64,000 nt of DNA, from contig JAFCMP010000533.1 of NCBI GenBank assembly GCA_017506865.1, positions 186,001 to 250,000 on the forward strand. Direction: 5' to 3'. Shown here in pieces: positions 1 to 64,000 of this stretch; the first letter of the stretch is position 1, and each line of letters begins with the position of its first letter. The notes below the pieces were generated by a model. That model did not search any database and had not been told where the DNA came from. It saw nothing but the letters and a program-made list of their open reading frames with translations. This DNA is from Tribonema minus. Lineage: Eukaryota; Sar; Xanthophyceae; Tribonematales; Tribonemataceae. Position numbers and translations under genes: made by a program.

Positions 1-151
1 ATGCAAGGGGCGGTCAGTCAATCTTCAGAAGCCAATGGTTGACTGACAGTACAGCTGCACACAGCCACGCTGGGAGAAATAACGTGCCGCAACCCGACGA
101 CGGCACCGCACACTGATTGCTGAGCGTTGTGACACGACATTAAATGATGAG

Positions 152-560
152 CGCTGTCACACACCTTGAGCGTCAAGTGCACCAGCTCCGCGAACCGCGC
201 GGCGTGGTCACCCGAGTGCTTGCGACATGGATGGATTCTGTGCGGAAATGTGACTGAGCGATGTGACCATACAATCCAACAAATGAGCGCTGTCACGCAC
301 CTTGAGCGTCACGTGCACCAGCGCCGCGACGCGCGCGGCGTACTCACGGCAAGCGCTGGCAATAGCTGCGTACAATCACGCTGAACGAAACCCGTGCCGC
401 AACGCGACGTGGATGCCGTACGTTGATTGCTGACCGTATTGAGCAACGACGACATCCAACTGATGAGCGCTGTCATGCACCTTGAGCGTAACGTGCACCA
501 ATTCTGCGAGGCGCGCGGCGTGCTCGCGGCAAGCGCTGGTAACAGCTGCATACGACCACG
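152..560 (-). repeat. Exon-echo array: three copies of the TIMELESS 639-821 exon end plus donor
   Basis: The exon that ends at 639 with ...LAELVHVTLK and donor GTGCGTGA is followed in the intron by three decayed copies ending near 473, 299 and 158. Each keeps CTCAAG followed by a GTG donor and a shared AGCGCTCAT-like intron stretch. The nearest copy still encodes EHAARLAELVHVTLK with mainly synonymous changes; the farther ones read EYAARVAALVHVTLK and DHAARFAELVHLTLK. Spacing is about 140-175 bp. Confidence 0.8.
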
Positions 561-638
561 CTGGTTGAATTCTGTGTGGCAGTGTGACTGAGCGTTGTGA
601 CCATGAAAATCTAACTGATGAGCGCTGTCATCACGCAC

Positions 639-3600
639 CTTGAGCGTCACGTGCACCAATTCTGCCAGGCGCGCAGCGTGCTCGCGTGAGTGCTTCGCAG
701 GGTTCCACCCCCTGAGGAGTGCGGGCAGCTGGTCGGCGCTCTCGCGCTGGAGGTAGACGTGCGTGAGCAGACCTAGGGCCAGTACGCGGTGCGACTTGAC
801 GGGGGACGCCGTGATGACAGCCTGGGGGGGGGGGGGGGGGGGGGGTTGTGGTTGTGGGGGGGGGTCAGGGGGGGAATTGCAAAGGTTTGTTGGTCGACAA
901 CTACGAGGACGCACAGGTTCTTGCGTGTAAAGGATGCACGAGGGGGCACCATGGTGATGGCCGGGGGGGGGGTAGGGGGGGATGGGGGGGAGAACCGCTG
1001 CAGAGATGGACTCGTGTGGACAGCAGAGATGGTGGTGGCTTTAGGGTGCTAACAATGCTGCTGCTGGTGGGAGAGGGGGATCATCGCTGTTGCACAGAAT
1101 TGCCGATGCAAACCTTCGAGCGCAACATGTCTCATCAGCACTGGGGAATGCAGCCGTTGCTCAGGATTACTGTCAGCACAGACAGTGCGTCATTAGCGCC
1201 AGCCAAGACTGAAACGCACCTGCATTTGCCAGCATCTGTGCGTCTACACATGAACCCTCGACTGTAGTACGTCCTCTACTGTACCGCCAGATGTGCAGCC
1301 ACTGGCGCAGACGACGCCGCAGCGTGCTTACCAGTATCTGCATCATCTCTGTGAGCAGCGTCAGCGCCTCCGTCAGCTTTGGCAGGCTGGCGGGCGCCTT
1401 GGGGTTGGCCAACGCGTGCTCGCACTCGCCTAGCGCCAGGTTGAAGCACATGACATCCAGCGTTTCGAGGATCTGCAGCGGAGGCATGAGATTTGCATTG
1501 GCAAAGCAACCATTGAAAGAGGTAGTGGGGTGCGGCAGGGGCGCGTGCATTGTAAGCACAAGTACTTGCAGGCGAACGCGGCAAACGTTGTGGGCAGCGC
1601 AAGAAACAGGCGAGGCCGGTGGGCAGGTGACCAATGTTGAGCGCTATCAGCAAGGGTTAGGGTTAGGGTTAGGGGTTAGGGTTAGGTTAGGGTTAGGTCA
1701 GCAGCAGCGGCGCTGAAACACAAAGACAACGTGATGCTGCGCTGAGGCGATGGTGCGCTGCAGGACAGGCACGCTGCGGACTGGCATTTTGGAGGTTGTT
1801 CTCAATAGAAGTACTTCAAAATACTTGTACTTAGTCGAGAACAAGCATAGCAAGCGTCCTCATCACAGTCGTTGACAGAGGCGCTTTCCAATTGCTACTG
1901 TAAGTGTAGTGCTGGGGCTGCTGCCTGTGACACAGGTCGCAGTGAGTGCATCTGCCCGAGGCAGTGCTGTTTTCTAGGGTTAGGGCCGAACTCTACCCTG
2001 ACCCTAAGTCACTGCACTGCTCGGCCGGCCAGTGCTTGAAGTACAGAGGGCGTCCTGAAATGACACATGATGATTGCAACAAGTCCTGTTAGATCAGCTA
2101 GATGAGCCCAGAATCGCTGCGCGCCAGTGTGTACCCTCAATTGTGAAGTTGAAGAAACGGCAGATGGCACCCTTGCTTGACAAAGCAACATGTGCTGCAT
2201 GACGCAGAGCTTGCATTTGTGCAAGAAAGCCCCTCCTTTCAGCTCCGGAGGATGGGCCCCGGCCTGATCAAAGATCATAAACCAAGTGATTCGGTGTGGT
2301 GAAGTGTGGGAATGGGGTCGTGGATGGTGGGAAAGTGCGACGTCTGCTGCAAGTAGCAGAGCTGGCACACAATCACAAACACTTATGTACATACATATAT
2401 GTACACATGTATGTATACAAATATCTACATGTATGAGCACGGCACACATACCTGCCCCAGGCGGTACTCCTTCTTGCCGCCGGAGCACTGCCACGCCAGC
2501 CTGTGCGTGCGCATGAACAGCGCGGCGAGCCTGAAGAACATGGGCTTGTCCTGCGCCTGCAGCCTCGATGAGTCGCGTCGGATCTCTTCCTGCAGTGCGT
2601 CACAACAAATGGAGTACATTGAACAGATTAGGTAGTGCCTTCCGAGGCAGCTTGTAGTCAGGATGCAGCAGTGCTCTGTTGGTGATTATGGGCTTGAACT
2701 GTGTCTGCAGCCTCGACAAATTGCGCCAGATCTACTCCTTTAGCGCACATGAGATGAATATTCCGAGTTTTTGTAATTCTCATTTGAAGCATTGGGTGAA
2801 TGACGCTCAAGAACCGCAAGCACGTCTGGGTTGATAGGGCGCGTGAGTCAGCGCGCAGTCAGGGCGCAACAGTGCTCCGCAAGTGATGCCGGGTATTGTC
2901 CTGCAGTGTCAGTCTCAGGATACGACTTCAGCAGCGCTCAGGACGGAGCAACTAGCACCAGCTGGCGATGGCAGTCGCTCGTGGCTCTATATTGTGCACT
3001 TGATAGTTTCCAGAGCGACGGCAAAGTATTGCATCAAGGTGCGGTGCAGGAAGAGGTCAGCCCGTGCAGCGATGCTAGGGTTAGGTTTAGGGTTGGGGTT
3101 AGGATGCAGCGCAGCACCGCAGTTACTTCTACCCCAAGTGCGCATGGGCGCTCCGTGTGTGCCGACCTCATCCAACTTCAATTTCAACAGCCCTGCACAC
3201 CACATCCACTCCGTGCCTTGATGCTGCGCATGAAGTTTTGGGAGATTACTTCAGCTGCAGGGCAATGCCTACAGCAGTGCTCAGCGCACGCCTCGCCATG
3301 CCACAATACCACTGCGCACGTGCGCACAACATCGCATCTCGCTCTCCACATATGCACGGCAGTCTCCATTAACTTCAACAGCGCCAGAAGCTTGATGCTG
3401 CACGCATGAAGCCAGCGCGCATGCAGCGCAGCATCGCAGTACCTCCACCCCCCCCCGAGTGCGCAGCATCACAACGCGCTCCCCGCGTGCGCCGACCACA
3501 CCCCAACTTCAACTTCATCTTCAACACAGCTCCCCGCACACCACATCCCCATCTGCACCTGAAGCTGCGCATGAAGGGGGGTCGTGCAACACCGCATTGC

Positions 3601-6600
3601 CGCTCCGCGCGTGCGCCGACCTCACCCTAACTTCAACTCTCAACTTCAACACCTCCCCTGCGCATGAAGGGTTGTAGCCGACCTCCAGGAATCCCCGCGC
3701 GAAGGCCTGCCAGTGCCTTGCGCGCGCAGTCCCCCTCCAACTTCAACTTCAACTTCAACACCACATCCCCAGCGCGTGCCTTGCTGCTGCGCTCGAAGGG
3801 GTCACCCCAACTTAAATTTAACATCAACACAGCCGCACGCACGCCACCCCCCCCCCTTCCGCACCTTGATGCTGCGCATGAAGGGGTCGTAGCCGACCTC
3901 CAGGAACCCCCGTGCAAAGGCCTGCAGCGCCTTGCGTGCGCAGTCCCCCTCCGCGCGCGCGCTGCTGCCGCAGCCGCCCAGAGCAGCGGCGGCGGCGGCG
4001 GCGGCGCTGCCGGCGGCACCTGCGTCCGGGCGCTGCGCGACGATCGCTGCTGCTCCGCGCCGGCCGGGCTTGGGGGGCGCCTGGGGCACCACCTGCGCAG
4101 GGAGAGCGAAATATTGAAGTTGCTATTGAAGTTGCAGGTGTTGTGTGTGGTTTAGAGGAAGGTTGCGTGTGGTAAGTGACATATGTCCGTTCGGGGCACG
4201 TAGAGAAAGCAGCAAGCATGCCCGTTCCGAGCACGTGCTGCAGTGCTGCAGAGCGCTTTCCGATTCATTGTCTGCCGTGCCTGAGACACCACCCGCGCGT
4301 AGGGTTAGGGTTAGGGTTACGGTTAGGGTTAGGGTTACCGTTACCGTTACCCTAACCCCAACCCTAACCCAAATGCAGGCAGGTCGCTGTGGTTCAGTGA
4401 AAGCCCCCAACGCCGACAGTAGACATGCCTGTGCGACAGTAGGACTCGGCGGCTCGCAGCGAAAAGTTGAGGTTGCAGAATTCTTTCTCTCAAGAAAGCT
4501 ACATGATTGTGGAATGACCAAACCGGCCAGTATGCGGAGACAAAGTCTATGGCAGCTCTCACCTCCGAAAGGTTTTGGAAGGGGTTGTTGGCGAAGCGCG
4601 CAACGCCGGACGCCCCTGGGGCGATCCTGATAGTGCCTCCGAAGCGTGAGTGGCGACTGGCGTATCCATACATGTATATAAAAGAAGCAGACAGCAGCGC
4701 AGAGACGCCATGTATGAGCATACTCCTTGTGAATTTGGACAAAGTCTGCAGTCATTTACAAGCATACATGCCATAAATTTACTGGCGCCACATCTGTGGC
4801 GGTGCGTGGTCCGGGCATACATCTGTGTAGATCCTGATGCTGTGAAAAAAGGTGGCAAATCGTGTCCGTGTGTGAAGCGCGGTGGCGGTGCAGTAGTGGT
4901 AACTTAAGCGATGGGCATGACCGGCATGTCACAGAGAGTGGAGCTGGCGCGCGCTGCGTACGGCGCTTTAACGTCCAGCAGTTGATCCCTATACTACTAC
5001 CGCAGTGTCGCTGAGAGGTCCTTGCTGGCGATCAAATAAACTTGCGCACAGACGATGAACGCCAGTGGATTGCTCAACACACACACAAAGGCCAAGTCCA
5101 ACAACATACCTCAAGTTGCATATGCAATTGTGACGTGCAACCGTGGACATGCTCACAGTTTCAAGAGCTGCTGCGAACACGCTGAATGCCCGGTGGATTG
5201 CTCAGCGCACAACACAAGGCCACGTTCAATTAAAAACTTCAAGTTGCTTCCGCAAGGGTGATGTGACTTTGAAGCGTGGGAATGCTCAAAATTCTAAGAG
5301 CTGCGGCGCACATGCTGAATGCCTAATGGATTGCTCAGCACAACACAGGGCCAACGTCAACAACACACTTCAAGTTGCTTCTGCAAGGGTGACGTGCCTT
5401 TGAAGCGTGGGCATGCTCACAGCCTGGCGCACAAGCCGCTCCTTCTCCAGCATACCCTTGAGCTGCCCTCCACCGGGCGCCACGCCTCCTCCGCCGCTGC
5501 GCTGGTCATCGCCCAGTGACCCTGCATGCGCGAACACCAACACAAGCAAAAGTGGGGTGCGTCACCGACGGAAATGTAATAGGGCATTGACAGCACCGGC
5601 AGATGCTGATCAGGTGCGTGGCAGGATTTGCTTGCAGTGGATGCATGCGCTCGTGCCACGTTGCCCGTGGCGTCCACGTCAGAAGGGCCGAGAGTACCGT
5701 AGGCCCAACGAAGATGTGACAAAACATTGCCAACCGTCTTACTTCAAAATACTTGTGAGGTACATGGGTTTTGTCCATAGACATGGTGGTGCAGGCCTTG
5801 TGAGCGTTCAATGAGCGCTGAATTGAGAGTCACCTCAGCATCCGCTTGAGGTGACATGCCTTCAGTATTGGTGCATGTGTACACAAGTCATGAGGGCTTC
5901 TGCGAAGGGCGCAGCGACGTGACTGAGGTGCGCAGCGGCTTGTCACAATTGCGGAACCGCAGGAGCGCAGTAACCTCACATCTGACGCAGCTGCCATGAC
6001 ACATCATCAACAATAAGTCACACACATGCAACCTGACGCAGCTGCCGCAAGATCGTCACTGAGCCAAATACATACATACATACATAATGCTACATCACGA
6101 CGGTGCCGCACCTGCGCTCTGCGAGTCACTCTGAAACGAAGCTGCCTCCAGCGACGCAATGGCGGCCGCAGCGACTGTGTCCGTGCAGCCCTTGTCTGCC
6201 AGACCCCGAGCCAGGTGGCCCGCGTCTTGCCCCCTGAATATGGAGTCCAGTATGTCCAGCAGCAGCAGGTTTAGCTTGGCGTTGTCGCGCTCGCCTATGC
6301 CCTGTGCGAGATAGGATGGACATGGGGGGGACGTTTGAGTGACTTGAAGGCTTTAGATCGACGCCAACAGCACCCTCTGCACAGTTACGGAGTATGACAC
6401 CTACATACCAAACTTGTCAATACATACATACCGTACTTGCATGTGCATGCATATCTACGCAGGTTTCTCCATCAGGTCCACCTTGGGTTTCCTACTCTGC
6501 CACCATGATTAGTTTTGTCACACAGTGAAGTGTAAGAGCCGAATGGCAGTGCACGATGCACATGGATGGCAATGGGGGGATCTAAGTAGGGGGTTTGGCG

Positions 6601-9600
6601 TTGAGCTCTAAGGGCACCATGGGGTTTGTGTGGCTGCACCGCACAAAAAAAGGGATCACATGAGCACGCCACCAGGTCCCGTTGCTGATCATCATGTCAC
6701 ACGGCAGCAACTGGGACCACAAGCATAGCATCACTGGTACGATTGCAAAGTGCAATCACTACCAGACACAACACCTAGGAATGCAACCGCAATGGTCAAC
6801 ATGACAAAGCGGTTCTCCCTCAGCTTCCCGAAGGTACTGTTTCACTTTGTTGCGGGCAAATGCAAAAGGCGATTGACCTTCAAAGTAGCCACAGCTTCTT
6901 TCAAGAATAGATTACTTCAGGTATTGGTTTTGTACCTGTGCAAGCACCAGGAGGATATCCAGGACAAACTCGGATGCCAGAGCAGACAGCAGCAGCTGGT
7001 GATCACCCTGCAACAGCAGCCGCAGGCACGGCAGCAGCAGCATCAGCAGCAGCAATAGCAAATGTATTCAGCACCTAAAAATCATCGCGTCACTTCAAGT
7101 AGTAGCTGGGTGGTTGCACAAACTATTGCTGCATGGTGTGGAAGAGCAACAGTCATTTCCCGCTTGTTTGTCAAGTCAAGGGCAGCAACCTGGCGCTACA
7201 GTACAACTGATACTGCAAAAAGGAGGCTGTCACTGCCTGTCACAGAATTCAAGCTGCATTTATTCCTTTCGAAGTTTGACGCGCCGCACGGCAAGGTCGC
7301 TTGCAGGCAGCTCCGTTACGCGCACCGAAACCACACAACCAGTCAGGTCGTTACAGCTGAAGAGTAGTGCGGCCTGCTTCACACCGCACCCCATAACCAA
7401 CCCGCCCTCCCCCCCCCCCCCCCCTCCCCCTCCTCCCCCAGTATACCCCACCCCCAGACAGACGACCTCCTCACCTGCCCGGTAATGGCGCCAGTGGCGT
7501 CGTCCCTGACCGCGAGAACGTTCCTGAGAAGCGTCAGTGTCAGCTCTATGAGGAACGCGTCGGCCTCCGTGCGCTGCCCCGCGCGCCCCCCCGTCCTCCC
7601 CAGGGGCCCCTCCAGCGCGCCGACGAGCACTGACGCGACGCTGCGCGACGCGAACGCGCGCTTCACACCGCGCAGCGCCTCCAGCTGCGCCAGCGCGTTC
7701 TGCCGCCTGGATCGGGAATGGAGCGTCGTTACATTTGACATGTGAGGGACAGGGGCGTGTGAGATACTTGTCAGCGACTGATCCGGCAACTGCTCTCAAG
7801 ACGGTATGTAACGCTGCGCGACGCGAACGCGCGCTTCACCGCGCGCAGCGCCTCCAGCTATGCCAGTGCGTTCTGCCGCCTGGAGCGGCGTGGGGAATAA
7901 ACTGTCGCTTTCATGTAAGGGGCAGAGGTGCGCCGACTGATCCGGCTCCTGCTGTGAAAATTAATTTTGTGCATGTGCGATGTGACGCGAACGCGCGTTT
8001 CACTGAGCGCACCGCCTCCAGCTGCGCGCCAGCCGCGTTGGATCGGGACGTGACATTTTAAGTGAGGGACAGGGGTGTGCAAGAGATGTGTCAGCGACTG
8101 ATCTGGCTACTGCTTAAAGATATGTAATGCTGCGCGGCACGCATGCACGCTTCAACGCTCGCAGCACCTCTAGCTGTGCCAGTACGTTCTGCCGCCTGGA
8201 GCAACAGCGCAGGGAATGGAGCGTCGTGACATACTGTAATGTGAGGGACAGGGGCATGCGACCAACTGGTCTGGCGCTGATTGAGAAGATGTGAAGATAT
8301 GCAGCGTTGCGCTTAGGGTTGCGGTTAAGGTTAGGCCCGAACGCGCGTTTCACCGGGCGCAGCACCTCCAGCTGCGCCAGCGCGTGCTGCCGCCTGGAGC
8401 AGTGGCGGCGCAGGGGAGGTAGCGTCGCGGCATGCTGTGACGTCTGAGGGACAGAGGCGTGCCAGACACGCGAGCCCCCTTAAGGAACACGTGCACATGG
8501 TAGTCAGCACACTTCTGTTCTCCATTCGCACACTGCCCTTACCGCTGCGCGCACTCCTGCGGCGCTGGCTCGCTCTAACACTGCTGCCACTACTCCTCTG
8601 CAACATGTGCAGTACACAGCAACCCCCTCCAAACCTCAACGGCATGTGGCATCGGGCAAAACCTTGAAGAATGTGTCCACCATTGTGAGGTAGGGGTGCA
8701 TGTGGGGCAACTGTCCTTCTGGTTGAGAATGTCTGACCAGATGGGCGCATCCTTTTGTGGTACAGTTGGAATTGCCCCTGTCTTGACAGCTAAAGGAGTC
8801 TGAGGGAACGTCATCGCACTTACCGCTGTGCGCGCTCCTGCGGCGTGAGCTCGCTCTGGCGCTGCTGCTACTACGCCTCTGCCACGTGTGCAGAACACAA
8901 CAAGTGTGCAGAACGCAGCAATCCCCTTCTCAACCTCAACGGCATGTGGCAAAAGGGCAGAATCTTACATTTAAAGATTTGGGTCAAGTGTACGTAACCG
9001 CACTGAAGGGGCTTGTGTACATCAACTTAAAATATATAAATCATCAGAGACATCGATATCAAAAGTAACTTCAATTTGTGTTGCCTTCTCTCGTTTGCTA
9101 ATAAATTTCAATCACAATTCTTTTTTACCGCTGCGCGCGCTCCTGCGCCGTGAGCTCGCTCTGGCGCTGCTGCTTTTCCGTGAGGTGCAGTGGCTCCTCC
9201 AGCGCCATCTCCGCGGTGCGGCTCAGCGGTATGCTGAGCATCACGCATATTTTCATGACCTGCAGCGTTTGCGTGCAGGCAGCTTTAGCGATCAGTCCAC
9301 CGCAGCAGAGTAGAATTGTGCGATCGCGCGGGCAGGGTGAGATTGTGGCCTGATGGACTGTCATTGTCCTGCATCACTGCTGCTGCTGCTGCGCTAGATG
9401 TTCCACTTGCTTCATAGTAACTTTCATCTGTTTGCGCCAGTTGCAAGTCGCCGTCCCTGAATCACATGCAGTGTCAAGGTCGCGATCAAGCACCAACTGA
9501 CAAAGGGTATCACTTCCACCATATACTCCGTCGAGCACTTAGCAAGGGCGTCACTGCTTGTTGTTGTAGATGTGTTGTTCATGTAGCCGTCATAACTGCA

Positions 9601-10348
9601 GCAATGCAACCTGTTCTCTGCAGCCTGGTCAATATGAGCAGAATGGAATACCACAAGTACAGTACAGTACAGTACAGTACAGTGGACATCAAGCACGTCT
9701 CAGTGACAGCTTACCGTCTTGACAAGCTCAGGGTCATCCCGGCATTCAATCAGCAGCGGCAGCAGCTTGGTCTGTGGGACCTTGAGCTTGCTGAGCAGGA
9801 TGCAGACGTCGCGGGTAGCATCCAAATCTCGTCGCAAGGCCCTATGCAGGTGCAATGCAAGCAGTGTCAGGTGTTGCTAAGCCCTTTGCAGTGCGCTCAT
9901 GGTGGTCACGATGGCTGTGAATGCTGCTGATATTGCTGCTGTTGCTGCTGCTCCTGCTGCTCATGCAATGGTCAAACATCAAATTGCCAGCTGATCTGCG
10001 TGCTGTGTTTTAAGCTTCATGTGTTTTGCGACCCATTTACGAGCAGATGTCAGAGATCTACAGTGGCGGTCACCATAATTTCGAAAGAAGCGCGAGGAAC
10101 ACGTACTCACAGGACAATGTGTCGATCTTATTATGCAGCGTTAACCAACAAAGGTATTGATATCACCATTGCAAAGCTCACTGCTTTGCTCACCTCTGCA
10201 AGTCTTGCAGCCACTCCAGGCAGTTTTCGCCTCTCACGAACTTCTCCACCACTGCTTCCCTGCCGTCCGCATCCTCTATGATCACTGCCTCAGTGCTGCC
10301 CAGCGCTGTGCACACCAGCAGCAACTCCTTGTGCAAGGCAGAGTCCAT
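639..10348 (-). CDS. TIMELESS: TIMELESS/Tof1/Swi1 replication fork protection protein (3' end outside window)
   Basis: Family role: with TIPIN, TIMELESS travels with the replisome, pauses forks and supports the S-phase checkpoint in the nucleus. Exons read on the minus strand: 10348-10194, 9841-9715, 9259-9129, 7706-7475, 7007-6936, 6301-6112, 5521-5421, tentative microexon 5020-5001, 4656-4563, 4092-3865, 2589-2452, 1472-1332, 821-639. Every listed junction has AG and GT and the phases chain to about 604 codons. The start MDSALHKELLLVCTALG matches the family N-terminus (ELLxxCSALG), followed by NCLEWLQDLQR and ATRDVCILLSKLKVPQTKLL. The hallmark RHSRFGG is at 4.6 kb, and FLEVGYDPFMRSIK and FFRLAALFMRTHR follow in family order. 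The microexon is inferred only from phase, because exon 5421 ends in phase 0 and exon 4656 needs two leftover bases. An Ala/Arg-rich low-complexity insert lies in the 3865-4092 exon. Downstream exons are beyond the left edge. Confidence 0.9.
824..1000. repeat. Poly-G / G-rich low-complexity tract (C-rich on the gene strand)
   Basis: Runs of G with scattered T and A lie immediately upstream, in the gene sense, of the acceptor of the 639-821 exon. On the minus strand they form a very C-rich polypyrimidine tract ending in CCCCAG. The plus-strand Gly-rich reading frames across this stretch are artefacts of the run. Confidence 0.8.
1653..1698 (+). repeat. Interstitial telomere-like (TTAGGG)n tract
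   Basis: About seven imperfect TTAGGG units lie inside a TIMELESS intron, all in one orientation. Shorter tracts of the same type occur at about 1976-1985, 3076-3104, 8308-8335, 23756-23778, 39497-39516 and 39712-39734. Confidence 0.9.
3150..3800 (-). repeat. Exon-echo array downstream of TIMELESS exon 3865-4092, with CTTCAA microsatellites
   Basis: Copies of the exon end (GFLEVGYDPFMRSIK) recur near 3220, 3400, 3570, 3680 and 3790, read on the minus strand. The copy at about 3655-3735 keeps the longest stretch, including the Cys-Ala-Arg-Lys segment before it. Between copies run (AACTTC)n microsatellites. The copies decay with distance and are not used as exons in the phase chain. Confidence 0.75.
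4300..4370. repeat. Head-to-head telomere-like array
   Basis: The tract starts as TTAGGG units, passes through GTTACC variants and finishes as CCCTAA units, so it is an inverted telomeric repeat that can fold on itself. It sits in a TIMELESS intron, far from any chromosome end that can be seen. Confidence 0.85.
5050..5460. repeat. About 135-bp tandem repeat, three units, in the intron after TIMELESS exon 5421-5521
   Basis: Three units share ATTGCTCA, GGCCA, ACTTCAAGTTGC and TGACGTG followed by a sequence like the donor flank of the 5421 exon (GGGCATGCTCACAG on the plus strand). The last unit runs into the real exon, so the array includes the exon-intron boundary, as in the other echo arrays. 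Confidence 0.7.
6062..6086. repeat. (CATA)n microsatellite
   Basis: Short tetranucleotide run in a TIMELESS intron. A similar TACATA/GTACAT-rich stretch lies at about 2383-2436, next to the donor of the 2452-2589 exon. Confidence 0.8.
7800..8900 (-). repeat. Two opposed exon-echo arrays inside one TIMELESS intron
   Basis: The intron between exons 9129-9259 and 7475-7706 contains echoes of both neighbours. Copies of the downstream exon start with its acceptor (AG, then RQNALAQLEALRGVKRAF-like sequence) recur near 7880, 8035, 8205 and 8402. Copies of the upstream exon end with its donor (LTAQERAQR, then GGTAA) recur near 8820 and 8537. Each class sits on the side of its parent exon. Degenerate telomeric TTAGGG units lie at 8308-8335 between them. 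Confidence 0.8.
9655..9681. repeat. (AGTAC)n microsatellite
   Basis: Five perfect AGTAC units lie 35 bp from the donor of the 9715-9841 TIMELESS exon, in the intron. Confidence 0.9.
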
Positions 10349-11289
10349 GATTCTGGTTTTCGCGAATGCTGTTCGCTGCCCGACGCACCCTCAGGCAAGC
10401 TGTTGATAGCGTAGCCGGTGCTTTAACTGGTCTCCTATCCAGTTGACCTGCGCAGCTCGTTGGCTGTCTACCGTCGCCGCCGTCGTGGCACACAGGTGAG
10501 CAGGGCGAAGGTCGGCGCCAAAATGATTTAAAACGCAGCTGCGATCACACTCGTTCGTGTGCGCCGCTGCGGGGTCCTAGGCCGGCTCTGGACGAAGCCT
10601 TCTTCTGCTGCACTGTAGTCCTGACGAAGCCGGACGAAGCCTTATCCTGCCATGCTGTTATCCTGACGAAGCCTTGTTTGCCATTCGCGCTGTTGACTGG
10701 ACCGAAGCCTTCTGCAACAAAACGTCAACCTAACGAAGCCTATTTCGCTGCCGCGATGATTTTAAAGACTTAGAAGCAATAGGCTGACACTGAGCGCAGT
10801 TTAGCTACGTAGTATGCATGTGTGTGTATGTGTGTGTGTGTGTAATCATTACTTGACGGCATACTATACATTTCTGTTTCTCGAGTGTAGGGCTGAAAGG
10901 AAACTCACATATGGTTGCGTGTTCTCGCCAGTTGCACATGCCCGCCGTCACAGGTTGACAACATTTCAAAACTAAGCAAATCACCAGAAACATGACATGC
11001 AGGCATTTGTCACTAAGCGGATTACCTGGCAGGTTATGAGGCTGCCAATAGCGTTTAAGGCGTCCTGGACAGTTTCTTCCCCACAAAGTGTGGGACATCA
11101 TAGCGTTGTCATAGCATCACGCGCGATCTCACCAGTTGTATGCAGTGCACATCCCGGCGTCACAACTCCCATCAACAACATTATGTTCCACAGCAAACGC
11201 AAGTACCGAGTATGCAAATCATGTTGCAAACCATCAAGGCAGCCATGTAGCACAAACTGTTGGCAACTTTTGAAGCCACAGCAAGATAC
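10349..11289. other. Upstream region of TIMELESS; GACGAAGCC repeats and a (GT)n run
   Basis: No gene is recognised here. Between about 10589 and 10733 five or six copies of (G)ACGAAGCC recur roughly every 10-40 bp on the plus strand, about 240-385 bp upstream of the TIMELESS start codon. They could be promoter elements or only a decayed minisatellite. A (GT)n run lies at 10818-10842. From about 11.1 kb homology to duplication copy B begins weakly. Confidence 0.5.
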
Positions 11290-11687
11290 CTGGAATAACA
11301 GGTCAGTTAGCCAATACAGTCTGCACTGCAGGTCAAAAGCAAGGCAGCGGCGCAAGCGGTTAGGTGCAACTGAGTGCCATGCATGGCGCACAAGCACAAA
11401 ACAATTGCTGGCATATGACTGCCGCAGGCTGGCATGAGCATCGACACGGGCACAAAGACAGAACAGCACAAGAAGCATTTTATTTTCACAACAGACACTA
11501 CAACACCCACGTTCACCGCGAAAGCTTTATCAGACGCTGCCCGGTCTCGATGTCCGGTTCTTCAAGTTGATGGCATCGCGAGTCAGGAAGCCTTAGGGCA
11601 GGTGGAGTTGCCAATGGGGCGGGGCTACGATATCTCAAGGGAAGGGAGTGAAGAGCAGCTTCAAACAGCTCTCACATCCAGGTCAGG

Positions 11688-12280
11688 TTAGCTGGTGAGG
11701 CAAAGCGGCGCTCTTGTGGCAGTCTTCTGGCAGTCCCAAAAGACCGGGCTCTTCCAGAGATCACTGAAGCAGGCGAGTGCCTGTGAGGTATACGCAGCAG
11801 CTCCTGTGTAGCTCGCTTGGTGTACCTTGAAGGCAGAGAAGTCTTCTCTGCTCACCAGTTGCTGAAGCCGCCAAATCGACCCAAGAGCCCCTGAACCGAC
11901 GCCATCCTGCTGCTTTCGCGTGCCAGCATCATGCACTCCTCCCAGTCTCATCCCCATGCATCGGAGTTCATCCCACATCCCCCCAAGCCTGAGGGTGCCA
12001 GTGCCAGCCCCCGTTACATCATGCACGATCATCGAATTTTCAGATTGCCGCTCACTGCCACGCGGCGAAGTCCTACAGACAGGCACCGCCACTGCCATGG
12101 GTCAAAAATGCAACACAGGCGGCTGTGTAACAAATAATGTGTACCGACATGTCTACAGACAGTGCACTTTGTCACAGAGTCCCCTATGAAGGGCCGGCAG
12201 GCCGGGCAAGCTTTGTGACCTAAGCCTACATAAACAACTGCCAGTGAGTGTGATATAGTTACCCTTGTATCAATTAGATA
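11688..12280 (-). pseudogene. Damaged Cys-rich / unidentified reading frames within copy A
   Basis: The minus strand has a segment with CPACRPF and CTVCRHV cysteine pairs (about 12.15-12.2 kb), then a 136-codon open frame at 12098-11688. The same order occurs on the plus strand of copy B (about 45.1-45.65 kb), where stops and frame changes interrupt it. The paired cysteines look like a zinc-binding fold, but I do not recognise the family. Both copies seem non-functional or incomplete. Confidence 0.35.
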
Positions 12281-12297
12281 CAAGGGTAACTATATCA
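12251..12297. mobile_element. 47-bp perfect hairpin insertion with 5-bp target duplication
   Basis: The sequence is a 21-bp perfect inverted repeat (TGATATAGTTACCCTTGTATC and its complement) around a 5-base AATTA loop. It is flanked by GAGTG at 12246-12250 and 12298-12302. Copy B near 45.06 kb has the same flanks without the hairpin, so it is an insertion after duplication. It has no coding capacity; its class is unknown. Confidence 0.75.
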
Positions 12298-13036
12298 GAG
12301 TGTTTCTTGCATACATGTCCACAAGTTCCTATGAGACGAGCATGTGCTGGCGACAAACACCAAGGGGCCGCAGGTGACGACGCGCAATGTGTTGCTGGTG
12401 AGCGTGAGCTGATGTCTAACTGTTAAAGTTCAAGTTGCAGTCCAACTTGCGGACCAGCAAGCTTGTCCTTTTTGCTTGCGGCTGCGATGGCACCATCGCT
12501 GCTGAAGACCCACACTACCTTGCTGGCCTAGACGACACCCTATTCTGCCATAAGACCTGTGCAACGCGTTCAGCAGACGAGAAAACATCCATACGCTTTC
12601 AGTCGAAACCATGCGAAGCGCAAGGCTCGCTTCCTAAAGTAGCGGCAGCTCCAACGCCCCTCCCACCCTTTTGGAAGTACATGGGTCGTTGAGGGGGTAT
12701 CTGCCGTTGATCACTCTAAAGCGCATCACCTCAGATATACCGTGCTCCTCCAAACGGCGGCCGCTAGGATAACCAGCATTTAAGGGCACGATGTGGGATG
12801 TGGCCTGAAGCGCTGTAAATCAGGTGTCCCTGGACAGGGGGCAGGACTGCTCCAGCAGATTTCGGCTATCCGAAAGAGCAAGAGCACGGTCTTGTGACCA
12901 GAGCCTCACTCACTCCACAGCTGATCTCTCCGGGAGGAAAAAAAAAGCAAGCAACGGTTTGGAAAACAGTACTTTGCCACTTCGTATTAATCAAGCAGGG
13001 GTTATGCCCTTAGTTTTTACTTCTTATGCAATGGTA

Positions 13037-13112
13037 ATACGACATGTAGATTCCTTACAGCTTGATGCCAATCATCTGGGCTTTTTCGCGCCCTGAGCGA
13101 GAATTAATAAAA
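13037..13112 (+). mobile_element. 76-bp retrotransposon-derived patch inside the secY fragment
   Basis: The 76 bp are nearly identical to the 5' part of the retrotransposon at 50.4-53.5 kb (about 53469-53394, minus), including the start of its frame (MPIIWAFSRP). The patch is bounded by GTA on both sides (13034-13036 and 13113-13115), and its removal with one GTA restores the secY frame. It may be an extremely truncated insertion or filler DNA from break repair. Confidence 0.7.
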
Positions 13113-13250
13113 GTACTGTCATCTTTAATTGGAATTTTAAAAGGCAAACTAAACATAGCTATATTTTTAACACAAATCCCTTTTTTTAACGAAACTCTTT
13201 TTTATTGGAGTGGAAAAATTATATTTTGGTCTATTTATGCTGGTTTAATT

Positions 13251-13813
13251 CAGGGGTTATCACGACTCCACCCCCGGAGTCGGCCAACGACTCCGCTCCG
13301 ACTCCGCTCCGGCCGGAGCGGAGTCGGAGTCGTTCGGCATATCTCATTGCTTCGCGGAGTCGGAGTCCGAGTCGTTCACCGAGCAAGTTGCTCCGGCCGG
13401 AGTCGGAGCGGAGTCGTACAGTTGCTCCGGAGCGAAGGGCCCCGACTCCTTTAGTTGAGCACGCGTTGAGCACGCATGCAGCATATTTCGGTGCATGCGG
13501 TACAACGCAGTGCAGGGCTGTGGCTCCAAGTGGCCCAGAGACAGGTAACACCTACTTTAAGGAGGAGATGGCTGTTCAAAGGCAGGGTCGGAGTCGCACC
13601 GGAGTCGTCGCTGACTCCGCTCCGACTCCGCTCCGGCCGGAGCGGAGTCGGAGTCGTTCGGGCCATCGCTTTGCTCCTCGAAGTCGGAGTCGGAGTCGTG
13701 CAGCGATGGGTGCCAGATCCCCGGAGCGGAGTCGGAGTCGTAGGCAAATGAGTCACAGCTCCGCGGAGCGGAGTCGGAGTCGTACAGATATTGAGGAGTC
13801 GTGATAACCCCTG
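13251..13813. mobile_element. Non-autonomous hAT-like transposon (563 bp) in secY
   Basis: Terminal inverted repeats are 19 bp and perfect: CAGGGGTTATCACGACTCC at the left and its complement at the right. Target duplications are 8 bp, GTTTAATT at 13243-13250 and 13814-13821. An 8-bp duplication with ends starting CAGGG is typical of hAT elements. The interior is built from many GGAGTCGGAGTCG and GGAGCGG units in both orientations, which repeat the subterminal GACTCC motif; such clusters often serve as transposase binding sites. There is no transposase. The 199-codon Ser/Arg-rich frame across it is translated repeat. Confidence 0.9.
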
Positions 13814-14285
13814 GTTTAATTTTCTTTTTTACGTATTTTTATTCTACTATTGTTTTAGATCCAAAAGACGTTGCAGAGCGATTTCGTAAGAATTCAGTTG
13901 TAATTTTAGGTATATCACCAGGAAATCCTACCAAAAGTTATCTACGTCAAACATTAAAACGTATTGCAAGGATTAATGCTATTTTTTTAATTTGTAATAT
14001 TGTCGGCCTACAAGTTCTTGAATCTATCTTACATCTTAATGTTACGAGTTTACGTGGTTTAGGATTTACTTCTCAACTTATTTTAGTAAATGTTTTAATT
14101 GACACTGTAAAAAGAATTAAAAGCTTCTTAAACGAAGAAGAAAATACTCTTTAACGAAAAAATACTATTAATAGAAACAACTACCAAAAAAAACAAAAGA
14201 GGATGTTGAACTTCAGGATCGAGAGTAGAGAAAGCGCCTGGAGCCTTCTGTCGAGGCTGCGGACAGGCCCCGCATCCTACACATC

Positions 14286-15332
14286 ATGGCGGCAAATCGC
14301 TTGTGCCCGAAGGCGGCGGGGGCGCTTGATAGGGACATGAGGCTGCGACTGCAGCCTGCGGTGAGTATGATGCTGAGCAAAGCGAGCTTGGTTCATTATT
14401 CAGCGCTTTCTTCGACCACCAGGATCCTGGAGCTGACCATGTTCGGAATGGTAATGATGGAGGCGCCCCTGCCAAACTTTCCCAAGTACCTGAGGAAGTG
14501 GAGCATCTTGGAGTCGGAGCCCGTTGCCCCTACGAGCGTCCCTAATGTTGAGCGCATTGACGATCTCTACATCAGTGATGACTCAAAGGGAGGGTGTGCA
14601 CGGCAGCTGCTCGACGGCCTGATGCCGCAGCGCTGCTCTATCGGCATTCTTCACTTTCATACTGACCTTTACGCAGAGGCAGCGAGGCCCACTGCCTTTC
14701 CAGAGGGCCTGGATTTGCTGATTGTCTCAAACACGAGAGAGTGTAGGCTACTTGACACTGGCACAACAGATGGTACCGCTACAGTGGCGGTGCCTGACTC
14801 CTTGAAGCGCTTGACGCTTGTCGGCAATGTGGTGCCAGCCTGCGTGCCCTTGGCCTTGCAGCATCTGCGAATACTGGATGGCGAGAGCACTGAGCAGCTG
14901 CAGTACATCGCTGAGATTGATGGCCTCCAAAGTTTCACACTTTACGAGTGCACTCGGACAGGCCACATGGTGTACCCCGACTGCCTGCAGTCGCTAACAA
15001 TTGAGGAGGGTGGTGAGCAAACTCAGCCCAGCATAGAAGACATAGGTACGCTGCCTGCAGGCCTCAAAACGCTTTGGATCGCAAGCAGGTGGGTCAATCA
15101 CCCTCTCGGCGAGCTTCCAGAGGGTCTTGAGGTGTTGGACTTGGAGGACTCGCCTGAGTTCAATCAGCGTCTAGGCAAACTGCCGGAAGGCCTCAGAATC
15201 CTGCGCCTAGGACCAGCATTCACGCAAGAGCTAGGACGCCTGCCTTTCGGGCTGATAGAGTTGACTGTGCCAACGCACTTGCCGCATGCGCTGACAGTGC
15301 CAGCAGGCACACGTCTCTTCAAAGGCACCTGA
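14286..15332 (+). CDS. FNIP-repeat protein, intact member (348 aa)
   Basis: FNIP repeats are a leucine-rich-repeat-like family, abundant in Dictyostelium and also seen in giant viruses; they are presumed to mediate protein binding. The C-terminal half shows about 20-residue units such as FNQRLGKLPEGLRILRLG, FTQELGRLPFGLIELTVP and VNHPLGELPEGLEVLDLE, and the central part has more degenerate units. The N-terminus MAANRLCPKAA is shared with copies B, C and D. There is no signal peptide or membrane segment. It is the only copy of four with an undamaged full-length frame. The region just upstream is plastid DNA, so its original promoter may be displaced. Function unknown. Confidence 0.8.
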   Translation: MAANRLCPKAAGALDRDMRLRLQPAVSMMLSKASLVHYSALSSTTRILELTMFGMVMMEAPLPNFPKYLRKWSILESEPVAPTSVPNVERIDDLYISDDSKGGCARQLLDGLMPQRCSIGILHFHTDLYAEAARPTAFPEGLDLLIVSNTRECRLLDTGTTDGTATVAVPDSLKRLTLVGNVVPACVPLALQHLRILDGESTEQLQYIAEIDGLQSFTLYECTRTGHMVYPDCLQSLTIEEGGEQTQPSIEDIGTLPAGLKTLWIASRWVNHPLGELPEGLEVLDLEDSPEFNQRLGKLPEGLRILRLGPAFTQELGRLPFGLIELTVPTHLPHALTVPAGTRLFKGT

Positions 15333-16079
15333 TCTGCTTGTGCTCCACTATCTGTCGATGGAGCTCACATGAATACCATTCACGACTGTCCATTGATGGT
15401 TTGTTGCCGTGTCCGCGTGTCTATGTCAATGCCGCTTGTTGTCAACATCAGATGTGTGCGTGGGTTGCTGTGCTAGATTCCCACGCTAGCTAGTGTTGCT
15501 GTCAGTACAAGTAGGCGCAGCCGCTTGTACTGCAGTGAGTATGAGGCGAGCTACATGCAGTAGTATGCAGCAGTACTTGCAGCACTGGCAGTGTTTGAAC
15601 TGCTGATATACTTGGCCTTCATATTTGGTTGCATTCAAGCAACACATGCTGATTGCTGTTATGTGCTTGACGATGGCGTTGTGCCTGGCATGTGCTGCCA
15701 TCTGCAGTTTATGATGCATAGTCATGTACGTCGCAGACTTGCGTGTTTGATATGAGCACCTGCTTAGACAGCAGACTGATTTGTGCAATGCAGACATTTG
15801 CGTGCCACATCATGTATGATCATGATGCTGCTGCCACAATGCAGTCATTGATGTTTGTGTTGGACCTATGGCGGTAGGGTGCGCCTTCCATGTCTCAAAG
15901 CGCGCTTCAAAGGTGGCTCTTGTATGCCCAAAGAATGCCCCAGAACAGTTTGCAGTGCACACATCGCATCCGCACTTTTTTTATAGTTTTCTTGTTCACA
16001 ACTTCAAGGTCCAGGACCAATCAACTTCAAGTTGAATATTGGTGTGTCAGAGTGTTTTTCAGGAAACATTTTTGTTGTC

Positions 16080-16462
16080 GTGATCAGTAGTATTGTTCCA
16101 CAGCAGCAGGTGTGGATATAGTTCCGCACATTGCTTGCGGGCTGCTGCTAAGATGGGCCTTGGTGTTGGCTGCAGCTCTGCACCTTGCGTCTGGTTTCGG
16201 CTCGGAACACTAGAAGACTGCAAATAGTGCCCCGGACCCGGCGTACCCCGGTCAAGTACAGAGTTCTCAGCCCATAGGCTATCACTGCTGAAGACACTGC
16301 GCCAGCCTCTGGAGTGATTGAGAAAGCACCTGCAGACACCAGGGATTACAGGTTTGTTCGCCTGGAAAATCGGACCGGAAGTGATAATTGTGAGCGATTC
16401 TGAGGCGGCAACAGCGGCGGCGAGCATGACCATTAACGTTGGACACCTGGCGGATCCTGCGG
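16080..16462 (+). pseudogene. Dead copy of the first exon and start region of the M16 peptidase
   Basis: This matches the minus strand of about 42545-42038. The start codon is changed (GATATG to GATATA), a base is gained in the segment encoding RFVRLENGLEV, and the hydrophobic leader is disrupted. DTRDYRFVRLEN is still readable. It is the far end of duplication copy A and runs opposite to the real gene. Confidence 0.85.
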
Positions 16463-17090
16463 TGAACACCACAAGCAGCCCGTAGCCACGCATTCGCAGC
16501 GGCTGGTACTGCAGAAGGTAGATGGTGCCTGTGCTGTGCAGCACTGGCAGCTGCTGTCAGTGATGCGGTGCGCGTTGAACTCGACGCGCTGGCGCAGGTC
16601 CTCATCAGTATGAATCATGCGAGCGTGTGCGCTGTGTGGTGGAAGCTAGCGCTCAACACCATTTTAAGAGGTTGAGGTTGAATGTGAGGAAGATTTTAGT
16701 TGTGCATTGCGAGCACGTGTCACTGGGTTCCAGGGTCAGAGTTGACTGTTGAGCATTGCTGCACTCGTTGTTGGCCAACGCCCAGACAAAAGCCTGGGCA
16801 TGCGTGCGAAGCAACAGCAACACATGTTTGTAGACGCAGGTCTCGCTGGTATGCCGTGATCACCACATGCGACTTGACTAAAATAGAACAAGCATATAAT
16901 TGAGGTACACAGAGTATGGTTCGGTGTTCAAATCTTCGCCCAAACCTAACCCTCGTGTTTGCAGAGTGACAACTTCCTGTTGTGTGAACCGATTTCAAAA
17001 CTGATGGCTGCATGTGGAAGTTCTTGAAGTTGCATATTACGTCCTGGACCGCATGGGCTGAGCGCGCGATAAATCGGGCTTGCAATAACT
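16463..17090. other. No recognised gene
   Basis: Short open frames on both strands show no family match. A truncated TTAGGG-like motif (CCTAACCCTCG) lies near 16944. I see no repeat array or hairpin of note. Confidence 0.5.
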
Positions 17091-17094
17091 AAAT

Positions 17095-17511
17095 CTACGG
17101 AGGGGCCGGCGGTTCGGCGCTGGCCGGCGAGGGCCGCGGCACTTGCAACAGTGCGATGCGGCGGTAAGCGCTGACGTCGCCAGCAGGGGCAATGACTGCG
17201 TTCCAGTTGTCGATCACGACACGTGTGAGCGCGCGCTGTAGCGCGAGGGAGGTGCGGCGGCGCCAGAAGGCAACGCGCTGCGCAAGATTGTAGATGTCCT
17301 GCGAGCTCTGCTCGGCGAGTGCGTGTAGCAGCGCTTGGGTGTCGCGTGACATAGCGCCGAAGTGGTCGAAGGCTGCAGAAGTTGTCTGTTGCTGACATAA
17401 GGGACGTGTGCGCCACTGGAGCTCCTCAGATATTCTTCGCAAACTGAACAGCCTAATAAATTGGCGCGCAGAAGGTATGACAAATGCAGCACAGCATTCA
17501 GCAACGTTCAC
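17095..17511 (-). CDS. Unidentified open frame downstream of the peptidase gene
   Basis: A 138-codon minus frame ends 630 bp past the M16 stop. The part from about 17395 down follows a possible acceptor (TATGTCAG) and has protein-like composition: HFGAMSRDTQALLHALAEQ, then Gln/Arg-rich helix-like sequence with FWRRRTSLALQRALTRVV and a Pro-rich tail. It may be a small gene or the last exon of one. I do not recognise it. Confidence 0.3.
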   Translation of the reverse strand: MNVAECCAAFVIPSARQFIRLFSLRRISEELQWRTRPLCQQQTTSAAFDHFGAMSRDTQALLHALAEQSSQDIYNLAQRVAFWRRRTSLALQRALTRVVIDNWNAVIAPAGDVSAYRRIALLQVPRPSPASAEPPAPP

Positions 17512-17725
17512 ACTGCAAAGACATTGGCAGCTTGATCAGACACCCATTGAGGCAGGTGGCACGTCACAGGCATGCTGTGAGATAGCAGTGCATTTCAGAA
17601 GCGCGCAGTGAGCAGCAGTATATGCCTTCGCAAGTCAAGCCGCACTCCGACCTCAGAAGCAACAAAAACATGATGGATGTTTATTGTTTCTACACATGGC
17701 TTGCACCGAGGTGATAGCTGCATTG

Positions 17726-20700
17726 TCATTTGTGTGATGATGCAACGGCGGGCGCCTTGAACACGGGGCGTCCCCGCTTGAACTCCCTAACTTCCTCCAA
17801 ACAGCTGAGTACTTCAACTTCATCCCCGCCGCTCACAGCCTCCGGTGACTGCGATCCGCCGTGCTTCGGGCTGCGAACCCTGACGCTCAGCTTCCGCCTA
17901 TCTGGTGCACCATGCCGGAAGTAGCGGTCAAAGAAGGCCAAAACTGTTTCCCGCGAGAGCGTCTTGAATGCATCGGCGCGCCGCCAACTGCAGCAGCGGC
18001 AGAACCAGGCAGAACAGTGACGGTTACGCAACAACAGGCAGACGGCGCGTGATGCGCCTAGCTGTCTCTCAAGAGCAGCAGCAGAGTGTGCAGAGCCGAG
18101 ATGAGTACCATTTTTGGGCACATGCATCCATATCTAGTGTGCAAAGACGCATACTACCAGCTGATGATCATGCCTGCCTGGGGCGACATGTCAGATCAGC
18201 CAAGCTGCAGTGTGTATGATGGTGCCTCGTTGAAAAAACGCTGAAGTTGAAGTACTCCTGAAGTGCTTCAAAGTATGCCCAGCACCAGGCATTGTGATGG
18301 TGTTGATGGCTCCACAATGCTCTCATTGCAACAGCATGATTTTCCTAACGGAGCGCATCACTCCCATGCCCCGCCAAGCAATAGTGGCACAAAACAAAAA
18401 TGGGTCCAAACGACCCGAGTCTCCTTTAGAGGGCCTTGGCTGCCAGAGAGGGCGTGATCATGTCAAGGAGAATGCTGCTCTTGCCCGAGCATGTGTGCCC
18501 AGGCTTGAAAGGCGCAATGAACTCAAGGCTGTGAGCATGGCAAGATGGACAGCCACTGTCTGGCCAGTTGCTGTTCTGAAAAAGCTGCTGTTTACGACAG
18601 TTGGCTCTCCAATACAACATCGGCTCGAACAACAGCATGTCTCTGGGCAGCTGGTGTCCGTTTTATCATCGTTGACTTCCATGACATCTGCCGGTAGTGG
18701 TCCAGATGCCAACATAATAAACACGAGACATTACCAATGTGGTGAGCATCCGCAATGAACAAAGCCAGAGACTACGACGCATCAGGTACTTCAACATCTC
18801 CCCTTGTTCGCGTGTAAACATATCAGTGCCCATTATGTTCTTCAATACTGCACTTTGCTGGATGCTGGGGTTCTTGTTGAGCCGTGCACCATGCATAGCG
18901 TCTAGCATGCTTTTGAAGGACAGACTTGCAGCAACGAACTCAAACCACTTTTGTCAAGTGACTTTGACCTCATCAAATGCACGCATATACTTCAGGTAGT
19001 TGTATGTGCACATGAGAAATTCACAATATCTCAACCACTCACCGTCGGCCAAAATCCAATACTTCTGTTGCTATGGGTCCTGCTCAGCAGACAACAAAAA
19101 GCACACAGCAGACAAAACAGCACGTCAGGATTGCACAGAGCTGGGACAAGGGCTCACGAGATACATGTCCAGCAAGGCCATGCAAGTACAAATTGAATCA
19201 GAAGCAGAGTGCGAGAGGTACCATGACTGCTTGTGCAAAACATAATGCTGTGGGGCCTGCTCAGCAAAAGTGCACGGCAGAAATAGGGAGCGCATCAGTG
19301 GTGCACAGAGCTGAGACAAGGGCCCACGAAATGCTGGTCCTGCAATGTGCTGTGAAGTACAATCAGCACCAGGAGCAGAGTGCCGAAGGTACCGTGACTG
19401 CTCCTGTAAGTCACTAAAGCACGCTTATACATATTGCACGCCCGCTGCAACTTCTTGCCCATTCACCGCTTGAAGTCATGATCCCACTCACACTTGGTAC
19501 CCCAGCCTTGCACGGAAGTATGGCGATTGATGGAGGTCAGTGAATACACATGCACCTCGTTCCACCATCAAAACACCTCCTGATAGTCTGTCCTGCATAC
19601 ATGACCACGCTTAACGGCATTTGAACACATTTACGCAGTAATATAGAATTTGCTAGACGACGAGCCAAGTAAGTCAGTGGCGCCGGACCAGTATCATTCC
19701 TAGCACGCGTGCTGGCAACAGCGCAATCATTATTGCACGACAACGTATTTGGCCATACAAGTACGGCAAATTGGGCGTATTTGGCAGCCAGGAATACTTC
19801 TTGAGCAAAACCTCAACATGATAACATGCTGCGCGAAGGGCGTGTTTGCGGGGCGTGCGGTGAGTCTGCTCGATTCCAAGCAAGCAGTCCACCACAAAAT
19901 AGGCACTTGAACCCGGAAATGAACCTCAAAATAGGCTTTTGTGCAACCCTAACGATCATACATACTTACCCCATAGTCGCTCTGATTCCTCGCCGAGGCG
20001 CATGTCGGGCTCCAGCCCTGCGCTCACGATGCTGTTCTTCACCTTGTCAAAGTCCTCCTGTGAGCCAGCGGCAATCAACAAGGGGAGGCTCAGTGAGGTT
20101 GCTAGGGGCAAGTCGCTGTCCACTGCCAGGTGCAAGCAAAATTTCCAGCACTTGTGCCAGTAGGATGCCGCACAGGCGCTCTTGCCAATCATGGAAAATG
20201 AGGAATCGCAACTCCCAGGTGTTGCATAACGCTGAGCACGTGGTTGATGATACTGTTTATAGGCGAGGGACCCTTCAGGGCGTGAGCCTTCTTAAGTCAT
20301 GGCGCGCGCAAGTCTCCGCATTACTGATGCATCTGGGCTTGCTAATTTTTGCATTGTGGGTATGCGTATGTGCGTATCGCTACAACCATTGACCAATCAG
20401 CGCGCTGGGGTCTAGTTGCGGCTCCCAGCGGCAACACCCAGGAAGCTAGAAATTTATTCTGGCGCTGGCTCTCCAGCTCGCGAGGTGTTGCTGCACAGGC
20501 GGCGCTGACCGCAAGCAGCGTTTTGACAATTGGCATGTATCGCATTGCAGTATCAAGCCTGCGGCCACGCTTCGCGGCCTGCAGAGCTCTCAAGACAGTC
20601 TCTCTTTCAAGTTCGCTCGTCTACTTCAAAGCCGTTACGCGCAACTTCAGTTCCTGAGGCACTAACCCTAACTTAAAGTTACATAGGGCCAGAACCTTTT

Positions 20701-23700
20701 TGGCGCTGATCACCAGAGCTAGCGTGGTGGTGTTGATGTGCTAAGCGTGGCAGCACGGCTTAATGGCAATGCAGATGTAAGCTTGCAGCATGCGCGCAAC
20801 ATGATCTCAATGCAACAGAAAACATGAGGTGATGCACATCGTTGTTTCAGATTCAAGCAATTGTTGAGGTGATGGTCTCTGACTTGCTTTAAGCGCAACT
20901 TACAAAAGAGGCTGTCTGTTTGCGGGTCGCTCGCCCCCCGTTCCTTAAGGAGGGGGGTGCTTTCTTGTGACTGCTTCATACAGGACATCACATTTGTCAG
21001 CTTGCACATCTCTCATATAGAGCCGATACACGAATTGACAAAAAAACATGACACAACGTGTACTGCAAGCACACGCACGCCAGGTTGCCTTGCCTGCCAA
21101 AGAATCTGAGCAGTGAAGAAACCATGCACGCTTTGAAGCTCATGTGAGCAGCACGCACAAGCATCGCGGGTTGTCTCAATCTGCAAGCACACCTCCGGCT
21201 TGGCTCTTGCGCCAAGTGCAATTTCGCTGAGCGCGTGCGTCAGCAAACTTCAACTTGCCTGCGACAGCGCCAGCAGTTCCTCCCTGAACGACACCAGCCA
21301 CGCCTCGATGCGCTCGTCGAGGTACTCTGGGGGGTGCTGGGGGCTCTGAATGGTGACGCTCCACCCCATAACCCGTGAAGGGGGGGGTCCCAGCCTGGGG
21401 TTCGCTGCCACAATGTACCCCAGCTGTGAAAGAACGACCGAAGGCAGTGAGGCAGGTTGCAGCGCATGTGAGCGTTGCATTGAAGATTCAGAGTAAAACA
21501 ACACAAAAGTGACGCTCCACCCCATGACCCGTGAAGGCGGGGGTCCCAGCCTGGGGCTTGCTGCCACAATGTACCCCAACTGTACACGAATGAACCGAGG
21601 CAGGTGAGGCAGGTTACAGTACATGTGAGCGTTGGGTTGAAGATTCAGCGTGAAGCGACAAGTAGTGACGCTCCACCCCTTGACCCGTGAGGGCGGGGGT
21701 CCCAGCCTAGGGTTCGCTGCCACAATGTATCCCAACTGTACACAAATGAACCGAGGCAGGCAAGGCAGGGTACAGCACATGTCAGCGTTGAAGTACAGTA
21801 GCAGCGAAAGAGGGGGTGCCAGCCTGGGTTCGCTGCCACAATGTACCCCAGCTGTACACAAAATGAGGCAAGTTGCAGCACATGTGAGCTGCCACACTGT
21901 CTCCAGCTGTACAAGAATGAACCATGACCAGTGAGGCTGTGGATAAAACGTTCAGCATATAGCGATCAATAATAAACGGCGGCATAAGTGGCTACTTGGA
22001 CCAAGTGGAGTCGATGACTAGATGCGGGCTGGGGGTCTTAGCCTGGGGCCGCCATCACAATGTACACCAGGTGTATCAAACGTGAACCGCTGATGAACTG
22101 CCATCCTATTATGATGAACTGCAGCCATCTTATTATCATAAAAGTATCAGCCAGGTTCAGGCACGACGCGTCGGATCACGAGTCCGTGAACTGCGGGTTT
22201 CGACGCAACCAACGTGTTGAGGTTGGCGTCTTGGAAGTTGCCACAAGAGACCCGTGTTGAGGTTGGCGTCTTGGAGGTTGTCACAAGAGACCCACGAAGT
22301 CAACACGCGCTTTGTGAGCGGGACTGACGGTGAGCGTGTGCGCTTCTACACAACAGTAGGGGCTGCAGTGGGCTGTGGGGATTGAGGCTACCACCGTAGA
22401 TTGCTGAGAGTAGTGATGGCAAAGAATGATTGTCGCTCAATATGCATCATGCCTTGTACCTATGCAGCCACCAAGAGTAGAAGACATCAGGGGGCGGCAA
22501 CAGCTGTGGCCAAAGCTATAAATAGGGCCACGTTGGCTCAGAGTGGCTTCAAGCACGTCTGGTCATGTTCACACTCGAGAGTCTGTGGACTGCCGCGTCT
22601 TGCAATACTGCGCGTGCTGAAAAAGCCGTACAGGAGCAACAGCCAAACACACGAACAAGGGTCTAAACAGTGGCCTCAACTGCATTGCCAGTGCAGCGAG
22701 TCATGCGGCTCTCCATCCTTACGGCAGAAATTCAGATGTTCGCTCACATGCAAGGGTGCTGCGATCCCAACTTGAAGTTTGTGTTGCGATCTGCTAGGCT
22801 GCTCTCATTCCACTGAAACAAACGGAGCGCAAGCCCATGTTGTGGCACCTCACAATGACTTAGAATGCAAACAATTGCGTGTTGCTCCAAGCCCATATTG
22901 TCTGCGCCCATTGACTCTTGACTCTTGACTTTGACTTGCCTGCTCCTCTGTTCGTAACCGTGTGAAGGCGCTGTTGGCAGCCACCATCTGGATGACATCA
23001 AGGCACGCCTCCATTGACAGATCTGAAGCGTCACCCGTCCCAACCTGCAAGTGCAGCTCCACTGCGCTGTTGTCCTGTTGGATGTGCAGACACAGCCGAA
23101 AAGCTCAATTCATCAGAACTGTTCATCAGTGTCATGCTGGCCTGAAGCAATACGTTACTTCAAAATGAGCAGGCCATACTACATTCTGAAGCGCTTGATT
23201 GTATTTCCCAGCGGTTTGCAATGTATAAATTAAGTTCTCGAATTGCAAGCCCACGGCTGCTTCCTGACTCCGCGATAGAGCAACGATAAAGTCAAGGTGA
23301 GGTTTTTAGGTTTACCATCAACCACGCTTCAGAAATGTAGTTGCCCCAAAAAGCACACAGCGTTTGGTGTTGCGCCAGCGTATCCCCATGTCAGTTTGTC
23401 ATGATGACGTGCAACGACGCACACTGGTTCATGCACTGCGCGCATGGATGGAAGCGCCGTCGTGTGATGGTATGCCCGGATCTGCGGCTGCCGCTTACGC
23501 GAACTCGGCCGCGTCAACTGTTCGCCTACCGACTACTACTCAGCTGCAGCCACAAGCCTACACTGGCTGGACGATACCAGCCAAAAAGTGATGCACATGC
23601 TGCTTCCTCCCCGTGAACTCTTCACACGTACAGACTTCGGGGCCTGTTCCCCGTGTGGTGGGACGCCCGGCTCTGCAACCGCTGCTTGCGCACAGTGTGT

Positions 23701-26700
23701 CACTCAGCCGCATCCACTGTTACAAGCATACTTGCAGTATCTGATGCGGGGTTCACTAACCCTAACCCTAACCCTAAGATTGGTGCTGTTTTGATAAGAT
23801 TGGTGCTGTTTTGATGTTATGACGTGGTCGTGCTGCCGTGCACGGGCAATGCAAGGCCTGCCCTCAATAAGCACAAGTGCCAGTGCCTAACTGATTCATT
23901 AAATACAGAAAAGAGTGCACACAGCAAGTTCACGCGGCAGTGCAGCTCTCGCAACGCATGACTGCCTTGGCTGGTACTACCGGTCATCCAGTTGCACACG
24001 CGACCCATACATTCTAGACTGCCGCATCATGGAGACGTACTTACTTAAACATGCCTATCGAACAAACATGCTTGGTGTGTGAAGGGAGTCTCACTGCATG
24101 CCTCCACCAATGCAATGCAAGAATTTTTAAAACCACTTTGTGGAAATGTACTCAAGACTATACCTGATAGTTGAGGGAGTCTCACTGCACAAATGTAATG
24201 TGAGCTCTGTTTTGTACGTTTATCAGCCTAAACCTAAACCACACTACTCTTACCTCGCCCTCAGTAGCCGGTACCAGCAGCACCGTGCCGTCACCCCCTG
24301 CAGGGAGCTGCATGGTCTCACGGTGAGGGCGCTGCTCCACCTGGCACATGAATATCACACAAACAGTTGTTAGCTATTGCACTCTTATTGCGTGCTATAC
24401 ACCGCCGACGGAAGAGATGTTCAAAGGCACGCAAATTGGCTTCCAAACACGTCGGTGAGGGCGGTGCTCGACCTGGCGCATGAACATTGCACAAACAGCC
24501 ATTGGGCATTACACTGAATTGCGTGCCATGCAGTGCGATGTGGGGGGAATTCTTGAAAAAACATCAACGCATCTCAAAAATGCCCACCTGTTGCACTTAA
24601 ACTGCGTGCTATGCAGTGTGATCAGGGACAAATTATTGACGACATGTAAATCGACTGAATGCCCACATCACAGTACTTAGAATACTGCTGCAATGCATGG
24701 TCTAAGCACGAAGCAAGCGGATTACATGGCATATCTTGCAGTGATGCAGCATTTCACAACGACGCCCCAGAGTGCACGCCTCAAAACACGTCAATAATTC
24801 TTGGACAATTTGCACGTGGAAGGAGTAAAGAGTATGTACTGAACCTCTGTGTTGGGCTGCCGGCTGGAGCTGGCCTACCAAACACGTGAGACCTTTCTAA
24901 TACTGAAAACCCATGCCTCGAACACTGAAAGCTAGCACACAGAAGTTTTTGCGACTGGTGGATACGGTGGTACTGTTTGACTCGTGGCCAATTGCTGCAG
25001 CAGCGGCGACCACGGTCATTGGTGGAAGGCAGTTGTGGCTGACCATCCCTTGTCACCTAGAGCTCTGCAATCTTTTGATTGGTTTTCATGTACATGGAAG
25101 TAAACCACACCACGGTCACAGCAGGAGACGTGCATGCCAGCATGCTCCGTCATTTCCAAGTGGCATCATGAACATACTCCAAAAAAGAATACTTAAACGT
25201 GGAAGTACAACCAGCCGGCATTGATTCAAGCACGTGCGTCTGTCAAGCCATCCACTTTTCTTGTGCCCACTTCATGCGCAGACGCGCATGTTTGGGCTAC
25301 TAGCAGACTGTAGGTCATGACTGCGTCTGCAAGGTGATCCGCTGCGTCCATACTAGGCGGGGTAGGCATGTATCCTTGCAAATATGTAGAGAGCATACAT
25401 ACGTACCGGCAGCGGCGCAAAGGGCTTGGTGGTGGGGTAGGCATGTATTCTTGTAATGGTAGAGAGTACACATACATACCGGCAGCGGCGCAAAGCGGCT
25501 TGGAGGTGGGGCAGGCATGCAATATTGTGATTGCAGAAAGCTCAACTACTGTACACACTAACCGGAAGGGGAGCAAAGGGGGATAGCGCCTCGTGCAGCC
25601 TGTGCCCGAGCTGCTTGGCCTCCGCAGCGCACAGATTGCCATGTGCGAGAACCTGCGGACAACACGTAAGAAGAAGGCACAGCGCGTCATGAGGAAGAAA
25701 CAGAGTTGTTGCATGAGGGGACGCAAGTGAGGAGACTTGTGTCATGCAAGCATATTCATTCGCATGCTCCAAGAGAAGGACATAAAGGGACATGTTTAGA
25801 GATAGACTAACATACACTGACGCCTGCCAATGAGGCACAGCTCGTCATGAGGCAGCGACAGAGGTGTTGCATGAGGGGGTGTGATGCGGGGGAAATTGTG
25901 TCATGCGAACATACATGCATGCATGCATCAAGAGAAGGACGCACAGAAGGGATGTCATGCAGGCGACTTACTTGGCCCATGCTGCTTGACATGCGCGACA
26001 GCATCAGAAATTGTCAAACACGGTGTCCATAAACGCATTCTTGCAAGTAGACCAAAACCCCACCAAAACCCCGCCAAGATACGTGTTTGTACCAGCATGT
26101 AACTATCTCAATACTTCATAAAGGAGGTACACACTTATTGGTCAAACCTAGGTCACGGGCATAGCACCACGATGCATTGACATCGACACCCACACGCGAC
26201 AGCGCCAAAATTTGTCAAACATGAAGTCCACAAACAAATACTTGGAAAAAGTTCAAAAACACGCCAAGATACGTGTTCTGCCCGCTCGTGAAATGTCAAT
26301 ACTCCTGAATCTTTAACAGCAAGGTGTCCAGTTTTGATCTGTTTTGGGTCACACGCATAGCAACATGCACGTACATCAACGCCCACGCGCGATAGCGTCT
26401 CCTCCATGGCGCGCGCCATCACCGAGGGCGTGCAGTCCTCCGACTCAAGGGCCGCAGCGTACTCGTCCACGTGCCACGTGTCACTCTCCAGCACCTGTTT
26501 CAAGGGGGTAAGATGTCAGTGTGTGTCAGACACGCGTCTTGATCGTTGAGGCCTGTTGCGATGGGGAAGAGATCTGTGTGCGTTCAGCAGGCGTGGTACT
26601 TCGAAGTACTTGATTGTTGTCATGCCAGGTGTCAGTCTCCGGCATCTGTTTCAAGAGAAGCGGCTCGTCTGTGCGCGTCAGGCACGCATGTTGATTGTTG

Positions 26701-29700
26701 GCGTGCCACGTGTCGCTCTCCAGCACCTGTTTCAATGGGGAGCAGTATGTATGTGTCAGACACGCGTGTTGATCGTTGCTGTGCCAGGTGTCGCTCTCCA
26801 GCATCTGTTTCGAGAAGAATGAGATTGTGAGTGTCAGTCACGCGTGTTGGTTGGTGACGTGCCGCGTGTCGCTCTCCAGCATGTGCCAGGTGTCACTTTC
26901 CAGCACATGCCAGGTGTCGCTCCCCCAGCACCTGCTTGAAGGGGAAGCCGTGTGTGTGCGTCAGACACGAGTTGTGGCCGCTGACATGCCATTTTGAAAG
27001 CAAAATGTTTCGTGAGGGTCAGACACGCGTGGTGATCGCTGACATGCCGTTTCAAGGCGAAGCAGTCTGTCAGCATCGTGCAGGCGCGTTGTTCATTGAC
27101 GTGCCAAGCACTCCCGCTGACCGCCGTGACGCATTCAACACCTCAAAACCCCATCTTTTTGCAGCAAACCTGCAGCCAAAACCAGCAATCAAATTACACA
27201 GTATTTGAAGTAGCACACACCTGCCGCGCCCAGTAGATGCACAGCGAGTGCAGCTGGTCCTGGGTACATGAACAGCGTGCGCTCACGCTGAGCTCTGTGA
27301 AACATAGAAGACTTTAAACCCCGGACTGTTTGCAGCCGGTTCGCAGCCAACAATTACACAGCACTGGGAAGTAGCACACACCTGTCACGCCCAGTAGGCG
27401 CACAGCGAGTGCGGCTGGCCCTGGCGTTCTGAGCCCTTATCACACGCGCAGCGAGCGCCCTCGCTGAGCACTGTGACACATTTAACACCTCAGAAATCTC
27501 GACTTTTGCAGCAGAACCAGCCACCAAATCCCAAATAAGCATGCACCTGTCGCGCCCAATACGCACACAGCGAGTGCAACTGGTCCTGGCTCACGTTGCG
27601 GTACACGCGCCCGCTGAGCACTGCGACGCATTCAACACCTCAAAATGCCCGACTTTTTAAGGCCAATCTGCAGCCAAACCAGCAAACAGATTACACAGTG
27701 CTTCGAAGTAGCACACACCTGTCGCGCCCAGTAGGCGCACAGCGAGTGCGGCTGGTCCTGGCGCACGTTGCGGTACACGCGCAGCGAGCGCTCGCGCTGC
27801 ACGTCGAAGCGCGAGCGCAGCAGCCTGCGCCGCAGGTCTGCGGGGTCGGCGTTCTCGCTGTTGCCAGCGACAGCAGCGCTCAGTGCGGGGTCGCAGTCCA
27901 GGTCTGCGAGTGGAAGTGGAAAAGGTGACGTGCTGCAATTGAGGAATTGAAAGTAGACAACAGTGTTGTGGGCTTCCCCGGTGCATGGTTGAGCATCATC
28001 TGCTTGTTCGGTGGGTGTCTATAGGTGCTTGTGTCTGATTAAGATCCACCAATGCGCGGCGGTGGTTAACTTGCTGGCTGCCGCTGCAGTGAGCGCAGGG
28101 CCACGTGCAAAGTCCTCTGCTGTGACCGGAACAGCTACCACTTGGACATGGGAACACTGACAAGGCCAAGCATGTGTATCCCGTGCGGCGAGGCAAATGC
28201 AACCAAAACTGTGTGAGTAACGCTGAAATTCCACAATTGTGTGAGTTGAGTTTGATGTTGTTGGTCGTCAACTTGACCGACACTCCATGGCTTGATTTTA
28301 TACTGTGCGTGGTCGTTGAAGCTTTGCACGGGGCACTTCGATCAACTTGCATACAGTTGTTCCACCAGTAAGAAACATGCTCACAGTTGCAGATGCAGGC
28401 TGTTGCCGTGATAGCTTACACAACCCAAGACAAAGAACTCCCAGAGCGAAAGGTACTTGATGCAACGAGCCGCATAGCGCTCTAAGGCAGCTAGCTGAAA
28501 CCAACGCAGAGATTGAAGGCTCCAAGCGAGCGCAGATGTGGTCTTCAAAGTAATTGTGACAGGCTGTGCCAGTTTGAAATAACCTCAAACACCACACAGG
28601 CGCAGTGTGGCCGTGTTGACAAAACAGAAGCACCCCAGTGCATCACTATTGAAGAAACCATGTACACCTTATAGAGCCACATCAAGCTCAAAACCCACAC
28701 TTTCACACTATTAGCAACAAAGTGTTAGCCACAAAGTGTCCAACATATACATACCTGCGTACTCCCTGATGAGGCAGCGCAGGCGCCCCAGCAGCCGCTC
28801 CAGCAGCCGCTCCAGCAGCAGTGAGATAATATTGCGTTTGTTTTTTCATTAGCACTGCTTGCAAATGCAGTTTTTTTATTACCAAGAAGTGTCCGATACA
28901 TGCATACCTGCGTACTCCCTGATGAGGCAGCGCAGCCGCCCCAGCAGGCGTTCCAGCAGCAGCGGCAGCTTGTGGCTGAAGCCCCTGACCGTAAGCTGGA
29001 GTCCCGTGGTGCTCATCTCGAGGGACCACACGAGGTCCGCTGCAGTTGCAGTTGAGACAGTTGAAGTGCGCATCAGGACGCGGCGGAATTGGGTGCTCCA
29101 GTGTCAACGCCTCAGCAAGCGGTGACACAGAACAAAAAACTGGCGAATATGATACTACATGTCTATTCCACTCACAGGCGCAAGCACATTACAGCTGGAA
29201 GTTTGCGCACCAACGTTTTGAGAACCCGCCGTTGAAGGTGAGCACATTTGACTTTGAGCAGCAGCGGAGGCATACTGCGAGACATTGTGGTTCAATTACA
29301 GTTCAATCCAATACTTTGAAGTACCTCAGTCCAATGAATGCTTTGAAGTACCTCAGTATTGCTTTGACAGCTTGCAAATACCCGCCGCTCCGGCCGTGCT
29401 GAAACCACCGAATGCATTGCGTGCACGCTTTTGGCACGGCAGCATGCACAACGTTTCCCAGACACAATCAATTGTGTACTTCAACATGAAGTACGTACCT
29501 AGGGTTGCGTCGTACGCGTAGACGTTCAGGTCCTGCCTGAGCAGCGCTGTGAAGAGGCGGCACAGCGTGGCCGCGGCAGGGCTGGAGTAGGGCGTAGTGG
29601 TGCAGATTCGCGCCACGAACACCGCCTTAGGCACGCGGAATGTGCGGTCCTGCAAGCAATATGACACACGGTATGTAGGTATTGTAAATGTCAAAGCGTC

Positions 29701-32700
29701 TTTGGCATGCAGAACGGGCGGTCCTGTAGTTGTTGCACGCAGTAGGTAGGTATTGTAGAGGCGAGAGGGGGCTGGAGTAGGGCGTGGTGGTGCAGATGCG
29801 TGCCACAAACACCGCCTTCGACACGCGAAATGTGCGATCCTGCAATTTTCACACGCGGTAGGTAGGTATTATGGAGGTGAGAGCGCGGTCGGCATGTGAA
29901 ACGTGCGGTCCTGCAGTTATAATCGTAGCATTTATGTATTGCAAAGAGTCAGAGGGGGTTGAAAGGCGTGGTGTTGCAGATGTGCGCCACGAACACCGCC
30001 TTCGGCACATGGAACGTGCGGTCCTGTAAGTATGACACGCCGTAGGCAGGCATCGCAAAGTCAGAGCGCTTTCAGCACACAGAACGGGTCAGAGCGCTTT
30101 CAACACAGAATGGGTGGTCCTGCATCTATTACACGCAGTAGGTAGGTATTGTGAAGGTAAGTGGGGTTCGAGAAGGGTGTGGTGGTGCAAGTGCGTGTCA
30201 CAAACAACGCCTTTGGCACGCGGATCGTGCGGCCCTGCAAGCAATACGGCACCCGATATGTAGGTATTGTATAGAAGTAGGTCAGAGTGCCTTCAGCACG
30301 CGGAACGGGCGGTCCTGCATTTATTGGATGCAGTCGGCAGGCATTGTAAGGCAGGTTTTGTAAGGTCAGAGCGCCTTAGGCGCGCAGAACAGGCATTGTG
30401 CAGTTCTGACTCGCGGTAAGTAAGTATTGTAAGAGTCAGAGGGGCTGGAGTGCGGCATGGTGGTGCAGATGCTTTGACACATGCAAGGAGCGGTGCAATG
30501 ACAGTGAGTAGGTAGTGCGAAAGGGCAAGACAGTGAAAAGTATTGTGAGAGTTTTTGGGGTGGTGGATGAACCGCATTGTGACAGGGTTTGGCACTCGAA
30601 AGGTGTGATCCTGCAGTTGCTCACGCTGTAGAAAGGGGTTTTGATGGGTCACTTGAAGCATGGAATGCACGTTTTTTAAAGACTTTTGAACATGTGTGCT
30701 ATCAGCAACATTCCTTGGAGCTCCAGGACGCAGTGTGGCGGTTGCCTGAGGTCTGCATCCAGTGCACAGTGATGTTCAGCAATGATGACACAAAAAAAAT
30801 TAGCATTTGATCGTTCAATTTCACATGCTTCTGCTGTAGAGTAGGTGCCAACACTTGTGCGTGCCCCGAATTTAGGGTTCGGGTAAGTGGCCTGCACGTG
30901 CGCATGATGCACTGTGGATATGACTGCTGAACCACTGAAAGGCTACATGACAATGAATTATGAAGCTGAGGCTTTCTGCCGAACCGGTGTCGAACTATTC
31001 AGTTTTTCATAAAATCATACCTGAAGAAGATGGCAATGCCAAGGACAATCATGTGGAAGCATGCTGCAGGACCAATCTTCAATCTGAGCGATTGCATATG
31101 CTGCACCAAACACGAGGACCGATGTCACGACTTCGAAACGCTGGCATATTGTGGCCGGTCAAGATGTAGTCTTTCACTACACTCACAATGCAAAAAGAAG
31201 TATATCAATGCCAAGGACAATTCACTCACCAGTTTGTGCCACACGCGAATGCCCTCTTCATCAGACACCAGGTCCGGCGGCAGCAGGCGTATCCACTGGT
31301 CCTTCGGCGTGATGGCGAGCGCTGACGCGGGTATGTCAGCAGGTAGCTGTGCTTCAATCTGGCACAGGGGGGCAATAGAGGGTATGAAGAGTGTACATCT
31401 GCGCTTAAAAAGTGCCTCAGGAGACATGCTTTGCATGCTGGCAACGATAGAGTCAAAAGAAGTCATGACCTCCTGCACTCTGCAAGGACATCAGGACCAC
31501 TTCCCACTAGGGCACAATGCATCAGGGCTGCTTCAGCTGCGCTTCAATCTGGCACAGGGGGACAGCAGAGGGTATGCGCAGTGTTTTGAGATTTCTATGA
31601 CATGCCCAATGAGACATACTTTGCATGCTGGTACCGGGTAGAGTCGCCGATGGCAGCAATGACCTCCTGTGAACGTAGGGCCACTCAAGACTAGAACATG
31701 TGCAGCAGTGCTGCGCAGTAATGCAAATGACTCAGAAGGGACGTGCCATTCGATTCAGCACAGATACCACAAAATGCCTGCAACGCCTGGTGCGTGAGAG
31801 CAGACAATGACGCTGCGCCACATTGAGCTCAGAGTTGCCCGAAGGCACGCGCATTCTAGCGGCACCGCATTGACATCACAAGGTCTGCTCATAGCGATGC
31901 CAGCCCAACCGCGGCCCCGCACTGGCCCCCCGCCTCCCCCCGTTTGTTGCCCGCAAAGCAGTCTCCTTCATGCCCACCACACAGCACCAGTCCACGCCTT
32001 CACATACCACGGCAGCAGCACCAACAACAACAATAGAAATCGTACCTCGTCCGGCGTCAGCACTACATGGTCCGCGCGTAGTGTGGCGGTGGCGCAGGTG
32101 GCCCGATGCCAGCCTGGCTTGCGCTTGTGCCCCCCCCCCGTCCCCGCATCTCCCCCCTCCGCTGGCCACCCGTCAAACACTCTCAGTGCACAACGCACAG
32201 CGACAACGCACGAGGTCACGTACCATAGCAGCACCAACAACAACATAACACGCACCTCATCCGGCGTCGGCGCGTGCTCCGCATCAGCCCGCAGCGCAAA
32301 GTCTGTGGGCACAAACGCGGACGTCGCGTGCTTGCTCCCCCCCCCCCAAAAAAGCATTCTCAGTACACAACGCACAGCGACACAACACGCCTTCACGTAC
32401 CACAATAGCTACACAAGCAACAGATAATATACGCACCTCATCGGGTGTCGGTGCAGGCTCCGCGTCAGCCCGCAGCGCAAAGTCCGTGGGCACGAACGTC
32501 GACGGCGCGGGCAAGCGCAGACCCTTGCCCAGCCCCGCCCCCGCGCGCGCCGCCGCCCACCTCTCCAGCACCCCCTCCTCCTCCCTCACCGCCTTGTGCA
32601 CCGTGCCATACCACTTCTCCCTGCGCCACTGCCCCATCACCATCCCCCCCCCCTCCTCCCCCCCCTGGTCCTCCCCTCCGGCCGGCATAGAAAACCCCCT

Positions 32701-35700
32701 GAGGCTCCCATGCACGGCGGGGTCCGCCCCCCCCTCCTCCGCCCCCACATCTACTCCAGCTTGCTGGCCCGCGATGGGGGTGCCCTCGGGGGGCGACACC
32801 TCTCGTGCGATGATGAGCAGCTGGTGATTCCGCGGCGTGAGGTGCGAGGTGAGGTCCTGAATAGCGGCGGGGTCCCAGCCGGGCAGCTCGTACACGGCGC
32901 GGAGCACTGCTGCGGGCTCGTGCAGCCACATGCTGCGCGAGATGAGCGCCACCGCGCCCGTGGGCTCCATGCGCTCGCTGAAGCGGAAGCGCAGCTCGCC
33001 CATCTCCGCTAGCTCGTCCTGGAAGGGGGGGGGGGGGGGGGGGGGGGCAGTGCGTTGTGAGTGCTTCTGGTCACTCTCTTTACACTATTAGTAGGCATGA
33101 CTGACGACTGTCCCGTATTGTTGGTGAAGGGTATCTCGGCCATCTCTGCCAGACTTGTCCAGCGCGTGCGGGGGGGGGGGGGGGGGGGGGGGGGCGGGGG
33201 GGGGGAGGGGGCGTGGTCAAGGGACTGTCGGGGTGCAGCATCCCTGATTACCGCCTGAGACCAGACATGAGCGTAAGTGGGGGAGCGGCGTGCAGAGCAG
33301 CTATGTTCAGCAGCGTCAAACAGACTGTTGCATGCCCCCCCCCCCCGCTGCAAGCACGTCTCATTGCGGCTCGTCGCACTGGTTGCACTCCCCCCTCCAA
33401 GGCGTGATCGCCGTTGATGCAACAACACTGAGCAATGCTGCAATCCTCGCCAGCACTATGTGCTGTGTATCCCCGCTAACCTGTCCCCGAAATGGTGGCG
33501 AGTGGCAGCAGCTGCGACTAGAGCCGTGACCAACTGAGTTGTGCAGGCTGGTGTGCGCCATTGCGCTAGGTTAGCTACGAAACTGCGGTCACAACTGCGC
33601 TGGCGCCGCAATCGCCATCCGAGGTGCGCAGGCCGCAGGCGCGGCACTGCTCCGCGCCGTTGCGGACATGCGCCAGCTGTACGCGCTTCCTGATGCGCAC
33701 ATGCAGCTAGCTCATCTCGGCGGTCGTGTCCAAAGCGATGGAGTACACAGACCGTTTTAGGGTTAGGGTTAGTATAGGGTTAGGGTTAGGTTAGCCTAAT
33801 CCTAACCCTAACCCTAACCCTAACCCCAACCCTAACCCTCATTCTTAGTCCGTGACTTCACACCAGATTAGGCCGCGCGCAACAGCAGCAGAGGGCGCAC
33901 TGACGGCGGACTCATCACAGAACGGTGCCGCTCAGCGCATGGTCTGATGGCCGACACTGCGAAACGCCCTTTGTCGCAAACTGACCTTCAAGTATCGCAG
34001 GGGTGGCGTCTCCCTCAAGAGATTGATGCTGGCGTAGACCATTTCCACGACATCGTCGATGTGCTCGAGCCCCTCCTCTGTCAAACCTATCGACAGCCGC
34101 AGCAGGCCAAAGTCGCTGACGTCGACCTGCGCGGCGGCGTGCAGCAGCGCTTTGATTTGAGCACTGCCATTTTGTGGTTTGAAAGCAGCGCTTTGAGCAC
34201 TGCCATTTCGTGGCATGATAACAGAAGCGGTTGAGCACGGCCATTGCATGGCATGAAAGCAAGAGCTTGAGCACTGCCGTCACCATGGTGTAAAAGCAGC
34301 AGCGCTTGAGTACTGCATGTCATAAAAGCAGCAGCGCTTGAGCACTGCCGTAGCAGGGTGTGAAAACAGAAGCATTTGAGCACTGCCATTTCATGTTGAA
34401 AAAGCAGCAGCGCTTAGGCACTGCCATTGCATGGTGTAAAAGCAGCAGCGCCTAAGCACTGCCACTCCATGGCATTATGCCACGTTGTAAAAGCAGCAGC
34501 AGGGCTTTGAGCACTGCCTTTCGATGTTGTAGAAGCAGCAGCGCTTCGAGCACTGCCATTTCATTTCGTAATATGAAAGCAGCAGCGCTTGAGCATTGCC
34601 GTCCCATGGCATGAAAGCAGCCGCAGCACTGACTTGCGAGCGCATGATATTGATCTCGACTTCAACTTCAACACCCCATGCTCCTCTGCTCCGCGCAGCT
34701 GCCGCATGGAAATCTCATGAGTGCAGTGCTACGTCTAACGTGCACGGGGGGGGCGGCAAGAAACTGCCAACAGCAGCAGCTCCTGCCGTGCCATAGCACA
34801 CAAGCAGCACTGCAACCAGGTGCAATATGCACGCCACCATAGGATATGCCGCTTCCAAGCACTGCAAAATACAGAGCTTCATGCTACAGCAAAGTAGGTT
34901 TACAAATGATGTAAGTAGTATTTTGCGACTTATCCTGCCGTGCTAGTACAATAATAGCCCACGGTGTTGACTGGTTGGCACAGCCCCCCCTGCCTCACAC
35001 AAATACCCAACATGATACAGTGAAGGACTCGTGCATACTGCGGGCTTGTACAGTCTGAGGCATTGCAACGTACTTCAATTAACTTGAAGTACCTTGTAGC
35101 TTGACAGCACTTCACACCCTTACCCACTTCATCAGTGTCAGTAAGAGGGATATACAGTATGAAGAATACGTATTTGCATGCCCGAGCTAATACTGCGCGC
35201 CCAGCCCCCGCTGGTGAGTGCCTGGTGTGGCCCGTCTTCATGCCTTGTCCACGCCTCATTCAGGTACCTTGTATTGTAACCTCACGCACGCTTCTTTTTT
35301 CATTCCTGTCCAGTAAAATAGGGGTATGCTTAGTATGATTCGACACATACCTGCATACTCACGCTGATGCTGCGCGCCCACCTCCTCGTGGTGAGCGCCT
35401 GGTGCAGGCTGCCCTCTGCGCGTCAGTTACCTTGTAGTGTACACTTGCGCATACTACTCACTTCAACATTTACAGTAAGAGGGGCTACGAAGAGATTATG
35501 ATACTTCAAAGAAGTTTCATTCATACATCAGTACCTGCATACCCGCGCTGATGCTGCACGCCCACCCCCTCGTAGTAAGCGCCTGATGCAGGCTGCCCTC
35601 CGTCTCGTGCCCCAGCACATTATTTCTTCGTCTTTGCTTCATGCAGCTTGCGGAGTAGTGTACACTTCACACATGCTACTCACTTTCCAGCAACAGGGGC

Positions 35701-38700
35701 TATGAATAAATCTGAATGTGTTTGTTACATACCTGCATACCCGCGCTGATGCTGCGCGCCCAGCCCCTCGTAGTAAGCGCCTGATGCAGGCTGCCCTCTG
35801 CCTCGTGCCCCAGCACGTGGCTGATGTAAACGATAGGGCGCGTGGGGCCCTGCTCCGCGCGCGGGGGCAGCGGCCAGGACAGGATGGCCGTACGCTGCTC
35901 ACGCCGCGGAACTGTATAGAGCGTATGCGGAAATAGGTGGCAGCGATCAGCACGAGCCAGCCCACAAGATATCATGCAACGAGAGACCAACACCAATTGT
36001 GTGCTCATGTACACGATGGGGCGCGTGGGGCCCTGGTCAGCGCGCGGCAGCAGCAGCCATGACCGTACGCTGCTCACGCCGCGGTACTGTCACACGCGTG
36101 CAGAAATGGGTGGCAGCAATCAGCACGAGCCAGCCCGCACGTGTTGGAGTATGAGATGGTCCAACGCTGAGTGCATGTCCTAGGGCTAGGGCACGGTCCA
36201 GTTCTAGGGGTTTCTCGAGCAACTTCCGACAAGTTCTTCAAGGGTTCTGGTGCCCCTACGAAACGGAAGGTTCCGGCTGGCAATTATTTGTGTCAACGAC
36301 GATATCACTTGTTCTACTCTCAGCTCAAGGCACCTACAAGCAGGGCATGCCTGCTCTCCTCTCTCAGTTCTCTCATGTGATGATGCAATGTGTGATGAGC
36401 TATTGCGTGCACTGTGCTGCCTTCTGGCTACCAGTGGCATGTCTGGTAATGCCGCTACCAGGTGGACGTATCATACAAGGAAATTGATCTCTTGGTCCAC
36501 AATTGATCTCTTGGTCCACAATTGATCTCTTGGTCCACGTGCGATGTTGTGTGCTGCTCTTATCCCGGCAGTATTGCATGCAGTGCGACAGGTGGCAGCC
36601 TGAGCAGTGTTGAACACCCTTCAGGCTGCCCATGCCCTGTGCAATTGGCAGCGCAGCGCGTATTTTGTGTGCACACGTTTGTCGAAAAGCGCCAGTGCGC
36701 TGCATAACGATCAGGCGCCCAGGCTTGAGACGGACGGTGTGATCATGCTGCGCAACAACACAAGAGCTCGCTGTTGCACAGCCCCTACCTCACGGTCTGT
36801 CAAATCCACAACATAGCCACTGGCGCACAGTGGTCAAGACAAAGATAAGTACGGCAAACTCACAAAGTACTTTGTACATGGGAGAGACATGAGATGATGT
36901 GAGTAGTGACGTGCTATAATTGGCATGGCGGCGCACCACCTGCGAGTATGCGCGTCCCCAGTCTGTCGGGCCCAAATGCCTCCACATCCGGCTTTGGTGG
37001 CGGCGCTGCAGTGAGCAGCAGCAAACAAGCAATGCATGCAACGACAAGGATATCAGCTGAGGCTCAGGCTACATGCCCTCTCTGCGGAGAGGCAAAGAAA
37101 AACTGGTGCCCCACGTTCCAACGACGCAGGGATCCCTAGCACTGACCGCTTAGACTCAAGGACCATCAAATAGCAATGAGTTCAACGCCACCCATTCGAG
37201 CCTGCCTCTGCTGCTACCAGCAAAATCAGCACAGTGTTGGGTCACATAAATACTAATTTACCACACAACTCGTCTTCAAAACTTCAACTTGGACTGGTTA
37301 CTTAGTGCAACTGCGGCCGCTGGCGCTGAGTTGTGCAGCGCCACAGAGTGGAAGCGCAGCACGCATCAAAAACTCAATTGAATGACTGAGCACTTCAGTT
37401 TGCCAGACAGAGCAGCTGAGTGGAGTTGCGAGGACACACACAGTGACATGACCAGATTTCCACACACAACGACTTCTCAAGTGTGCAGACCGCCGCCAGC
37501 TTCTCTGGTGTTTGAGGATATGCAATGCACTGCGCGTCCCGCCGGGCCACACATTGCGCTGAATCAAGTGCCCAAGTAGGCGTCTACCCCCGTGACAGGC
37601 CCATAAGCCTCACGCATCCCCTTCTGCGCCTCAACGCCTCAAGTTGGCGCTGCAAGCACCCTAAGCAGCAGTGCTCAGTGCATGGTGCTGTCGGCTGCAA
37701 GTGAGCAATCGCACAACGATCATATTCATGCCATCTCGAGAACAATTTGTCTGCAACAGAAAAGCAACCTAACTGATGCCCCCCTACGCATGCAGAAATG
37801 CCCCGTGCGCCATCTTATCGAGCTCGCCCGGGGGCCATTTCTTCCATTATCGAGAGTATTACAAACTTCAAGAGCGCAGCCCTGTGGCGCCTACAGCTGG
37901 AGCGCAGCACACACGCCACTGCTGTCAGGACTTTTGCTTATGGCCTCCACCAATGCCGCAAGTAACCACAACTTAGTGCAGAGGCTCACCCGCCCCCCCC
38001 CCCCCCTGCCCGAACGTCCCCCTGACCAGAGCCTCCAGCTCATCGAACGACTCCCTGCCGAGAATTGCCAACTCAAAACTTCACAAACTTCAAGTCGCAG
38101 CTGGGTGCTGCCTGCATCCAAGTGTAGCACACATGGCACTGCTCACAAGCCCCTCCGCCGCTGGCACTACTTAGGCAACCACTTATTTCGCGACGCTCAC
38201 CCGCATCCCCTCCCCTGACGTGCCCAAACGTCCCCCTGACCAGTGCTTCCAGCTCGTCCAGCGAATCCCTGCCGAGAACTGCCAGCTTCATGCGCGGAGC
38301 CACGTAGTGCTGCCTGTTGAAGTCGATCATGAGCGCGCGCGTGTCTACTCCCGGCCGCGGCGCCAGCGTCGTCAGGCACCCAGAGCCGAACTTGGCGAAC
38401 GGGTGCTTGGGGTTGGCGGAGCTCTGAGCACGCGAGAAAAATGAGGCGGCGGCAGTTGAAGCAGCGGAGCAAGCGTGAACTCAGCATGGGTGCTTGGGAT
38501 GACCAGAGCTCTGACACATAAGAAGAAATGAGGCAGCGGAAGTTGAAGTTGATCATGCGCGCGTGCGCGCATGACCACCCCCGGTCGTGGCGCCAGTGTC
38601 GTCAGGCACCCAGAGCCGAACTTGGCGAATGGGTGCTTGGGATTGGCAGAGCTCTGAACACATGAGAAAGTTTAAGCAGCGGCAGCAGTTGAAGCAGCGG

Positions 38701-41700
38701 TGCTGTGTGAATTTGGAGCTCTGACCACATGGGCGCAATGAAGCAGCGGCAATTGAAGCGTGAACTCGGCGAACATGTGCTTGGGATGACCAGAGCTCTG
38801 ACACATGAGAATAAAGCGGCAGCGGCAGTTGAAGTTAATCAGGCGCGTGCGCATGTCTACTCCCGGCAGCGGCGCCAGGGTTGTCAGGCACCCCGAGCCA
38901 AATTTCACAAACGGGTGCTTGGGATTTGCGGAGCTCTGGCGCGGAGCACGGCATGAGAAGAATAAAGCAGCGGCAGTTGAAGCAGCGGAGCAGTGTGAAT
39001 TTGGCGAACGGGTGCTTGGGGTTAGCGGAGCTCTGATCAAACGGGTAACATGAAGCAGCGGCGGTTGAAGCAGCGGAACCAGGTGAACTTGGCGAACGGG
39101 TGCTTGGATTTAGCGGAGCTCTGACTACACGGGCACAGATGAGGCAGCGGCAGTTGAGCAGCTGAGCTGTGTGGATGCAGTGAGATGATGGCGTTGCCAA
39201 TAGGTATGTAGCATCTGTCGCGCAACGCTCAGCTAGCTGAGGCACCAGAGCACCGATGGCATGCGGCGCGCCGCGGCGTGCAGCCAGATGTGCTGTCCCT
39301 GATACAGGCGATGTGTCTAATTAGCTCGAATTCATGCGAGGCGATGGAAAGTACCGCACGCACATGCGCCGATCCAAACGCGAGGTGCACGGCAAATTGT
39401 GTACGTCAGTGCGCGTTACAGTGCTCGGCAGGCGTGGCTGTCAGCCGCCTGCAAACATGCGTCAGCAGTCCTGTCCACCGCAGAGTGACCATCTCACAGT
39501 TAGGGTTAGGGTTACGCTTACAACAACTGCAAGGGGCGCACTAGCGGCTGAGACACAAGCACATGAGAAGCAGTGTGTCAAGCATTCCGTGCCTGGTGGG
39601 TGATGCAATGGATCGCTGTGGCTGGCTCAAACACACACGCTCAAGCATCGTCTACCAGTTGCACGTGGCCCGAGCAGAGGGCAGAAGAGGCGCCCCTTAG
39701 GGGCGGCGCCCCTTAGGGTTAGGGTTAGGGTTTGGCGCACGCTGCTGACAGCCACAACGCTCGCCTCATCCAACTTTCAGCGGCAGCGAGTCAACTGCTG
39801 CTTGACTGTACACACCCGTCTCAATCTTAAAACAACTCCATAATGACGATTCACTCCTCCATAAACACTCATATTTGAATCTGAATTTACACAGAAAAAT
39901 TGACGACCTAAAACTCGCCTTTAGCAGCTGGAACATGCGCCAGTTGTCCTCTGCCTGGTGCATGGTGTGCTCGCTGTCAACGGCATGCAGCTCCAATCCT
40001 CTCAGATACGTTATTCTTCTTTGAAATTGAAATAACACAAAGAAAAAATTGACAACGTAAAACTCGCCTTGAGCAGCTGGAACATGCGCCAGTTGTCCTC
40101 CGCCTGGTGCATGGTGTGCTCGCTGTCGACGGCGTGCAGCTCGCGGTCGAGCGCGTCCGCCGTGAACAGCGGGGCCCTGAAGAAGTGCGAGAACCGCTCC
40201 AGCGCGCCGTCCAGGTGCTCCGAGCCGACGTCAAAGTAGTACGATGTTTCTGCGCCAACACATTGTGAGTATTGTAGATTGTGAGCAGCTGTTCAGGTGC
40301 TACGAGACCACGTGAAGGCAGCGTGGTGGCTCCTCCGCGGGCGTCATGAGTTGGTGATGCTTCAGCGGTAAGCCAAAGCTAGGAGTAGCCGTCAGAGTAA
40401 ACAGATGTCTCAAAGGCGGTGCAAAAACCGTTCCAGGGTGCCGTCCAGGTGCTCCGAGCCAACGTCAAGGTAGTACGACGTTTCTGCCAACACACATACG
40501 GTAGGTGATATTGTAATGCCAGGGGGGTCATCCTAGTGCTCTGAGCCAATGTCAAAGTAGCACTTCTGATTATGTGAATTACAATGAATTGTTATTGTGG
40601 GCTTTAATTCCTGCTGGTACTGAGAACTCTGATGCTGCTGCGGGGGCACATTGCGCCTTCACGCTACCTACATTACGTGGTTTGAATGAACATCAAGAAG
40701 TGTGGTATTTTTGGCAGGACACATTGTATGTTTGGTGACGTATCAGGTTGTCTGGGAGCTCTGAAGTGACATCAAAAGAGTGCAATGTCTCAGAGGGCAT
40801 GCACCGCACTGTTGGCATACAAACAGCTGTCCAGGTGCTCGCAGATTATGGCGTCCTATGAACATCAAAGAAGCTCCACGGCTCTATGCAGACACCCCGT
40901 ATTCTTTTAAGCATGGATAATTCAACTGCGGTGAGCAGTTGTACCAAAGCGCACAATACACTTCAACGCCCACTTCAACTGCAGCCCAAGTCCAGATAGC
41001 GGACGCATGACACATCAGTCATCAAAGGTGGAGCGGTGTATGTTTTCATTTGTGTCGTAACCTGCAGCATCGTGAATGTATCTGACCATGGCTTCAGAAC
41101 CGCAAGTTCGTATCATAGTGAGTTGTGCGGTATCTTTGTACCTATATCACAAAAGCAGTATATATATGGGCACGATCCTTGCGGTTGCATAACGCAGGGT
41201 ATTTCATGCCTTGGAATATACGGCGGTACTGCAATACTGCAATCCATGCTGGGCTGCTAATTGCAGCACGGTATGTGACGTCAAAGAGGCGCCTTAATGC
41301 ATTGTCTTGAGCAGCACACACATGGAAATGTGGGCAGCACACCACTGACCAAGATGGTGCTTGTGCAATGCGCAGCTACGTAGTGATTGGGCCTGGAGTG
41401 TGGCTGTTGCGCTGAGCGCTGAGTTGCAGATGGAGAATGAAGTCAGTAACAGGCAAAACTACCCAAATACAGAGAGTCTCAAAGGTTCCTCGCTTGTGCT
41501 CGCATGGCGAGAGTGATGCAGCAAATTGGTTGAATGTTTATCGATTCATGAATTTCTGTGTGGAAGCCTACGCTGCCTTGTCATGAAGAAGTGCAGCGTC
41601 GAGTGATGCAAATATTCGTGCATTGAGTATCAACACAGTTAACCTTGCTGGAATGTGCACTACGATTATATGACATGAAAGACGGCAAGCTGCTGCGGTA

Positions 41701-42508
41701 TGTTCGCCGACATGTGCCATGTTCACTGGTTGACCTGTACAGCTTTTTTTGTAATTCGCATACAGGGGTGCATGCCAAAGCGGTGAACCCCTATGAACTG
41801 CTTTCAGACTTTGGCTTGAGAAACACAGCTTTCAGTGCGTCTTACTGCTGAGTTAGTTGCATAAAATAAATGTGTCGCCGAGTTGCACATGAACAGACAC
41901 TCACCTTCCATCGCGGTGTAGGCGTTGCTAGAGCCCCCGTGCCTGTTCAAAAACCGCTCGTACTCCCCCTCCTCCGGGTACGTTTCTGTCCCCAAAAACA
42001 ACATGTGCTCGTGCAAGTGAGCCAGCCCCGGCAGCTCCGCAGGATCCGACAGGTGTCCAACGTTGATGGTCACGCTCGCCGCCGCTGTTTCCGCCTCAGA
42101 ATCGCTCACGATCATCACTTCCAGTCCGTTTTCCAGGCGAACAAACCTGTAGTCCCTGGTGTCTGCAGGTGGTTTCTCAATCGCTTCAGAGGCTGGTGCA
42201 GTGTCTTCGGCAGTGACAGGGCTGGCGAGAGAGCTACGTGCAGTCGATGACTGTGGACTATTTCGCACAAGCAATCTTGCACAAGGAAAAGCAGTGGAGC
42301 TGGCAGCTCGCCAGGTGCCGCCGGACAAGGAAGATGACGACGATTGCTGGCTATCCACGAAACATTGTGGCCTCTGCATTCTGACGGCGCTGTTGCCGCG
42401 CCTGCCATTTCTGCCTGCTGCCGGGGTGAAGGACGCAACTTGAAGGTGCATAGCTGCCAACACCAAAGCCCATCTTAGCAGCAGCCCGCGAGCAACCTGC
42501 GGGATCAT
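17726..42508 (-). CDS. IDE: M16A zinc metallopeptidase (insulysin/IDE-like), 19 exons, about 1186 aa
   Basis: M16A enzymes enclose and cut short peptides in a clamshell chamber. Exons (minus): 42508-41905, 40249-40068, 38423-38201, 37005-36940, 35911-35733, 34126-33986, 33018-32437, 31358-31230, 29649-29499, 29039-28908, 27903-27719, 26494-26375, 25652-25563, 24340-24254, 23074-22940, 21423-21259, 20057-19970, 19506-19467, 17987-17726. They sum to 3561 nt in one frame. The inverted zinc motif HLHEH is at residues 164-168 and the third ligand E245 in AVDSEH is 77 residues later, the IDE spacing. All four M16 domains follow in order (ISHVLGHEAEGS, LTEEGLEHIDDVVEM, VYRNVRQDQPHSLCAYW, LRTEEQ-LGYIVAANP), ending REFKRGRPVFKAP. 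The N-terminus has a hydrophobic leader, then VASF-TPA and a Ser/Arg-rich stretch, resembling a bipartite plastid presequence. The third last and earlier introns are rich in exon echoes. Donors after exons 2, 15 and 16 are GC. Start chosen at the first in-frame ATG. Confidence 0.93.
18740..19030 (-). other. Decayed protein-like segment in the last introns of the peptidase gene
   Basis: The minus strand from about 19021 to 18740 reads as one frame with a single stop, including YNYLKYMRAFDEVKV and KWFEFVAASLSFKSMLD. It is not part of the peptidase. It could be a relic of a mobile element inserted in the intron; I cannot name the family. Confidence 0.3.
19073..19415. repeat. About 180-bp tandem duplication, two diverged units
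   Basis: Units at about 19073-19245 and 19253-19415 share GCTCAGCA, GCACAGAGCTG(G/A)GACAAGGGC and AGCAGAGTGC(G/C)GA. They lie in the intron between peptidase exons 18 and 19 and are not near a splice site. Confidence 0.6.
21430..22080 (-). repeat. Exon-echo array upstream of peptidase exon 16
   Basis: The acceptor and first part of exon 16 (LGYIVAANPRLGPPPSRV.GWSVT) recur near 21580, 21735, 21853 and, weakly, 22065. The first two echoes still read almost the whole peptide. Spacing is about 120-150 bp. Each keeps an AG next to the TTGGGGTACAT-like start. Confidence 0.85.
22195..22290. repeat. 42-bp tandem repeat, two units
   Basis: GTGTTGAGGTTGGCGTCTTG recurs 44 bp later with the same downstream CACAAGAGACC. 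Intronic. Confidence 0.8.
23781..23818. repeat. 19-bp tandem duplication next to telomere-like units
   Basis: AAGATTGGTGCTGTTTTGAT occurs twice in direct tandem, directly after three CCCTAA units at 23756-23778. Intronic. Confidence 0.85.
24395..24500 (-). repeat. Exon echo of peptidase exon 14 acceptor
   Basis: One decayed copy of the start of exon 14 (QVEQRPHRETM) with its TGCGCCAG acceptor lies near 24478, about 140 bp upstream of the real one. Confidence 0.7.
25370..25560 (-). repeat. Exon-echo array after peptidase exon 13
   Basis: Two copies of the end of exon 13 (LSPFAPLP and its donor) recur at about 25408 and 25480, with a shared GGTAGGCATGTAT flank. On the other side, GTCATGAGG...GTTGCATGAGGGG at 25688 recurs at 25846. 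Confidence 0.7.
26600..26960 (-). repeat. Exon-echo array upstream of peptidase exon 12
   Basis: At least six copies of the exon 12 start (VLESDTWH) and its AAACAG acceptor occur near 26655, 26733, 26811, 26885, 26908 and 26935, about 78 bp apart and then compressed. The copy at 26733 still encodes VLESDTWHANN with an intact CAG. Degraded further units reach about 27080. Confidence 0.85.
27200..27660 (-). repeat. Exon-echo array after peptidase exon 11
   Basis: Three copies of the exon 11 end (RNVRQDQPHSLCAYWARQ) with the GTGTGTGC donor occur at about 27219-27285, 27381-27450 and 27546-27615, about 165 bp apart. The one nearest to the exon is the most similar. Confidence 0.85.
28750..28830 (-). 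repeat. Exon echo of peptidase exon 10 end and donor
   Basis: ERLLGRLRCLIREYAG with its GTATGTAT donor is copied once at 28755-28830, 153 bp from the real exon end. Confidence 0.8.
29690..30640 (-). repeat. Exon-echo array upstream of peptidase exon 9 (about nine copies)
   Basis: The start of exon 9 (DRTFRVPKAVFVARICTTTPYSSP) and its acceptor recur near 29727, 29841, 29913, 30026, 30122, 30236, 30318, 30395 and 30613. Several keep CAG before GA(C/T)CGCAC (29841, 29913, 30236, 30318, 30613). The copies at about 29770-29841 and 29950-30026 keep the longest coding stretch. This is the largest array in the window. Confidence 0.85.
31490..31640 (-). repeat. Exon echo of peptidase exon 8 acceptor
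   Basis: CGCTTCAATCTGGCACAGGG with following GCAGAGGGTATG is a copy of the exon 8 start and acceptor flank, 185 bp upstream of the real acceptor. Confidence 0.75.
32030..32345 (-). repeat. Exon-echo array after peptidase exon 7
   Basis: The end of exon 7 (FVPTDFALRADAEPAPTPDE) and its GTGCGTAT donor are copied at about 32253-32328 (reads FVPTDFALRADAEHAPTPDE) and 32045-32100. The nearer copy is almost perfect, so alternative use of this donor is possible in principle. Confidence 0.85.
33022..33215. repeat. Two poly-G blocks flanking a short duplicated segment
   Basis: G runs at about 33024-33048 and 33170-33210 (C on the gene strand) precede the acceptor of peptidase exon 7. The AG at 33020 follows a near-pure C tract. 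Confidence 0.85.
33757..33839. repeat. Head-to-head telomere-like array
   Basis: TTAGGG units face CCCTAA units with the switch near 33795. It lies in the intron after peptidase exon 6. Confidence 0.9.
34140..34625. repeat. Minisatellite of about 50-60 bp, nine or so units
   Basis: Units of the form AAAGCAGCAGCGCTTGAGCA followed by CTGCC(A/G)T and CATGGCAT/GTTG repeat from the acceptor flank of peptidase exon 6 outward. The first unit overlaps the exon's own upstream sequence (CAGCAGCGCTTTGA). Confidence 0.8.
35180..35640 (-). repeat. Exon-echo array after peptidase exon 5 (three copies), plus one on the acceptor side
   Basis: The end of exon 5 (LGHEAEGSLHQALTTRGWA and SISAGMQ plus GTATGT) is copied at about 35532-35620, 35351-35415 and 35175-35225. 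Similarity falls with distance: the nearest differs at few residues, the middle at more, the far one is short. A copy of the exon 5 start (RREQRTAI... and GPTRPIVY) also sits at about 36010-36090 on the acceptor side. Confidence 0.88.
36483..36537. repeat. 19-bp tandem repeat, nearly three units
   Basis: TTGATCTCTTGGTCCACAA repeats in perfect tandem in the intron between peptidase exons 4 and 5. Confidence 0.9.
37970..39130 (-). repeat. Exon-echo arrays on both sides of peptidase exon 3
   Basis: Donor side: one copy of the exon end (DELEALVRGTFG) near 37990-38060. Acceptor side: copies of the exon start (SSANPKHPFAKFGSGCLTTLAP) with a CTCAG or TCAG acceptor near 38505, 38655, 38795, 38935, 39035 and 39120. 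Those at 38655 and 38935 extend furthest into the exon. Confidence 0.85.
39900..40570 (-). repeat. Exon echoes flanking peptidase exon 2
   Basis: Donor side: ELHAVDSEHTMHQAEDNWRM and FQLLK followed by the GC donor flank GCGAGTTTTA are copied at 39917-40000. Acceptor side: ETSYYLDVGSEHLDGTLERF is copied at about 40425-40487, with weaker remnants near 40550. The donor copy keeps GGCGAGT, so the unusual GC splice site was duplicated too. Confidence 0.85.
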
Positions 42509-42700
42509 ATCTTTTGCTGCTGCTGGAGCGAGACTACTGATCACGCCAACAACATGTTCTCTGACACGCCATATTCAACTTGAAGTTGAATTAATGTTGA
42601 AGTTGAACTTTGATGTCCTGGAAAAAAAGGCATGCACCCAAAGAAAAAAAAAGCGTAAAAGGATGCCATGTGTGCACCAAACTGTTCTAAGGCGTTCTTT
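42509..42700 (-). promoter_or_regulatory. Upstream region of the peptidase gene with a TTCAACTTGAAGTTGAA palindrome
   Basis: The start codon is preceded by about 190 bp without a gene. At about 42584-42600 lies TTCAACTTGAAGTTGAA, an 8-bp inverted repeat around one base, followed by a second TTGAAGTTGAA. Similar motifs occur in many introns, so a regulatory role is only a possibility. Confidence 0.3.
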
Positions 42701-43254
42701 TGACATACACGCGCCTTTGGAGCGCGCTCTGAGAGATGGCCTACCGCCACCGGAGGTCCGACACAAACACCAATGCACTGCATAGTGGCAGCAGCATCAT
42801 ACATAGAGTAGCAGGCAAAAGTCCTGTGCAATGCAGTATGCATCGCAATGCCATCATCAAGCACATCACAGCAATCAGCATGTGTTGCTCGAATGCACCC
42901 AAATATGCAGCAAAATATATCAGCAGTGCAAAGACTGCCAGTGCTGCAAGTACTGCAATACTACTGCATGTAGCTCGCCTCATACTCACTGCAGTGCAGG
43001 TACAAGCGGCTGCACCTACTCGTACTGACAGCAACAACACTCGCCAGTAGCATGCGGAATCCAGCACAGCAACCCATGCACACATCTGATGTTGACAACA
43101 AGCATCATCAGAAATGCAAGGCCCACACAGCAGCAAACATCACATGCACTTCGCGAATGGTATTGATGTGAGCTCCATCGACAGATAGTGGAGCACGGAC
43201 AGATCATATGCCTTTGAAGACACGTGTGCCTTCTGGCACTGTCAGCGCATGCGA

Positions 43255-44242
43255 CTACTGCGTTGGCACAGTCAACTCTAGCAGCCCGGGAGGCAGGCGT
43301 CCTAGCTCTTGCGTGAATGCTGGTTCTAGGTGCAGCGTTTTGAGGCCTTCCGGCAGTTTGCCGAGAGGCTGATTGAACGTACGCGACTTCTTCAAGTCCA
43401 AGACCTCAAGAGCCGCTGGAAGCTCACCAAGAGGGTGATTGATCCAGTCGCTTGCAATACAAAGCGTTTTCAGGCCTGCAGGCAGCGCACCTATGTGCCG
43501 TATGTTGAACTCAGTGTGCACATCGTCCTCCTCAATTGTGAGCGACCGCAAGCTGTCGGGGTACACCATGCGGGCTGTCCGAGTGCACTCATGAAGTGTG
43601 AGGGTTTGGAGGCCATCAATCTTAGCAATGTACTGCAGCTGCTCAGAGCTCTTCCCATACATTACTTTCAGATGCTGCAAGGCTGAGGGCACGCGGGCTG
43701 GCACCACATTGTCGATAAGCGTCAAGCGCTTCACGGAGTCAGGCACCGCCAGTGTAGCGGTACGTCTGTTGTGCCAGTGTCCAGTAGCCTACCCCCTCCC
43801 GTGTTTGAAAGAGTCAGCGTTTCCAGGCCCTCTGGAAAGGCAGTGGGCCTCGCTGCCTCTGCGTAAAGGTCAGTATGGAAGTGGAGACTGCCGACGGAGC
43901 AGCGCTGCAGCAGCAGGCCTTCGAGCAGCTGCCGTGCACACCCGCCCGTTGAGTCATCACTGATGTAGAGTATGTCAACGCGCTCAACATCAGGGATGCT
44001 CGCGAGGGCTACGGGCTCCCACTGCCAGATGCTCCACTTCCTCAGATACTTGGGGAAATATGGCAGAGGCACCTCCATCTGTTGGTCATATCCAGCTCCA
44101 GTATCTTTGTGGTCGAAGAAAGCGCTGGATAATGAATCAAGCTCGCTTTGGTCAAGCGCATGCTCACCGCAGGCTTCAGCCGCTGCCTCATGTCCCTATT
44201 GAGCGCCCACGCCGCCTTCGGGCACATGCGATTTGCCGCCAT
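43255..44242 (-). pseudogene. FNIP-repeat gene, copy B, broken
   Basis: The start MAANRMCPKAAWAL is kept at 44242, but the frame shifts twice (near 44.06 and 43.74 kb) and a stop (TVPTQ then stop) falls about 17 codons before the end of the intact copy. FNIP units FNQPLGKLPEGLKTLHL and FTQELGRLPPGLLELTVP are clear. Confidence 0.85.
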
Positions 44243-46005
44243 GATTAGTAGGATGCGGGGCCTGTCCGCAGCCCCGACACAGGGCTCCAGGCGGCGCCGC
44301 ATGAGTGCTCCGTTCCGTCAAGCGCTGATGATGGACCCCTGTGGAAGCCTAAAGAGCTCATGAGCAGCGCAGCTCTCGCCCACCAGTACTGTACTTGGTA
44401 CTCTTCGCTCGATCCTGAAGTTCAACATTATCTTGAAGTCCTTTCCAGACCGATGAGGCTTCGTTTCTGCATCACAAGACAATTGCTCGTGCTCTTCGAG
44501 GTAGCGGAAAATCTGCTGGAGCGGTCCTGCCCCCTGTTTAGGTCAACATCGCTTCGGCCCTTTGCGTGATCCCACATCGTGCCCGTGAACGCTGGTTATC
44601 CTAGCGGCCGCCGTCAAGAGGAGCACGGTATATCTGAGGTGATGCGCTTAAGATGAGTGATCAACGGCAGATACCCCCTCGACGCACCTTCTACTTTCAA
44701 AAGAATTGTGAGGGGCATTGGAGCTGCCGCGCCGCTACTTTTAAAAGGAAGCGAGCCCTACTTCGCATGGTTTCGAGCGAAAAAGCATATGGATGTGTTC
44801 CTTTCTGCTGAACGCGTTGCACAGGTCTTATGTAAGGATAGGGTGTTGTCTAGGCCGGCAAGGTAGTTTAGCTCTTCAGCAGCAATGGTGCCATCGCAGC
44901 CGCAAGGCAGAAAGGAACGATGCTTGCTGGTCCGCAAGTTGGACCGCAACTTTGGCAGTTGAACATCAGCACGCCAGCAACACATTGCGCGTCGTCACCT
45001 GCGGCCCTTGGCGTTTGTTGCCAGCACGTGCTCGTCTCATAGAAAACTTGTGGACATGTGTGCAACAAACACTTGCTGGCAATTATACATGTAGGCTTTA
45101 GTCACCGAGCTTGCCCGGCCTGCCGGCCCTTCATGCCAGTGGGGGACTGTGTGACACAGTGCACTGTTTGTAGACATGTCTGAACGTGATTTGTTACACA
45201 GCCGCCTGTGTTGCATTTTTGACCCATGGGAGTGGCGATGCCTGTCTGTAGGACTTCGCCGCGTGGCAGTGGGCGGCAATCTGGAAATTCGATGATCGGG
45301 CATGATGTAGCGGGGGCTGGCACTGGAACCCTCGGCTTGGGGGATGTCGGATGAACTCCGATGCATGGGGATAAGACTGGGAGGAGTGCATGATGCTGGC
45401 ACAAAAGCAGTAGGGTGGCGTCGATTCGGGGGCTCTTCAGGGGCTCTTGGGTCGTTTTGGCGACTTCAGCAACTGGCGAGCAGAGAAGGTACACCGACCG
45501 AGCTACACAGGAGCTGCTGCGTATACCTCACAGGCTCTCGCCTGCTTCAGTGGCCTAGAGCTCTGGAAGAACCCGGTCTTTTGGGACTGCCAGAAGACTG
45601 CCACCAGAGTGCGTTGCCTCACCAGCTATCTCGACCTGGAGGTGAGTGAGAGCTGCCTGGCAGTGCTCTTCACTCCCTTCCCTTGAGATATCGTAGCGCC
45701 GCCTCATGTAACAGTTGCAACCTGGGCCCCCTTGCAGTGTGCCCTTCCTGAGGACGTCGAGACCAGCTGCCAATGGGCAACGCTTGATGAGGCGTGGTGA
45801 AGGCGGGTGTCGTAGTGTCTGCTGTGTAAAAATGCTGCTTGCTTTTCTGTCTTCGTGCCCGTGTTCATGCTCGCTCCAGTCATGTGCCAGCAATTGTTTT
45901 GCGCTTGTGCGCCATGCATGGCTCTCAGTTGCACCTAGGCTGCTCTGCTTCTGACCAGCAGTGCAGTAGCGGCTCACTGGCTTGTCCGTTTGTATCTGCC
46001 ACTCG

Positions 46006-47430
46006 ACATATTATGCAGTGCCCTTGGGCAGGTATCATCACAACCTGGGCCAGCTTGCTTGTCCCGCTCCTCACAGGTGTGTTTCTGCAACTTCATCCCG
46101 CATTGGTGCTGTCCCGCTGTCAGGAACTGCCTCTGCCCATGACTTCCTGACTCTGCCCATGGGGGGCAGGTGAGCTTTGTGAACATTGTGGGATCTGCCA
46201 GTGGTGAACTCTCTGAGATCAATTGTAAAGCGATGGGAGGAGTTAAGGTGGTTGCATGTTGAATATTTCAATTTTTTATGTCCTAATCCACTTTCGTTTA
46301 TTTGCGCGCAGTCTTTCAGATCAAGACTCAGCGCCAAGACGCACATCATCTGATGGTAAATTCCGGAGGCAACGGTATGGCATGCTGCAGCTGCAGCCAC
46401 TGTGTACCTGTACTGGCCTTGCACTGGATAAGTTGGGATGATTCTCCTCTGAAGCTCAGGCTGGCCCAGGATCCACCACTGCACACTGTCATGTGCTGTC
46501 GCCCCCGGGGCCCTTGTATCGTGACACTACAACCCGCCCAGGGCCTCTGGATGGCAGCGCATGACTGTGTGAACTGGCACGCAGTCGATTGCATGCAATG
46601 ACTGGCACTTTGTGCACTTCAATTGCTGGACGTCACTTACAGACTGGGACAGCCACAGACTCGTGCTGACGATTTGGCTATGGTTGCTGTGCACTGCTGA
46701 CGCACGCATGGAAGCACCCACTGGCATGGACCTGGGATGCACGCTATGACGGTCATCCATGCACAACACGTGGTCATTGAACATGATGCTGGTCATGATG
46801 GGATGCAGATGCAAATTTTGTTGCAACCGATTCAGACTTCGACTCTGTGGCACGCGTGCTGCCCATATTGTCTTCGTCGTGTATGTTGTGGTATACTCAC
46901 TATATAGCATATGCAAAACAATGGCTAGGAATTTCCTACTGATGTGTTGTCTGAAGGTGATGATGGTGCCAGCTTTGACTAGAGGTCATGCTCCGGCGCA
47001 TTTAACCTGCAAATGAAATGGCTGACTTGATTGCAATGCATCCAGCAGTATTACTAGTAGCCTTGCTGTTGAGCTGTACGATAGTGCTGCATACGATTCT
47101 GGAACAAGTCTTTAGAAAAGAACTTCTTGAAGTGCAGTGCAAGCCAGTAAAATTTGTAACACTGTACATCAGAGCTGGTGCATGCCTCTATTTAGATGGT
47201 GTCGTAGTATGACAGGGTAGCAAATGCTTAGCCTGATGTCTGGGCCCTGCTGAACCGAATCCGAAACTGTATGCACATGCACTTTCTTGCATGAATGTTA
47301 GGCACTTAAAAACACAGGTGCAACTTGCCAGCAGCAACCTGGCATAGCAAAAACATGCCCTCAGGCTGTCAGGAGTGCAGAGGCAGATATATGCGCACTG
47401 CCAACAGCCATGGCGGCGCTTGTCCGAAAT
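46006..47430. other. No recognised gene between copies B and C
   Basis: A 64-codon plus frame at 47018-47212 has a hydrophobic stretch (AVLLVALLLSCTIVLHTIL) and could be a small membrane peptide, but nothing supports expression. No repeat array was seen. Confidence 0.4.
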
Positions 47431-48029
47431 CGCGCGCCACTTTTGAAGCGCGCTCTGAGAGCTGGGTACCGCACCTACCGCCACAGGAGTGTACACCAGT
47501 GCACTGCATAGGGGCAGCAGCATCTCATTTTCAAATATAGCACGCAAAAGTCTGGGTCGCACAAGTCAGCATGTTGTCTAGGCACTGCACTGGCAGGTGC
47601 CCATGTCAGCCATGCAAGCCTGCAACGTACGTGGCTATGAATCATGAACCAAAGATGATAGAATATGCCAGGTGCAATGCCATCATCAAGCACATCACAG
47701 CAATCAGAATGTGTTGCTCAAATGCACTGTAATATGCAGGCCAAGCGTACCACCAGCTCAAACACTGCCAGTGCTGCAAGTACTGCTACTACTGCATGCA
47801 GTTTTACCTCATATTGCAGGTACAGCGGCAGCTGCGCCCAGTTGTATTGACAGCAACAGCACTAGCTACTGTAGCATACGGGCATTGGCACAGCCACCCA
47901 CACGCACATCTGATGTTGACAACAAGCACCACCAACACTGACACGCAGACACGGCAACAAACCTATTGATGCACAATTGTGAATGGTATTCATGTGAGCT
48001 CCATCGAGAGATAGTGGAGCACGGACAGA

Positions 48030-49028
48030 TCAGGTGCCCTTGCAGAGGGTAACGCGCGTGCCTGCTGGCACTGCCAGTGCATGCGGATACTGCATTGGCA
48101 CAGTCAACTCTATCAGGCTGGGAGGCAGGCGTCCTAGCTCTTGAGTGAATGCTGGTCCTAGGTGCAGGGTTTTGAGGCCTTCTGGCAGTTTGCCTAGCGG
48201 CTGATTGAACATACGCGACTCCCTCAAGTCCAGGGCCTCAAGAGCCACTGGAAGCTCACCAAGAAGGTGATGGATCCACAAGCTTACAATGCGAAGCGTT
48301 TTCAGGCCTGCAGGCAGCGAACCTATGTCTGCTAAGCTGGGATCAGAATCGTCACAGCTCTCTTCAATCGTAAGCGACCGCAAGTTGCTGGGGTACACCA
48401 TGGGGGCTGTCCGAGTGCACTCGTCAAGTGTGAGAGTTTGAAGGCCTTCAATGTCAGCAACGTACTGCAGCTGCTCTGAGCTCTCACCACACATGATCTT
48501 CAGATGCAGTAAGGCTGAGGGCACGCGGGCTGGCACCAATTTGGCATCCAGCTGCAAGTCCTTCACAGAATCAGGCACCGCCAGAATAGCGGTGCCATCT
48601 GCTGTGCCAGTGTCCTGTAGCACCTCTGCCGAGTCGTTATAAATGACCAACCTTTCCAGGCCCTCTGGGAAGGCAGTGGGCCTTGCTGCCTCTGCGCAGA
48701 GGTCAGTGTCCAGGTGAAGACTGCCGATGGAGCAGCGCTGCAGCAGCAGGCCTTCGAGCAGCTGCCGCAGCCACGTGCCCCCCTTTGAGTCGTCTTCGAT
48801 GTAAAGCACGTCAACGCGCTCCACATTAGGGATGCTCACACGGGTTAGGGGCACCGACTGCAAGACGGTCCACTTCCTCAGGTACTTCGGGAAGTATAGC
48901 AGAGGCACGCCCATCATGTCAATCATGCTCAGTTCCAGGATCCTGGTGGTCAAACAAATGGCTGAATAACGAATTAAGCTCTTTTCGCTTAACCGCACTC
49001 TCACCGCAGGCTTCAGTCGCAGCCTCAT
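48030..49028 (-). CDS. FNIP-repeat protein, copy C, start displaced
   Basis: The frame is open through all FNIP units to the same end as the intact copy (PAGTRVTLCKGT). The original start codon at 49087 is present, but an 8-bp insertion (TTAAGCAA) just after MAANRL puts it out of frame. The first in-frame ATG is 49028 (MRLRLKPAVRV), giving about 332 residues. It may still make a slightly shortened protein or be newly inactivated. Confidence 0.6.
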   Translation of the reverse strand: MRLRLKPAVRVRLSEKSLIRYSAICLTTRILELSMIDMMGVPLLYFPKYLRKWTVLQSVPLTRVSIPNVERVDVLYIEDDSKGGTWLRQLLEGLLLQRCSIGSLHLDTDLCAEAARPTAFPEGLERLVIYNDSAEVLQDTGTADGTAILAVPDSVKDLQLDAKLVPARVPSALLHLKIMCGESSEQLQYVADIEGLQTLTLDECTRTAPMVYPSNLRSLTIEESCDDSDPSLADIGSLPAGLKTLRIVSLWIHHLLGELPVALEALDLRESRMFNQPLGKLPEGLKTLHLGPAFTQELGRLPPSLIELTVPMQYPHALAVPAGTRVTLCKGT

Positions 49029-50453
49029 GTCGCTGTTGAGCGCCCAAGCTGCCTTAGGGCACAATTGCTTAAGCGATTTGCCGCCATGATGTGCAGGATG
49101 CGGGGCCTATCCGCAGCCTCAACACAGGGCTCCAGGCGGCGCCGCATGGAGTGCTCTGTTTCGCCGCGCGCTGATGATGCACCCCTGTGGAATCCTGAGA
49201 GGTGCTCAGCTCTCCTCCTTTCTGTCAAGCTTCAACTTGATATTATTGAAGTCTGAGATTTTTTTGCTGAAGCTGACGTGCTCTTTCGGGTCCCGGCAGT
49301 CAGCTTGAACGCGGTTGCTTCCCCTCGTAGGACACTTGGTCACCAGCGCTCCACGCCCTTTGCGTCTTTCGTGTTGGGTTCTCAGCGGCCGCGGTCGTAC
49401 ACGAGCTCTGAATGGCTGGCGACTGCGCCGTTTCATATTTATTGTTTTTAAAAGTGGGCCACGGGAAGCTGGCACCTTCGTCTCTGACAACACAGCAGCA
49501 GCGCTATCACACACTAGTGCTGGCGGGTGCGTTCGCGCTGCCGTGACCTCCGCGCTCTGCGCTTGTCCCCATCGTTGAGTGAAGCATAGTGTGTGTGAAA
49601 GGAGGGTTGTGATGACATCGCTGTCTGCGATTCATCACGTGCCATGTACTTGCGACACAAGGGTGGTATGATGTACGGCCAACAGTTTCCTTAGGTTGCA
49701 GATCCAATTGAGGCTGGGTGTTTCTACCGGCACATTTGTTCTCGAGTGTTTGCAAAATCAATCGCTCGCACTTATTAACCTCGTATCTTCGGTGGCGCGA
49801 GCAACCATAGAGGCAGCCTGCGTTGCAGTTCTAGTGCGTTGTTTCCAGAGTGCAAATCCTGCTGCAATTTCGTGCGCACAACGGTGCCTTAATTGCCAGC
49901 GCGCCGTGGATGGCAGCAGACTTAGTATGCTTGCTGGCATCTGATTCAGTTCTTCATCCCCCAAAAGCAATGCGTGCTGTGCGAGTTATGTTCATAGCGC
50001 TCTCTTGAGGTTGCTGCCCTCAACAACACAAATACAGCAGCTGCAACACACCGCAAGAGCATGCACTTTGCAGCTGGCGATGGTGCATGCCTGACTAAGA
50101 GACGACACACTTCACATGGTTGGCGCCGGCATCTATGTGTTTGACATGGCGGCCATTGGCAAAGTTGCACAGAGCAATTCACGCCACACAAAAATGCATG
50201 AACGGCAGCCGTACACCGCGCGAGCTGGTGGCATGCAGCAGAAGATGCCGTGTGAGACTATACAATACTTCAGAAGTAGTAGCAACCTATTCTGAGGCCA
50301 TGGGTGCGTGTGTGGTGTTTGTGTGCCGGTGGGGCGAAAGGACCCTCCACCAAATTAAGAATAAGAGAAAAGTACGTATGGACTTGTAATTATAAAGGCC
50401 CAAGGGAGGCCGGGTTGCCTATGCAATCGAAAGGCTTGCGTCAACGCAGCAGC

Positions 50454-50960
50454 CTAGTCTGCGCTGTGCCCTAGGAGTTTGGATACCGGCGCCGCAACAC
50501 AGCCCAGCATTCGCGCTCCACGTGTGTGTGCCATGACGCGCTCCGCCAACTCCCGCGCCAGCGATATGCTCAGCTCAATGTGGATCTGACGCTTAGCTAA
50601 CCCGGCCTTGCGTAACACATCTGCCTTCCCCCCCCCTGAGCACAGTGCTGAGTGCATTGCCAACTCCTTAACAAAAAGGCTTGTCTGCTTGCCCAGCCGT
50701 CCGTTCGACTCCTGCACGAATGGCACAAAAGCCCAAGATGACGTCAAGGTGCCGGTGTGGTGCTTGACCTTCGCGTCCTCCCCCACCCCAGCAGCATAGC
50801 CGTCCGTGTTCGAGGCATTTGTTTTGCCTGTCAGGTACGAGCTCGCTGTGGGCGCGCGCACACTTGTGTCTAGCACTATTCCCTCGTTACGGTATGCACT
50901 GCTAGTGCAGACACCCTGGGTCAATGACTGTGTCCGCCCGATACCCCGGTACCTTGAAGA
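50454..50960 (-). pseudogene. C-terminal part of the restriction-like endonuclease, out of frame
   Basis: Next frame continues the endonuclease: IVLDTSVRAPT (catalytic Asp strand), EDAKVKHH (catalytic Lys region), FVPFVQESNGRLGKQ and a helical tail. The join between YRADTVIDPG and VLDTSV needs a frameshift near 50.93 kb, so this copy is inactive unless it uses recoding or an intron. Confidence 0.75.
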
Positions 50961-53442
50961 CGCTAGCGTCCTCATTGCGGACAATAGAGACATGGTGCTG
51001 TCTCAAGATGCGCTGTAGGCACCGCTTTTGGGCAGTGTGTGTCGCGTTGTGCCCCCGTATGTGCTGGCTGGGGCAGCTGATCGCATGCGTGGAGGTGGGG
51101 CTCACGTCACTGCACCGCCATGGGCACACCTCGCCCTGTATGCCCCACCCGTCTATGAAGATCGCAACCAAAATCATCGTGGCTGCTGCCATACTGGACA
51201 TGGGCGCCGCACCCGGGCGGTCATTGTCAGCGGGTGGCACGCTCATCCACGCCATTGCCCCGGACGCACGCTGGCTGCGCAGCTGCGCCAGGACCCGCGC
51301 GCTAGCCTGTTGGCGGCGGCGGCTGGTGTCACGCGAGTCACCAATAAGTGTAGCCTGCGTCGGCTTGCCCACGGCACCAGCCGAGGCAGCCTCTAGGTCC
51401 TCCACCAGGCAGTCCTCGTATTGACGTTGAAGAACATTTGAAAGGCCGGCTTGTAGTCCGTGCGTGAAGTGACTGCGCCGGCGGCGGGGCACTACCTTCC
51501 TGCAGATCTCGTCAGCATAGGCCTCCCAGTCGTCGTCATCGTCCTCCTGCCCGCCGCTGCAGCTGCTTTCTTCCGCGCTAGTTTGTGTTTTAGCGGGCGT
51601 GGAAGAGGCAGCCGCGGCAGCGGCTTGAGGGCCAGGTACGGTCGCCGCCGCAGCGGCCGCCTCGGCGCCAGGCACAATGCCGTGGGTGTGTGGGGCTGGC
51701 TCAGTGGTCCCCGTCTCCGTGACGGCAGTTGCGGCGTAGATCGCTTGCACCGCAGTGGGGAGCGTCGACGCTGCGGCCGTCGTATCTGCTGCCCACCGTA
51801 GCAACGATGCTGGGAGCTGCTCGGCCACAGCTGTGCGTGATTTTTCGCCGCCATCAGCTGTCAGCGCTCGCGTAGAGCGTCGCACGGCCTCGATGATTGG
51901 CGGCAGTCCCTGGTCCTCGCGTATTGCGCATGAGTGCTGCGCGAACCAGGTGACTGCGCCGTGTTCGTCAGTGCCGAGCCTCAAGGCCCCGACTGCCACA
52001 GTGGCATGAATTATTGCAGGCCGCAGTGTTGTGCATGCCTGGGCCGTGTATGCGGCTGGTGCCAGTAGCCCCAAAAGCGGCATGCCCAGACCGCCTCGTC
52101 GCTCCGGCAACCGTGACGCCCGCAGTGGCACTGCGATGTCCGTGAGTTCTGGCGGGCCCAAGCGCGGCAATACCAGCACGCTGCCACTGCTGGCTTCCTC
52201 ATTGTCACCAGCAGTGCAGGCGGCCAGCAGGTGTGACTTCATGACTGCCGTGGTAGCGCAGCCGTGCAGGTGCAGCATGCGTTCAAGCGTCCATGCACAG
52301 AACCCGTCAAATGCGTGCAGCCATGTCTCACTCAAAGCCGTGTCAACGACCCGAGCTAAGAAGCCCATGCGCTTCGTCAGTGACCTGCGCAGAATGAACT
52401 GTGCTGCCTGTAGGTGATGCCGCGCCATTCCAGCTAGCTGCCACGACAATCGCCATGTCCCTGCGTCAACAAGATGCTTGCTCATGGCAGCATGCACATA
52501 GGCTGGGTGCCCTACCGGTACCCCGACCGACGTAAAGCCCTGACTGGATTCTGGCATGGTGGCGTCCACAAACGGTATGTCAAGGGCGCGCAGGCGTGCT
52601 CTGGCCGCTTCATCAAACACTGTGCCGCGCATGACGATGGCCAGCGACTTGTCTGGTCGAACGCGTAGGCCCCCTGCCGCAAGCCGACGGATCACATCTG
52701 CCACCCCAGCGGCCGCTGCATCGTCGAAGTAGGCAGCTTGCAGCACGTTGAGGTCATCCAGGAAAGCGCAGTGCGGGGCTGGCGGTTCCGCTGTGCTGTG
52801 GCCGTAGGCCGGCATACTGCCGGGCGTCGCATTCACTCCATCAGGGTAGAAGACTCTGAGTAGGAAGGCCGCTGCCACTGCAAAGTACAGCGGCCCTAGA
52901 GGGTCCCCTTGCTGGCACCCTAGGTGGGAGCAGATAATGCGAGCTTCACCGTTCACCTCCACTCGCATCTCTGGGGCAGTGTCACCACAGTATACGGACT
53001 CAAAGTGCGGGAGCAGTCCGGACAAGAAGAGCATAAGTCCCCGCACAATGGCGGCGCGATCCGCACTGTTAAATGCGTTCTCACAGTCCAGCTGGATTGT
53101 GGTGCCATACAGCTCGTGCCACACGCGCGCGCGCGCTGCCACATGCTCGACGCCAGACCGGTATCCTACGCCAAATTCCGACATGGAGGCCAGCAGCCCC
53201 GATATTTTGCCCTTGACACTCCGTGCCGCTGTGGACCCGAGGAGTCTGCGCCAGACACTGGAGCAGGCGATCGGACGCCGCTTCTGTCCTATGCCTGAGA
53301 GGGCCGCGGCGCGGAGAAGCCGTTGCGATTGCTCCGGCAGCAGTTCGGGCTCAACAAGCAGCGTCGTGAACACCTTGGCCAAGAGAAAAGTATTTTTTAT
53401 TAATTCTCGCGCAGGGCGCGAAAAAGCCCAGATGATTGGCAT
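50902..53442 (-). pseudogene. Reverse transcriptase frame of the retrotransposon (846 codons)
   Basis: Target-primed reverse transcription is the expected role. Visible RT motifs: GQKRRPIACSSVWRRL (motif 0/1 region), IQLDCENAFNSADR (motif A, catalytic Asp), GCQQGDPLGPLYFA (motif B), CAFLDDLNVLQ (motif C, FLDD in place of the more common YADD) and SVGVPVGHP (thumb entry). After a low-complexity Ala/Pro/Glu stretch comes a CX3CX8HX3C finger (CPWRC...HAISC), GHN and YRADTVIDPG, which correspond to the zinc finger, RHN and PD parts of the restriction-like endonuclease. The frame then stops. ORF start lies within 60 bp of the element end. Confidence 0.85.
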
Positions 53443-53834
53443 CTAGCTGTAAGGAATCTACATGTCGTATGACAGTCTGAAAGTGTCGCAACGACAAAGT
53501 ACTTAGATCTCTTCTTCCTTTCCAGATCCCCCGGGGCCCTGAATGTGCGCAGCAGCAGCGCGCTTTCGCACCTTTGTGAATTGCTTTGCGGTCCGGTTGA
53601 GCTGCAGCAGCACCAACTAGAATATGTCCTTGAAGAAGTGCATGTGCCATTCCATACACCTGAGTTGATGCGTTTGTGTCAAGAACTTCTTCATCGTACC
53701 AGACAAAACGGGCCAGCGACTTCACACGTCATCAACAGGGTGATGTGCACCGCAACAATCACCACAGGATTCTCCACGGCAACTGGCAAAGGCAATGATG
53801 CAGCGGTGAGGACGACCCATGTAGGCGCGCTGGG

Positions 53835-56750
53835 ATGGGACTGGCACATGTGCGCACAGTGTCAAATGTACCAGCAGTTCAATGCTATTTCTGCACATAG
53901 CTCGCCTCATACTTACTGCAGGTATCAGCGGCTGCGTTTACTTGTAGTTAAAACAGCAACAGCACTAGAATGCAGACACTAGCACAGCCACCCACGCACA
54001 CATCCGATTTTCGACGACAAGCATCAACAACAAAAGCATGCATACACGGAAACAAATAAATGAAATCATCCAACAGTCGTGAATAGTATTCATAGGAGCC
54101 CCGTCGACAAATGGTGGAGCACAGAGAGATCAGGTGCTCTTGAAGAGCGTAATGCGCGTGCCTGCCGGCACTTTCAGCGCATGCGGATACTGCATTGGCA
54201 CAATCAACTCTAGCAGCCCGGGAGGCACGCGTCCTAGCTCTTGCGTGAATGCTGGTCCTACGTGCAGGGTTTTGAGGCCTTCTGGCAGTTTGCCTAGGGG
54301 CTGATTGAACTCACGCGACTTCCTCAAGTCCAGGGCCTCTAGAGCCGCTGGAAGCTCACCAAGAGGGTGATTGATCCACAGGCTTACGATGCGAAGCGTT
54401 TTGAGGCCTGCAGGCAGTGAACCTATGTCTGCTATGCTGGGCTCAGAATCCTCAACACCCTCCTCAACTGTGAGCGACCGCAAGCTGCTGGGGTACTCCA
54501 TGCGGGCTGTCTGAGTGCACTCGTAAAGTGTGAGACTTTGGAGGCCATCACAATGTCAGCAATGTACTGCAGCTGCTCAGAGCTCTCCCCATCTAATATT
54601 TTCAGACGCTGCAAGGCCGCGGGCACGCGGGCTGGCACCAAAGCGGCATCCAGCTGCAAGTCCTTCACAGAATCAGGCACCGCCAAAATAGCGGTGCCGT
54701 CTATTTGTGCCAGTGTCCTGTAGCACCTCTGCCGAGTAGCTAAAAATGACCAGCGTTTCCAGGCCCTCTGGGAAGGCAGTGGGCCGGGCTGCCTCTGCGC
54801 AGAGGTCAGCGTCCAGGTGAAGCGTGCCGATGGAGCAGCGCTGCAGCAGCAGCCCGTCGAGCAGCTGCCGCGCACACCCTCCCGTTGAGTTATCACTGAT
54901 GTAGAGTTTGTCAATGCGCTCAACATTAGGGACGCTCGCAAGGGCAAGAGGTTCTGACTGCCAGACGGTCCACTTCCTCAGATACTTGGGGAAGTATGGC
55001 AGAGGCACCTCCATCATGTTCTCCATGTCCAGTTCCACGATCCTTGTGGTCACGAAAATTGCTGCAGCCATGGGTAATGGGACAAGCTCTCTTTGCTCAA
55101 CCGCACTCTCACCGCAGGCTTCAGTCGCAGCCTCATGTCCCTGTTGAGCGCCCAAGCCGCCTTAGGGCACATGCGATTTGCCGCCATGATGTGCAGAATG
55201 CGGGGCCTGTCCGCAGCCTCGACACAGGGCTCCAGGCGGCGCCGCATGGAGTGCTCTGTTTCGCCACGCGCTGATGATGCACCCCTGTGGAATCCTGAGC
55301 GGTCCTGCAGCCATAGCTCAAGCTCTCTGTCAAGCTTCAACTTGATCTTGATGTCGAGATCATGTGAGTTCTTTCGGTACGCCGGCAGTCTGCTGGAACG
55401 CGGTTGCTTCCCCTTCAGGAACACTTGATCAATATTGCTCCACCCCCTTTGCGTCTTCGTGTTGCTGGGGTACCTAGCGGCCGTGTCGCTGAAGATGTCG
55501 CACTGCGCCGTGCAAATTAGTGGGCCACGGTGGGCACCTTCGTCACGTCTTCTGACAACGCAGCTGCTGCAGCATTTTCACACACAAGTGCTGGTGTGCG
55601 TTGGCGCTGCCGTGACCTCCGCGCCCTGCGCTTGTCCCGCATGTCCACAGGATCATTGGTGAAGCATGTGTGTGCAATGATGGGTTGTGATGACATCGCT
55701 GTCTGCAATGCGTCACATGCCATGTCACTTGCAAAACAAGGGTGGTGTCATGTACGCCGCGACATTTTGCAGATCCAGTTGAGACTGGGTCTGCATGCCA
55801 GCACTTTTGTTCCCGAGTGCTTGCAAAATCAATTTCTCGCACTCACAACCTCGTATCTTTGGTGACGTGAGCAAGCAGCAAAGGCAGCCTGCGTTTAAAG
55901 TAATTCTGGTGCGTTTTTTCAGTTTTTTCAGAGTGCAAATCCTGCTGCAATTGCTTGCGCAATGTTGCCTTGCCAGCGCGCCGTTGATGGCAGCCGACTA
56001 AACATGATTAGTAGCATCAGTTCTTCCTTCCCGGAGAGCAACACATGCTGTGTGAGTTCTCTTCATAGCGCTGTCTTGAGGTTGTCGCTGCAGGTGCCCT
56101 CAACAACACCACGTACAGTATACTATAGCTGCACCGCACAGCGGGAGCATGCACTTTGCAGCTGGCGATGCTGCCTGACTAGGGGACGGTACACTTCACA
56201 TGGTTTGCGCCGTTGGCATGTATGTATTTTCGTGAGCATTTGCAAGCTGTACACAGAGACTATCCGATAGAAGCAACCTATTATGAGACCATGAGCATGT
56301 GTGTGTGCGCTGGAGTTGCGGTGGAGGTAACGGATCCCCGCCGATTCCTGACAAGACTCTCGGAGTAAGAAAAGAAGATATCTTTCTTCTTTTCCAGAAC
56401 CCCCTTGATGTGAGCAGCATCAGCGCGCTCTCTCTCCTTTGTGAATTGCAATGCGGTCAGCTTTGGGCTGCAGCAGCAACTGTTGAAGTATGTCTTCAAA
56501 GAAGTGCATTTGACAAATTTTGCCATTACATACACGTGAGTTGATGCCTGCGTGCGAGAAACACCGTCGTAAATCAAAAAAGGAACCGGCACTCTTACAC
56601 TTACAAAGCCATCACCAATATATATATGGGTATGCACCGAACAATCACCACAGGATCCTCAACGGCAGCAGGCAAAGGCCGTGCAGTGGTCAGGGCGCCC
56701 CATGTAGGCGCGCCCGGGTGGGATTGGCACAGTTTGTAGGAACTGCCATC
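53835..56750 (-). repeat. Segmental duplication copy D
   Basis: Tandem partner of copy C, ending in the stretch CTTCTTTTCCAGA(A/T)CCCCC...GTGAATTGC that also follows the retrotransposon at 53.5 kb. It lacks the retrotransposon, so it supplies the empty site. Confidence 0.8.
54130..55187 (-). pseudogene. FNIP-repeat gene, copy D, broken
   Basis: It starts MAANRMCPKAAWALNRDMR at 55187 and ends like the intact copy, but the frame changes near 55.07, 54.70 and 54.55 kb. One break lies where other copies read TGT(A)DGT. FNIP units at the C-terminus (FNQPLGKLPEGLKTLHVG, FTQELGRVPPGLLELIVP) are intact. Confidence 0.85.
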
Positions 56751-59486
56751 TACCTCAACGACACTCAGGCTGCTGCTGAGATCACCTTATTGTGCACTAG
56801 TAAACGGCCAAACTTACCATGGTGTAGCCAGTATGAGACATCGCAGCCAGCTCTCGCTGCACCGGCGCTCATCCTGCTGGGGCAAGCAATGATATTGGTG
56901 TTTGCATATACTACAGTTTGAAGCACCGCCAGCTTGTTTCCACTACTGTCACAACCGCACCCTGTTGTCATGCACATGCCCTTGCACTGATCATGATACA
57001 CGCGGGCGCACAACGCGTTCGTCTGTGAGTGCGCTTACCAAGGCTTACACTGTTGGCAATGATGGCAGTGTGCCAGCTGCACCAGAATAAAGGCACTTCG
57101 CGCCTCAACGGCGGCAATTCAGCATGGGAGCAGCGGACTTGAGCTGCTGGTGACCATGCATACTGTGGCACTGTCAGCCTCTCGTGACAGCGTGTGTCAA
57201 GAGACCTGCCATGCAACAGTGTACTTCGGAATAATTCTCGCTCAGGGCGCGCAACAGCCCAGATATCATATGGTGGAGGTCCAGCTTGCTACCACCATCC
57301 ACATGCATCTTGACAACTTTTTGAAAGCGTCGTGAAGCGTACTGACGATCACTTCTGGCAGACATTGTCAAGTGGCACCATGTATGCATCTTGAGTAGTC
57401 ATTGGTTTGAGCGGCTATGTAGCAGCAGATCAAACACTGCCTGTGCTGCCGTTGATGTGATGAAACCGGTTGTTAGTGTCCTACACAATGCCAAGAGATT
57501 CAGTGTCCTACACAATGCCAAGAGATTCAGTACAACGTCATACAGACCACACCGCGCTGTGTTGGGTTGATGCAGAGTCATGAATCAGTTCTGTTTGTAA
57601 GCTCCTGACTCTTCATAGTACCTGCTCTGATTTCTGACACCCAACATCAGAGACACAGATGCGCAATGCAAGCATATATGGAATACCTTTGGAGCAGCAG
57701 CAGCAGCAAGCATCACAGAATGCAGGTTATCGGCCCTCCTTTTCATTTGACCAAAAAGGATGGCTAGATCTGACGTAGCGCCCCCTCATGGCTGCCGTGT
57801 GAGACCGCTCTTGGTGTGTAGGTGTTTGATTGGGTGCTCAAGTATAGTTTGCAATATAACATTAAATACAGCTGCACATTTACAAAAGCTCAGAAAAGAT
57901 TGGCTTGTACCACGCGAAGAGGAACCGCTGGACCAAAATGCACCCAAGCACTCATGGGTAGCGGATTTCGGCATGCATGTGATTGACAGAAATATCTGCA
58001 TGCAGCTACGACTGTGGCGCGCCTTCAAGTGCCACCGGTTGGAAGTCGCGGCCAGCAGTGGTGACCGCAGTTGCTGCGCAGCTACCACTTGCCAAACTTG
58101 GTTTGTCGAGCAGTCGTTCCAGCCGTTCGAGGATGCTCGCACCGTTGCTGCCGCTGCTGAAAGCTCCTGCAAACACCAGCACCCAAATAAACCAATTGCT
58201 GCAGTTTGGGGATACAGAGTTGTGTATGCATGCCACGTAGCAGCCCCATTTTGGGTCATGTGCACGTCAAGTGCAGCAAGACAGGACAGGTGTGTCAATG
58301 CACGCATTGAAGTTGTGGGTTTCGTTGTTACAAGGGGGGTCCGCCGCTGATGTACTTGGCAGCTGGCTGCACTGTTAATTGAGGATGCTGCCAAGGATGA
58401 CACCACTTCCGCAGCACTGTCTTACTGATGCGCTTGTGCTATGCTCAATGTGCAACTCTGTCACATGTATAAAGCGTAATGGTAGCAGTGAGCGCAAGAT
58501 GCGATCATGCGTGACTGTATGCGCTGTCTGCATGAAAGTACATTGATGTACTTTGAAGTATGCTGTTGGCATGCATGTATTGTATCTGATGGTTGGTTGT
58601 CAAGCAGAAATTCTTAAAATGGTACCAACATGATGGCAATCACGTTCTTTCACGCTAGAGTGTTCTATGAACAGTACCTGCAAGGTCTACTATAGTCCTG
58701 GCCTGCATCATAGTTTCAATGCACGCATTAGCTATTGGGCAGGGATATGGCTAACTGTTGGAACATAAACCACATGACAGTTGTGCTGACCTTGCGCAGT
58801 AGACCTGTTGGTGGCGTTGGTACCTTCGGAGATGGAGCCACGTTTGCCCTGCTTGCAGCAGCGCTCAAGCACAAAATGATATCATCAATGGCCAGCACCA
58901 GGTGGCAATAAATGCATGTCGTTGACCTGTCGCAATGGCAGCCTATACTGTAGTGCCGATGCATTTCTTGTTGAACATTTGGTCGAAGCTGAATGCCATG
59001 CAGGTGATGCAATCTTCCTTTCAATGGTATGGGAGCATGGACCGACGCACGATGTTTGCAGGGACAGTATCGGGCGCGTGCTCTGGCATGGCAGGTTTGA
59101 TTTAACTGGACGCTGGGATGCTGCAGTCTTGGCAACTTTGCTTGACCCAGTGCTTGAGACCATTGTGACGCTCTGAGCATGGGCTCAGTACTGCTCTGAG
59201 TTGCCTTGCAGCACCTCAGCCACCGCAAACAACAATGCGCATTGAATTTGGAGCATGCAGGGGCGCACACATTGTGCACCACACACTGTTACAACAGCTA
59301 GCCTTTGACAAACTTGTGCCAGTGGTTCATCAGTTGCGAGATGAGCAATGAATTTTGAAGTCTGCATGCCCCGGTGCTGACGTCAGTGACTCGGACCTCT
59401 CACCAACTTGCGCACTGTAATATGCTTGGAGCGGCATGTGACGGCGCTGGCTCTGCAACACCCGGTTTTGCCACTGCGCCTCGTGA
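56751..59486. other. Mostly unrecognised region with a retrotransposon remnant
   Basis: Overlapping open frames on both strands at 57760-58406 have no recognisable domain. A minus-strand stretch at about 58170-58006 after a TTTGCAG acceptor (ILERLERLLDKPSL) looks exon-like and could belong to the gene at 60-64 kb. A plus frame at 58916-59176 (GDAIFLSMVWEHGP) vaguely resembles a cupin-type dioxygenase end but is unproven. A 27-bp direct repeat (GTGTCCTACACAATGCCAAG) lies at 57475-57531. Confidence 0.35.
57215..57275 (-). mobile_element. Short remnant of the same retrotransposon family
   Basis: Minus-strand DIWAVARPERELF matches the start of the element's frame (IIWAFSRPARELI) with DNA similarity over about 40 bp. 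No further homology is visible around it. Confidence 0.5.
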
Positions 59487-59570
59487 GGCCTTAGGGTTTA
59501 GGGTTAGGCTAACCCGAACCCTAACCCTAACCCTAACCCTAACGCTAACACTGACCCTAACCCTAAGGCC
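59487..59570. repeat. Telomere-like inverted repeat bounded by GGCCTTAGGG / CCCTAAGGCC
   Basis: About 84 bp: TTAGGG units, a centre near 59509, then a longer CCCTAA run. Both ends carry the same 10-bp GGCCTTAGGG in opposite orientation, so the whole tract is a palindrome-like unit. Confidence 0.85.
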
Positions 59571-59629
59571 CCTGATAAAATGTCGCCAAAACAGAGATAA
59601 CAACAGTGTAACGGCGGCCGTATGGAGCG

Positions 59630-60000
59630 CGCGCGCACCTTGAGCTTGTGGTAACAGGGTTGCGTTTTCCTGCGCGCTGCGATGGCGCCTGATTGAGTGC
59701 CACCTTAGCAACAGCATAATTGCGGCTGACCGTATCCACTTTGCAGTGAACAGCGGACACCTTGAGTTTGTTGTTTCGGTGTTGCCTCCTTGCACGCTGC
59801 CATGGCGCCTGATCGAATGCAACCTCAACGATAGCATGAAGGCAGCCGTGAATACTGCAACCTGTCAACTTCATGGGGGCTGAATAGCGCACGCCTTGAG
59901 CTTGTTGTTGCGGTGTTGCCTCTTCTTGCATGCCGTCACAGCGCCTGAGTGGGTTGCCGCCTCAACAACAGCATCAAGGCGGGCCGTAAATGCTTCATCG
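59630..60000 (-). repeat. Exon-echo array after the 60039-60143 exon
   Basis: The exon end (ARKERQRRNNKLK plus donor) recurs at about 59890-59945, 59760-59815 and 59637-59695, about 125 bp apart. The element CGCCTGA(G/T) follows each. Confidence 0.85.
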
Positions 60001-60038
60001 TATCTACCTTCTACTTTGAAGTGAAAAACAGTGCATAC

Positions 60039-63000
60039 CTTGAGCTTGTTGTTGCGGCGCTGCCTCTCCTTGCGTGCCGCCATGGCGCTCTCGGCGCACG
60101 CAGTGACGTCCTTGGGTGCGTGCACGCGCAGCTGGAACGCGACCTGCGGCACCACAAGGCGTTGGCGGAATGGGGATTTGAGTGTCGTCATTGTGGATCA
60201 TCTGAGAAGGGACTGACCGTCTTGGAGGCAGTTGCTTGAGGACAGACAGGTTTCAAAGACAAGATCTATGGTTCAGCGACCATAAGCGCAGCTATCTCTC
60301 GCATATGAGACTTGTCTCACTGCGTACATCAAACAACATTACCCACTTTCATTCAAAATGACAAAACGTGGACATGTCGGCATTACGAAGCGACTCACTT
60401 GTGTGCCTTCTGCGCATCATGGTAACGGGCGGCGGTGTGTAGCGAGGTCTTGCACAAATGCCGCCATTGACATGACGTCAGGAATTGCTGGCACGTTTTG
60501 CAGTCATCTTACACTACAATTCTTCATGTTCAGCAGTGAGCACTCTCAACACCGTTGACATGAGCACAGCATGGACAGATTCGGCAATCGAGCTACTTTA
60601 CACTGCTCAATGACCTGGTTATATGTCTTCCGCAGTATGGTGGCAACGGCAGGCGTCGCGACAGGCGGCAAAGCTGAAGTTGTGCCCTGCGCAGCGCTGG
60701 TCTCCTCTGCCTTCTGCTGCGGCTGATTCTCAGGCACCTGCTGCTGCTGTTGCTGCTGGCTTGGAGTCTGGTGCTGCCTGCGGAGCGCTGCCATGCGCCG
60801 CATGTCCTGGCCGGCAGAGAACACAATGGGCATTTTGCAGACAATTTCGTGAATTTTCGCTCATGAGACGCTGTTGTACAGTACTGTATGGGAAGATGGC
60901 ATTGCTGGCACGGGGCGTAGCATTAATCTGCAGGGATTAGGGAGCTGATGACTTCAAGATCGCTGTGTGCCCTAAGGGTCTTTGTTGTGTTGCAAAGGCC
61001 CTTTGCAAATCAAGACGCCACTTCAACAACTGCCTTAAGGCTCAGAAAAGTTGGTGACAAAGTCGAGGGCAGGGAGTACTGTCCGCTTTCCGTATGATGA
61101 TACACAAATACATGCCAGCACCTCACCATCTGCAAAGGGCGCTGTGCACTTGTTGTGCCAGCTACTGCATCAATTTTCTACAACTACTCTGCGACCGTGC
61201 CGCAGACATAAAATGATCCCAACATTTGCCAAAAGAGTAACAAGAGCTAAGCGCTGCCGCTGCTGCTGCTGCTACTGGTGCCGCTGCTGCTCCTGTGCCT
61301 GCTTCCTGCTACCTGATGTCTGTTTTCCACCAGGTGCCTCCTGCCATCACTGATCACACAGTAAAGTGTGCCATTGAGTGAACGAAAGAGAGGGTGTGTA
61401 CGCTCACCCACACTGCGGCCTCTGCCTGAGACAGCGAGTCATCCGCATCATCAGCGGCGGAGCGCCCAGAGCTGAGCGCTGCTGCTGTTGCGGTGGCGTC
61501 GCCGAGCCCGCTGCCCCTGGCGAGCTGCTGCCCCATGCAGAAGGCAGCCACCTTGTTGCGCAGAACCTTGCGCTCTAGGCGCGTGCGGCTCTGGGTGTAC
61601 GCCACTGTGGCCTGCACAGGGGCGGAGTTGGCAACACGTCGACTTGTGAGTAAGCAGCAAAGGCAGAATTGGGTCTGGGTTCATTCTTCGGCACAAACCT
61701 GTGGACGCTCGCAGTGCCGAACGAATCGCACTGCACTCAGGGCGTGAGCATTTAGCGCAACACTTCAGAGCACGTACACACACTCAAGACAGTAAAGCAT
61801 GCGAACACCATCTGCCCGGAGAAATGTGACCAGTGATTGGCAGGCCAGGGAACAGGACGAGGACAGTGCATGCACATGCAGCCACACGCGGCACCAGGCA
61901 CACCTCATGTGGGAGCAGGTGCGCTGTGCGCAATGACTCACGACTGTGTGCCCACGAGAGCCCCTTCACCAGGCAAAAACATCACTACCCACCCTGCAGC
62001 GCACCTGATACTCCTCCAGCTCTCGGCACTGCGCATCGGCGACCTCCTCCCGACTGTGCGTTCAGGCAAGCCCATTGTTGACCCTGCAGCGCACCTAATG
62101 CTCCTTTTGCTCTCGCCTCTACCCTCCTCTCGGCTGTGTGTTCACACAAGCCCAAAATTGACCTTGCAGCGCACCTGATACTCCTCAAGCTCTCAACGCT
62201 GCGCTTCGGCACCCTTTTCCCGACTGTGTGCCCATGAGAGCTTTCTTCACCAGGCAATGGCACTACCTACTAACTCTGCAGCGCACCTGATGCTCCTCCA
62301 GCTCTCGCCGCTGTGCATTGGCGACCTCCTCCCGACTGCGCGTTCTGGCGACACTAGTCACCACTATTACCTACCAACCCTGCAGCGCACCTGATACTCC
62401 TCCAGCTCTCGGCGTTGCGCTTCGGCACTGTCCTCCTGATTGTGTGCCCACAAGAGCGCCTTTCACCAGGTAATATATCACGAGGTAATACATCACGATA
62501 GCCCATTTCACCTGGTAATGAATACATCACCGACACCAACCCTGCAGCGCACCTGATACTCCTCGAGCTCTCGGCGCTGCGCTTCTGCGACTTCCTCGCG
62601 CTGCTGCCGCGCGCGCCCGTCCTCGCTGCGCGTCATGCGCTGGCTGCCGCTGCCGGTCTCGTCGTCGTCCTCGTCGCCCTCAAAGTCGTCATCCATGCCC
62701 ATCTGCGCACGATAAACACGCGCCACAAGGAAATGAAATTTAGGAGAGATTGTTAGCCTGCTGCCAGAAATTGCACCACGAGTAAAGGAAAAATTCAGGA
62801 GAGGCGGTTAGCCTGTCGCTGGCCTTTGTGCTTGGCAGTACGTATCCTATGATTTTCAGTTATTTCCTGCTGCAGTGAACACTGAGGTCTGCTGTAGTGG
62901 TGGTGGTGCTGTCAAGGTCGTCGTCCACACCCATCAGCACACACAAAAGACGCGCCACAACACAATAAAATTCAGAAAAGGTGGTTAACTAGTTGTTGAA

Positions 63001-63714
63001 CTTCGTATTTCGCAGCACGTTGTCTAAATTATAAAGAGGCGATCAGCCTGCTGCTGGCCTTTGTGCTTCGCAGCACGTTTTCTATTTTTTCAGTTTTTTT
63101 GTCCTGTTGCGCTTGACATCGTGATTGAGGTATACTGTGGTAATGATGCTGCCCACTCAAACAGCCACATCGCAATTGTTCATGTGCAGCCTCGCCACAT
63201 GAACTCTTTCAGCTTATGCACAAGGGGACTTCTGCTCAATTTCTGAGCCACTGATATTGCAATTGGACCACCAAAGTTCAGGTAGATGTATGTGCAAAGT
63301 AGCCCGTTATGTTGCCGGTGCAGTTGAAGGCAGCTGCCGGCCGCTTCATGATTTGAATCCTTTGCAGATTGTGCTGACGGCGTCAGCATACCGACTGCAG
63401 TTGATGTTTCGAGCGCCTGTGACCGAGTGTACTGAGATCTGTGCAAAAATTTGTTGCTGGCTAGATTCTCAGAATACTGACTTGACGGCAAGTGCTTTTT
63501 CGAGAGCTTATGGCCAACTATACTGAAACCTGTACAGTCACGAAAACCTGTACAGTTGCGTGTTGCTGGCCCAAGATTCCAACTGCAAGTGCTGGTTCAA
63601 CTTCAACTGCCTGTGGCAGAGGGGTACCTCGTCATCCTCGCCAGCGCCGCCAAAGTCATTGGCTTCCTCTGGCAGCAGCCAGGTGCTGATGCGGTACACG
63701 TCCCATCGCGCCGC
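60039..63714 (-). CDS. Unidentified multi-exon gene, incomplete at both ends
   Basis: Exons recognised (minus): 63714-63628, 62702-62553, 61611-61408, 60806-60615, 60143-60039. Each has AG and GT at its ends and a length divisible by three with phase 0 on both sides, so the 246 codons join in one frame. In order they contain a WDVYRISTWLLPEE segment, an acidic stretch (GMDDDFEGDEDDDE) leading to a charged helix (RRELEEYQ), TRLERKVLRNKVAAFCMGQQ, a Gln-rich stretch with ATILRKTYNQ, and VAFQLRVHAP with a basic helix (RKERQRRNNKLK). It looks like a cytosolic or nuclear scaffold protein with coiled-coil parts. I do not recognise the family. The upstream part is past the right edge. Confidence 0.6.
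61990..62440 (-). repeat. Exon-echo array after the 62553-62702 exon (about five copies)
   Basis: The exon end (EAQRRELEEYQ plus GTGCGC donor and GCAGGGT flank) recurs near 62390, 62285, 62170, 62085 and 62003, roughly 85-115 bp apart. The copies at 62390 and 62003 are the most complete. All keep CTGCAGCGCACCTGA on the plus strand or a near variant, so five decoy donors follow the real one. Confidence 0.85.
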
Positions 63715-64000
63715 CTGCAGCACGCGTCATGTTTTATTGCGGCTTCAGAAAAGTGTGGTGAGTAGTGTGTGGAGCCGACAAGGGGTGTCATCAGCCATAT
63801 ACAAGAGTATTCACAAAGTGTGCCGTGGCTTTTCGGTGCCTCTGGCACTGGGGGGCAAGCCATCTGCCACAGCATGGACCGGAGTGACGTTTTGTAAAAA
63901 TGAGCAAAGAACTGTGCGCGAAGCTACGAAAAACACTCACTTTGCAATGTGAAGCTTGCAAGCTAAAAGGCCTTCATGAAACCAACAGCACAACAATTGC
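63715..64000. other. Right edge: intron or upstream sequence of the unidentified gene
   Basis: No further exon is recognised. The acceptor at 63715-63716 shows that the gene continues to the right. Confidence 0.4.

Follow-up and report, generated by a model that had tools for sequence, protein, structure and literature searches.

Long introns are usually attributed to transposons and drift, and the tandem duplication of whole exons is a known form of intragenic tandem duplication, to which the internal gene duplication reportedly treated by Gao and Lynch in 2009 also belongs. The arrays that we describe here share with both the intragenic tandem duplication, but they consist mostly of half-exons with one splice site, and only 1 of 64 exons was found copied whole. 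Other described systems come close in different respects. In the tandem duplication of exonic AGGT, a duplicated exonic segment becomes a new intron (review PMC3443670; Drosophila cases PMC2891723); there as here a local intragenic tandem duplication provides splice sites without necessarily altering the mRNA, but in those accounts a new intron is made, whereas here an existing intron lengthens and the extra copy lies beside the exon edge from which it came. Closer still in geometry is the potato RdRp gene, where a single recent, boundary-crossing tandem duplication made a new intron (PMC4974935); the duplicated unit reported there also spans the 3' end of an intron plus the start of the next exon, while in our case there are many events, spread over 14 of the 23 genes studied and leaving as many as 7 copies at a junction, and the copies are apparently unused. 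Introners, as described in Amoebophrya and elsewhere (PMC7789003; PMC9860276), likewise remodel the introns of protists on a large scale, but they belong to dispersed families that often carry inverted and direct repeats, in contrast to arrays that among the compared loci are private to each junction and made of head-to-tail copies of the host exon edge. Finally, direct repeats of 4–30 bp close to exon–intron borders have been read as insertion scars (PMC11782384); those lie at both borders of the intron, whereas the present units measure about 75–250 bp and lie on one side only. The full-text literature searched, largely without the subscription journals, described single cases and intron-gain models and no arrays of junction copies at such density, in agreement with the earlier note on this DNA, which knew of no named description. 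The elementary duplication events are known, then, and it is arrays at this density that are undescribed in the literature searched.

The window, by which we mean the whole stretch of 64,000 nucleotides from Tribonema minus that was analysed, comes from a 158-Mb genome assembly of 554 contigs and is eukaryotic by its spliced genes. It contains three intron-bearing genes, all on the minus strand:

start near 10.35 kb, minus strand: Timeless (Pfam TIMELESS match)
42.5–17.7 kb, minus strand: insulinase-type M16 protease (domain match on the joined exons)
about 59.6–63 kb, minus strand: third, unnamed gene (no Pfam family above the cut-off in the pieces scanned)

Exon edges were set from the reading frame, splice signals and homology, and the donor sites are GT, with some GC (40068, 22940, 21259). 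Joining eight Timeless exons gave an open frame of 412 aa and took the Pfam TIMELESS match from 6.3e-10 for a single exon to 2.7e-40 (positions 1–220 of 271), with the brown alga Choristocarpus (40%) as the sole named relative among the matches listed; eight joined insulinase exons gave an open frame of 355 aa with a Peptidase_M16_M match of 3.4e-30, and their many matches include Nannochloropsis and Laminaria. The automatic insulinase model consisted of 37 pieces, many of them spurious-looking, and the junctions were afterwards picked by hand. Transcript-derived evidence came from a close relative, in the form of two proteins, P0001 and P0121, of an EukProt Trinity transcriptome, both from one Trinity cluster (DN6514_c0). 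They are listed as 97% and 96% identical to the joined insulinase exons and cross 12 of the exon joins at the real junctions, with no sequence from the copies described below, although one of the two ends in an apparent retained intron; for Timeless, a search of this kind gave no near-identical record. These proteins fix the insulinase junctions, yet they do not prove that the copies are skipped in this strain, because the relative may lack them, having perhaps diverged before many of them arose.

Each junction was probed with up to 90 exon bases plus 60 intron bases in an iterative search of the adjoining intron, and the decayed copies so found are here called echoes. Echoes occur at 25 of the 55 splice junctions of the window (13 donors and 12 acceptors in Timeless, insulinase and the third gene), with 60 copies in all and 1–7 at each, a rate less neutral than that of the kinesins given below because the window junctions were hand-picked with the echoes in view. 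The script had listed 56 entries, namely the 55 real junctions and one stray pattern. The echo-bearing junctions are as follows:

120..639, minus: Timeless donor 639, three downstream donor echoes (120–221, 249–348, 454–528)
2589..2739, minus: Timeless acceptor 2589, one weak upstream acceptor echo (2688–2739, 0.77)
3210..3865, minus: Timeless donor 3865, three donor echoes (3658–3738, 3501–3579, 3210–3235)
5102..5421, minus: Timeless donor 5421, two downstream copies starting at the donor, no exon part
7706..8461, minus: Timeless acceptor 7706, four upstream acceptor echoes; exon with the Pfam TIMELESS match
8539..9129, minus: Timeless donor 9129, two donor echoes
21423..22074, minus: insulinase acceptor 21423, four acceptor echoes, unit 156 bp; junction in P0121
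24340..24529, minus: insulinase acceptor 24340, one acceptor echo; junction in P0121
25652..25870, minus: insulinase acceptor 25652, one weak copy, intron half only
26151..26375, minus: insulinase donor 26375, one donor echo; another near 26.03 kb by eye only
26494..26972, minus: insulinase acceptor 26494, four acceptor echoes; junction in P0121
27164..27719, minus: insulinase donor 27719, three donor echoes; junction in P0121
28734..28908, minus: insulinase donor 28908, one donor echo
29649..30319, minus: insulinase acceptor 29649, five acceptor echoes, more weak ones by eye
31993..32437, minus: insulinase donor 32437, two donor echoes
33018..33193, minus: insulinase acceptor 33018, one acceptor echo
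35167..35733, minus: insulinase donor 35733, three donor echoes
35911..36139, minus: insulinase acceptor 35911, one acceptor echo, unit 183 bp
37981..38201, minus: insulinase donor 38201, one donor echo
38423..39167, minus: insulinase acceptor 38423, seven acceptor echoes; junction in P0001
39874..40068, minus: insulinase GC donor 40068, one donor echo; junction in P0001
40249..40494, minus: insulinase acceptor 40249, one acceptor echo; junction in P0001
59735..60039, minus: third gene donor 60039, two donor echoes
61953..62553, minus: third gene donor 62553, five donor echoes
62702..62987, minus: third gene acceptor 62702, one weak acceptor echo (0.75)

Donor echoes lie after the exon and acceptor echoes before it, with no wrong-side echo at any of 26 donors and 23 acceptors in the two main genes, and copies of the intron half only were seen at 2 of the 25 junctions (donor 5421 and acceptor 25652). 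The self-comparison of the window gave 93 direct-repeat pairs less than 2.5 kb apart against 9 inverted pairs, the latter being palindromes, telomere-like stretches or one pair at 13.3–13.65 kb; at a fixed score, 28 local tandem clusters were found in the window against none in each of three Markov shuffles. These results bear out what the earlier note had read from the letters, that is, introns of three genes filled with tandem, decayed copies of the neighbouring junction, each on its own side of the exon, and its figure of at least 15 arrays proves conservative. Its range of one to nine copies per array is confirmed up to seven by the automated count, and its spacing of about 80–180 bp was too narrow, given that we measured units of about 75–250 bp.

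Only one tandem cluster of the window, at 13274–13737, falls outside the three intron-bearing genes, and it consists of 42-bp units plus palindromic stretches. Elsewhere the window carries an inverted segmental duplication (11321–16462 and 42037–45966, in pieces 71–92% identical), on which lie an FNIP-like gene and part of insulinase exon 1 (16279–16462, plus strand, 92%). Four related ORF regions, whose DNA is 78–85% identical, lie at 14229–15332 (plus), 43255–44317 (minus), 48030–49106 (minus) and 54130–55161 (minus); the first has an FNIP-repeat match slightly below the cut-off, and all four sit where tandem echo arrays are absent. An 846-aa open frame at 50902–53442 (minus) with a weak RVT_1 match (4e-6, below the cut-off) is probably a retroelement. 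Interstitial telomere-like (CCCTAA)n stretches occur within or adjoining the genes at 1653–1697, 4300–4373, 33757–33839 and 59491–59566, and an array of 38-bp units at 34141–34624 (minus), directly upstream of the insulinase acceptor 34126, is intronic and contains no exon sequence by eye.

The pattern is not peculiar to the window, since it recurs in a second gene family across the same genome. We took as a sample 20 kinesin loci, namely the first 22 gene clusters, out of about 42, minus C116 (a single exon matched) and C14, with 81 of 88 fitted exons retained and 7 of under 40 bp left out. Echoes were found at 36 of 122 junctions, half of them donors and half acceptors (18 of 61 in each class), with copies of the intron half only at 6 of the 36. 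Wrong-side matches numbered 6 of 82; four of them, by inspection, belong to exons of 64–161 bp, where the probe reaches the other exon end or an acceptor echo runs deep, and the remaining two come from L047 and L050, where the models are doubtful. With fixed 60-base segments at a score of at least 44, the donors matched on the intron side in 16 of 61 cases against 2 of 41 on the other side, and the acceptors in 13 of 61 against 0 of 41, while none of 62 exon centres was repeated nearby. At the same score, none of 1359 mismatched comparisons of junction segments among the 20 loci found a segment common to different genes, a result that argues against introner elements, from which the arrays had been set apart at the outset. 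The echoes are unevenly spread: 9 of the 20 loci had none at the score used (L033–L038, L040, L042 and L052), whereas L049 and L051 together had them at 15 of 20 junctions, which may mean that the process depends on a property of the gene.

Regarding the anatomy of the repeated unit, it is arranged head-to-tail, the additional copy lying towards the intron, and has a median length of 157 bp (quartiles 130 and 182), the lower end of the size range being clipped because the search begins 60 bp beyond the junction. Of 58 nearest copies, 30 aligned over 70% or more of the unit, 19 over 40–70% and 9 over less than 40%. In 86 of 127 echo alignments the junction is spanned by at least 10 bp on both sides, as a tandem duplication crossing the exon–intron boundary would leave it, with exon part, splice site and intron part together; the other 41 do not reach this extent. 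The exon parts vary broadly, from 10 bases up to the 90-base limit of the probe, and therefore the breakpoints do not look splice-defined. Within the exons themselves no internal repeats were found (65 exons, 11,660 bp), and the single whole-exon copy, with both splice sites, is that of a 64-bp exon in L049, in keeping with the claim that whole-exon duplication is not what is seen here. The placement of AGGT intron gain was not found either: the upstream exon end is repeated before the acceptor in 0 of 85 introns (last 100 bp searched) and the downstream exon start after the donor in 1 of 85 (first 100 bp searched), this one being the same L049 case. In the printed flanks of an exact 101-bp tandem unit in L048 there was no microhomology at the breakpoints, clean young duplications being too few for more. 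Donor and acceptor echoes showed no coupling at the exon or intron level beyond what gene-to-gene variation explains (P = 0.33 and 0.60 in a within-gene permutation), and the P = 0.02 of a kinesin-only same-exon table was obtained without this within-gene control. An assembly artefact is unlikely, given that the copies mostly differ by about 5–25% with indels, one nearest copy (L046, 177 bp) being identical. Local tandem arrays take up 27% of a total of 74 kb of intron sequence, and introns with echoes have a median length of 1004 bp (n = 43) against 543 bp for those without (n = 42).

In the copies that cross the junction, the exon part is 0.890 identical to its source in donor echoes (n = 32) and 0.874 in acceptor echoes (n = 54), against 0.815 and 0.804 for the intron part; this ratio is about what is expected if the copy alone changes in the first case and both sequences change in the second, that is, neutral decay. 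The splice dinucleotides are the same as at the real site in 29 of 32 donor and 46 of 54 acceptor echoes. An impression by eye that all of them were intact, as if selection kept or removed echo splice sites, failed in the alignments, which leave a slight excess: 161 of 172 dinucleotide bases identical against 0.87–0.89 for the exon part. On a simple score of our own, 18 of 32 donor and 28 of 53 acceptor echoes are no weaker than the real site, but the echo means are lower, at 3.68 against 4.51 for donors and 1.79 against 2.03 for the acceptors that keep AG. The echoes thus have the look of neutral relics in which the likeness to a splice site persists, and the word "decoys" used for them in the earlier note holds for this look, not for a demonstrated use.

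Placement was examined with the exons masked in 85 introns of the window and kinesins, which contain 44 arrays in 34 introns, against an expectation that allows for both chance position and the crossing of junctions. Arrays lying within 25 bp of an exon number 28 of 44 against 14.4 expected (P < 5e-5), and within 50 bp 33 of 44 against 17.2, while within 5 bp the 15 of 44 against 11.4 expected is not significant (P = 0.12). This excess is due to the multi-copy arrays, of which 21 of 27 lie within 25 bp against 7.7 expected (P < 5e-5), and not to single pairs, which are placed as by chance (7 of 17 against 6.7). Only the multi-copy arrays are thus anchored at junctions, a refinement of the original claim. 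In the kinesins alone 12 of 17 multi-copy arrays are anchored against 5.6 expected (P = 2e-4, rising to 0.003 and 0.025 with larger assumed founding units), and without L049 and L051 the count of 4 of 6 against 2.7 is not significant. The farther an echo lies from the exon, the lower its identity tends to be (Spearman −0.36, P = 6e-4, 26 arrays), a relation that the earlier note had proposed to check; in only 14 of the 26 arrays does the highest identity belong to the nearest copy, so that the ages follow a trend only, and a strict ratchet with perfectly ordered ages is rejected.

Most likely, with a probability that we put at roughly 0.64, these arrays are the product of neutral tandem duplication that fires again on its own homology and is anchored on the selected exon. 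Introns would lengthen by neutral local tandem duplications of units of about 75–250 bp, and a duplication straddling a junction would be tolerated if the extra half-exon lands inside the intron, leaving the exon with its one real junction and the intron with an echo, in the form of a half-exon with one splice site. The homology between neighbouring copies would then promote more duplications, by unequal exchange or slippage, and given that purifying selection would hold the exon copy unchanged, the homology between exon and echo should persist about twice as long as that between two intron copies. The arrays would thereby keep growing at the exon edges, where copies closer to the exon would tend to be younger, and the echoes would afterwards decay neutrally; there is room left for an extra junction bias beside this homology-driven regrowth. 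The analysis itself shows the arrays, the side on which they lie, their neutral decay and age trend, the open frames of the joined exons and the recurrence in a second gene family. We infer the molecular duplication step, and we also think that splicing probably ignores the echoes through exon definition, an echo having just one of the two splice sites. The intron growth by repeated tandem duplication across junctions that was first proposed for the window is supported in this form. Simulations of homology-driven re-duplication with a fixed exon, in four settings, gave a fraction of multi-pair arrays of 0.30–0.73 (0.61 observed), but both their multi-pair anchoring of 0.52–0.58 and their array density of 0.17–0.26 per kb stay below the observed 0.78 and 0.59, and an earlier simulation (self-BLAST, 50:50 duplication to deletion) gave no anchoring (0.222 of 18 with purging and 0.125 of 16 without). 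Also against this model, the kinesin multi-copy excess rests on the two genes L049 and L051, the overall excess is not significant within 5 bp and shows only at 25 and 50 bp, some of the 9 nearest copies (of 58) aligned over less than 40% may be local non-tandem copies, and a purely genome-wide process might leave more clusters outside the three genes than the one found in this small sample.

Plain random tandem duplication with purifying selection would give the exon no special role, conserved exons simply making the echoes visible, and it predicts well the chance placement of the single-pair arrays, the frequent repetition of intron-interior windows in the kinesins (33 of 298 downstream and 26 of 298 upstream), the lack of a significant overall excess within 5 bp of exons and the kinesin result without L049 and L051. 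We nevertheless consider it unlikely, given that the excess within 25 bp persists with the exons masked, that the multi-copy arrays are anchored nearly three times as often as expected, and that forward simulation of random duplication at two rates yielded only 4 of 125 and 16 of 198 multi-pair arrays, without added anchoring (0.25 and 0.31), against 27 of 44 observed. Less probable again is a duplication hotspot at the junction linked to splicing, transcription or exon chromatin, such as nucleosome-sized re-copying where nucleosomes are positioned on exons, or RNA-templated copying. The unit median and interquartile range do resemble the size of a nucleosome, the tandem clusters of the window are almost restricted to the intron-bearing genes, and the observed anchoring exceeds that of the homology-driven simulation, but the lower unit sizes are clipped by the search, the exon parts are broad in length with no junction-defined breakpoint seen, and single duplications fall at chance positions. 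That the echoes are functional, as alternative exon edges, regulated unproductive splice sites or splicing enhancers under selection, seems to us very improbable: the well-kept dinucleotides and the many echoes scoring at least as high as their real site would suit it, while the exon part changes at roughly the rate expected of one neutral lineage, the mean scores are lower than those of the real sites, the two transcriptome-derived proteins of the relative contain no echo sequence, and splicing at an echo would put 56 of 85 cases out of frame, run into stops in every frame in 20 others and leave 9 with some frame open.

Returning to neutral duplication regrowing on the selected exon, the share of intron in local tandem arrays and the greater length of the introns with echoes mean that this genome gives a dated, stepwise record of intron growth. 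A wider and more tentative idea, to which we give somewhat less than even odds, is that splice junctions are amplification centres, the selected exon edge acting as an ever-fresh template, so that introns lengthen in ratchet fashion at their ends. About 3 in 10 junctions bear echoes, and more in the window, with about half of the echoes scoring like a real site; on this idea the spliceosome must pick the outermost pair every time. The arrays amount to a natural splicing experiment, in which similar splice sites lie adjacent and only one gives the right protein, and they let the choice of junction by cells be tested, for example through exon definition.
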